Shown here: positions 1-38,562 of the stretch, one piece after another
Layout of the letters: each line of letters begins with the position of its first letter
How positions within the stretch are numbered: the stretch's first letter is position 1
NCBI RefSeq assembly: GCF_003946345.1
Contig: NZ_RHNY01000021.1
Location: forward strand, 1 to 38,562
Direction: 5' to 3'
DNA length: 38,562 nt
Source of the DNA: Levilactobacillus tongjiangensis
Lineage (GTDB): Bacteria; Bacillota; Bacilli; Lactobacillales; Lactobacillaceae
Translations under genes and position numbers: made by a program
The notes under the pieces: model-generated
The model's input: the letters and a program-made list of their open reading frames with translations, nothing else
What the model was told of the DNA's origin: nothing
The model's database searches: none

Positions 1-15
1 TCAAAATCAGAATAC

Positions 16-52
16 AAAAAAGAGGTCCAATTCGAAAGTGAATTGAACCTCT
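16..52 (-). terminator. Intrinsic terminator, minus strand
   Basis: Positions 21-33 pair with 40-52 (AGAGGT and CAATTC arms around a 6-nt loop, one mismatch). Read on the minus strand the stem is followed by six T. No minus-strand gene lies between luxS (ends 726) and this site, so it would end either luxS read-through or a transcript running through the repeat at 211-390. Confidence 0.6.
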
Positions 53-143
53 GAAAATCCCTTCATCAACACCGGTTGACAAAGAGCCCAAAAAAGCCCC
101 GCCAGGTCGCTAGACCCAACGGAGCTTCAAGTTAAGGTTAAAT

Positions 144-180
144 CTAAAGATTTAAAGTTCGAAAACCATTATCAAGCCAA
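144..180 (+). repeat. Short repeat box shared with 11459-11496
   Basis: This box (CTAAAG, then AAAGTTCGAAAACC, TTATCAA, CCAA) recurs with a few changes at 11459-11496. A second short box, TAAACTAGTTT, is at 412-422 here and 11441-11451 there. Both loci then carry the repeat called B1/B2 here. At this locus the two boxes are separated by repeat A1 and their order is swapped, which suggests insertion or rearrangement. Confidence 0.6.
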
Positions 181-210
181 CGGCGTTGTGGACTTAAAAT
201 TAGTCTCACC

Positions 211-390
211 CAGCCACCTGCGGCTGTCAGAGATTCCGCCTGCTGTGGGGAACGCCTGCGGCCTGAAAAACGGTCCTCCGGCTCGGTTTGAAGCCTGGAA
301 AAACCACCAGTCTCCAAACACGTCCCACGCTGTAAGCCGAAAATCGGCTAACACCGTCGACACAGCTGGCTCCACCTCTGACCCCCTCCG
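211..390 (-). repeat. Structured intergenic repeat, copy A1
   Basis: First of eight related elements. Read on the minus strand, 226-232 pairs with 376-382 as outer stem. Inside are GTGGG/CCCAC (244-248 with 324-328), a small hairpin (335-340 with 344-349) and a 13-position hairpin (286-298 with 307-319, 12 pairs). The diagnostic loop ACCGTTTTTCAGG is at 262-274. The third hairpin, strong in other copies, is degraded here. No coding signal is visible; the ORFs crossing it are chance frames. Closest relatives are the copies at 19771-19951 and 34384-34567. Confidence 0.75.
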
Positions 391-432
391 GTTAAACGGG
401 TTCTTGGATACTAAACTAGTTTAAATACCTGG

Positions 433-650
433 ATGAAACAGTTACTCAGTAGTATTGGCGCACCACTAGGTAGCCGAGAGTTCGCCAAATTTGGACTCAG
501 CCGTGGGATTTTTAAGTGATTTTCTTGAAAATGGCGACTTGAAGACGTGTTTTCCGGCTTCAAGCGAGGGGCAAGACCGCCTTTAGGCTTGTCCCGTCCT
601 TCCCACCGCGTTCCAGTCCAAATTTGGCGAACGGTAAGGCAACAATTTTT
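433..650 (+). repeat. Structured intergenic repeat, copy B1
   Basis: A perfect 17-bp stem (481-497 with 615-631) encloses three hairpins: 508-516 with 524-532, 538-544 with 558-564, and 568-575 with 588-595 (8 bp, one G-U). The last carries the family loop at 576-587 (ACCGCCTTTAGG). It is about 85-90% identical by eye to the copy at 11510-11715, in the same orientation. It lies just downstream of luxS, antisense to it. Confidence 0.8.
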
Positions 651-651
651 C

Positions 652-689
652 ACTATGCCTGACCCAATCCTTGGTGTGTCAAGCATAGT
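652..689. other. 12-bp hairpin after luxS
   Basis: Positions 652-663 pair with 678-689 over 12 bp with one G-U. It is 37 nt past the luxS stop and could end or stabilise the luxS mRNA. No T-run follows on the minus strand, so it is not a standard intrinsic terminator. Confidence 0.45.
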
Positions 690-725
690 AGGGGGCATTG
701 CTTTCAACCTTTAAGTTTAAATTCG

Positions 726-1199
726 TTAAATAACTTCGCGTTTGAATGGATCCTTAGAAATCCCCTTGTCGAGGATATCCTTGCACCATTCCTGTGCGGA
801 AAACAGACTGTGGTCGCGATAGTTTCCACAACTGTATTTGTCGGTTCCTTGAACGTCTTTCCATTCCGTATCGAAAGCAATTCGGTGAAGAGCTGCTTTC
901 AAAGCTTTAGCAACCTCTTCAGTGGATTGTTCCCCCCAAGTAATCAGGTGGAAGCCGGTCCGGCAACCAAATGGTGAACAGTCAATAACGCCAGACATTT
1001 CATCGCGGAGGTACCCTGCTAAGAGGTGTTCAATCGTATGTAACCCGGCTGTCGGAATCGCGTTTTGGTTCGGTTGAACCAACCGTAAATCAAAGTTAGA
1101 GATAACGTCGCCTTTATTCCCGGTCTCGCGAGTAATCAACCGAACGTAAGGTGCTTTAACAGCTGTGTGATCCAAAGTGAAACTTTCGACTTTTGCCAT
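726..1199 (-). CDS. luxS: S-ribosylhomocysteine lyase LuxS
   Basis: LuxS cleaves S-ribosylhomocysteine to homocysteine and DPD, the precursor of autoinducer-2, in the activated methyl cycle. The 157-residue protein is full length. The metal motif HTIEH is at 54-58 (ligands H54 and H58, catalytic E57), the catalytic cysteine is in SPFGCRTGF (C79), and the third metal ligand is C124 in SCGNYRDH. The ATG at 1199 follows an AAAGGGAG ribosome site. It appears monocistronic, and no other methyl-cycle gene is next to it. Intergenic repeats lie on both sides, with one (1267-1422) just upstream in the same orientation. Confidence 0.97.
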
Positions 1200-1266
1200 T
1201 ATGTGCCAACTCCCTTTTAATTTATCTGTACTTTACCTGCAACTTGGTTAGGGGTCGGTGTCGTGT

Positions 1267-1422
1267 CGCCTTGCCAGGCGGAAAAAATAGGCTGGAACGC
1301 TGTGAACGCGATTTCGAGCCAAAGAGCGGTCTCGAAACTCGGTTCTGCCTAACCGAAGAAAACCACTTCGCTAAGGCAGTGCCCATGGCGTTCCAGCACC
1401 TACAGGCTCGCCCGGTAAGGCG
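1267..1422 (-). repeat. Structured intergenic repeat, copy C1
   Basis: The outer stem is 1267-1280 with 1409-1422 (13 of 14 pairs) and the inner stem 1291-1300 with 1388-1397 is perfect (GCTGGAACGC/GCGTTCCAGC). On the minus strand two hairpins follow: one with CTGCCT/AGGCAG arms and a TGGTTTT loop, the other TTTCGAG/CTCGAAA (1312-1318 with 1331-1337) carrying the family loop at 1319-1330. It sits between divergent luxS and the LCP gene, in the luxS direction, so it could be part of the luxS leader or block its upstream promoter. Confidence 0.8.
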
Positions 1423-1596
1423 CAAATCCAACCGCTGAACAAACTGTAGATACATGTACTTCCTTACTGTAACCAAATTATTAAAAAATTGCCATTATTT
1501 TCTCCGAACGTTAGGTTTCCTTTCCGAATAGATGACAGATCTGCTAAGAAACCGTAAAAACCGATGGCTCTCACCGCCACTCTAGCTACGGGTGGG

Positions 1597-1602
1597 TATA
1601 CT
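1597..1602 (+). promoter_or_regulatory. Possible -10 box for the LCP gene
   Basis: TATACT lies 37 nt before the chosen ATG. No good -35 hexamer is at the right distance, so the call is tentative. Confidence 0.35.
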
Positions 1603-1638
1603 AGATTGCGGATTAAGAGAGTAAGGGGAGGAATCATC

Positions 1639-2634
1639 ATGCAAAATACACCATTACCACCACGCCGAAAGAGCTTTGCTCCACGTCGGCACCATTTACG
1701 CCATTGGCTCATCGCACTGTGTAGTCTACTGGCGATCGGCGGTGGCGTCTACGGTTGGCGCGCTTGGCACGCAGCTCAACAGACATTTTCTGCCACCTAT
1801 CACGCCGTCGGCAAGCCCAATGACACCACCATTACCAGCGGTAAACCGTTTGCCGTACTCCTCTTGGGAACCGACACGGGCGCACTGAGGCGTCACGATG
1901 TTGGTCGTACGGATACCATGATTGTTGCCACTATCAATCCCCAAAAGCAGACCGCTAAACTAACGAGCATCCCCCGTGACACGCTGGTCAACATCTGGGG
2001 AAGCCAACAGGATGAGGAAAAAATCAACGCAGCTTACCCCCTATATGGTGCCCACACCACCATTAAAACGGTGGAGCACCTGGTAAACGTCCCCATTCCC
2101 TATTACGTCCTTCTCAACATGGGCGGTCTAAAAAAAATGATCAACGCGGTGGGCGGCGTGACGGTCGACCCCCTGCTGACCTTTCACTACCAACAGGCTA
2201 ACGTGACTAAGGGCGTTAAGATTCATTTGAATGGTGCCAGCGCCCTGGCCTACTCCCGCATGCGTGATCAGGACCCTCAAGGTGACTACGGTCGCCAAGC
2301 TCGCCAACGTCAAATCATTAAGGCGCTGGTCCTAAAAGAGGCTAGCATCGGGTCCTTGCCACGTTATCAATCCGTTCTAGATTCACTCACCAATAACCTT
2401 CAGACCAACTTGACCTTCCAAGACCTCGTCTGGTTACGCGCCAAGGATGGCCACACCAGCCGCCACATTCAATCACAAACGCTACAGGGACAACCGGAGA
2501 CTATCAACGGTATCGACTACCAAATCGCCCCCCAAGCTGAGATCAACAAAGTTTCTGCCAGCCTACGTCAAGCCTTGAACCTGTCAGATAATTCTAGCTT
2601 TCAAACGGACGCATTGGATCCGGTCGGTTTTTAA
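1639..2634 (+). CDS. LytR-CpsA-Psr (LCP) family cell-wall glycopolymer transferase
   Basis: LCP enzymes attach teichoic acids or other polyprenyl-linked glycopolymers to peptidoglycan outside the membrane. Start ATG 1639 is chosen over an in-frame ATG at 1564 because AGGGGAGG lies just before it; the protein is then 331 residues. A short basic cytoplasmic tail precedes one membrane helix (about 23-40). The LCP domain follows with LLLGTDTG (74-81), GRTDTMI (89-95) and SIPRDT (110-115); the late arginine-rich YSRMRD...YGRQARQ block binds the pyrophosphate. It is a single-gene unit ending at a strong terminator. Which polymer it transfers cannot be told. Confidence 0.93.
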   Translation: MQNTPLPPRRKSFAPRRHHLRHWLIALCSLLAIGGGVYGWRAWHAAQQTFSATYHAVGKPNDTTITSGKPFAVLLLGTDTGALRRHDVGRTDTMIVATINPQKQTAKLTSIPRDTLVNIWGSQQDEEKINAAYPLYGAHTTIKTVEHLVNVPIPYYVLLNMGGLKKMINAVGGVTVDPLLTFHYQQANVTKGVKIHLNGASALAYSRMRDQDPQGDYGRQARQRQIIKALVLKEASIGSLPRYQSVLDSLTNNLQTNLTFQDLVWLRAKDGHTSRHIQSQTLQGQPETINGIDYQIAPQAEINKVSASLRQALNLSDNSSFQTDALDPVGF

Positions 2635-2693
2635 GCTAAACGGCGCTAGTTGCCCTTCGACGTACACATGAGCACTCTAAAGTCAGCGTTAAT

Positions 2694-2725
2694 AAAAGGA
2701 CCTGGAAAAAATTCCAGGTCCTTTT
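2694..2725. terminator. Bidirectional terminator between convergent genes
   Basis: A perfect 14-bp stem, 2694-2707 with 2712-2725, has a 4-nt loop and A/T tails on both sides. It serves the LCP gene (+) and the membrane-protein gene ending at 2767 (-). Confidence 0.93.
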
Positions 2726-2766
2726 GCGTAGTTAATCTAAGAAACCCGATTAGCCCTCCTAGTATT

Positions 2767-3357
2767 CTACGACTCGTCCTGACTTTGCTCATTTTGCCGA
2801 GCAATCCAGATGTGCCAACCAATCACTAAGACACTAACATCCCCGAGAATTGTCCCCAACGCGATCAACCAGCTGCCGGCTGAGGTGACCATCAAACTAG
2901 ATGTCAGTGGGATTCGGGCTAATAGGGCTAGCAACGTCGTAATCCACAGGCTCCCCAGAATAGCCGGGAACCAGGAGTTAGCGTGCCGGCGCTGATGCCA
3001 CCAGGTCAGTCCGGTCACGACCACCGCAAACAGCAGAAGTGTGAGACTCCCACCAAAACGCGTCAAGTAAACCAATCCCATAGCAGGAACGGTGCGGGCC
3101 GCGATCCACATTGCCACCAGCAGGCCAATAATAATGATCAACCAGCCAATGAGACTTCCCCGTGCAGACGCACGTTGTGTCAGCCACAGACCCAAGGCCA
3201 TGGCAATTACGAACAGACCATATTGCACGGCCACTAACAAGAGTTGAAACGGCACTGCTGGCAAAATCACACTCGGTAAAATGGTTCCTAACGTAAAAAT
3301 CAACAGTGGCACCAAAAGATCCCAGCTCCACCATTGGGGCTTCGTTTGTTTGGTCAC
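2767..3357 (-). CDS. Multi-pass membrane protein of unknown function
   Basis: I do not recognise the family. The protein is almost wholly hydrophobic with about six membrane helices, a short polar N-terminus (TKQTKPQWWSWD) and a charged C-terminus (ARQNEQSQDES). The start is taken as GTG 3357, 8 nt after AAGGGAG; an upstream TTG at 3384 overlaps that ribosome site and is unlikely. The length is 196 residues. It lies 78 nt past crcB1 on the same strand with no clear terminator between, so it may be co-transcribed with the FluC pair, but a role in fluoride export is not shown. Confidence 0.75.
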   Translation of the reverse strand: MTKQTKPQWWSWDLLVPLLIFTLGTILPSVILPAVPFQLLLVAVQYGLFVIAMALGLWLTQRASARGSLIGWLIIIIGLLVAMWIAARTVPAMGLVYLTRFGGSLTLLLFAVVVTGLTWWHQRRHANSWFPAILGSLWITTLLALLARIPLTSSLMVTSAGSWLIALGTILGDVSVLVIGWHIWIARQNEQSQDES

Positions 3358-3435
3358 AACGCTTGCTCCCTTCTTTTTCTTCAATATGTTTAATGATAAG
3401 GAAGTTGCGGAGAAAATACCACTGATTTATCGTGC

Positions 3436-3795
3436 TCAGCCATGGATAAGCCCCCACCAGAACCCCACTGCGGCCAGTAAACACCCACCTAAAACACTCA
3501 ACAGTAAGTAACCCAGCACCGCGCCAAAGCGCCGCTGATCAGCCAGCATCACAACTTCATGACTAAAGGTCGAGAAAGTCGTAAACCCGCCGAGAACTCC
3601 GGTCCCCAATGAAATGGCCAGAAGATTGCTAACCTGTAAGCCGGTTAAGCCACCTAATAGCAGGCAGCCCACCCAGTTGATCATTAGGGTGGCCACCGGC
3701 CAATGATTGCCATACCAGCGTTGGACCAACCGAGTTGTCCCATAGCGGCCCAGAGCGCCCACCATGGCACCCACTCCTGCTAGCACCGCCATCAT
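3436..3795 (-). CDS. crcB: Fluoride channel subunit FluC/CrcB (second of pair)
   Basis: FluC proteins are dual-topology fluoride channels that let cytoplasmic F- escape. This 119-residue copy has four helices, the early GR motif (GALGRYGTTR), the helix-2 asparagine (MINWVG) and the helix-3 phenylalanine box GGFTTFSTFS. Its ATG overlaps the stop of the gene before it (ATGATGA), which indicates translational coupling. Gram-positive bacteria often encode two FluC proteins that work together as a heterodimer, and that is likely here. Confidence 0.95.
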   Translation of the reverse strand: MMAVLAGVGAMVGALGRYGTTRLVQRWYGNHWPVATLMINWVGCLLLGGLTGLQVSNLLAISLGTGVLGGFTTFSTFSHEVVMLADQRRFGAVLGYLLLSVLGGCLLAAVGFWWGLIHG

Positions 3796-4184
3796 TCTTC
3801 AACCACCGGAAATGTCCCCCATTTACGGGCGCTCCATAGACCAAACCAGCTACAGAACAGGCCACCCACCAGTGTCACCACCAGGTACCCCGCCGCAAGC
3901 CCCCACTGTTGTTGCTTCAGCAAGCGAATCACATCGACGCTAAAAGTTGAGAAGGTTGTGAAGGCGCCGACACCGCCAACCCCCAACCCAACGGTCACGG
4001 CGCTCGGCCAGTGAGCTGTCACCCGTTTGGCATGCGACAACCAGGACAATCCGCCACTACCCAGCAAGTTAACCAGGACAGTGGCCCACGGAAAACCTGT
4101 AGTCGTCGGCATTCCCTGACCAATCAGGTACCGACCACTGCCACCTAAAAACGCAAAAAATGCAATCGAAACGATGTTTGCCAA
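3792..4184 (-). CDS. crcB: Fluoride channel subunit FluC/CrcB (first of pair)
   Basis: This is a 130-residue FluC protein with the same landmarks as its neighbour: GGSGRYLIG, helix-2 asparagine (LVNLLGS) and the box GAFTTFSTFS. The start is TTG 4184, with AAGGAGG 8 nt upstream. A TATAAT on the minus strand (4215-4220) lies close by, so the leader is only about 25 nt. That is too short for a fluoride riboswitch, and none is visible. The partner gene overlaps by 4 nt. Confidence 0.94.
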   Translation of the reverse strand: MANIVSIAFFAFLGGSGRYLIGQGMPTTTGFPWATVLVNLLGSGGLSWLSHAKRVTAHWPSAVTVGLGVGGVGAFTTFSTFSVDVIRLLKQQQWGLAAGYLVVTLVGGLFCSWFGLWSARKWGTFPVVEE

Positions 4185-4214
4185 GCCGTTGGCCTCCTTG
4201 TAAATACTTCGCCC

Positions 4215-4220
4215 ATTATA
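4215..4220 (-). promoter_or_regulatory. -10 box of the crcB pair
   Basis: TATAAT on the minus strand lies 30 nt before the TTG start. The expected -35 position falls inside the preceding terminator and is a poor match. Confidence 0.45.
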
Positions 4221-4222
4221 GC

Positions 4223-4246
4223 AAAAAAGGCCGCCCCACGGCGACC
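4223..4246 (-). terminator. Terminator after the trxA-cstR operon
   Basis: GGCCGCC (4229-4235) pairs with GGCGACC (4240-4246), one G-U, followed on the minus strand by six T. It separates the cstR-like gene from the crcB pair. Confidence 0.8.
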
Positions 4247-4258
4247 CTCCTTCACGTT

Positions 4259-4522
4259 CTAATGTGTTTTAACCACGAGGTCTAATGCGTCTTGGAGCGC
4301 AGCCTGTTGATTATCACTGAGTTCTTCCTCAACGATACACTGCTTAACGTTCTCTGCGACGACCACGCCCATCATGCGTTCCACCCCGGAACGAACGGCA
4401 GCCAATTGCGTCAGAATATCCTGACACTCCCGCCCCTCGTCGACCATCTTCAGAATACCCTGGAGTTGGCCATCAGCGCGCCGCAAGCGATTCTTCAATT
4501 GGTTAGAGGTTGTTTGTACCAT
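4259..4522 (-). CDS. CsoR-family repressor, CstR-like (persulfide-type sensor)
   Basis: This 87-residue all-helical DUF156 protein belongs to the CsoR/RcnR/CstR family of tetrameric repressors. The two conserved cysteines are present (C33, C62). The Cu(I)-ligand histidine of CsoR, four residues before the second cysteine, is asparagine here (N58). A Cys pair without that His is the pattern of CstR, which senses per- and polysulfides by cross-linking the two thiols. Its ATG overlaps the trxA stop (TAATG), so it is coupled to a thioredoxin and not to a copper pump, which supports thiol or sulfur stress. A G-rich/C-rich palindrome at 4886-4901 is its probable operator. Confidence 0.85.
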   Translation of the reverse strand: MVQTTSNQLKNRLRRADGQLQGILKMVDEGRECQDILTQLAAVRSGVERMMGVVVAENVKQCIVEEELSDNQQAALQDALDLVVKTH

Positions 4523-4848
4523 TAGGCTTTCACCTCAGTCAGCTTCTCGTCAAGATACTTCTTCAGAGCGGCCTTGGGATGGAATCCCACCACTTTTTCA
4601 GTTGGCATTCCATTCTTAAAGACGACCATAGAAGGAATGCTCATGATTCCTAACGACTGTGCCAGTTCCTGGTTCTGGTCGACATCTAAGGAGGCAAACT
4701 TGACCTGGTCGCCATATTCTTGATCCAAGGCTTCCAAGACCGGCGTCTGCATCTTACATGGGCCACACCAATCGGCCCAAAAGTCGACAACGGTTACCGC
4801 GGTATCGTCGCCCACGTGTTCAAAGTCCTTACTCGTAATTGCTTGCAT
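4522..4848 (-). CDS. trxA: Thioredoxin
   Basis: This small cytoplasmic disulfide reductase has the WCGPC active site (C28, C31) and the cis-proline loop SIPSMV. Start ATG 4848 gives 108 residues and follows a GGGGGA ribosome site; a longer in-frame start at 4875 lies inside the leader. It is the first gene of a two-gene operon, and the cstR-like gene begins within its stop codon. The promoter -10 (TATACT, 4883-4888) overlaps the operator, so expression should rise when the repressor is oxidised. Confidence 0.96.
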   Translation of the reverse strand: MQAITSKDFEHVGDDTAVTVVDFWADWCGPCKMQTPVLEALDQEYGDQVKFASLDVDQNQELAQSLGIMSIPSMVVFKNGMPTEKVVGFHPKAALKKYLDEKLTEVKA

Positions 4849-4885
4849 GAAAGAATCCCCCTTATGTTTTATCAATGTAGCTAGT

Positions 4886-4901
4886 ATACCCCAAGGGGTA
4901 T
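4886..4901. promoter_or_regulatory. CsoR/CstR-type operator over the trxA promoter
   Basis: ATACCCCAAGGGGTAT is a perfect inverted repeat around a 2-nt centre, the form known for CsoR/CstR operators. The minus-strand -10 TATACT (4883-4888) overlaps its edge, which places the operator between -35 and -10. Confidence 0.85.
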
Positions 4902-4991
4902 TAAAAAGCGAGACTTTTGTTTTCAGTTAGTCTCCTAGCCACGTGTGAGAACCGGCTACGATCCCCTAACAAGGCCCAGCGAACAGACCAC

Positions 4992-5026
4992 AAAAAAACG
5001 AGGTGCGACCTTCGTCTCACCCCGTT
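4992..5026 (-). terminator. Terminator of the NADH oxidase gene
   Basis: AACGAGGTG (4997-5005) pairs with CACCCCGTT (5018-5026), and an inner GAC/GTC pair extends it. Seven T follow on the minus strand. Confidence 0.85.
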
Positions 5027-5045
5027 TTCAATTCATGTATTTAAC

Positions 5046-6452
5046 TTAATCTTCAGGAAGTTCAGGATCTGGATCCATCCCAGCGGTCAACCGCGGATTG
5101 TTGTTTCCCCGCTTAGTTTCCTTCTCGACAGCCTGTTGGGCCACAAGGTTCAGGAAGTTAAACGGATCATCAAAGTTCGGGTTAAATAGCATGTCCACAA
5201 AAGCCAGGTCATCAATCGTGTTCCGGTTTTGGATAGCGATTGAAATGGCGTTAGCTGATTGCGCAACTTCATGCTTACTGAGGAACTGAGCTCCAAGAAT
5301 CCGTCGATTCTTCCGGTTGTAGACCAAGTTGATGGTCAAATCATCCGTTGATGGCATGTAGCTTGGCCGCCAAGTCCCTTGGAAAGTGACCTGATCAGCA
5401 TCAAAGCCCGCTGCCAGTGCATGGTCGATGGTTAACCCAGTTGAGGCCAACGTCCGACCAAAAATCTGCATTGCAGAGGTGGCTTGCGTTCCCATGTACT
5501 TCTGAATGTTACCAAAGACATTGATACCAGCAAGCATCCCTTGCCGAACCGCGTTAGTTGCCAGTGGTGTGTACGCTGGCTTCCCCGTTGGGTTGAAGTT
5601 AACGACGCTGGCATCCCCACAGGCAAAAATGTCTGGGTTAGACGTCTGAACGTAGTCGTTAATGATAATAGCCCCGTGCTTGTCCATATCCACTTGCCCC
5701 CGTAAGAGCTCCGTGTTAGGTACAAATCCGGTACATACAACGGCAAGGTCAGCCGTAAATTCACCATTCGTCGTTTCAATGACTAATTCACCGTCCTCAT
5801 TCCCAGTGAAGGACGTTACTCGCCGGTTCAACAGCACTTTTACGCCGTTATCCTGCAGTAAATGAACAATGTGATCAGACAATTCGCTATCAACGTAGTG
5901 GTTCAAAATAATGTCTCGTGATTGAATCAGTTGAACATCGTGACCCGTCCGCGCGTAACTTTCAGCCAGTTCCGTGCCAATATAACCGGCACCAATGATT
6001 GCAATTCGCTTGTTACCCTTAGCTGCGGCATCAATTGCCACGGCTTGTTCGTAGTTTTTGCAAAGCATGACCTTGTCTTCATCGATCCCAAAGATCGGTG
6101 GCACGGTCACAGTGGATCCAGTTGCCATAATTAATTTATCGTAAGTATCAGTGGTCAAATCGCCAGAATCCATATCAACGACATCGAGTGACTTATTTTC
6201 TGAATCGATCTTAACGACGTTGTGCCGCGTTAAAACCTTAGCACCCGCTTCCGCTAGTTGTTCTGGTGAAGAATAAAACATGTCCTCCAAGTGCTTGACT
6301 TGTCCGTCTAAGAACAGAGAGATACCACAAGACAAGAACGAAACATTCGTATGTCGCTCGTAAATGGTCACATCTGTATCTGGATGGTCACGCAAAATTT
6401 GTAGCGCGGCGTTAGTGCCAGCGTGTGTACTCCCAACAATGATGACTTTCAT
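5046..6452 (-). CDS. nox: FAD-dependent NADH oxidase / CoA-disulfide-reductase-family oxidoreductase
   Basis: The family couples NADH oxidation to reduction of O2 to water, peroxide or a (per)sulfide, using FAD and one redox cysteine. Start ATG 6452 (468 residues) follows GTAGGAGGG; an ATG at 6485 lies upstream of that site. Visible are the N-terminal FAD fold (VIIVGSTHAGTNAA), the redox cysteine in SFLSCGISLF (C42), the NAD fold (IIGAGYIGTELAE) and the second FAD motif IFACGDAS. A water-forming Nox is the best guess. Because the next operon carries a CstR-like regulator, a CoA-persulfide reductase is the main alternative. A terminator separates the two units. Confidence 0.88.
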   Translation of the reverse strand: MKVIIVGSTHAGTNAALQILRDHPDTDVTIYERHTNVSFLSCGISLFLDGQVKHLEDMFYSSPEQLAEAGAKVLTRHNVVKIDSENKSLDVVDMDSGDLTTDTYDKLIMATGSTVTVPPIFGIDEDKVMLCKNYEQAVAIDAAAKGNKRIAIIGAGYIGTELAESYARTGHDVQLIQSRDIILNHYVDSELSDHIVHLLQDNGVKVLLNRRVTSFTGNEDGELVIETTNGEFTADLAVVCTGFVPNTELLRGQVDMDKHGAIIINDYVQTSNPDIFACGDASVVNFNPTGKPAYTPLATNAVRQGMLAGINVFGNIQKYMGTQATSAMQIFGRTLASTGLTIDHALAAGFDADQVTFQGTWRPSYMPSTDDLTINLVYNRKNRRILGAQFLSKHEVAQSANAISIAIQNRNTIDDLAFVDMLFNPNFDDPFNFLNLVAQQAVEKETKRGNNNPRLTAGMDPDPELPED

Positions 6453-7068
6453 GTTTACCCTCCTACGTGAAAAACGATTCTGCATTAAGTCTACTTGAAA
6501 GTTAGCGAAAGATAAATGACTTCGTCTTGGAAAAACGATGATTTAGCCCCAAAACCTCACACATCGTCAAGATTGACGGAATTATGTGCTTTTTGCACGC
6601 TTATTTCCCGCTAAAATTCACATAATCGTTACATAAATAATTGCTTAAACAACCGTCATAATCACGTTGAGAGCATTTTATGGATAAGTTAAAAAGCCAC
6701 TTAGTTTGTTCAGTTACTCAGCTAATGTCGACACCATAATCCGTATACTCCAATGAAAGACCAACGGTTAATTGGCAACGGGTTAAACTGTCAGAAAACC
6801 CGCTACCATTAGGAATACCGGGGGATTAGGCTTTCTCCTATCACCTGCTAAGCTAATTGGGACGGTCAACCTACTTGGGGTGATCGGCTATTAGCCATTT
6901 TTCGGAAATAGTCACATTTTGGTTGAAGTGTTTTTCAGAACTGACTATGATATCGATAGTTAGTTCGTGATACGTTCTGACCTTAAGCACTGTGATAGAT
7001 GATAGGAATCACTGTCTATAGATGCACTCCCCCCAAAACAAGTGATTTATTAACAGATTCCTAATATT
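6453..7068. other. Gene-free stretch upstream of nox
   Basis: No supported ORF, RNA gene or repeat was found in over 600 nt. The nox promoter should lie in the first 100 nt. The stretch ends at a plus-strand terminator (7069-7104) with no plus-strand gene before it, so a small transcript or a decayed gene is possible. A weak promoter-like pair is at 6667-6672 (TTGAGA) and 6690-6695 (TAAAAA). Confidence 0.4.
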
Positions 7069-7104
7069 GGCCCTAAGTAATCCGCATGTTACTTAGGGCT
7101 TTTT
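7069..7104 (+). terminator. Orphan plus-strand terminator
   Basis: GCCCTAAGTAA pairs with TTACTTAGGGC and is followed on the plus strand by TTTTTT. The nearest gene (dedA) is on the minus strand and has no T-run here, so the hairpin points to a plus-strand transcript from the upstream gap. Confidence 0.75.
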
Positions 7105-7116
7105 TGTTGTCTAATT

Positions 7117-7755
7117 TTAAGCGCGACGGGTCCGCCAATAGTGCCAGCCTTGCCGAACTAAGAATGGAACTGCCAGTAGAATTAGGAATAACCAGGTGAA
7201 GTTTTGTTGAATGAAGGGCGTGTTTCCAAAGAAGTAGCCGACCGCCGAACAGCTAAAGACCCAGATGAAGCTACCAGCCAAATTCAGCGCTCGAAATTGC
7301 CGCCAATTCATGTCGGTCGTCCCCGCAATAATCGGAACAAACAGGCCGACAAACGGAATAAACCGACCAATCAATAACGTTTGATCTTGATTACGGTTGA
7401 AAACGGCTGTGGCCTGGGCAACCTTCTGCTCGGGTAGCTTGCTGATCAAGTGCTCCTGCAGATCACCCCACCGCAACGTCGTCAGATATTTGACCGCCGA
7501 CCCGGCCGTAGCCGCCAGGGTAAACATCAATACGAGCCACCAGATGTTGAGCTGTGACTGAGGACTTGCCGCAATCGAACCAACCATGAATAGGAGCGAT
7601 TGGCCAGGGATAAACGAAAAAATCAACATCCCCGACTCCAGGAAGATCAAAAAGAAGAGCACCGGGTAGATACCAGTCCCTAATTGATTCGTTAATGGAA
7701 CTAACACGGTTAGGGGATGCCAAATCACATCCCAAATCATTGTCACCAAACTCAT
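7117..7755 (-). CDS. DedA-family membrane protein
   Basis: DedA proteins are membrane transporters of the SNARE-associated/VTT type; some flip undecaprenyl phosphate or phosphatidylethanolamine and support envelope homeostasis. ATG 7755 (212 residues) follows GAGGGGG; an upstream in-frame ATG at 7812 would add an implausible charged tail. The family core is visible: FLIFLESGMLIFSFIPGQSLLF, then the re-entrant region and GRFIPFVGLFVPIIAGTTDMNWRQF with its conserved arginine and glycines. Four to six helices are predicted. It is a single-gene unit, and the substrate is unknown. Confidence 0.92.
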   Translation of the reverse strand: MSLVTMIWDVIWHPLTVLVPLTNQLGTGIYPVLFFLIFLESGMLIFSFIPGQSLLFMVGSIAASPQSQLNIWWLVLMFTLAATAGSAVKYLTTLRWGDLQEHLISKLPEQKVAQATAVFNRNQDQTLLIGRFIPFVGLFVPIIAGTTDMNWRQFRALNLAGSFIWVFSCSAVGYFFGNTPFIQQNFTWLFLILLAVPFLVRQGWHYWRTRRA

Positions 7756-8249
7756 ATAGTCCCCCTCACTGCGTCCCATTTTTAGAGACGCATTTTTCTT
7801 GAATGCCTCCAATTATACGCTGACTTCGTGAAATACATAGGTTGCTATCCCCCCATCTAAATCTAAGACTCTAATTTTTTCGAATCCTTACGCTAACTAT
7901 CAACGTGGCAAACACCCGCCAACCTTGAATTTAACTGTTGACACCTTATAAATGGTTAACGGGTGCTCGGCCACATATTCACGGGAAATACTGGTAATTT
8001 TGCTCCTACTCTTAGTGACCAAAATAACATTTCAGCTACCGACTACTGCTTCAATCACCAACTAGCCACTCAGTCAGAAGTGTCGCCGCCGACCAGCTTT
8101 ACGTCCTGGATCTCCAGACTTAAAATGTGCCGCCCACGGAGAACATCCAGGGCATCCGTTAGAAGTACTGCTGTCATCGGGTTTACAGGCTAGTCAGTCG
8201 ACTTTAGAACTGCTCGTTTCGCCGAATAACTACCTGATATTTTAAGTAA
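7756..8249. other. Gene-free stretch between dedA and degV, first part
   Basis: No convincing gene. A plus-strand frame at 7963-8193 has no ribosome site and no family resemblance. A 34-codon minus-strand frame beginning near 8181 could be a relic, but I cannot assign it. The dedA promoter must lie near 7760-7900. Confidence 0.35.
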
Positions 8250-8292
8250 AAAGCCGTTGACGATACTCATCGTCAGCGGCCTTTCGTGTTAT
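8250..8292 (+). terminator. Bidirectional-looking terminator hairpin
   Basis: GCCGTTGACGAT pairs with ATCGTCAGCGGC around ACTC, with A-rich sequence before and CTTT after. No gene directly precedes it on either strand. Confidence 0.65.
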
Positions 8293-8339
8293 TAGTAAAT
8301 TTATGAAACCAATCAATTGCACCTAATCAGGCTAGGGGT

Positions 8340-8495
8340 TACACTACAAGCAAGTTAGTAACAACGAGTGTTACTGACGAGGTTGTACCAAATTCTTAAT
8401 ACTCTTTTACGAGCAGCACTTAGCACTCCCCCAAAGTTTCTATATTCTGCTCGTATCCCCCCTCAAGCCACGACGAGAATCGTGGCTTTTTTTGG
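8340..8495 (+). ncRNA. Candidate small RNA ending at a terminator
   Basis: Three successive hairpins lie on the plus strand: GTTAGTAACA/TGTTACTGAC near 8353-8377, CGAGCAG (8411-8417) with CTGCTCG (8447-8453), and GCCACGA/ATCGTGGC (about 8466-8487) followed by seven T. The degV stop at 8501 is on the other strand, so this terminator does not serve degV. No plus-strand ORF with a ribosome site is present. No strong promoter was found, so the call is tentative. Confidence 0.4.
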
Positions 8496-8500
8496 TGGCA

Positions 8501-9355
8501 TCAATCCAGAACCTGAACGCCGACACCAATCAAGCCTGGCCCCGTATGGACACCTAAGGCAGGTGACACGTCGCCAGCATACCATTGTTCAACGTTAGGA
8601 TGCGCTTCCTTCAGTTTGGTCAGTACCCGCTCTCTGAGCTCAGGGTCAGCTCCGTCACAAACGGCAATGTTGACCCGCTTCGCGTCACCCACAGCATCAC
8701 TGACGAGCGCCAGCAATTTGGCCAGCGTCTTCTTCTCGCCGCGAACCTTGGCAATTGGGTAATAGATACCTTCGCTGTCACACGAAATAATTGGCTTGAC
8801 GTTTAACAGGGTCCCAGCCATGCCGGCCACCTTGCCGATCCGGCCGCCAGCCTGGAGATACTTTAGCGATGGCACGTAAAAGAAGACCTTAGTCTGCTGA
8901 GTAACGCGCTCCACCTCCGCAATGATCTGGTCAAAGGTCAGTCCCTGTGAACGCAATCTAGAGGCGTAAATAGCCGCAAAGCCACTCCCAATACCAACGC
9001 TACAGGTATTGATCACATGGACCTTCAGCGGTGAATCCTGGGCTAATAGCTGGGTCTCCTGAAAGGTCCCAGACAAGGCTGCTGAAATCGTCACGGCAAT
9101 GACGTGGGTGTAACCCGAAGCTTGAATTCGCTCCAAAGCTTCGACGATCCGTTTACCCGTAGGACTAGCCGTTGAGGCCTTCTCAGTAGCCTGACGACGA
9201 TAAAATTCTGTTGGCGTAATGGTCAACCGGTCTTCGTAGACGTGATCCCGAAAAATCACGTTCATGGGCATCAGTGCCATGTCCGCAGCCTCTAGAACGG
9301 CGGTCGGAACGTCAGAACATGAGTCCACTAAAATAGCAATCTTTTCTGGTTGCAT
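8501..9355 (-). CDS. DegV-family fatty-acid-binding protein
   Basis: DegV/FakB proteins bind one fatty acid and present it to the kinase FakA for phosphorylation, feeding host or medium fatty acids into phospholipids. This 284-residue protein is full length. The N-terminal strand and loop ILVDSCSDVP, the lipid-site ISAALSGTFQ and the late GPGLIGVGV tail match the family. The ATG at 9355 follows GAGGT. It stands alone; its promoter (TATAAT, 9403-9408) has a 23-nt palindrome across the -35 region, so it is probably controlled by a dedicated repressor. Many lactobacilli carry several DegV paralogues. Confidence 0.93.
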   Translation of the reverse strand: MQPEKIAILVDSCSDVPTAVLEAADMALMPMNVIFRDHVYEDRLTITPTEFYRRQATEKASTASPTGKRIVEALERIQASGYTHVIAVTISAALSGTFQETQLLAQDSPLKVHVINTCSVGIGSGFAAIYASRLRSQGLTFDQIIAEVERVTQQTKVFFYVPSLKYLQAGGRIGKVAGMAGTLLNVKPIISCDSEGIYYPIAKVRGEKKTLAKLLALVSDAVGDAKRVNIAVCDGADPELRERVLTKLKEAHPNVEQWYAGDVSPALGVHTGPGLIGVGVQVLD

Positions 9356-9402
9356 GGGGGTTACCTCGTTTCTCCTAGTATCGTGCTCTCATAATAAATG
9401 TC

Positions 9403-9408
9403 ATTATA
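9403..9408 (-). promoter_or_regulatory. degV promoter -10
   Basis: A perfect TATAAT on the minus strand, with TTTTCA 17 nt upstream as a fair -35 that overlaps the palindrome at 9416-9438. Confidence 0.7.
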
Positions 9409-9415
9409 ACACAAT

Positions 9416-9438
9416 CATCTAGTTTTGAAAACTAGATG
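9416..9438. promoter_or_regulatory. Perfect 23-nt palindrome over the degV -35
   Basis: CATCTAGTTTT and AAAACTAGATG are exact inverted arms around a single G. The position between and over the promoter elements suggests a repressor operator. No regulator gene is adjacent. Confidence 0.7.
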
Positions 9439-9758
9439 TGCTATTGTTTGTAACTTATCACGTCGTAACAGAGGCATCTAACTTGCCTTTTAAGCCCTAC
9501 TAGCACCACTCTTAATGGCTCTTACTGATGATGCCTGGTCACAATTAAAAAAATTTTTAGCCAGCTAATTAACGTAACACTAATAGTTAAATTAGCTTAC
9601 CTCCCTGAAAAAATAGCTGTCATTAAAGACCTATTTTTTGTACGGGACTTCACAAACTTTGCTGGAACAACCATGAAAACGGCACCAGTCTAAAACTTCA
9701 GTTAACCTTACTACCAGTAAGTCCCAGCAGATAAATCGTTACTTGAATATAAAATCTT
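9439..9758. other. Gene-free stretch between degV and mntH
   Basis: No gene, RNA or repeat supported. The sequence is AT-rich and holds regulatory sites only at its ends (degV promoter; mntH operator and promoter). Confidence 0.4.
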
Positions 9759-9774
9759 TTTTGGCTCGCCAAAA
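9759..9774. promoter_or_regulatory. Possible metal-regulator operator upstream of mntH
   Basis: TTTTGGCTCGCCAAAA, an inverted repeat with a 2-nt centre, lies 16 nt upstream of the mntH -35. Its position suits an MntR/DtxR-type regulator, but the match to a known box is not established. Confidence 0.45.
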
Positions 9775-9790
9775 TTAATTCCCGTCATGG

Positions 9791-9818
9791 TTGACATTGC
9801 GGCCAAATAGCCTATACT
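9791..9818 (+). promoter_or_regulatory. mntH promoter
   Basis: TTGACA (9791-9796) and TATACT (9813-9818) are 16 nt apart. It implies a leader of about 150 nt before the mntH ATG. I saw no yybP-ykoY Mn riboswitch motif in that leader. Confidence 0.75.
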
Positions 9819-9974
9819 TACGGGTGGAATTAAAGCGCGTCATTAGAGTTAGTTTCGTTAATTTTGCCATTATTCGCACCATTTACGCCACGCTGACGCT
9901 GACTCGCGTTTACCAGGAAAGGCAGAAGTCAATCGACTACCTGAATTTCTAAGCCAATAGAAAAGAGGGATTTT

Positions 9975-11354
9975 ATGAAGAATCATGAAACCGACGAAAA
10001 GACCAAGCACCATATGATTCAGTCAACCGGGAGTAACCAAAAGAGCCTGGATGAAGTCAATGGGACGGTGGAAGTTCCGCAAGATGCGGGTTTCTGGCGT
10101 ACCCTGATGGCTTATACCGGGCCTGGTGCCCTGATTGCCGTGGGATATATGGACCCCGGGAACTGGATCACGTCTATCGCCGGTGGTGCCCAGTACAAGT
10201 ATACGTTACTGACGATCGTCCTACTCTCAAGTTTAGTTGCCATGTTGCTACAAGCCATGTCAGCACGATTGGGGATCGTGACGGGGAAAGATTTGGCCCA
10301 ACTCACCCGTGAGCGGACCGGTAAGCGAACCGGTCTCTTCCTGTGGGTGGTCACCGAATTAGCAATCATGGCCACCGATATTGCCGAAATTATCGGGTCG
10401 GCGATTGCCTTGAAGTTATTATTCGGTTTCCCACTGATTGTCGGTATCATCATTACCGCCATGGACGTTTTAATTCTGCTGGTCCTGATGAAGTTAGGGT
10501 TCAGAAAGATCGAAGCCATCGTTGCAACCTTAGTTGCCGTGATTCTCTTCGTCTTCCTGTACGAAGTTATCCTCGCACAGCCGCACATGGCTGAGGTGCT
10601 GGAAGGGTATATTCCTTCCAGCAGCGTCGTCACGAACAAAGGAATGCTCTACCTCTCCTTAGGGATTGTCGGAGCGACCGTGATGCCCCATGACTTATAC
10701 TTGGGGTCATCAATCTCGCAAACCCGGAGTTTTGACCGTAAGGACCGCAAGAGTGTTGCCAAGGCCATCAAGTTCACGACCATTGACTCAAACATTCAAC
10801 TGACCTTGGCGTTCGTCGTCAACAGTCTGTTACTGATTTTGGGAGCTGCCCTCTTCTTCGGAACAAACAGCGACTTAGGACGATTCGTTGACTTGTTCAA
10901 CGCCCTAAGTGATAGCCAAATCGTTGGTGCCATTGCCAGTCCGATTCTCAGTATGTTATTTGCCCTAGCCCTCCTGGCTTCCGGACAAAGTTCTACCATT
11001 ACTGGGACCCTGGCTGGTCAAATCATCATGGAAGGGTTCATCAACCTGAAGATGCCACTTTGGGCACAGCGGTTGATTACCCGGTTACTCTCCGTGACGC
11101 CAGTGATCATCTTCGCCATTATTTACCATGGTAACGAGGCTAAAATTGAAAACCTGCTGACACTCTCACAGGTATTCCTAAGTATCGCGTTACCATTCGC
11201 CATGATTCCACTGGTTATTTTCACCAGTAGCAAGAGTCTGATGGGCGAGTTCGTTAACAAGACTTGGGTCAAGGTACTCGGCTGGATTATCGCCGTCATC
11301 CTGATTATCCTAAACGTCTACCTGATTTTACAAACCTTACACATCGTGAAGTAA
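9975..11354 (+). CDS. mntH: Nramp-family Mn2+ transporter MntH
   Basis: MntH imports Mn2+ (and other divalent metals) with protons; lactobacilli accumulate Mn2+ as an antioxidant. The 459-residue protein has a polar N-terminal tail of about 40 residues and 11 predicted helices. Both metal-site motifs are intact: DPGN at 60-63 in helix 1 and MPH at 237-239 in helix 6. The ATG at 9975 follows AGAGGGA. It is monocistronic, with its own strong promoter and a perfect terminator. It may be one of several paralogues; the hop-resistance protein HitA of beer lactobacilli is of this family. Confidence 0.95.
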
Positions 11355-11360
11355 ACCTAA

Positions 11361-11391
11361 GTGGTTGAGACCGTCGTCTCAACCACTTTTT
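11361..11391 (+). terminator. mntH terminator
   Basis: GTGGTTGAGAC (11361-11371) pairs perfectly with 11376-11386, followed by five T. Confidence 0.92.
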
Positions 11392-11458
11392 ATTTGGTCT
11401 TCGCTGAGACATTGCCGTGTTCGGTCGGCAGAGGGAAAGCTAAACTAGTTTTTGAAAC

Positions 11459-11496
11459 CTAAAGGTTGAAAGTTCGAAAACCGTTATCAAACCAAG
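11459..11496 (+). repeat. Short repeat box shared with 144-180
   Basis: About 31 of 37 positions match 144-180 by eye, and TAAACTAGTTT at 11441-11451 matches 412-422. Here both boxes directly precede copy B2. Confidence 0.6.
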
Positions 11497-11509
11497 AATA
11501 GTAAAGCAC

Positions 11510-11715
11510 TTACTCAGTAGTATTAGCACGCCACTAGGTAGCCGAGAGTGAGTCAAATTTGGACTCAGCCGTGGAATTTTCAAGTGCTCTTCTTGAAAAT
11601 GGAGACTTGAAGACGTGTTTTTCGGCTTCAAGCGAGGGGCAAGACCGCCCTTTGGCTTGTCCCGTCCTTTCCACCGCGTTCCAGTCCAAATTTGGCGAAC
11701 GGTCAGGCGGTAATT
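11510..11715 (+). repeat. Structured intergenic repeat, copy B2
   Basis: Near-identical sister of the copy at 433-650. The outer stem is 11554-11565 with 11683-11694 (12 bp). The first hairpin (ATTTTCAAG/CTTGAAAAT) is perfect here where B1 has a G-U, a pairing-preserving change. The family loop ACCGCCCTTTGG is at 11644-11655. It ends about 90 nt before the GNAT gene and could lie in that gene's leader. Confidence 0.8.
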
Positions 11716-11805
11716 TCCCACCGTTCTCAGCCTATAAGCGTTTTGACTTTCCCGGAAAGAACAGGTATAACGAAATTATACTTATAAAAACCTGAGGTGG
11801 ATTTC

Positions 11806-12333
11806 ATGCAATTATCCGTTACGGACAATATTTATATTGAAACACCGGCCATTAGCGATGCTGCTGGCCTGTACCCGTTGATTGAGCAAGACCGTGAAAA
11901 CTTAGCAAAATGGCTACCTTGGGCGGCCACGACCCAATCCGTCATTGATGAGGCCGGCTTTATCCGATCCTGCCTCCAGCGTATCGAGGACCAACAGCTT
12001 TGGTTGGGCGTTATCTGGGTCGACCATCATCCTGCTGGCATGATTGATTTGCATGATTTCAAAGACAGTCACGCTGCCATTGGTTACTGGCTGGACAAAG
12101 ACTACCGTGGTCAGGGCGTTTTGGCCCAGTCCTTAGCCGCCCTTGAGAAATTTGGGTTTGGCCGTTACCGACTCCATAAGATCAGTATTTTAGCTGAGCC
12201 TGACAACACGGCTAGCCGAGCAGTCGCCGAACGGGCTAACTACCATCAAGATGGGACGTTGCGTGAGCATATCCCCCATCAGGACAATTTTGCCGATGCC
12301 GTAGTTTATTCAAAACTAAGCGGTGAAGCGTAA
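11806..12333 (+). CDS. GNAT acetyltransferase, RimJ/RimL type
   Basis: A 175-residue N-acetyltransferase of the type that acetylates ribosomal-protein or other N-termini. The acetyl-CoA motif A is visible as YWLDKDYRGQGVLAQSL (R/Q-x-x-G-x-G/A form), and the C-terminal ILAEPDNTASRAVAERANY segment matches RimL-like enzymes. ATG 11806 is chosen because GAGGTGG sits 5 nt upstream; an in-frame GTG at 11797 overlaps it. It is monocistronic. The substrate cannot be inferred. Confidence 0.9.
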   Translation: MQLSVTDNIYIETPAISDAAGLYPLIEQDRENLAKWLPWAATTQSVIDEAGFIRSCLQRIEDQQLWLGVIWVDHHPAGMIDLHDFKDSHAAIGYWLDKDYRGQGVLAQSLAALEKFGFGRYRLHKISILAEPDNTASRAVAERANYHQDGTLREHIPHQDNFADAVVYSKLSGEA

Positions 12334-12363
12334 ATCCGGTGAAACAAGTTTTATCGCAAAAAT

Positions 12364-12540
12364 AAAAAGGTCTGAGACTTTTGTCTCAAACCCTTTTTGT
12401 GCTCCAAACGTAAACAGTCGAAACGTGCGACAAAGGGCAGTCAACTCCGCTTAACCCCGATAAACAAACAATCCAAGACCGGGATTATTCGTCTATCGAC
12501 GTTAATGCTCATTGACTAACCGCCTTTAGTCCCACTCTCA
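12364..12540 (+). repeat. Hairpin-led repeat family D, copy D1 (interrupted)
   Basis: A terminator hairpin (TGAGAC/GTCTCA, 12373-12388, A-run before and T-run after) is followed by GTGCTCCAAACGTAAA, AGTCGAAACGTG and GGCAGTCAACTCCGC. This matches 27725-27830. About 69 nt of unrelated sequence (12451-12519) then interrupts the element before its final part (CCGCCTTTAGTCCCACTCTC). The hairpin also serves as terminator for the GNAT gene. Confidence 0.7.
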
Positions 12541-12565
12541 TTTTTAGCTTTAATTTGTAAAATGA

Positions 12566-13315
12566 TTAAGCACGTTGGCCGCCATCGACGGTAAACTCAG
12601 CACCGTTAGCAAAGTGTGATTCATCACTGCCTAAGTAGACACAGACTTCACCAATATCTTCCGGCTTACCCATGTGACCCACGGGAATCGACTTGATAAT
12701 CTGTTCCTTAGCCGCGGCTGGTACGATCGACGTATCGATCCAACCAGGATGAACAGAGTTGACCCGAATATCCACGTGACGTTGTGCCAAATTCAGGGCC
12801 GTCGCGTGCGTTAACATCCGACTGCCACCCTTGCTGGCTGAGTATGCCGGGGCAAATGGTAAACCGACCAGTCCGGCAACGGAGGAAACGTTGATGATCG
12901 ACCCCTTAGCGTCGTTCGTTTCTTTCATGGCCTTGATAGCAACTTTTTCGCCTAAGAAGTTTGCCGTCAAGTTGACGTCAATGACGGATTGCCAGTCAGC
13001 TAATGATAAGTCTTCAATGGCACCGTTAACGCCACCAATTCCGGCATTGTTCACCAGAATATCCAACTTACCAAACTTTTCGAGCGTGGCATCAATCACT
13101 TTTTGCCAGCCTTCTTCAGTCGCAACGTCCATTTGGACGAAGAGACTAACATCGCTACCAAACTTTTCAACGGCGGCTTTCCCACCATCGACGTTATGGT
13201 TAGCGGTTACAACCACTTTCGCACCTTCACGAACGTAGCATTCTGCAATCCCCAAACCAATACCTGCAACGCCACCAGTAATGATAGCAACTTTACCTTT
13301 TAACCGATTTGCCAT
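12566..13315 (-). CDS. Short-chain dehydrogenase/reductase (SDR)
   Basis: A classical 249-residue SDR that interconverts an alcohol and a ketone or aldehyde with NAD(P). It has the cofactor motif TGGVAGIG (13-20), NNAG (89-92) and the catalytic Ser144/145, Tyr158 and Lys162 (YSASK). Overall layout resembles the R-specific alcohol dehydrogenases of lactobacilli (VNTVHPG-like and VDGG C-terminal patterns), but substrate and cofactor choice cannot be fixed. ATG 13315 follows AAGGGG; a GTG at 13324 is less likely. It lies after the aldehyde dehydrogenase gene on the same strand but beyond a strong terminator. Confidence 0.9.
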
Positions 13316-13410
13316 TCCTGTCACCCCTTAGTTATATTCTTACTCGTTCAGAGTATCACACTATCAGGGGTTGGAAAAATAATTATGCTCAATTACATCG
13401 TAAATCATAA

Positions 13411-13446
13411 AAACGCCAGACCGCGGTCTTAACCGGTCTGGCGTTT
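13411..13446. terminator. Terminator after the aldehyde dehydrogenase gene
   Basis: A perfect 13-bp stem, 13411-13423 with 13434-13446 (AAACGCCAGACCG arm), with A/T tails on both sides. Confidence 0.9.
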
Positions 13447-13489
13447 GTTTAATTGACTGTACTTTCAATTTTGGTAGCCAACAATTAAG

Positions 13490-14905
13490 CTAAAATTTGT
13501 GTGGGAGAATCAGTCCGCCAGTTTCATCGTCGTTAGGATGTTCCCGCTTAACCACGAGTTCTTGGTTCACAAAGCTTGAAATCCCGGTTTGACCCAATTC
13601 ACGACCAAACCCAGACTTCTTCACCCCACCAAATTCGAGCTCTGGTAGTGAGCTAAAGAAGGTGTTTACAAAGACCATTCCGGTCTCAATCCGTGACGCC
13701 AGTGCGGCACCAGATTCAGCACTCCCAGCAAAAACGATGCCACCCAAACCATAGTCGGCATCATTAGCCAGTTCAACGGCTTCATCGTCGTTGGCCACTT
13801 TATAAACTTGGGCAACGGGACCAAACATTTCTTTGCCGTAAGCGGGATTATCCTTGTCAATATCCGTTAAAATCGTTGGCAAGAAGAACTGACCATCGCT
13901 AGCCACAGCATCGTGAACAAAGTAAGCAGTGGCACCGCCGGCAATTGCTTCATCAACCTGTGCTTGTAACTTTTCTTTGGCCTTTTTGGAGTTCATCGGT
14001 GCCAGGGTCGTGGTTGGATCCATTGGGTCCCCCAACTTGACGCTGCCAAACGCTGCCTTTAGAGATTCCAGGAATTCATCATAGTGGTTAGCCGTGACAA
14101 TGAACCGCTTGGAAGACGTGCAGACTTGACCTGCGTTATACAAACGTGCTCGAGGCGCCACGGCGTTTACGTCAGCCATATTGGCATCTTCAGCGACGAT
14201 AAAGGCATCGACACCACCCAGTTCCATGGTATTCTTCTTCAAATATTTACCAGCAACTTCAGCGACGGCAACCCCTCCCCGTTCGGAACCAGTCAAAGCC
14301 ACCCCTTGAACCCGCTTATCAGCAACAACTTGTGACACTTGGTCGTAGGATAAGAAGAGATTGGTCAGTGAACCGTCTGGTGCCCCGGCCCGACGAACAG
14401 CATCTTCAAACGCCAGCGCTGAACCCGGTGTAATAGCAGCGTGCTTAAACACAATTGGGTCACCGACCGCAAAGTTAGGCGCAAAGATCCGCATCATTTG
14501 GTAATAAGGAAAGTTCCAAGGTTCCACGGCCATCAATACACCCAGTGGGTGATTTTCCAGCTGTGCTTCTCCGGCAATTGTTTCAATTGCACGTGGCTTT
14601 AACATTTCTTCTGCATGGTCAGCGTAGTAATCTGCAATCATTGCACAGAGTTCGACTTCGCCCTGTGCTTCCGTAAATAATTTACCCATTTCAGTGGTCA
14701 ACACTTTAGCTAAGCTATCCGCTTCGTCGCGGAAAAGTTGCGCTAACCGGTGGAGTACGGGAACGCGGGTGGCAACTGGATCATTCCGCCATTCCTTATA
14801 GAGTTTTTGCGCCTTAGCTAAACTTTCTTCAACATACTCGGGCGTTGCATTTTCATAAGTCTTGACGACTTCATTGGTATAGGGGTTGGTCGTTTGATAA
14901 GCCAT
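13490..14905 (-). CDS. gabD: NAD(P)-dependent succinate-semialdehyde/aldehyde dehydrogenase
   Basis: Oxidises an aldehyde to the acid. ATG 14905 after AAGGAGGAA gives 471 residues, typical of succinate-semialdehyde dehydrogenases. The Rossmann loop EPWNFP (128-133) and GSERGG (206-211) are present, as are catalytic E228 (MELGG) and C262 (NAGQVCTSSKR). Aromatic or short-chain aldehydes are possible substrates as well. Upstream, a 25-nt palindrome (15030-15054) and a TetR gene suggest inducible control. Confidence 0.9.
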   Translation of the reverse strand: MAYQTTNPYTNEVVKTYENATPEYVEESLAKAQKLYKEWRNDPVATRVPVLHRLAQLFRDEADSLAKVLTTEMGKLFTEAQGEVELCAMIADYYADHAEEMLKPRAIETIAGEAQLENHPLGVLMAVEPWNFPYYQMMRIFAPNFAVGDPIVFKHAAITPGSALAFEDAVRRAGAPDGSLTNLFLSYDQVSQVVADKRVQGVALTGSERGGVAVAEVAGKYLKKNTMELGGVDAFIVAEDANMADVNAVAPRARLYNAGQVCTSSKRFIVTANHYDEFLESLKAAFGSVKLGDPMDPTTTLAPMNSKKAKEKLQAQVDEAIAGGATAYFVHDAVASDGQFFLPTILTDIDKDNPAYGKEMFGPVAQVYKVANDDEAVELANDADYGLGGIVFAGSAESGAALASRIETGMVFVNTFFSSLPELEFGGVKKSGFGRELGQTGISSFVNQELVVKREHPNDDETGGLILPHKF

Positions 14906-15029
14906 ACTATAATTCCTCCTTGATAGGTCCATTCGTATTCACAATGTAACCTCTTACAAAAGTAACTATACCCCCGTCAACCGCTTAATACCAGCAACTC
15001 GTTTGTGATGTAATAATCAAAATGTTTGT

Positions 15030-15054
15030 GAAACAACCAACCCTTGGTTGTTTC
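15030..15054. promoter_or_regulatory. Perfect palindromic operator between TetR gene and gabD
   Basis: GAAACAACCAA and TTGGTTGTTTC are exact inverted arms (11 bp) around CCC. The site is 125 nt upstream of the aldehyde dehydrogenase start and 75 nt past the TetR stop. Size and symmetry suit a TetR dimer; the neighbouring TetR protein is the obvious candidate. Confidence 0.75.
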
Positions 15055-15085
15055 AACCGGTTGCAATTATCAAAAATTGGTCTAC

Positions 15086-15115
15086 AAAAAAAGCTGTTAG
15101 CCAGTGCCAACAACT
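15086..15115 (-). terminator. Terminator of the TetR gene
   Basis: AGCTGTTAGC (15092-15101) pairs with GCCAACAACT (15106-15115), with G-U pairs, followed on the minus strand by seven T. Confidence 0.85.
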
Positions 15116-15128
15116 TTACACAAACATT

Positions 15129-15695
15129 TTAACTTAACTTCCAACAATCCAAAATCCCGTTCATCAGCCGGTTGGCCGTCGTAATTTGGTCGAGGACGGT
15201 TCTTGGGCTGGCGGTAAAGTTATCATCCGCCCATTTATTGATAAGACCCAATGAACCCGCGGCAATAAATTCCGCTGACGTGTCGATCACGTCTTCTTTC
15301 AAATACCGATACTCTGGCATTGCATGTAGCAAAATTGACAGTCGTGAAGCCACAAATTCATTCATTGACTGGCGCCAAACCCCATCATCGTAAGGGTAAG
15401 CGTTCAGGAAAATCTTTGAATTATCAGCAATCCGTTCCAATAGTTGGATAACAGCCGGACGCCAATTCTCCAGAGTCAAGGTCAAAGGTTGTTCGCGTCG
15501 TGGCGCTTCAACAATGAAGTGCTCGTAAACAAACGCTAACAACTCATATTTGTCCGCGAAGTAGTAGTAAAAAGTTTTGCGGTGGACATCTGCCTCATCC
15601 GCAATTTCTCGAACAGTTACCTTATCAAATGTATTGTGGTTCAACAACGAAGCCAAGGCCTCAGCAATCCGCTCCTTAGTTTCTGATGCAGCCAT
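15129..15695 (-). CDS. TetR/AcrR-family regulator
   Basis: A 188-residue regulator with an N-terminal helix-turn-helix (VTVREIADEADVHRKTFYYYFADKYEL, about 27-53) and a C-terminal ligand/dimer domain like the DhaS-type TetR proteins. ATG 15695 follows TTGGAGG; a start at 15713 is possible but less well placed. It lies directly upstream of the aldehyde dehydrogenase gene on the same strand, with a terminator and a 25-nt palindrome between. It probably represses that gene; the ligand is unknown. A minus-strand TATAAT at 15801-15806 is its likely -10. Confidence 0.92.
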   Translation of the reverse strand: MAASETKERIAEALASLLNHNTFDKVTVREIADEADVHRKTFYYYFADKYELLAFVYEHFIVEAPRREQPLTLTLENWRPAVIQLLERIADNSKIFLNAYPYDDGVWRQSMNEFVASRLSILLHAMPEYRYLKEDVIDTSAEFIAAGSLGLINKWADDNFTASPRTVLDQITTANRLMNGILDCWKLS

Positions 15696-15800
15696 CGTGA
15701 TACCTCCAATCATTCACACACCATATTTTATTTATATTTCGTTCAACTAGTAATCCCCCCCGGATGCTAGTAAACCTAACTAACGCCCTAAGCTGACTAA

Positions 15801-15806
15801 AATTAT
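15801..15806 (-). promoter_or_regulatory. Likely -10 of the TetR gene
   Basis: TATAAT on the minus strand, about 105 nt before the ATG; the matching -35 is weak. Confidence 0.45.
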
Positions 15807-15992
15807 ACGCGTTCTACCGAAAGAAGGAACCCCTTTCGTGAAAAAATACACGTTAAATTTTTACTGATTATGTATATTAACTGTGATAGACCCCAGTTTT
15901 TGAACACGCTTGATTATAGCATAACTAGCAACTCATTGTACGATAGATTTGTGCACAACAAGTAATAAATCGGTAAACGTTCAGCAAACACC

Positions 15993-16517
15993 CTAGTTCT
16001 TTGTGAAAGTCACCCGGTCCTCTGCGTCTGTCAGTGATCCTTCCAGCCGTAGTAGGGCTACTTTACGGTCCAATCCACCGGCATAACCAGTGAGATCACC
16101 GTTCCCTGCAACCACCCGGTGACAGGGAATCACGATGCTAATCGGGTTGTGCCCCACCGCACCACCAACCGCTTGACCACCCACCAAGTGGCCGACTTGC
16201 TCAGCTGCAAGACTGGCTAATTCCCCATAGGTACGAACTTCACCATACGGAATTTCTTGCAGTAGTGACCAAATCGTTTGGCGAAACGGCGTTCCTTGCG
16301 GCTTCACTGGAAAATCAATAATTGGTTGTTTCCCAGCAAAGTACGCATTTAGCCACGCTTGTACCCGATCAAATACCGGCCGGTCGCTGACCACCGTTAG
16401 TCTCGGCATCGTACTCCCGTAGTATTTCTGATCGGTAAACCACAATCCTGTCAAAGCGAGGCCATCGGACATTGCCGTGACCGGACCTAGTGGCGTGGTT
16501 AGACGTTTTTGTAGCAT
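15993..16517 (-). CDS. ogt: Methylated-DNA--protein-cysteine methyltransferase
   Basis: A suicide repair protein that moves the alkyl group from O6-alkylguanine to its own cysteine. The 174-residue protein has the N-terminal ribonuclease-like domain and the C-terminal DNA-binding domain with RTYGELA, the arginine-free AVGGAVGHNP segment and the active site IPCHRVV (C132), then GYAGGLDRKVALLRLEG. ATG 16517 follows GGGGGAAG. It stands alone, with no Ada regulator next to it. Confidence 0.96.
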   Translation of the reverse strand: MLQKRLTTPLGPVTAMSDGLALTGLWFTDQKYYGSTMPRLTVVSDRPVFDRVQAWLNAYFAGKQPIIDFPVKPQGTPFRQTIWSLLQEIPYGEVRTYGELASLAAEQVGHLVGGQAVGGAVGHNPISIVIPCHRVVAGNGDLTGYAGGLDRKVALLRLEGSLTDAEDRVTFTKN

Positions 16518-16732
16518 CGTCTTCCCCCTTTTCTAATCATTTTACCATTAAATAGGCGAGCCGGCTAACTTTACCCACCCATTAACGGAATTTTTTTATA
16601 TTTACTTTATTTATGCTACCGCACTACCCGAAACGAATAAAACCGGACTAATCAATCTTATAAGCTCAACTACTTTGTTGATTGATGGGCATTACGTACC
16701 CCCTTGACGGTCTTGCCCTTTTAAGATGCAAC
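16518..16732. other. Intergenic stretch between ndh and ogt
   Basis: No gene or repeat seen. It must hold the ogt promoter; no clear consensus pair was found. Confidence 0.35.
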
Positions 16733-16762
16733 AAAAAAAGCCCGGCAAATTCATACCAGGCT
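16733..16762 (-). terminator. Terminator of the type-II NADH dehydrogenase gene
   Basis: AGCCCGG (16739-16745) pairs with CCAGGCT (16756-16762), one G-U, followed on the minus strand by seven T. Confidence 0.85.
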
Positions 16763-16842
16763 CTTAATTAATTTCCTACCAGCTTCGTCAATGTGTAACA
16801 GAACAGTATTACTAGTTAAAACGTTAGTAGCTCACTTCTGCT

Positions 16843-18054
16843 TTAGTGGTACAAGTCGAAGCGGCCCTTAGCCAGCGTGGTACTCAGGTGAGCACTTTCC
16901 ATCAACGAACGGTCTGTGATAACCTTCTTCATAGCTGAAGCAATGTACCCGTGGATCTTACGCTTGCTAGCGAAGATTTCACCAATACCATCCCGGTCAC
17001 TTAAAGAAGCAACGGTCCCACTGGACTTATAAACGAATGGACGTGTTGCATGTCCCCGTAAGGATAAACCGATGTTTTTAGCAGCTTGTGCTCCACAAGC
17101 TAAGGCAATTTGTGCGGTGGTTGGGTACGGACGGCCGCTTTCAGGATCCATCACAGCGGAAACGTCTCCCACGATGTAAACTTCTGGGTGACCTTCCAAG
17201 CTCAGGTCGTCCTTCACAACGACCCGGTTCCGGCGTTGTTCAAAGCCGGAATCGGCAATAACTTGGGAACCACTGACCCCAACGGTCCAAACAATCGTGT
17301 TGGCAGCAACTTCGTGTTCAGTGTCGTCTTCACTATCTTTGTCCTTGTAAACTACGGCGCCCGGCTTGATTTCAGTGATAGCTGCGCCGAGCTTCATTTC
17401 AATGTTGTTCTTAGACATGAAGTTCAGGGCGTAGTCAGCCAATGACTTGTCAAACATTGGTAGAATCGTCTTCCCCATTTCTAAACACACGACCTTGATA
17501 GCTGGTGTGTTGTAGCGGGTCTGTAGCTTTGGTAAGGATTGGCTCAGTTCGCCTAATAATTCGATGCCAGTAAATCCGGCACCACAGACGGCAATGGTTA
17601 AATCATTCTCATCCTTGGTCTCCGCGTAGCCTTTAATTTTCTCTTCAATATGACGGTAAACGGCCTCTGACGTTTCCAGGTCATCCATTGGTAAAGCATT
17701 CTCAACCGCACCCTTCAAGCCAAACGTTTCGGACTGGAAACCCAACGCTAAGACTAAATAGTCATACGTAATGGGTTCGTGGTCAGCTAAGGTTACCTGC
17801 TTTTGATCAACGTCAACGTTGGTGACTGTGTCTTGAATAAACTCGACCCGACTGCCGATAACATCGTTGATTTCGTACGTGATTCGGTCTGGTGCAATGG
17901 TTCCTGCGGCCACCTCATGCAAGTTGGTCTTTTCTGTATGTGTGCCGGTCTTATCGACTAAAACAATCTTATCTTGACTGGGAACCTCTTTTTGCAGGAA
18001 CTTGATGGCACGCATGCCAGCATATCCGCCACCTAGAACTAAAATCGTTGCCAT
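16843..18054 (-). CDS. ndh: Type-II NADH dehydrogenase (NDH-2)
   Basis: A single-subunit, non-pumping FAD enzyme on the inner membrane face that passes electrons from NADH to quinone. The 403-residue protein has the FAD motif VLGGGYAG (7-13 region), the NAD motif VCGAGFTGIELLGEL and the second FAD motif YIVGDVSAV followed by PTTAQIALACGAQAAKNI. ATG 18054 follows AAGGGG. It is single-gene; a TATAAT on the minus strand at about 18209-18214 is a likely -10. In lactobacilli it feeds menaquinone-dependent respiration or extracellular electron transfer when quinone is available. Confidence 0.93.
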   Translation of the reverse strand: MATILVLGGGYAGMRAIKFLQKEVPSQDKIVLVDKTGTHTEKTNLHEVAAGTIAPDRITYEINDVIGSRVEFIQDTVTNVDVDQKQVTLADHEPITYDYLVLALGFQSETFGLKGAVENALPMDDLETSEAVYRHIEEKIKGYAETKDENDLTIAVCGAGFTGIELLGELSQSLPKLQTRYNTPAIKVVCLEMGKTILPMFDKSLADYALNFMSKNNIEMKLGAAITEIKPGAVVYKDKDSEDDTEHEVAANTIVWTVGVSGSQVIADSGFEQRRNRVVVKDDLSLEGHPEVYIVGDVSAVMDPESGRPYPTTAQIALACGAQAAKNIGLSLRGHATRPFVYKSSGTVASLSDRDGIGEIFASKRKIHGYIASAMKKVITDRSLMESAHLSTTLAKGRFDLYH

Positions 18055-18332
18055 AATTTAACGACCCCTTTTCTAATAAAGTTCTCCCCGATCACAGTTA
18101 GTCCGATACGTTCAGGTTAGCTAAAACGGTTACATTTAACTAGCCACCACTACTCCCCCCAAACGGAACCAGTAGGTGATCTAACTGTCAGGGATGATTT
18201 GTCTCTATTATACGGCTTATCAGGCGAAAAACCAGTTGAAAGCTATCGTAATCTACTTCACAAACAAGTGTACACAATTAAATCGTTACTAAGTCAATGA
18301 TTGCATGGTGTTTAGATTGGCCGCCTTACCGG

Positions 18333-18465
18333 GTGAGCTGGTAGGTGCTGGAACGCCATGGGTACGGTTTTGAGCCAAAGACCGGTCTCAAAAGCCGACC
18401 TTTCACTAATCTGAGAAGACCACTCAGCTAAGAGAAATTTCATGGCTGAGCACCTACCAGCTCAC
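18333..18465 (-). repeat. Structured intergenic repeat, copy C2
   Basis: A perfect 17-bp outer stem, 18333-18349 with 18449-18465, and an inner GCCAT/ATGGC (18355-18359 with 18442-18446). Hairpins are TTTTGAG/CTCAAAA (18368-18374 with 18387-18393) and CTGAG/CTCAG (18411-18415 with 18423-18427). The family loop, on the minus strand, is at 18375-18386. It forms an inverted pair with C3, about 110 nt away. Confidence 0.78.
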
Positions 18466-18555
18466 CCTCTCGGCTAATGCAGATACACCACTGCAACAAT
18501 CATATGTTCTAAAAACTTAGCAAACTAACTTGAATAACGAACCTCCATTAATAGA

Positions 18556-18720
18556 CAAGCAGTCTCAGCCGAGAGGGCGAGGGAAATATGCTCAGCCGTG
18601 GCACTGCCTTAGCGAAGTGGTTTTCTTCGGTTAGGCAGAACCGAGTTTCGAGACCGCTCTTTGGCTCGAAATCGCATTCACAGCGTTCCAACCTATTTTT
18701 CCCGCCCGGCAAGGCGTCAA
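18556..18720 (+). repeat. Structured intergenic repeat, copy C3
   Basis: Outer stem 18575-18588 with 18694-18707 (13 of 14 pairs). Hairpins are 18604-18617 with 18625-18638 and TTTCGAG/CTCGAAA (18646-18652 with 18665-18671), with the family loop at 18653-18664. The central part is nearly identical to C1 (1267-1422) in the opposite orientation. Its left end (AGCCGAGAGGG) is the reverse complement of the right end of C2. Confidence 0.8.
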
Positions 18721-18834
18721 TCTTTCCAATCATCTATTAATTTGAGCATAATTCACAAGTCGTTATTAATGAAATTATGACTAAAAACATTTATGGTGAG
18801 GTTTGTAAGGTAACTTTCGAATGGAGGTATTTTG

Positions 18835-19476
18835 ATGACAACATTAATTATTGGTGCGCATGGCCACGTCGGCCAGCACATTGTGGAACAACTCGCAGCG
18901 ACTGGCGAAACTGTCTACGGCGGTATTCGCAAGCCCGAACAGGCTGACGCCATCACAAAACTAGGTGGCCAAGTCCGCGATGTTAATTTGATGGGCACCG
19001 TTGAAGACCTACTGCCAGCCATGAAAGACGTTGACACGGTTATCTTCTCCGCTGGTTCTGGTGGTAGTACCGGTGATGACATGACTATCAATATTGATTT
19101 AGATGGGGCCATCAAGGCGATGATTGCAACTGAAAAAGCCGATATCAAACGGTTTATCATCGTCAGTGCAATGGGGACTGACGACCGCTCCTTCTGGGAC
19201 AAGTCGGGTATTCGTCCTTACTACGTGGCCAAGTACTACGCCGACCAGTGGTTACGCCATCGGACTGCTCTGGACTACACGATTGTCCGGCCAGGAATTT
19301 TAACCAACGACGCCCCAACTGGCAAAATCACAACTGATTCTGCTGCTAGCGAAAACAAGAAAATTAGTCGGGCGGACGTTGCAGCCACGGTGGTTGCCAT
19401 CGTTCAACACCCACAACCAAAGCAAATTATCGAAATGGTTAATGGCAATGACCCCATTGCTGACGTCATTAAGTAA
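18835..19476 (+). CDS. NAD(P)-binding atypical SDR / NAD(P)H-binding protein
   Basis: A 213-residue Rossmann protein of the NAD(P)H-binding, NmrA/YwnB-like group. The cofactor motif is IIGAHGHVGQHI at the N-terminus (GxxGxxG form), followed by the conserved VIFSAGSGG and FIIVSAMGT segments and YYVAKYYADQWL, which holds the Tyr-x-x-x-Lys pair. ATG 18835 follows TGGAGGTAT; the TTG just before it is not needed. It may sense redox state or reduce a small substrate; nothing more can be said. It is monocistronic with a strong terminator. Confidence 0.88.
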   Translation: MTTLIIGAHGHVGQHIVEQLAATGETVYGGIRKPEQADAITKLGGQVRDVNLMGTVEDLLPAMKDVDTVIFSAGSGGSTGDDMTINIDLDGAIKAMIATEKADIKRFIIVSAMGTDDRSFWDKSGIRPYYVAKYYADQWLRHRTALDYTIVRPGILTNDAPTGKITTDSAASENKKISRADVAATVVAIVQHPQPKQIIEMVNGNDPIADVIK

Positions 19477-19554
19477 TTGAATCCATTGCCGCCTTCGGTG
19501 ACTACGTATGAATTCGATTTACTTATAACCACAAATAATAGCAACTAAACTATT

Positions 19555-19597
19555 GAGAGGAAAATACCGAAAACGCGGTATTTTCCTCTCTATTTTT
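19555..19597 (+). terminator. Terminator of the NAD(P)-binding protein gene
   Basis: A perfect 15-bp stem, 19555-19569 with 19576-19590, followed by TATTTTT. Confidence 0.93.
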
Positions 19598-19770
19598 GTA
19601 TATTACCAAGGCATACTTAAGCATAATTTATTGTGCACAATTGATATCATTAAAGTATGCTAAAATAAGCTGAGTAAGCGCTACGCGACAACCTAAACAC
19701 ATCCCTCACCTAACCAGCGACTACGACCCGCTGCCAATCATTCTGTTTAGCTTGTCATCGTCGTTGTAGT

Positions 19771-19951
19771 CGCCGGGTGCTAGGGTGGAGCTGGCTGTGT
19801 CGACGGTGTTGGTCAGCGTCTTTCAGCTGACCTACAGCGTGGGACGAGCTTAGAGACTCTCGTGAACTTCGGGAGGCTCTAAGTCGAGGTGCAAGACCGC
19901 CTCTCAGGCTTGCACCGTTCCCCACAGCAGGCTCCACCCTGGCAGCCGGCG
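19771..19951 (+). repeat. Structured intergenic repeat, copy A2
   Basis: The outer stem of 21 positions (19771-19791 with 19931-19951) has one mismatch and one G-U. Inside are GGTCAGC/GCTGACC (19811-19817 with 19826-19832), GTGGG/CCCAC, CTTAGAG/CTCTAAG (19849-19855 with 19877-19883) and a perfect 8-bp GGTGCAAG/CTTGCACC (19888-19895 with 19909-19916) bearing the family loop at 19896-19908. It is the best-formed copy. Confidence 0.85.
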
Positions 19952-19972
19952 GCGGACACTTAAGCACCAAAC

Positions 19973-20003
19973 AAAAAAATCAGCAACGGTCCCGCCGCTG
20001 CTG
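19973..20003 (-). terminator. Terminator of the small secreted protein gene
   Basis: CAGCAACGG (19981-19989) pairs with CCGCTGCTG (19995-20003), one G-U, followed on the minus strand by a T-run. Confidence 0.85.
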
Positions 20004-20077
20004 GTCAGATAGCTTCTATTCTGGTTGGTTGGCATCAAGCTGACAAGCTGACAAGTTAGCATCGTTGGCAATGCCAC

Positions 20078-20374
20078 TTACTTCAGCTGGCTGTCCGTGT
20101 GGCGGTTATCCAGGTTCAACGCACTGGCATCGACTACCGTCTGTACTTGACTGGAAATGGCTTTGGTGGTTACCCGCTTCAAGTGAATTTTAGTTGGCTG
20201 AATCTCGGCGTTGGGCCGGGAACCAATTTCAACGGTCGTGTCCACGTCTAGCCGTGGCGTGGCCACCGTCGCCGTTGAGGTGGTTGCTGCTGAGGCCCCC
20301 GCCGAGGTTGCCAATAAAGTCGTTACTGTCATTGCCCCGAGCATTACTTTAGTCATCATTGATTTAATAGTCAT
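20078..20374 (-). CDS. Small secreted protein of unknown function
   Basis: The 98-residue product has a basic start (MTIKSMMTK), a hydrophobic core and an ASA-A signal-peptidase site near residue 30, then a Thr-rich mature part of about 68 residues with no cysteine and no anchor motif. ATG 20374 is 8 nt after AAGGAG; an in-frame GTG at 20383 overlaps it. It has its own terminator. It is divergent from the response-regulator gene, with about 175 nt between, so it may be a target or signal of that two-component system. That link is inference from position only. Confidence 0.8.
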   Translation of the reverse strand: MTIKSMMTKVMLGAMTVTTLLATSAGASAATTSTATVATPRLDVDTTVEIGSRPNAEIQPTKIHLKRVTTKAISSQVQTVVDASALNLDNRHTDSQLK

Positions 20375-20550
20375 GTTCACCACTCCTTGGTTTGATTGTC
20401 TGATTGCTTTCGATGTATTAGTTATACCATCCGGAGTGGGGGCAAATCTTGAGCCTACTTTAAGCTTAAAATATGAATTTCTTATTTTCGAAAACCTTTT
20501 TTATGATACTATGCCACTAAAGCCCGTCAAATAAAGGAGTCAGACCATTT

Positions 20551-21252
20551 ATGAAGAATACAATTTTACTCGTTGAGGACGAAGAAGGCCTTGCCAGCTA
20601 CGTTGCTAAAGAACTCACCTTCGAAGATTTTGACGTGCTGACCGCCAACGATGGTGAAGCCGCCTGGGAAACCTACCAGCAGGAAAAAGATAAAATACTC
20701 TTAGTCCTCCTTGATTGGATGCTCCCTAAGATGGACGGGATGGAAGTCCTCCGCAGAATTCGCAAGCACGACGACCTCCCCGTCATTATGATGACAGCCC
20801 GCGACTATCTCGGTGATAAAGTTACGGGGCTGGATAATGGAGCCGACGATTATATTACGAAACCATTTGAAATTGAAGAACTACTCGCTCGGATTCGGGT
20901 GATTCAACGACGAACTGCCCACCAGAGTGGCCTAGATCAGACCTATCATCTTGGCGACCTCACCCTAGTCACTAAGACCCGCCAGGTCGACCGCGCTGGT
21001 GATACCATTCAACTGACCCAGCGGGAATACGACCTGCTTCTCTTCTTAATGCAACATCCGGGTCAAGTTTTCACCCGCGACGAGCTCCTCGACAACGTCT
21101 GGGGAGTCGACTTCTTAGGCCAACAAAACGTGGTCGACGTCTACATTGGTTACCTCAGAAATAAAATTGACGTAGCAGGTACTCCTAATTTATTCCATAC
21201 CATTCGGGGCGTCGGCTACAGTCTAAAGGAAGATGATCGTGATGCGCACTAA
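20551..21252 (+). CDS. OmpR/PhoB-family response regulator
   Basis: A 233-residue regulator with an N-terminal receiver domain: acidic pocket E9/D10, phospho-acceptor D55 (LLDWMLPK), T82 and K104 (KPF). A C-terminal winged helix (LTQREYDLLLFLMQHPGQVFTRDELLDNVWG, then VDVYIGYLRNKID, IRGVGYSL) follows. The ATG follows AAAGGAG. The kinase gene overlaps its 3' end by 11-20 nt, so the two form one coupled operon. The stimulus is not evident. Confidence 0.96.
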   Translation: MKNTILLVEDEEGLASYVAKELTFEDFDVLTANDGEAAWETYQQEKDKILLVLLDWMLPKMDGMEVLRRIRKHDDLPVIMMTARDYLGDKVTGLDNGADDYITKPFEIEELLARIRVIQRRTAHQSGLDQTYHLGDLTLVTKTRQVDRAGDTIQLTQREYDLLLFLMQHPGQVFTRDELLDNVWGVDFLGQQNVVDVYIGYLRNKIDVAGTPNLFHTIRGVGYSLKEDDRDAH

Positions 21253-22606
21253 CTCTCAGCCACGAACGTACGAAGATATTATCCGTCACTCTGTCACCAG
21301 TCTCCTGATGACCATTGGCCTAATCATAGTGCTCACAGTCAGCGTCACCCTAACCGTTGACCAACTTCTCCGTGCCCAGAATCAGGCGCAACAGCTGAGC
21401 ACTAGTCTACAAACGACTCAGGTCAGTAACTTCAAAGACTGGCTTATGGTCAACAAAGGCAGTGGTCTGAACTCACAGAACACCTTTGTTCTCGTTAAGA
21501 ATGCTAAGGGAGAGACCACTTCCCTGTTACCCCACACTGCCGCGCTGGCTAAGGCCAATACCTGGTCAGTGCCGTTTACCCACCTGGTGTACATCAAGGG
21601 CTGGGGACTCTATTTCTCGGAAACGTTAAAGACTAGCTCGCAAACCTACTTTCTCTTCATTGGAATGCACGTACTAGTGGGCAACCTTCACGTTTTAATC
21701 GCTGTGCTGATTATCGCCATTGGCCTGAGCCTACTGATTGGCCTACTCTACGTTCGGCGTTTAGCCAAACGTCTGAGTGCCCCCACCATCGCCCTCGCCA
21801 ATGCAGCCCAACAAGCGGCAGCCACTCCTGAACTCACCCAGCCAGAGTTACCTCAGCCGCAGGAACCGGTCGAAGTGGCCCAGTTGGCTCGCGACTTCAA
21901 CCAGTTATTAACTGCTCAAAATGGTCGCTTAGAACGGGAGCGTCAGTTTATCTCCGACGCCTCGCACGAACTCAGAACGCCTATTGCCACGATTCGCGGC
22001 AACATTAAACTCATTGAGCGGCGGGGTGATAAGCATCCCGAGGTCATCCCCGAATCAATTGGGTTCATCGACCAAGAGTCACTGCGAATGCAACATTTGA
22101 TTGAAAACTTGCTACACTTGTCGCGCGCTGATAGAGCGACAATCACCCTCCAACCACTCGATTTGGCCGAGCTAATCACCAGCGTAGTCAATCACTATCA
22201 ACCCTTGATCTCACAACCAATCACGTTAGCCGTTCCGGACCATCCCGCACTGGCGTTAGGCAATGTCGACATGCTCCACCAAGTATTGACGGCCCTACTG
22301 GATAATGCCCACAAATATTCGCCCGCCGACCAACCTATTCAAGTAACCGTCACGCAACGGCCTGGTTTGGTCAGTCTGACGGTTGGCGACAACGGTCCGG
22401 GAATCCCCAAAGCCGAACGGGCTCACGTCTTTGAACGCTTCTACCGAGTCGATGCTTCCCGTTCCACTAAAATTGAAGGGAACGGCTTAGGCCTAGCCAT
22501 CGTCTCCCAACTCGTCAAGCTCAACGAAGGCCACATCACCATCACAGACAACCAGCCCCACGGTGCACTATTTACCGTGACACTGAAGGACGCTAAGGAA
22601 AACTAA
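21242..22606 (+). CDS. Sensor histidine kinase
   Basis: Membrane partner of the preceding regulator, 454 residues from ATG 21242; ATG 21233 is possible but is only 2 nt from the AAAGGA site. Helix 1 spans about 19-39, an extracellular loop of about 110 residues follows, and helix 2 is about 148-170. Then come HAMP (172-226), the dimerisation/phospho-acceptor segment SDASHELRTPIATIRG (H242) and an ATPase domain with DNAHKYS, GDNGPGIP and GNGLGLAIV. The sensor loop has no recognised fold, so the ligand is unknown. Confidence 0.95.
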   Translation: MRTNSQPRTYEDIIRHSVTSLLMTIGLIIVLTVSVTLTVDQLLRAQNQAQQLSTSLQTTQVSNFKDWLMVNKGSGLNSQNTFVLVKNAKGETTSLLPHTAALAKANTWSVPFTHLVYIKGWGLYFSETLKTSSQTYFLFIGMHVLVGNLHVLIAVLIIAIGLSLLIGLLYVRRLAKRLSAPTIALANAAQQAAATPELTQPELPQPQEPVEVAQLARDFNQLLTAQNGRLERERQFISDASHELRTPIATIRGNIKLIERRGDKHPEVIPESIGFIDQESLRMQHLIENLLHLSRADRATITLQPLDLAELITSVVNHYQPLISQPITLAVPDHPALALGNVDMLHQVLTALLDNAHKYSPADQPIQVTVTQRPGLVSLTVGDNGPGIPKAERAHVFERFYRVDASRSTKIEGNGLGLAIVSQLVKLNEGHITITDNQPHGALFTVTLKDAKEN

Positions 22607-22661
22607 GAAATTCTCAGATAATCCTTAACGAAAATCGCTAGTTTCCTTCACGCTTTCTCGA

Positions 22662-22667
22662 TATACT
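22662..22667 (+). promoter_or_regulatory. Likely -10 for the 82-residue protein gene
   Basis: TATACT lies 31 nt before the ATG at 22698. The -35 match is weak, as is usual for promoters helped by a response regulator. Confidence 0.5.
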
Positions 22668-22697
22668 GGGTTCATAACTTGAAAGGAAGCGTGTAAT

Positions 22698-22946
22698 ATG
22701 CTGATTGATGACAACCCGAAAATTCACACGATTACTCCCGCCCGGATCACGAAGGTCTTCTACCCTTACGTCATTGCCAAAACGGAAGCCGGGCATTACG
22801 TCAACATTAACCTGAGTGATCAGGAACGTCAGGACCCCCTGTTCTGGGAGTCCATCGCCAACATTGCCAAAGCTAAACTTTGGGTTCCCATTGGCGAACG
22901 ATTCCATCAGCTTCTCTCGTACGACTGGACTTATGCAGCCGAGTAA
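22698..22946 (+). CDS. Small cytoplasmic protein of unknown function
   Basis: The 82-residue product has no signal peptide or membrane helix, is mixed charged and aromatic, and contains no known motif. The ATG follows GAAAGGAAG, and a promoter-like TATACT and a terminator flank it, so the gene is credible. It begins 91 nt after the histidine kinase gene and has its own promoter region. It may be a target of the kinase/regulator pair, but this is not shown. Confidence 0.75.
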   Translation: MLIDDNPKIHTITPARITKVFYPYVIAKTEAGHYVNINLSDQERQDPLFWESIANIAKAKLWVPIGERFHQLLSYDWTYAAE

Positions 22947-22968
22947 TCTAACCACTAAATACAATTTA

Positions 22969-22992
22969 AAAGGCGCTAATTAAGCGCTTTTT
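22969..22992 (+). terminator. Terminator after the 82-residue protein gene
   Basis: GCGCT (22973-22977) pairs with AGCGC (22983-22987) with flanking A/T pairing and five T. A second hairpin ending in eight T (GAGGTC...GACTTC, about 23005-23039) follows, giving tandem terminators. Confidence 0.75.
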
Positions 22993-23045
22993 ACCAAAAT
23001 CTTGAGGTCTGAGACTAATCGTCTTGGACTTCTTTTTTTTATGCA

Positions 23046-23125
23046 ATCAGGGCCTGAGACAAAAGTCTCAAGCCCTGGTTGTGCCCCGACCGTAAATAAT
23101 CGGAACGGGGAACAAATATTGACAG
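23046..23125 (+). repeat. Hairpin-led repeat family D, copy D2
   Basis: A hairpin GGGC-TGAGAC/GTCTCA-GCCC is followed by GTGCCCCGACCGTAAATAAT and CGGAACGGGGAACAA, matching the other D copies at about 75-80% by eye. In D2 CCCCG pairs with CGGGG; the 3' part has diverged. Confidence 0.65.
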
Positions 23126-23132
23126 TTCACTG

Positions 23133-23549
23133 TCACCGCAACGAGTTACGTAGAATCTCTGCCTTTTTCCGAAGTTGCGCGCGAGTCTGGGTCAGCTGAA
23201 TCTTCGTCGGTTTGGCAAGGTAGCCATCCAACGTCCCGCCTAGACTCGCTAGGCTAAACGCTAACAACCCCCACTCGTGAGCTGACCAGCCACTCCCTAG
23301 CAACAGTGCCAGCACAGCACTCAAGCCGAATAACCCGAGGTCGATCAACGCTGAGGGTCCCTGCCGACCGAAGCGATTGAAGTAAGGGTACTGCCACGTC
23401 CAGAAGCTGTCGATAATCAGGAAGGCCAACACCACGCCCGTCGTTAAGCGCAGCGCGTGGTGTTGTGCGACCACTGACGTACTCAATAAAATGACTAAAA
23501 CCATCAGATACCAGAATGAATGAAACGCATACCGCCAGTCAAATTTCAT
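23133..23549 (-). CDS. Small membrane protein of unknown function
   Basis: The 138-residue product has about four hydrophobic helices and a cytoplasmic C-terminal helix rich in Lys and Arg (QTRAQLRKKAEILRN). ATG 23549 follows GTGAGGCG; a longer frame from 23612 would begin inside the MFS terminator region. I recognise no family. It lies downstream of the MFS gene on the same strand but past a strong terminator, so it is probably a separate unit. Confidence 0.72.
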   Translation of the reverse strand: MKFDWRYAFHSFWYLMVLVILLSTSVVAQHHALRLTTGVVLAFLIIDSFWTWQYPYFNRFGRQGPSALIDLGLFGLSAVLALLLGSGWSAHEWGLLAFSLASLGGTLDGYLAKPTKIQLTQTRAQLRKKAEILRNSLR

Positions 23550-23618
23550 GTCGTTCGCCTCACTTTCATCAGTCCGTTTGACCTTTTGTAAGTGAAGTTT
23601 AGCACGCGACACATCAAT

Positions 23619-23659
23619 AAAAAATAGCGTTACTCTCCTAAGTTAGGACAGTAACGCTA
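23619..23659 (-). terminator. Terminator of the MarR-MFS operon
   Basis: TAGCGTTACT (23625-23634) pairs perfectly with 23650-23659, with inner CTCCTAA/TTAGGAC-type pairing, followed on the minus strand by six T. Confidence 0.9.
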
Positions 23660-23683
23660 CCAACTTGATGCCAGCCTCAGTAA

Positions 23684-25087
23684 TTACTGGACGGCAGTCG
23701 TTTTATTCACATTTAATCCAATGATCATGCATACCAGTGCCCCAAGGCTTGCCACTAATAAGACCAGCAACGCCCACTGTGAACCAGCCGCCGTCTTCAC
23801 GAGCGTACTGCCCACACTTCCCGCCTGACTGGCACCAATGATGGCCGACACGATAGCCGTCCCCATGGCACCGGCAAACTGCTGCATGGCATTCATTAGC
23901 GCATTACCATCCGCCTTTAAGTTTCTGTCTAAACGCTTCAAGCCAGCGGTCATAATATTTCCAAATGCCAGACCAATGCCAACCATATAACCCACGTAGA
24001 GACCCAGAATTGCCAAAACGGACAGACTGCGGGCGAAGCTCATCATTACTGCCAGCATAATAGTGACCAGCGTCAAACCCAATAGAATTGGCCGTTTAGC
24101 ACCAAAGCGGTCCAGAATTTGCCCGCCAACTGGTGAAAAAGCAGCCCCAATAACTGCCCCCGGCAAGACAACCAGACCCGCAATAAAGGCTGACTGTTGA
24201 TTAACCAACTGGAGGTAATTTGGCAGGACAAATGACAGCCCCAGCGCCGTGATCTGTAGCAAGAAGAAAGCAGCCAAGTGCCAGGCAAACGCCGGATTAG
24301 TGACGGCTGCCAGCTGAATCAACGGGTGGGAACTCCGCTTAGAACGATTGACAAAGTACAGCAGGCCGAGAACTCCCAGTAGGAGCGCACCGCCCACCGA
24401 CCAGCTGAGAAACGGTTGACTACTCAGCGAGCTAAAGCCAAAGATGAGACCACCAAATGTCACAATAACCCCCATCATGCTCAAGAAATCAAACCGCTCG
24501 TGCGTGGTCGGTACCACCTGTTGAATGGTCTTAATGCCCACAAAGAATGAAATCACTAAGAATGGCAGGAGAATCCAAAAAATATACCGCCAATTTAAAT
24601 GTGTGACTAAAATTCCACCATACGTGGGGCCAATGGCTGGCCCAATTGCGGTAATCAGGGTACCAACTCCCGTCATCATGCCGATCCGGTTAAGCGGCAC
24701 CTGTTCCAGAATAATGTTGAACATCAGGGGCAAGGCAATCCCCGTCCCAAATCCTTGAATGGCCCGTCCGGCCAATAGCCACGGAAAACTAGTTGCGCAA
24801 GCGTCTACAACCAGCCCCGTGATAAAGAGTAAATTAGCAACGATAAACAGCTGCTTTAGCTTAAAACGCCGCTTGAGGTACGAAGAAATTGGGACAATGC
24901 ACGCGACAATCAGGAGATACAGGGTCGTCATCCACTGCACAGTCCCGGTCGTTACGTTAAACTGCCTCATTAAGGTCGGGAAGGTAATGTTCATCGCCGT
25001 CTCAACGATGACCCCACTCAGGGACATCAGGCCAGTTGCCAATACGGCACCTACGACCCGTGGATCAATTCTGTCTGTATTCGTCAT
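23684..25087 (-). CDS. MFS multidrug efflux transporter, DHA2/EmrB type
   Basis: A 467-residue, 14-helix proton-drug antiporter of the DHA2 group. Typical segments are visible: FPTLMRQFNVTTGTVQWMTTLYLL (helix 1-2), the GRAIQGFGTGIALPL helix-4 region, motif C-like GPAIGPTYGG and NWRYIFWILLPF. ATG 25087 follows AGGAGGAG with a long spacing. It is the second gene of an operon, 8 nt after the MarR gene, so drug-induced derepression is likely. The substrate is not predictable. Confidence 0.93.
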   Translation of the reverse strand: MTNTDRIDPRVVGAVLATGLMSLSGVIVETAMNITFPTLMRQFNVTTGTVQWMTTLYLLIVACIVPISSYLKRRFKLKQLFIVANLLFITGLVVDACATSFPWLLAGRAIQGFGTGIALPLMFNIILEQVPLNRIGMMTGVGTLITAIGPAIGPTYGGILVTHLNWRYIFWILLPFLVISFFVGIKTIQQVVPTTHERFDFLSMMGVIVTFGGLIFGFSSLSSQPFLSWSVGGALLLGVLGLLYFVNRSKRSSHPLIQLAAVTNPAFAWHLAAFFLLQITALGLSFVLPNYLQLVNQQSAFIAGLVVLPGAVIGAAFSPVGGQILDRFGAKRPILLGLTLVTIMLAVMMSFARSLSVLAILGLYVGYMVGIGLAFGNIMTAGLKRLDRNLKADGNALMNAMQQFAGAMGTAIVSAIIGASQAGSVGSTLVKTAAGSQWALLVLLVASLGALVCMIIGLNVNKTTAVQ

Positions 25088-25095
25088 TTTTAAAA

Positions 25096-25536
25096 TTACT
25101 CCTCCTCTGATGTTGAATGATGCCACTGTGAAATTTGAATCAATGCGCGTTGAAAAGCCGCTGCCTCACTGGCTGATAATCCCGCGACCATCTTAGCATC
25201 GTGTTTCACCAGGTGCGCGGTGACGATGGGAACCAGTTCTTGCCCCTTCGCAGTCAGCTGTAACTGCCGTTTACGGCTATCCGTGTCGGCCACGACCCGC
25301 GTCACTAGGCCTCGCTCAACCATCCGTCTCACTAGCAGTGACGCCGTCGACCGTTGAACGTGAAACTCCCGTTCAACGTCCACCTGATAGGTCACCGCAG
25401 CCCCTCGTCGGCCGAGGTAGTCAATGACGGACATTTGCATCCCCGTGAGCCCATAGTCTCGCGCGAAGTCATTCATTTCTTGATTCATTTGGTGCTCGGC
25501 ATCTCGCAGCCAAGCCCCTAGTCTTCGATTCGCCAA
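25096..25536 (-). CDS. MarR-family repressor of the MFS operon
   Basis: A 146-residue MarR protein with the winged helix (VTYQVDVEREFHVQRSTASLLVRRMVERGLVTRVVADTDSRKRQLQLTAKG, about 48-98). The start is TTG 25536, 8 nt after AGGAGG. It is first in the operon with the MFS gene. A TTGTTAG/CTAACAA palindrome sits just after its -10 box, so it almost certainly represses itself and the transporter until a ligand or oxidant binds. Confidence 0.93.
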   Translation of the reverse strand: MANRRLGAWLRDAEHQMNQEMNDFARDYGLTGMQMSVIDYLGRRGAAVTYQVDVEREFHVQRSTASLLVRRMVERGLVTRVVADTDSRKRQLQLTAKGQELVPIVTAHLVKHDAKMVAGLSASEAAAFQRALIQISQWHHSTSEEE

Positions 25537-25553
25537 AATTTCCGCCTCCTGCT

Positions 25554-25571
25554 TTGTTAGTCAGCTAACAA
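25554..25571. promoter_or_regulatory. MarR operator
   Basis: TTGTTAG (25554-25560) and CTAACAA (25565-25571) are exact inverted arms around TCAG. The site overlaps the transcription start of the marR-MFS promoter. Confidence 0.82.
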
Positions 25572-25599
25572 TTTTAACGTGCTTCTCGCCTAATTGCAA
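25571..25599 (-). promoter_or_regulatory. marR-MFS promoter
   Basis: On the minus strand TTGCAA (25594-25599) and TAAAAT (25571-25576) are 17 nt apart, directly upstream of the operator. Confidence 0.75.
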
Positions 25600-25617
25600 G
25601 TGCAAACTGGCAGCAAC

Positions 25618-25656
25618 CAAAAAATCTCGGACTAGCCACCGGCCAATTCGAGATTT
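25618..25656 (-). terminator. Terminator of the pyruvate oxidase gene
   Basis: AAATCTCG (25622-25629) pairs with CGAGATTT (25649-25656), with inner GGCC-type pairing; a T-run follows on the minus strand. Confidence 0.82.
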
Positions 25657-25696
25657 CTTTGATTGATAACGATTATTTTAATGACAAGTCGTCAGT

Positions 25697-27457
25697 TTAT
25701 AAGTTGTCACCCTTAGCCCGTAACAGTGCGCCTAAGGAAGGTTGCTTGGCAACGTCGATGTTATTCGCTTCAGCGTAAGCCTTTACCGTATCCTCACCGT
25801 ACAATTCAGGGTCCAGTGGCATGAAGGCCGTTCCAATCGGGTCGTCGTCCTTGATAACGGCGTTGACCACGATTGGCTTCTGGTTGCCTTGTGCTTGCAG
25901 GTCTTTAATTTGGTCAAAGACCTGTTCCACTTCAGCATTATTGGTGACCGTGAAGCCAATACCACCCAGACCTTCGGCAACCTTAGCCCAATCAGCATCA
26001 GTCAAGTCGACCCCGTACAAGTGTTGCTTTGTGTCGACCTGTTCTCTGTAAATAAATCCAAAGCGCCGGTTGCTGAAGACCACGTTGATCACTGGTAACT
26101 TATACCGGGCTTCCGTGATAATATCTGGTGCCACCATGGCGAAACCACCGTCACCTGAGAGTGACCACGCCTGAGCATCAGGAACACTCAACGCGCCAGC
26201 CAACCCAGCTGGCAGTCCGTAACCCATCGTGGCAAATAAACCAGACAACGCAAACCGTTGTTGCTTATCCATTGGTAGTCCACGAACAGCCCACTCGGAG
26301 ACGTTCCCGGTATCGACACCGTACGTATCTTTAGGTCCCACCATTGAAGCAATCATTTTGGTAACTGCTTCAGGAGCCAGGCCCTTGCTGTCATCGGCAG
26401 CTTGCTGCGCCAACCAGGCATTCCAATTCTGTTTATTTTGCCGGTTAGCCGTCAACCAATCGGTTGCTGGCAACGTCTCACCCGTAGCAATCATAGCCTG
26501 CAGATAACTCTTCGCATCACTGAGAACGGCATAATCAACGGGAACCATTTTTCCAATATCAAACGAATTATTGTTAACTTGGATAATCTTGATGTTCTTT
26601 GGCCAGAACTGGGCAAATGGAAATTCGGAACCCAGGAAGAGAATCAAGTCAGTATGCTGTAAAGCTTCAAAACCAGACTTGGACCCTAAACGACCAAACG
26701 TCCCAATGGCGTTAGGATGGTCGGTAGGAATCACCCCCGTCGCTGGCACCGTGTTTAAGACTGGCACGTTGAATTGTTCACTGAACTTAACCAGTTCTGT
26801 TCTAGCCCCTAGCAGACCGCGACCCGCATAAACCAGCGGGTGCTTAGCTTGCTTCAACAACTTAAGTGTTTCCTGCACAGCGGTTGGGTCGATCACTTGG
26901 GTGTACGTGTTGGAAACAACGTTAGGTGTCTTGACTGGTTCGTAGTCAATTTCCTTAGCGGATAAATCTTCAGGGATGATGACGACCGCTGGCCCCTTTT
27001 GCCGGTAAGCTTCTCGAATGGCTTGGTTGACCATGTATGGCAGCTGTTCCGCCGTCGTGGCCGTCCGGTTGTACACCGCAACGTCACTAAACATAGATGT
27101 TTCATCCATTTCTTGAAAGTAATTCGTGTTCATCGTTGGCTGAGGAACTTGACCAACTAAAGCCAGCATTGGGACGTGATCCATTTTGGCATCGTAGAGA
27201 CCATTGAACAAGTGCGTTGCACCAGGACCTGCTGACCCAAAGGCTACCCCAACTTTACCCGTGAACTTCGCATCAGCTGCTGCGGCCAGGGCGCCCACTT
27301 CTTCATGGCGTACCTGAATATAGTCGACCTTATCTTTTTCAAGGTACAACCCTTCAACCGTATGGTTAATTGAGCCACCAGGAATCCCGTAAATGTGGTC
27401 AACGTCCCATGCTTCTAAAACCTTTACTAATGCTTGTCCCGCAATCATTTTTGTCAT
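25697..27457 (-). CDS. pox: Pyruvate oxidase (acetyl-phosphate and H2O2 forming)
   Basis: A ThDP/FAD enzyme that turns pyruvate, phosphate and O2 into acetyl phosphate, CO2 and H2O2, giving ATP in aerobic growth. ATG 27457 follows TAAGGAGCG and gives 586 residues, close to the Lactiplantibacillus plantarum enzyme. The N-terminal ThDP region is YGIPGGSIN and QVRHEEVGA with the catalytic Glu; the central FAD domain follows; the C-terminal ThDP motif is SGDGGFAM...NVVFSNRRFGF. A 31-residue N-terminal extension from 27550 is open but lacks family similarity and was rejected. Two cre-like sites near 27587-27614 suggest carbon control. Confidence 0.93.
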   Translation of the reverse strand: MTKMIAGQALVKVLEAWDVDHIYGIPGGSINHTVEGLYLEKDKVDYIQVRHEEVGALAAAADAKFTGKVGVAFGSAGPGATHLFNGLYDAKMDHVPMLALVGQVPQPTMNTNYFQEMDETSMFSDVAVYNRTATTAEQLPYMVNQAIREAYRQKGPAVVIIPEDLSAKEIDYEPVKTPNVVSNTYTQVIDPTAVQETLKLLKQAKHPLVYAGRGLLGARTELVKFSEQFNVPVLNTVPATGVIPTDHPNAIGTFGRLGSKSGFEALQHTDLILFLGSEFPFAQFWPKNIKIIQVNNNSFDIGKMVPVDYAVLSDAKSYLQAMIATGETLPATDWLTANRQNKQNWNAWLAQQAADDSKGLAPEAVTKMIASMVGPKDTYGVDTGNVSEWAVRGLPMDKQQRFALSGLFATMGYGLPAGLAGALSVPDAQAWSLSGDGGFAMVAPDIITEARYKLPVINVVFSNRRFGFIYREQVDTKQHLYGVDLTDADWAKVAEGLGGIGFTVTNNAEVEQVFDQIKDLQAQGNQKPIVVNAVIKDDDPIGTAFMPLDPELYGEDTVKAYAEANNIDVAKQPSLGALLRAKGDNL

Positions 27458-27586
27458 GTTAATCGCGCTCCTTAGGTCAGGTGTCCTGGCAGTAAACAGT
27501 TCGTCGAGCACCCCAAAATTATTGATTGGTGTCATCATAGTCCCCTTCAACCGAGAATGCCAGTAATTGTGCTTACTTTTTGTTAG

Positions 27587-27616
27587 TGAATGCTTTCACG
27601 GATGAAAGCGGTTAAC
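27587..27616. promoter_or_regulatory. Possible catabolite-response elements upstream of pox
   Basis: TGAATGCTTTCA and TGAAAGCGGTTAAC are adjacent near-matches to the CcpA site WTGNAANCGNWNNCAW, each with one or two mismatches at key bases. They lie 130-160 nt before the pox ATG. Confidence 0.35.
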
Positions 27617-27724
27617 TCCTTTAGTAACCAGCATTCAGGTTCACCCCCGCTGTGAGGGACCCAACGACTGACTTTAACCAATTTATGCCAACCCAGCCCT
27701 CCCCATAAGAAGCATTCGCAGCGT

Positions 27725-27830
27725 AAAAAAGGGTTTGAGACAAAAGTCTCAAACCCTTTTTGTGCTCCGAACGTAAATAGTCGAAACGTGGGACAACAGG
27801 CAGTCAACTCCGCCTTTTGTCCCACTCTCT
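27725..27830 (+). repeat. Hairpin-led repeat family D, copy D3
   Basis: The most complete copy. A perfect 11-bp hairpin (27731-27741 with 27746-27756) flanked by A and T runs is followed by GTGCTCCGAACGTAAATAGT, then a second hairpin GTGGGACAA/TTGTCCCAC with an inner GGC...GCC. The first hairpin can act as a terminator on either strand, including for corA. The ORF across it (27583-27924, minus) is a chance frame. Confidence 0.75.
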
Positions 27831-27854
27831 GTAAAACCTGAATCGGTTTTACAG
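27829..27854. other. Hairpin after corA
   Basis: CTGTAAAACC (27829-27838) pairs exactly with 27845-27854. It lies 75 nt past the corA stop; no clear T-run follows. Confidence 0.45.
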
Positions 27855-27928
27855 AGCTAATCTTAGTATGTTTAGTTGCTATTTTATAGGAACAGCCGAC
27901 TCTGCCCGCACAACATAAAACCACGTCT

Positions 27929-28846
27929 CTACCAGAAGTGACGATGGCGGAGCATCATGGCTACGAGACCCATGACCCCCAGCATCAGCAGTACCGTGAA
28001 GACCCAGGAAATGGCATCGTTCGCAAACGGCAATTTAACGTTCATCCCGTAAAAACCGGTAACAATCGTTGGAATCGTCAGAACCAGTGACCAAATCGTT
28101 AAGAACTTCATCGTGTCGTTCAGGTTATTGTTCAAGACGTTGTTAAACGTATTCGATATCCGGTCGACAACGTCCGCCTCAATCGCCGTCATTTCAGACG
28201 TTTGCCGTGCTTCAATCACGGCGTCCGCTAAGTGTTCATTGTTCTTGTCAGATAGCTGTTTCCCAAACGGCGTGCTATTTAAGTTCACGACCATCATAGC
28301 GTTATTTCGGGTAGCACTCACGAAGTACGCCAGACTCTGTTGTAGGTTCGACAGGGCAATTAAATCCTTGTTGTCTGGTGCCTTGTTCAGTTGCCGATCC
28401 AGCCGGTTCTGTTCGGCATTGATTTTACGAATCGGTGGAATAAATTGGTCAAATAGGATAAACATCCCAATCAACATAAATTCATTGGTATCCGAAATTT
28501 GTTGTAACTTTAGCCGTTCGGTCAACGTTTGGTTGACCCACTGCGTTCGCTTGGTGGTAATTGAAAAGACCTGATTACCCTTCAATAAAAACGTTACTGG
28601 CCGCGTGATATACCGCTGTGACACCTGATCAATCACTACGGGAACGTGTAGGACGAACAATTGCGTGTTCAAATACTCATCACGGTCATAGTGAGACCGT
28701 TCATTTTCATCGGTTACGTAGGTCAAAATCTCATCGGTCAATCCATAAGTCGTCTGCAAAGCGGTTCGGTCCTCTTCGCCTTCAACCATGGCCATGACCC
28801 ATACCAGGTCCTGTTCCCCCGTCCCAATCTTTCTCTCGACAATCAT
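27929..28846 (-). CDS. corA: CorA-family divalent cation (Mg2+) transporter
   Basis: A pentameric Mg2+ channel; 305 residues with a large cytoplasmic N-terminal domain and two C-terminal helices. The signature GMN is at 267-269 (FYGMNVKLPF) at the end of helix 1, and the protein ends in a short basic tail (RHRHFW). The ATG at 28846 follows AAGGGGGA, but that site overlaps a GGGG/CCCC hairpin that could limit translation. It lies 103 nt downstream of pnuC on the same strand, with no clear terminator between, so co-transcription is possible. Confidence 0.94.
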   Translation of the reverse strand: MIVERKIGTGEQDLVWVMAMVEGEEDRTALQTTYGLTDEILTYVTDENERSHYDRDEYLNTQLFVLHVPVVIDQVSQRYITRPVTFLLKGNQVFSITTKRTQWVNQTLTERLKLQQISDTNEFMLIGMFILFDQFIPPIRKINAEQNRLDRQLNKAPDNKDLIALSNLQQSLAYFVSATRNNAMMVVNLNSTPFGKQLSDKNNEHLADAVIEARQTSEMTAIEADVVDRISNTFNNVLNNNLNDTMKFLTIWSLVLTIPTIVTGFYGMNVKLPFANDAISWVFTVLLMLGVMGLVAMMLRHRHFW

Positions 28847-28949
28847 TGGGGAATCCCCCTTCTCTCATTAAACAATTGCTTTAAGTGTACCACGAGCGAC
28901 GGGGAAATTCTTCAAGATTATCCGAACGATGACCAACCGACGTACTTGA

Positions 28950-29702
28950 CTAGTTATTCGACTCTAAACTGGCCGCATACGCCGTTTCCTGCTTGATGAC
29001 TCGTTGACGTTCCTTCTCGTTATACCAGGGAGAAATTGTGAACGCCAACACGTCATTGGCCAGGTAAACGGAACTGTTAATGAACATAGCCAACGTTGCC
29101 GACCCCTGCCGAAAGGAAATGAACCACAGCACCATTTGTGCCAGTCCAGAGGCAATCCACCAAACGTATTGGTTGTTAAAGCGCAGGAAGCAGATGATGC
29201 CGGCCGCTAAACTAATAGCAAAACTGATAGCATCGACCCATGGCCGCGGATCGTCCGTGAAAGCACCAATTGCCCAACCCGAAAGCAGGTAGACTGCTAC
29301 CGTCGAGACGATAGCAATGACCCAACTCCGCCCAGTAAATTTCCGAATTTTAGACGCCATGTTGACGTTCCAACTGGCACTGATCAACACGGGAATATCT
29401 AACGTTGCCACGTAGGCAATCTGTTCAAAGATACTCAAGTAATTCTTGGCAGCAAAACCGGTGACGATGAAACATAGCGCTGAGACGATCCCCAGAAAAC
29501 CGTTAACGGACTTAGCTGCATTAATGGCTAAGACGCAGAGTACTCCCAACGTAGTCCCCACAAACGTGAGTAGCGTCAGTGGCGTAATAGGCGAACTAAC
29601 TAAGGTCATCACCTGACACCCTAAGCTAAAGAAGAACAGATAGTAATTCTGTTGGGGCCACCCTTTAAGTTGGTGAGCCAGAAATTGAAAATAGTGAGTC
29701 AT
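28950..29702 (-). CDS. pnuC: PnuC-family nicotinamide riboside transporter
   Basis: PnuC is a membrane facilitator for nicotinamide riboside (SWEET-like fold), feeding NAD salvage by trapping through phosphorylation. The 250-residue protein has seven or eight helices and the family segments NVNMASKIRKFTGRSW and LRFNNQYVWWIASGLAQMVLWF, with the conserved Asn/Trp residues that line the substrate path. The ATG at 29702 follows GAGGGAG. Substrate choice within the family (riboside, thiamine, riboflavin) cannot be fully excluded. No NadR kinase gene is adjacent. Confidence 0.88.
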   Translation of the reverse strand: MTHYFQFLAHQLKGWPQQNYYLFFFSLGCQVMTLVSSPITPLTLLTFVGTTLGVLCVLAINAAKSVNGFLGIVSALCFIVTGFAAKNYLSIFEQIAYVATLDIPVLISASWNVNMASKIRKFTGRSWVIAIVSTVAVYLLSGWAIGAFTDDPRPWVDAISFAISLAAGIICFLRFNNQYVWWIASGLAQMVLWFISFRQGSATLAMFINSSVYLANDVLAFTISPWYNEKERQRVIKQETAYAASLESNN

Positions 29703-29774
29703 GCTGATGATCTCCCTCGTAATTTTAATTTACCATATCTGGTAGTTATCTCGCCGGCGAGGGGTGATTTAAAT

Positions 29775-29786
29775 ACAATATATTGT
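29775..29786. promoter_or_regulatory. 12-nt palindrome upstream of pnuC
   Basis: ACAATATATTGT is an exact palindrome 73 nt before the pnuC ATG. It could be an operator; AT-rich chance is a real alternative. Confidence 0.3.
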
Positions 29787-29977
29787 GGTGCTCGTTTTGA
29801 GCAACAGATTTGATTATAGCACTTTCATTTTGCCCTGCGGGACCCGTTTTATAATTTGTTTCATGCAATTTATCCTGGATTTAAGCGATTACATTCCCGC
29901 AGATTCGGCTGTGAAACAGTCTTTTTACTGAGATGATTATCCTCACACATTGCTCTGGTTGGGGTAAAATGTTCAAA

Positions 29978-30007
29978 ATAAAAAAGATTAGTCGAGTACG
30001 ACTAATC
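29978..30007. terminator. Terminator of the second MarR gene
   Basis: GATTAGTCG (29986-29994) pairs perfectly with 29999-30007, with A/T tails on both sides; on the minus strand it closes the MarR gene ending at 30031. Confidence 0.9.
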
Positions 30008-30030
30008 CTTTTAGCAAAAATATTTAAGTA

Positions 30031-30510
30031 TTATTCTTCAGCCTCTGCTGGATCCTCTTTGCTAGTAACGGCCGCCAACATTTGCGTCAACTGCCCCACC
30101 GTCAAGGCACTTCCATTATTGTCCAGCTGAACACCACTCATGGTCTTAGCGGCTTCCCGCAGCGCATCTAAACAGGTGATTTCAAGCTGTTCACCATTAG
30201 ACGTCAATGACAACGGCCGGACTCGCCGGTCAGAACTTTGATAACTTTGCACGACATAACCCCGCCGAATCAACTGAGAAATTCCCTGTGATACCGCGGC
30301 CCGTGAAATCCCCCGACTATCCGCCACAGTAGCGGACGTCAGCTTGCCTGGATTCTCTAAAATATGGTGCAAAATTGCGTACTGGTCCACCGAGATCCCC
30401 ATGGTCCGTTGGAAGCGCGTAGCTGCCTTTTCTAATTCTCTTTTCAACTCCATGAAAGACTCAAAGAAGCTTTCTGCATGTACGACCTTACTCTTTACCA
30501 TAGTATTCAT
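30031..30510 (-). CDS. MarR-family transcriptional regulator
   Basis: A 159-residue winged-helix regulator. The DNA-binding part is SATVADSRGISRAAVSQGISQLIRRGYVVQSYQSSDRRVRPLSLTSNG (about 57-105), flanked by helical dimer arms; it ends in an acidic tail (KEDPAEAEE). The start is one of ATG 30513, 30510 or 30501; 30510 is 4 nt from AAGGA. It stands alone with no divergent or downstream partner, so its target is unknown. It is not close in sequence to the MarR at 25096-25536. Confidence 0.88.
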   Translation of the reverse strand: MNTMVKSKVVHAESFFESFMELKRELEKAATRFQRTMGISVDQYAILHHILENPGKLTSATVADSRGISRAAVSQGISQLIRRGYVVQSYQSSDRRVRPLSLTSNGEQLEITCLDALREAAKTMSGVQLDNNGSALTVGQLTQMLAAVTSKEDPAEAEE

Positions 30511-30668
30511 CATATCCTTATCTTCACTTACTAACCCTGAATATAATTAACATGATTAGCAATACGCAAAATGGTTGACCCCATAGAAATATCTATATAA
30601 TTAATAATAAAGAACAACCTTACAAAAATCAAGCACTATTCGCTGATTTGTAAAAAAGTTTACGGTAT

Positions 30669-30700
30669 AAAAAAGGAACCGAAGATTTGTTCTCGGCCCC
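30669..30700 (-). terminator. Terminator of the GH13 gene
   Basis: GGAACCGA (30675-30682) pairs with TCGGCCCC (30693-30700), two G-U, followed on the minus strand by six T. Confidence 0.82.
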
Positions 30701-30707
30701 ATACGTT

Positions 30708-32345
30708 TCATTCTAACTTTCGTAGGTGGTAGAGTCGGGCTTCCCACGGCTGAATCTGTGGCTCATCGGAGTCCGCATCCACAGCCATATTGGTCAAAAT
30801 CAACTCACTGGTGTTCAGGTCAAACTCCTGTGTCGTCGCAATCTGATTACTCATGTTGACGACTACCAACCAGTTATCGCCATTCAGAGTCCGCCGATAA
30901 ACGTACAGCTGATCATCCTGAGTATCAATCAGCTCGTAGCGCCCCGTTGTCAGGGTCGGAACGGATTTCTTCAGTCGAATTAACTGCTGGTAGAAGTTTA
31001 AAACACCATGTGGGTCGTGCCGTTCCTGTTCCACGTTTAAGCCACCCGACCCCAATCCCATATCAATCCAAGGGGCGTGGTCGGAGAAGCCACCATACTG
31101 CGCGTGCGTCCAAGATATGGGGGTCCGGGCATTGTCCCGGCTCTTCATGGCTAAGTTTTGAAGAACCGTTGACGACGGCACCCCGGCAGCCGTCTGCTGC
31201 TGGTAGAACAGCCGACTGTCTAAATCCCGGTACTGACTTGCTTGGGTGAACGCAGCGTTGGCCATCCCTAGTTCCTGTCCCTGATAAATGAAGGGAGTCC
31301 CCTTCATCAGGAAGTACCAGAGCGCCAAGGCTTTGGCGGAACGCCACTGGTAGTCCGTGGCGTTGCCGTAGTATGAAACAGCACGAGGTAAATCATGATT
31401 TTCAATGAACAAGGCGTTCCAACCGATACCCTCTAGACCAAGCTGCCACTTCGACAGGGTCTCGCGTAACGCGGCAACTGGAAGCTTGGGTTCAGCCTTT
31501 TCCCAGAAATGCACATGATCAAATTCCAAAAGTAAGTCGAAGTATCCCGTCTGTGGGTTCAACCAGCGTTGGGCGGTCGCCATATCAATCCCGCCGGCTT
31601 CCCCAATGACGAAGGCGTTATTTCGTTGTAGCACGGGCTTTAAAGCAGAAAGGAAGGCGTCCGTTCCGGCAACATCTCCTGTGTAACCGGTCCGTGGGCG
31701 ACCAACATTGGCAAAATCTTGCCGCTTCTTCAGATGCATGACACCATCTAACCGAAAACCGTCAACACCACGGTCCGCCCACCATTGGATGGTGGCGCCC
31801 ATTTCTTGACGAACGGCCGGATTTTCCCAATTTAAGTCAGGTTGCCCTTCAGCAAACGTGTGGAGGTATGCCGCCTGTGCTTCGGCGCTGTACGTCCACG
31901 CAGAACCGCCAAAGACGGATTCCCAATTGTTGGGCGCAACACCTGGCTGGGTATCTCGCCAAATGTAGTAATCGTGATAGGGACTGGTGACATCCGTCAA
32001 AGCTGCTTGGAACCAGGGATGCTGGCTGGACGTGTGATTCAGCGCCAAGTCGATAACCACTTTGATATCAGCAGCGTGAAAAGCCTCAACCAAACGAGTA
32101 AAATCGTTGATGGTTCCGAATTGGGGGGCAACAGCCCGGTAATCCGTCACGTCGTAGCCATTATCCACGTCACCAGATGGGTAAAATGAGGACAACCAGA
32201 CAAAATCAACACCCAGTTCCCTTAGGTAGTCGATTTTTGTTTGGATGCCGGGAAGGTCGCCCACCCCATCGTGGTTACTATCAAAAAAACTTTGCGGGTA
32301 AATCTGGTACCCTACCGCGTGTTGCCACCATTGTGCGTCAGCCAT
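30708..32345 (-). CDS. GH13 alpha-glucosidase / oligo-1,6-glucosidase
   Basis: A cytoplasmic 545-residue glycoside hydrolase of family 13, probably subfamily 31, cutting alpha-1,6 or alpha-1,4 glucosidic bonds in small oligosaccharides. Conserved regions: DLALNHTS (99-106), GFRLDGVMHL with nucleophile D200, GEAGG with acid/base E249 and ENHDLPR with D318. The N-terminal QIYPQSF...DGVGDLPGI is typical. No signal peptide, so the sugar must be imported. The ATG at 32345 follows GAAAGGAAG. A perfect cre site upstream indicates repression by CcpA in glucose. It is monocistronic, without a transporter next to it. Confidence 0.94.
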   Translation of the reverse strand: MADAQWWQHAVGYQIYPQSFFDSNHDGVGDLPGIQTKIDYLRELGVDFVWLSSFYPSGDVDNGYDVTDYRAVAPQFGTINDFTRLVEAFHAADIKVVIDLALNHTSSQHPWFQAALTDVTSPYHDYYIWRDTQPGVAPNNWESVFGGSAWTYSAEAQAAYLHTFAEGQPDLNWENPAVRQEMGATIQWWADRGVDGFRLDGVMHLKKRQDFANVGRPRTGYTGDVAGTDAFLSALKPVLQRNNAFVIGEAGGIDMATAQRWLNPQTGYFDLLLEFDHVHFWEKAEPKLPVAALRETLSKWQLGLEGIGWNALFIENHDLPRAVSYYGNATDYQWRSAKALALWYFLMKGTPFIYQGQELGMANAAFTQASQYRDLDSRLFYQQQTAAGVPSSTVLQNLAMKSRDNARTPISWTHAQYGGFSDHAPWIDMGLGSGGLNVEQERHDPHGVLNFYQQLIRLKKSVPTLTTGRYELIDTQDDQLYVYRRTLNGDNWLVVVNMSNQIATTQEFDLNTSELILTNMAVDADSDEPQIQPWEARLYHLRKLE

Positions 32346-32403
32346 TCCCGTCTTCCTTTCGTTGCTCGTTCTGCAACCGGTTGTCCCTCTTCATATTCGG
32401 GGA

Positions 32404-32419
32404 TTGCATTCGCTTACAA
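32404..32419 (-). promoter_or_regulatory. cre (CcpA) site upstream of the GH13 gene
   Basis: TTGTAAGCGAATGCAA on the minus strand fits the CcpA consensus WTGNAANCGNWNNCAW at every fixed position. It is about 60 nt before the start codon, at or near the promoter, as expected for catabolite repression. Confidence 0.85.
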
Positions 32420-32605
32420 TTGTAACAATAATTATCTTATTTGTCGGCCGATTTGGCAAATTTATTGCTCACAACTAATTGAGAAGTTAAATATTACGAC
32501 CATTATTAATTGCGGTGAGCGCTGATAATGCGGTAGCAATTGACCAAAATATATTTCTGAAGAGTAGTTGCTAGCTCACGCTTTAGTCAACCCACAAATA
32601 TAAAA

Positions 32606-32634
32606 GGCTAGCAGAAATCAGTCTACTAGCCTAG
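32606..32634 (-). terminator. Second terminator after the FAD lactate dehydrogenase gene
   Basis: AGGCTAGCAG and CTACTAGCCT pair with one mismatch, followed on the minus strand by TTTTA. Confidence 0.6.
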
Positions 32635-32685
32635 AGATAAAATCCCATCAAAATTGTATTAATATTAACGAAACAGTTACCGGAG

Positions 32686-32707
32686 AAAAGCAGGATTTCT
32701 ATCCTGC
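32686..32707 (-). terminator. Terminator of the FAD lactate dehydrogenase gene
   Basis: GCAGGAT (32690-32696) pairs perfectly with ATCCTGC (32701-32707), with TTTT following on the minus strand. Confidence 0.75.
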
Positions 32708-32735
32708 CTTTCGTCGGCCCACACCATTCGCAAGT

Positions 32736-34130
32736 TTAATCGATTTTACGCTTAGGGTTTAAGAGGTTCATTGGGTCGAACAATGTCTTGACCTGGTGCT
32801 GTAACATATCCACAGTTTCACCAAGTTCAGGATTGTTCCACTGGTTCTTCAACATCCCCACGGCATGTTCACCGGAAATAGTGCCACCCAGTTCCAACGT
32901 CTTCCAGAAGGTCTGCCGTAAGGCCTCAATAACCACTTCAGGAACCTCGTCTTCGTCCTTGGACCAAGTAAAGGTTGGGTGCACGTTCCCGTCACCAGCG
33001 TGACCGGCCGTGTAGATCTTAATTCCCAACTTCTTGCCCAATTCCTGAAGATAATCCATCATTGGCGCCAGCTTAGACAGCGGCATTGCCATATCTTCCA
33101 TCAAGTGATTGTTGCCGGAGAAGACGGCTGGTAACATATCCTGCCGGAGCTTTTCCAGAGCAGCCTGTTCGTCAGGATCGGTCGTCACCTGAACGTGTTG
33201 CCCATTGTACTTAGCCAGCAAATCGTTCAGAACACCAACGCTTTCGTCACTGCTACCATCCAACCGGAAAATTAACATGGAGCCACTATTTTCAGCGTAA
33301 TGTGTGCCTTCGAAGCGGTCCAGCGCGATAACCGTATTTCCATCTAGGGCTTCCAGCATCGTTGGGTAAACCCCCGACATCCGAATGGCTGAAACACCCT
33401 TTGCCAAGGCACTCATGTCATCGAAGAAGGCCACTCCCATGACAGACTTGCCCAGTGGAATTGGCATTAGCTTAACTGTGACTTCAAAAACGATTCCTAA
33501 GGTCCCTTCAGATCCCACGAAGAGTTGCGTCAGGTCATACCCGAAAGCCTGTTTCAACGTCCGGCCACCAAGTTTCACAACGCGACCATCTGCTAAGACG
33601 GCTTTCAAGCCTAAAACGTTGTCCTTAGTTGCACCAAACCGCACAGTACTCATCCCACCAGCATTGGTTGAAACGTTCCCACCGATAGATGAAAATGGCT
33701 TAGAGCCTGGATCTGGTGCGTAGAACAAGCCCTCTTTACGAGCAGCCTTATCCAAATCACCGTTAACGACCCCGGGTTGAACAACAGCCACGGAATCTTC
33801 CTTGCTGAGTTCCAGAATCTGGTTCATCTTACGCGTCGACAGAATGATGGCCCCATCGATTCCGTCAGAGCCAATCACCGTGCTACTAAATGTCGTTTGT
33901 GGAATGACCGCAATGTGAAATTTTCGAGCTGCCCGTAAGACACCCTGAATGTCCTCAACACTGGCAACTTCCACAAATGCCCGTGCCAGTCCAGTCTCTC
34001 CACCCGAGGCGTTGGGGTTGAAGGATTGCTTCTTCAACGTTGCCTCGTCGGTGTGAACCGTTCCGTCCTTGACCTGGTCTTGGAGGTAACTCAAAATATC
34101 TTCGTCAGAGTATGCACTAAATACTGTCAT
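32736..34130 (-). CDS. FAD-linked D-lactate dehydrogenase / glycolate-oxidase-like (GlcD family)
   Basis: A 464-residue flavoenzyme oxidising a D-2-hydroxy acid, most likely D-lactate, to pyruvate with a quinone or other acceptor. The FAD (PCMH) domain has VVQPGVVNGDLDKAA, the PDPGS and GGNVSTNAGG loops and GSEGTLGIV; the C-terminal substrate domain has HAGDGNVHP (His-rich, metal or lactate site) and GTISGEHAVG. The ATG at 34130 follows GAAGG. It is single-gene. With Pox, Ndh and Nox it fits aerobic use of lactate, although glycolate is a possible substrate. Confidence 0.92.
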   Translation of the reverse strand: MTVFSAYSDEDILSYLQDQVKDGTVHTDEATLKKQSFNPNASGGETGLARAFVEVASVEDIQGVLRAARKFHIAVIPQTTFSSTVIGSDGIDGAIILSTRKMNQILELSKEDSVAVVQPGVVNGDLDKAARKEGLFYAPDPGSKPFSSIGGNVSTNAGGMSTVRFGATKDNVLGLKAVLADGRVVKLGGRTLKQAFGYDLTQLFVGSEGTLGIVFEVTVKLMPIPLGKSVMGVAFFDDMSALAKGVSAIRMSGVYPTMLEALDGNTVIALDRFEGTHYAENSGSMLIFRLDGSSDESVGVLNDLLAKYNGQHVQVTTDPDEQAALEKLRQDMLPAVFSGNNHLMEDMAMPLSKLAPMMDYLQELGKKLGIKIYTAGHAGDGNVHPTFTWSKDEDEVPEVVIEALRQTFWKTLELGGTISGEHAVGMLKNQWNNPELGETVDMLQHQVKTLFDPMNLLNPKRKID

Positions 34131-34383
34131 GGTACCGGCCTTCTTTTCTCAAAATTAAGTTTGCACGATCAGTGTAACACGTAATTTTTAAAAGTACAGG
34201 CTAAGTACTTTCAATCCGCGAGTCCGAACCAACTGGAGCGACCATTTTATCCAACTCTGGCTGCACTGATTTCATTGTGAATAATAAATAACATTGAAAG
34301 ATACACTATCTAAGCTCAACCAACCCCGATAGGACCCAACGACTGACACAGTCACGCCCATTCTATAGCCACCGGCCAACGGC

Positions 34384-34567
34384 GCCTCTGGCTGGCAGAG
34401 ATGGGGTCGGCTGTGTCGGTGGTCTTAGCTCGATGATTTTATCGAGGTTAGAACACGGGACGAGCTTGGAAACTCGGTGGTTTTCCGAGGTTTCAAGTCG
34501 AGGAGTAAGACCGCCCTTTGGCTTGCTCCGGTCCCCACAGCAGTCGCCGTCCCTGCCAGCCAGAGGC
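34384..34567 (+). repeat. Structured intergenic repeat, copy A3
   Basis: A perfect 15-bp outer stem, 34384-34398 with 34553-34567, quite unlike the outer stem of A2. Inside are CTCGAT/ATCGAG, a 13-position hairpin CTTGGAAACTCGG/CCGAGGTTTCAAG with 12 pairs and a TGGTTTT loop, and GGAGTAAG/CTTGCTCC (8 bp) bearing the family loop at 34510-34521. The ORF at 34433-34630 across it is a chance frame. Confidence 0.82.
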
Positions 34568-34592
34568 CTCCTATTAAATAAAAAAGGGCAAC

Positions 34593-34622
34593 AAAAAAGG
34601 GCCCAAGCGCTGTCTTGGGTCC
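34593..34622 (-). terminator. Terminator downstream of the ABC operon
   Basis: GGGCCCAAG (34599-34607) pairs with CTTGGGTCC (34614-34622), one G-U, followed on the minus strand by six T. Confidence 0.8.
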
Positions 34623-34780
34623 TTTCGTGAAAACTAATCGCTTATCAAATGATGTAGTTTTTTAAAGACGTATCAAATAAGCATTATTGATGCTCACGAG
34701 ATTATCATACGCCTCAATTTATCAAAGTTCAATAATTTTTATCTTAACGAATGTATAACTATTTTGTGAAAATTAACACG

Positions 34781-34817
34781 AAATCGGATAAATCTTACTA
34801 GTTAATTTATCCGATTT
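34781..34817. other. Perfect 13-bp hairpin just after the ABC operon
   Basis: AAATCGGATAAAT (34781-34793) pairs exactly with 34805-34817. It is the nearest hairpin to the ATPase stop and may act as terminator or 3' stabiliser; no long T-run follows on the minus strand. Confidence 0.55.
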
Positions 34818-34877
34818 TACCTGAATTTGCAAGAAAAAGCACCGGGAAACTCTCGCAGTAGTTATCCGGCGATTCCT

Positions 34878-35537
34878 TTAGGCTAGCTCTACAAACTGTT
34901 TATTCTCTAACCGAAATTGGTGGTCACACTGACTGGCAACGTCTGGCTCGTGGGTCACGATAATGACACATTTACCTTGCTCATGTGCAATCTTTTGGAA
35001 CTGTTGAATGACTTCTTTCGTATTATCTTCGTCTAAATTTCCGGTCGGTTCATCAGCCACGACCAGTTTTGCATCGCAACACATCGTCCGCGCAATAGCC
35101 ACCCGTTGTTGCTGGCCTCCCGAGAGGTGTTGGACGTTGCGTTCGGCTAAATCAGTACTAATACCCAAGTCGCTTAACACCTGCCGGGCATAGGCTTTAT
35201 CACCGGCGTGCGCCGCGTCCGTAATCGCCATCGCCGTGAGCAAGTTATTTAACGGCGACATATAGGTAAAGAGGTTGTAGGCCTGAAATACAATGGAGAC
35301 ATCGTGGCGGCGAAAGTTGGTCAAGCCAATCTGTTTCAGAGAACGCTCATTTAATTTAATATCCCCCTCCTTGGGCTGGTCCAACCCAGCAATCAACGAT
35401 AGAAACGTCGTCTTTCCTGATCCAGAATGACCAAGAATGGCGTAGGACTGACCAGCATCAAATTCCAGATCAATCCCTTGAAACAGTGGCTGGTCCTTAT
35501 CCTGATACCAGTAACCCAAACCTTCTGTTTTTAACAT
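34878..35537 (-). CDS. ABC transporter ATP-binding protein (MacB/LolD type)
   Basis: The 219-residue ATPase energises the FtsX/MacB-like permease encoded just upstream. Walker A GHSGSGKT (36-43), Q-loop Q85, signature LSGGQ (138-142), Walker B VVADEP (159-164) and switch H196 are all intact. ATG 35537 is 7 nt after AAGGAGG; ATG 35543 is only 1 nt from it. It starts 12 nt after the permease stop, so the two are co-transcribed. This type usually exports peptides, lipids or antimicrobials, or senses them with a two-component system; no such system is adjacent. Confidence 0.94.
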   Translation of the reverse strand: MLKTEGLGYWYQDKDQPLFQGIDLEFDAGQSYAILGHSGSGKTTFLSLIAGLDQPKEGDIKLNERSLKQIGLTNFRRHDVSIVFQAYNLFTYMSPLNNLLTAMAITDAAHAGDKAYARQVLSDLGISTDLAERNVQHLSGGQQQRVAIARTMCCDAKLVVADEPTGNLDEDNTKEVIQQFQKIAHEQGKCVIIVTHEPDVASQCDHQFRLENKQFVELA

Positions 35538-35549
35538 ATGCATTCCTCC

Positions 35550-36995
35550 TTAAGAAATCAAAACTTTCTTCGGCTCTAGTCGGAGGATTCCGCCAGAAGC
35601 AATCATGATCGATAGGAACGTAATGGCTAAGCCAAAACCACCCAGTTCAGCCAGGTTAACGGCGCTCACTGTCACCGCTATTTTCATGTCAGTTGCCTGC
35701 TTAGCCATTTGGCCAGTACTACCAGGACCACCACTGCCACCATTGCCGCTAGGTTCGCCACCGCCAGGTTGACCGGTACCGCTACTTGTTGTCTGCGTGG
35801 TGGTTGCACTCTGCGAGACTAACTGAGACCCTAACTGGTTGCCGACAAACTTGCCACCAACACCGGCAATTGCCACTGCCACCACAATAACCATCAGCAT
35901 TTCCGTAAAGAATTGGGCAATAATCTTCCACCGAGCTTCACCTAGAGACAGCAACACGCCAATTTCAAAGCGACGTTCCCGAATCGTTAAGATGACGATC
36001 AGTGCCAGAATAATGGTTCCCGCGATGGCTACCAACCAAACGATTTTATTGGCAAATCCTTCTACGTTGTCCATGGATGCCTTAACCGTTTGGTAGCTTG
36101 CATCGTCAGTACTCAGCGAATACTTGCTGGTATTGATCAACTTCTTACCCGCGGTCTTGACGCTGCTGACCTTAGCGGGATTGCTGACATTAAAGGTCAC
36201 GGAGTCAGCTGTGCCGGCATACTTACTGCCCTTAAAGGTGTTGGCCAAGGTGTACGACGTGTACATTGTGTTGGCCGGGTCCGTGCTCATTGGACTGGCG
36301 TTACTGGAACTCGTAGAACTGGCCTTGTAGATTCCAACGACTTTTAATTTGACCTTATCCTTGTCGCCAGTGGCTTCCTTAACGGTAAGCGTATCGCCCA
36401 CCGTCAAATTATTCTGACTCGCTAAGTCCTTTTCGACCACAACGTTGTTCGTATTCTTATCCGCCGCAGTAATACCCCGGCCCTTGGTAATTTTGCTCTG
36501 TTTGTTGCTAAAACCAGTGGTCAAGCTCGTTGCCGTGACCCCGTCGATTTGCGTGTCACCCGTGCTAGTCGCCGACTTCATGCCACCAGGACCGCCGCTG
36601 TTACTACTCCCCATCCCCGTGCTTGTGGAAACAGTCTCGTAGGAACTGGCATTAACTGAGGTACTACTTGTGACGCTGTAACTACTGATATTGCTAAGCT
36701 GAGCCACCTTAACTGCATCACTCAGCTTCACTGGTGTCAGTGTCATCTTGGGTCGGCTTGACTTACTGCTGGTCGTACGACTCTGCATTTTCTTAAAAGC
36801 TGCCTGCCGGTTCGCCGACAACGTGACAGTCGCACCGACGTCCGCCTTTGCTTGACTGGTCGCCTTGACCGCCGCACTTCGAATCAATAATCCTGCCAAG
36901 ACAAACATTAAGATGGCGGATGAGACTAGGATCAGTAAAACTGACCGCCCCTTCTTCGCCCACACGTTTAACCAGGCCCGTTTGAAAAAATTCAT
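35550..36995 (-). CDS. ABC transporter permease (MacB/FtsX type) with Ser/Thr-rich outer domain
   Basis: The 481-residue permease is first in the operon. Helix 1 (about 16-38) is followed by an extracellular MacB-PCD domain (39-310) very rich in Ser, Thr and Lys, then helices at about 317-338, 365-382 and 452-470 with the FtsX cytoplasmic segment RERRFEIGVLLSLGEARWKI. The last outer loop (about 395-430) is a flexible Gly/Ser/Pro/Thr linker, unusually long for the family. ATG 36995 follows GGAGGCG; ATG 37010 overlaps that site. The substrate is unknown. Confidence 0.92.
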   Translation of the reverse strand: MNFFKRAWLNVWAKKGRSVLLILVSSAILMFVLAGLLIRSAAVKATSQAKADVGATVTLSANRQAAFKKMQSRTTSSKSSRPKMTLTPVKLSDAVKVAQLSNISSYSVTSSTSVNASSYETVSTSTGMGSSNSGGPGGMKSATSTGDTQIDGVTATSLTTGFSNKQSKITKGRGITAADKNTNNVVVEKDLASQNNLTVGDTLTVKEATGDKDKVKLKVVGIYKASSTSSSNASPMSTDPANTMYTSYTLANTFKGSKYAGTADSVTFNVSNPAKVSSVKTAGKKLINTSKYSLSTDDASYQTVKASMDNVEGFANKIVWLVAIAGTIILALIVILTIRERRFEIGVLLSLGEARWKIIAQFFTEMLMVIVVAVAIAGVGGKFVGNQLGSQLVSQSATTTQTTSSGTGQPGGGEPSGNGGSGGPGSTGQMAKQATDMKIAVTVSAVNLAELGGFGLAITFLSIMIASGGILRLEPKKVLIS

Positions 36996-37102
36996 TGGGG
37001 TCGCCTCCATTTCATAACATGTCGTTGATTATGGCAAACCGGACTTGTCGGAAACTTAAAGTTGCGACCAACGCCACGTAAATTAAGCAATTCGCCAGTA
37101 AC

Positions 37103-37132
37103 AAAAAAGCGACGAACCCCCGCGGGTCCGCC
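37103..37132 (-). terminator. Terminator of the AI-2E-family gene
   Basis: GACGAACCC (37111-37119) pairs with GGGTCCGCC (37124-37132), two G-U, followed on the minus strand by six T. Confidence 0.82.
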
Positions 37133-37175
37133 GTTTGACAGATGCTTTTGAATTTATAGTGTCATTAATAAATCG

Positions 37176-38345
37176 TTAAGGCTCAAACTCGTCTGGCGGT
37201 AAAACATCCGGATAAAGCGACGAGAATTCCTGATACCAGGTGAAGCCAGTCGTGGCCAATACCTTGAGGACCGCAAAACCAGGCACACCGAAAATCACAC
37301 CAACTAATCCGAACATCTTACCGGCTGCCAGTAACACGAAAACAATGGTAATGGGATGCATTGCCAAGCTATTCCCCATGATTAGCGGCGATAGGACTTG
37401 AGTTTCCAAGACCCATTCGATCAGATAGACGATGACCACACCCAATAGCATCGACGGGCTAGTGACCACCCCGATAATCAGTGCTGGCACCAACGCAATG
37501 GCCGACCCGAAGTACGGAATCAAGTTTAACGGCCCTGCTAATAATCCAATCAACAGTGCGTAACGAAGACCAATAATGGAATACCCCGTTGTAAAGATGA
37601 TCATGACACACAACGCCACGGTCAGTTGCCCGCGCACGTAAGAACTAACCTTCACGTTCATCTGGTCTAACATCACGATGAATCGGTCACGGTAAGCGGT
37701 TGGGACGACCTGACTCACAAATTTAGGGAACCGGGAACCGTCCTTCAACATGAAGAATAGAACCAACGGTGCCGTGATAATCGTAATGATCCAATCAGAA
37801 ACCGTGGTGACCACGTTCCCCAAAGAGCTCAGAGTCCCTGTCAACAGGTTCAAGCCCCGCTTAGAGAAGTAGGTGGTCACCCGTTCGTTGATATCAGCCA
37901 GATTTTTAGTCGACAACCAGTGGTGTTCCTGGTTCAAATGATTGATATTGCGCAGCATATCGTTGGCAAACTGAGGTAACGCCCCAATCGCCCCGGCGGT
38001 TTGTCGGGCTAAGAACGGAATCAGATTTAGAAAAATCAGGACAATGACGGCCGCTGTGAGGACCATCGCCGTAGCAATGGCGACCCCCTGCCGCATGTGC
38101 CAGTGCCGCTCCATGAAGTGAACGAACGGGTCTAACACGTAGAACAGGATTCCCGCCACCACAATGGCTGGCATGGCAATGCCGATAAACTTCCACAGCG
38201 GATCAAGTAGTCCCGCGTTCTGAACGATTTCATTGATTACCAATAAGAATAGAAAAATATTTAATAGCAGAATCGTAATATGATTGTTTAAAAATCGCTT
38301 ATAGAACCAGGAGAATCCCGATTCAGGCTGACGCAAATTATTCAA
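37176..38345 (-). CDS. AI-2E family (PerM/YdiK-like) membrane transporter
   Basis: A membrane protein with about eight helices of the AI-2E (UPF0118) family. Members have been linked to AI-2 release or Na+/H+ exchange; the role here is open. The family pattern is visible: the N-terminal helices, FFMLKDGSRFPKFV, the YVRGQLTVALCVMII segment, LLAGPLNLIPYFGSAIALVPALIIG, and MGNSLAMHPITIVFVLLAAGKMFGLVGVIFGVPGFA. The best start is TTG 38345 (390 codons), 5 nt after GGGAGGGG; upstream frames from 38441 begin with another TTG and lack a ribosome site. Confidence 0.9.
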   Translation of the reverse strand: MNNLRQPESGFSWFYKRFLNNHITILLLNIFLFLLVINEIVQNAGLLDPLWKFIGIAMPAIVVAGILFYVLDPFVHFMERHWHMRQGVAIATAMVLTAAVIVLIFLNLIPFLARQTAGAIGALPQFANDMLRNINHLNQEHHWLSTKNLADINERVTTYFSKRGLNLLTGTLSSLGNVVTTVSDWIITIITAPLVLFFMLKDGSRFPKFVSQVVPTAYRDRFIVMLDQMNVKVSSYVRGQLTVALCVMIIFTTGYSIIGLRYALLIGLLAGPLNLIPYFGSAIALVPALIIGVVTSPSMLLGVVIVYLIEWVLETQVLSPLIMGNSLAMHPITIVFVLLAAGKMFGLVGVIFGVPGFAVLKVLATTGFTWYQEFSSLYPDVLPPDEFEP

Positions 38346-38495
38346 TGCGACCCCTCCCATAAGTTTGCATAGCTTTAGTTTAAGGCTGGTTGGGGCTGGT
38401 GACCAGTCTTTTTTAAAGTTGGACTTAATTGTCTCCAACAATTAAGTCATTTCATAAGGCAAATTCTATAATTAATCCGAACAGAAATTAAAAAG

Positions 38496-38562
38496 CCCAA
38501 AGCAATCACTTACAATGGTAGTAGCTAATTCCAACCAATATAGGGAGTGATTACTTTGGGTA
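38496..38562 (+). other. Inverted repeat and possible start of a gene cut by the window end
   Basis: CCCAAAGCAATCACT (38496-38510) and AGTGATTACTTTGGG (38546-38560) are inverted with one mismatch. Within the right arm, GGGAGTG is followed 6 nt later by TTG GGT A at the edge. This could be a hairpin over the start of a plus-strand gene, or the end of a mobile element. Only three codons are visible, so nothing can be assigned. Confidence 0.3.

What the first reader, a model, noticed from the sequence alone, without database searches (positions are those of the whole stretch)
211..34567. Eight-copy family of structured intergenic elements with a constant loop
Elements at 211-390(-), 433-650(+), 1267-1422(-), 11510-11715(+), 18333-18465(-), 18556-18720(+), 19771-19951(+) and 34384-34567(+) share one plan: a long outer stem, then two or three hairpins, the last with loop ACCGCYCTTTGG (262-274, 576-587, 1319-1330, 11644-11655, 18375-18386, 18653-18664, 19896-19908, 34510-34521). 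Three sequence subtypes (A, B, C) keep this plan. No transposase or ORF belongs to them. Eight copies in 38 kb implies hundreds per genome. They could be a structured RNA family, a MITE-like element moved in trans, or both.
Basis: seen in the sequence. Interest (0 to 1): 0.88.

Follow-up and report, generated by a model that had tools for sequence, protein, structure and literature searches.

The report
Paired structured mobile repeats in Levilactobacillus
The eight look-alike folded sequences in this stretch of a food-fermentation bacterium belong to a large, apparently undescribed family of gene-less mobile DNA whose copies mostly sit in head-to-head pairs and whose folded shape evolution has preserved; what moves them, and whether they are also made as RNA, is unknown.

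Summary
A covariance model built from A-type copies finds all eight copies full length (E 6e-37 to 4e-5). Of its 45 pairs, 38 show compensatory change, far above shuffled and slid controls; a cross-genus two-hairpin set shows 39 of 44. The own genome has at least 150 copies. 33 of 35 Levilactobacillus genomes and 12 of 295 Lactobacillales (5 genera of one family) are positive. No Rfam family matches.

New: copies are mostly arms of divergent pairs (94 of 117 neighbours). Of 21 further such units, all holding arms, 10 have exact 7/8-bp duplications, none in shuffles. G.T outnumbers A.C 249 to 41: the folded form is one strand, reading outward. No promoter is enriched. IS110 bridge RNA and REP/RAYT memberships were tested and not met.

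Best reading: a REPIN-like, non-autonomous paired element with ornate arms; driver unknown.

The parts
136..143 (.). left target-site duplication (ggttaaat)
   Evidence: 7 of 8 identical to 715-722; single copy in the empty site of relative G050
144..157 (+). left terminal inverted repeat of the composite unit (CTAAAGATTTAAAG; consensus CTAAAGGTTGAAAG)
   Evidence: 2 mismatches to the consensus
214..394 (-).
   Evidence: nhmmer; R1 226-382(-) E 1e-33
463..653 (+).
   Evidence: nhmmer; R1 484-628(+) E 4.3e-12
701..714 (-). right terminal inverted repeat (TTAAAGGTTGAAAG on the minus strand)
   Evidence: 1 mismatch
715..722 (.). right target-site duplication (gtttaaat)
1265..1424 (-). C-type arm in the luxS leader; chimera of two arms, best read as a deletion inside a pair
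   Evidence: G050 keeps both arms (its 1654-1811(-) and 1860-2013(+)), yonginensis keeps one
11459..11472 (+). left terminal inverted repeat of a shortened unit without A arm; no right repeat found
   Evidence: exact match
11531..11721 (+). B-type arm
   Evidence: nhmmer; R1 11552-11696(+) E 6.8e-11
18320..18477 (-). C-type arm, left member of a divergent pair
   Evidence: nhmmer; R1 18340-18458(-) E 1.3e-8
18565..18718 (+). C-type arm, right member of the pair; in G050 the middle is deleted and the 3' end remains
   Evidence: R1 18581-18703(+) E 3.7e-7
19766..19955 (+). A-type arm, solo; in G050 only end remnants remain
   Evidence: R1 19778-19944(+) E 1.1e-32
34384..34568 (+). A-type arm; solo here, with a weak minus-strand partner match in G050
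   Evidence: R1 34394-34557(+) E 6.1e-37

Best explanation
The copies are arms of a high-copy, non-autonomous mobile repeat of Levilactobacillus and related lactobacilli. The usual unit is a pair of 130-190-nt arms lying head to head, 5' ends inward, around a variable spacer. SHOWN: the arms keep a long outer stem, conserved internal-loop motifs and two or three hairpins by compensatory change, on the strand that reads outward from the pair. SHOWN for a subset: whole units bounded by inverted repeats CTRAAGGTTGAAAG inserted with 7-8-bp target duplications, which is what a transposase acting in trans leaves. INFERRED: the paired folded arms are what a mobilising protein recognises in single-stranded form, as REP pairs (REPINs) are thought to be recognised by their transposase. 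INFERRED: solo and chimeric copies arise by deletion within pairs. The mobilising enzyme is not identified.
For: Covariation: 38 of 45 pairs in A type, score 0.556 against 0.193 shuffled and at most 0.098 slid; 39 of 44 in the cross-genus two-hairpin set. Strand: G.T 249 against A.C 41 over 37 pairs and 122 distinct copies; without the two pairs that hold most G.T it is 125 against 41. Pairing: 94 (-,+), 12 (-,-), 9 (+,+), 2 (+,-) of 117 distinct neighbours within 700 bp; 104 of 128 own-genome arms have a divergent partner; 10 of 10 loci with two matches on opposite strands are (-,+), 6 of them from other genera. Mobility: empty site in G050; 10 of 21 inverted-repeat units have exact 7/8-bp duplications and 13 are within one mismatch, shuffled mean 0.000 and 0.242; all 21 contain at least one arm match. 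The luxS region carries copies at different places in different species.
Against: Most A/A and C/C pairs show no inverted repeats of this kind: 22 of 93 pairs had any 12-bp flank repeat, and shuffled flanks gave 7 to 20. How these pairs move is therefore not shown. No autonomous element was found in the loci at hand. Neither transposase family tested tracks the elements. G.T excess fits RNA as well as single-stranded DNA. Two further G050 sites that looked empty turned out to be deletion remnants.
Confidence: 0.62

Rival explanations
1. A family of small structured RNAs (trans-acting or cis-regulatory), spread by hitchhiking on transposons; the RNA is the functional product.
For: Compensatory change and G.T excess on one strand; conserved motifs CTCAG and GTTCCAG in copies of five genera; some copies lie in leaders, such as luxS.
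Against: No sigma-70-like promoter enrichment in the 120-base 5' flanks: best -35/-10 score 7.87 against 7.84 shuffled for 136 A copies, 7.72 against 7.61 for 40 B, 7.88 against 7.81 for 48 C. No fixed orientation to neighbours: 43/40/37/13 of 133. Position at luxS is not conserved. A pair would need two divergent transcripts.
Confidence: 0.22
2. The arms are bridge/seek RNAs of IS110-family insertion sequences.
For: In genus g26 arms lie between the end of an IS110 transposase remnant and an IS-like right end CTTGACTAATCGTAGGAA (by eye in five copies). The remnant is borne out by search beside arms in three places there (G246:C2, G246:C15, G308:C12) and in G005; Pfam PF02371 matches the L253 piece (E 6.4e-22) but not the 64-residue L247 piece.
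Against: Of the 30 loci of the closest IS110 relatives, R1 (E <= 0.001) hits 3: two of the remnant type and one (L286) where the IS sits inside an arm. In a first set of 28 IS110 loci 5 have an arm within reach (L253, L255, L260, L267, L272), but of five equal-scoring copies in G003 only two do, at different places and orientations. PF02371 is absent from 21 of 34 genomes, 20 of them R1-positive. Pairing and inverted repeats are not IS110 features.
Confidence: 0.05
3. REP/REPIN elements moved by a RAYT (Y1) transposase.
For: High copy, intergenic, paired inverted, solo remnants: the same population pattern as described for REPINs (PMC3116915, passages read).
Against: PF01797 is absent from 11 of 34 genomes searched, all 11 R1-positive, and 28 of 30 Y1 loci have no arm nearby. 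The GTAG tag is in 41 of 120 A and 1 of 47 C starts. Arms are 130-190 nt, not 20-40.
Confidence: 0.08
4. A long-repeat foldback MITE in which only the inverted repetition matters and the internal hairpins have no role.
For: A pair as a whole folds into one giant hairpin; terminal repeats and duplications exist.
Against: Partners are often different subtypes (AB, BA, AC, CA: 50 of 94 pairs), while arms keep their own hairpins by compensatory change, and G.T exceeds A.C.
Confidence: 0.03

Closest known systems
REP/REPIN elements (PMC3116915, PMC3733652, passages read)
   Same: High-copy intergenic non-coding palindromes, mostly inverted pairs with spacer, solo remnants, single-strand hairpins, frequent G.T pairs
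   Different: Arms several times longer with 2-3 hairpins and conserved internal loops; no dependable GTAG tag; no RAYT needed; a subset has terminal inverted repeats with 7-8-bp duplications; in lactobacilli
Bacterial MITEs
   Same: Terminal inverted repeats, target duplications, no ORF, moved in trans (21 units)
   Different: Hold structure-conserved arms, often in pairs, and most A/A and C/C pairs lie outside any recognised inverted repeats
IS110/IS1111 bridge or seek RNA (PMC11208160, PMC11187229, passages read)
   Same: Structured non-coding sequence in a mobile element; physical linkage in g26 and G005
   Different: Closest intact IS110 copies lack it; paired inverted architecture; target duplications
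Rfam lactobacillus RNAs and HEARO
   Same: Multi-stem structured sequences in lactobacilli (from memory)
   Different: No Rfam 15 family matches the eight copies up to E 5, nor the arms in 19 loci of other genera up to E 1

Membership tests
MITE | terminal inverted repeats with target-site duplication | tested here: met
   Met for a subset only: 21 units, 10 exact 7/8-bp duplications, 13 within one mismatch, all 21 with an arm inside; window unit 144-714 with empty site in G050
MITE | all copies bounded by such repeats | tested here: not met
   most A/A and C/C pairs have none
MITE | autonomous partner with the same ends | tested here: inconclusive
   none in fetched loci; only one 878-bp repeat pair above 800 bp, in L103; whole genomes were not scanned for it
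REP/REPIN | inverted pairs as usual arrangement | tested here: met
   94 of 117 neighbours
REP/REPIN | GTAG tag at one end | tested here: not met
   41 of 120 A, 1 of 47 C; the B count (3 of 31) is not valid because the B profile starts too early
REP/REPIN | short arm of 20-40 bp | tested here: not met
   arms 130-190 nt; 20-40 bp from the PMC3733652 abstract
REP/REPIN | RAYT/Y1 transposase in the genome | tested here: not met
   PF01797 absent from 11 of 34 genomes, all 11 R1-positive
IS110 bridge RNA | structured RNA in the non-coding end of intact IS110 copies | tested here: not met
   R1 hits 3 of 30 loci and 5 of 28, none an intact IS with a constant arm of its own
Known Rfam family | score above gathering threshold | tested here: not met
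   0 matches in the window; only a T-box passed its threshold, outside the arm
Structured RNA | covariation supporting one fold | tested here: met
Structured RNA | transcription of the folded strand | not testable with these tools
   no RNA-seq; promoter test negative

The most novel reading that the evidence does not exclude
A new transposition system in lactobacilli in which each end of the element carries an ornate folded nucleic acid (RNA or single-stranded DNA) read outward from the centre, and a still unknown enzyme uses the two folded ends in trans. The internal-loop motifs (CTCAG, GTTCCAG, CGAGCTT..AAGTCG) would be its recognition or guide code, and the population (at least 150 copies here) would be kept alive by it, as RAYTs keep REPINs.
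Probability: 0.22. Interest if true: 0.88.

Novelty: new variant of a known kind. Interest (0 to 1): 0.72.

Why it matters
REP-like populations with the GTAG tag are described from Proteobacteria, Cyanobacteria, Chloroflexi and the PVC group (PMC3733652, passage) and are tied to RAYT transposases. Here a paired repeat with far more elaborate arms has reached at least 150 copies in one lactobacillus genome and at least 83, the scoring cap, in 20 of 35 genomes of the genus, with no known driver. It makes a testable case of structure, not sequence, being the unit that a mobile element preserves. It inserts between promoter and gene (luxS), so it can alter leaders of food-related bacteria.

Tried and rejected
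IS110 as driver: looked strong in genus g26, where arms follow a transposase remnant, but closest intact relatives carry no arm of their own and 20 R1-positive genomes lack the family. Y1/RAYT as driver: absent from 11 R1-positive genomes, not linked. Cis-regulatory or sRNA gene: no promoter signal, no fixed orientation. Plasmid or phage vector: no blastn match for A, B or C in plasmids, nor for A in phages (B and C were not searched in phages, and the tool says near records may be left out). G050 sites for the 18565 and 19766 copies first looked empty, but alignment shows deletion remnants, so they are not counted as empty sites. A first duplication test in an 8-bp register alone, with looser repeats, gave a weak signal (mean match 2.76 against 2.27, 5 of 34 at 7 or more); allowing 7 bp and stricter repeats gave the clear result, so that test was refined after seeing the data. 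The flank-repeat test for all pairs was not clearly above its control, because the control itself contains the shared repeat.

Literature: searches (65 was on IS110) showed no description of this family in their listings; they cover openly licensed PMC papers only. The 2017 survey of candidate structured RNAs that names Lacto motifs (recalled) is not held, so earlier description there is not excluded. PMC3733652 main text does not contain words beginning Lactobacillus or Firmicutes; PMC2267715 mentions only L. johnsonii among lactobacilli; PMC2864571 was searched for passages only.
Full report
WHAT WAS CHECKED. The window lies in a 2.72-Mb genome of 43 contigs. LuxS at 726-1199(-) (PF02664) is 99% identical to that of L. 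yonginensis, and the nearest named records are Levilactobacillus. No Rfam family reaches its threshold in the window, and nothing overlaps the arms up to E 5. In one search a T-box passed its threshold and a cspA leader came close, outside the arms, so the scan works.

THE COPIES. Sequence searches in the own genome gave 43 matches for the A copy at 34384, 14 for the C copy at 18556 and 40 for the B copy at 11505; searches scored only 40 candidates, so they are floors. An alignment of 50 A-type copies from the own and related genomes gave a fold of 45 pairs, 38 with changes on both sides. Counted on that structure, 96.5% of cells pair (shuffled 77.1%) and the covariation score is 0.556 (shuffled 0.193; partners slid by 1-3 columns at most 0.098). 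The structure came from the same alignment, so the slid control leans its way; the size of the gap is the point. Model R1 built from A copies alone finds the B and C copies too, full length, so the three subtypes share one plan. A second alignment of 30 two-hairpin copies from five genera (19 Levilactobacillus, 11 from g20, g21, g22, g26) has 39 of 44 pairs with double changes. Its conserved letters lie mainly in CTCAG, GTTCCAG and CGAGCTT..AAGTCG and in the stem of the last hairpin, not in the last loop. The 'constant loop' is exact in 4 of 8 window copies.

WHICH STRAND. Over 122 distinct, nearly full A copies aligned by sequence profile, without structure, the 37 consensus pairs hold 4024 Watson-Crick, 249 G.T, 41 A.C and 84 other cells. 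Two pairs give 124 of the 249 G.T; without them it is 125 against 41. A double-stranded or two-strand cruciform role would give no such excess. The folded strand is therefore the plus strand of each arm. RNA and single-stranded DNA both allow G.T, so this does not choose between them.

PAIRS. Among 117 distinct neighbouring arms within 700 bp, 94 are (-,+), 12 (-,-), 9 (+,+) and 2 (+,-) (an earlier redundant count gave 82, 16, 8 and 2 of 108). Of 128 own-genome arms with enough flank, 104 have a divergent partner. The 10 loci with two matches on opposite strands, 6 of them from other genera, are all (-,+). Partners are often different subtypes. In the window the pairs are 214-394/463-653 and 18320-18477/18565-18718. 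The copy at 1265-1424 is what remains of a pair: relative G050 has both arms there, L. yonginensis one, and the window a chimera.

MOBILITY. Most aligned B copies sit in a unit of about 570-615 bp: inverted repeat CTAAAGGTTGAAAG, reversed A arm, B arm, inverted repeat. In the window it spans 144-714 with duplications ggttaaat/gtttaaat, and the near relative G050 has the uninterrupted site CTTAAGTTTAAAT. Across the loci, 21 units with good inverted repeats were found (the window's own, with weaker repeats, is not among them); 10 have exact 7- or 8-bp direct repeats in register and 13 are within one mismatch; 2000 shuffles of the flanks gave none exact and a mean of 0.242 within one mismatch. 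All 21 hold at least one arm match. An earlier version of the test with looser repeats and 8 bp only was weak. One such unit, without duplication, lies in Companilactobacillus (L152). Outside these units the ends are not settled: most A/A and C/C pairs show no comparable repeats. Around luxS, copies lie in the leader in some species, upstream of the promoter in others, and are absent from the stretch shown in others. At one intergenic site three genomes carry different arms in different orientations and L. brevis ATCC 14869 has none.

DISTRIBUTION. By blastn with one A copy only 16 of 40 genomes (own included) were positive, all in the genus, so sequence search undercounts. In an even draw of 295 Lactobacillales genomes 12 are positive in 5 of 74 genera, all in one family (strict filters, 9 candidates scored per genome, so a floor). 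Among 80 named luxS loci, 18 of 27 Levilactobacillus-like and 4 of 53 others hold an arm by profile search.

NEIGHBOURS AND PROMOTERS. For 133 own arms with genes on both sides the orientations are 43/40/37/13, with divergent gene pairs rarest; the 3' end is nearer to a gene than the 5' end in 118 of 133. Genes were mechanical ORFs of 110 or more residues, so this is rough. Promoter-like hexamer pairs are not enriched in the 120-base 5' flanks of A (136), B (40) or C (48) copies.

WHAT MOVES THEM. In g26 several arms follow an IS110 transposase remnant and precede an IS-like right end. But of 30 loci of the closest IS110 relatives only 3 have an arm match (E <= 0.001): two of the same remnant type, and one (L286) where the IS has landed inside an arm between its second and third hairpin, with both halves and the outer stem still readable. 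Of 28 loci in the first IS110 set 5 have an arm in reach; of five equal-scoring IS copies in G003 two do, at different places. PF02371 occurs in 13 of 34 genomes; 20 of the 21 without it are R1-positive. So IS110 copies use arms as targets or carry them as passengers. PF01797 occurs in 23 of 34 and is missing from 11, all R1-positive; 2 of 30 such loci have an arm nearby. Neither family tracks the arms. The target duplications suggest a DDE-type transposase for the bounded subset (established knowledge), not yet seen.

BEST READING. A REPIN-like paired element with ornate arms, moved in trans. Shown: fold, strand, pairing, insertion of the bounded subset. Inferred: that the paired folds are the recognised ends, and that solo copies are deletion products (window and G050 cases support this). 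Unknown: the enzyme, the movement of unbounded pairs, and transcription.

NOVELTY. No Rfam match and no description in the listings of eight searches of openly licensed papers, but the main candidate survey is not held. It works like a REPIN without being one (tag, size and transposase tests not met), and like a MITE for a subset. I rate it a new variant of a known kind, with a real chance of a new transposition system.

Noticed in passing
window 12364-12450, 23049-23115, 27727-27813: A second three-copy repeat family (73-87% alike) with a GAGAC..GTCTC hairpin and a shared tail like GAACGTAAATAGTCGAAACGTG; not part of the arms.
   Followed up: no
L286 (G622) 1280-3100, minus strand: An IS110-family copy inserted inside an arm, between its second and third hairpin, both halves still present: arms serve as IS110 targets, as REPs do elsewhere.
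   Followed up: yes
L278-L291, downstream of IS110 transposases: A set of IS110 relatives end with TTGACTAATCGTAGGAA; some of these ends abut a terminator-like hairpin (for example GGGGCTGTGACA..TGTCACAGCCCC in L281), suggesting terminator-targeted insertion.
   Followed up: no
L180, L182, L190, L188 (one intergenic site): One intergenic site is filled with different arms in three genomes and empty in L. brevis ATCC 14869 (L188): a possible insertion hot spot.
   Followed up: partly
L100 (L. namurensis) spacer between arms near 330-555: The spacer of a C/C pair reads like a decayed IS110 transposase end, similar to g26 units (seen by eye).
   Followed up: partly
window 1265-1500: The luxS leader carries a remnant arm pair between promoter and ribosome site; it may alter luxS expression.
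   Followed up: no
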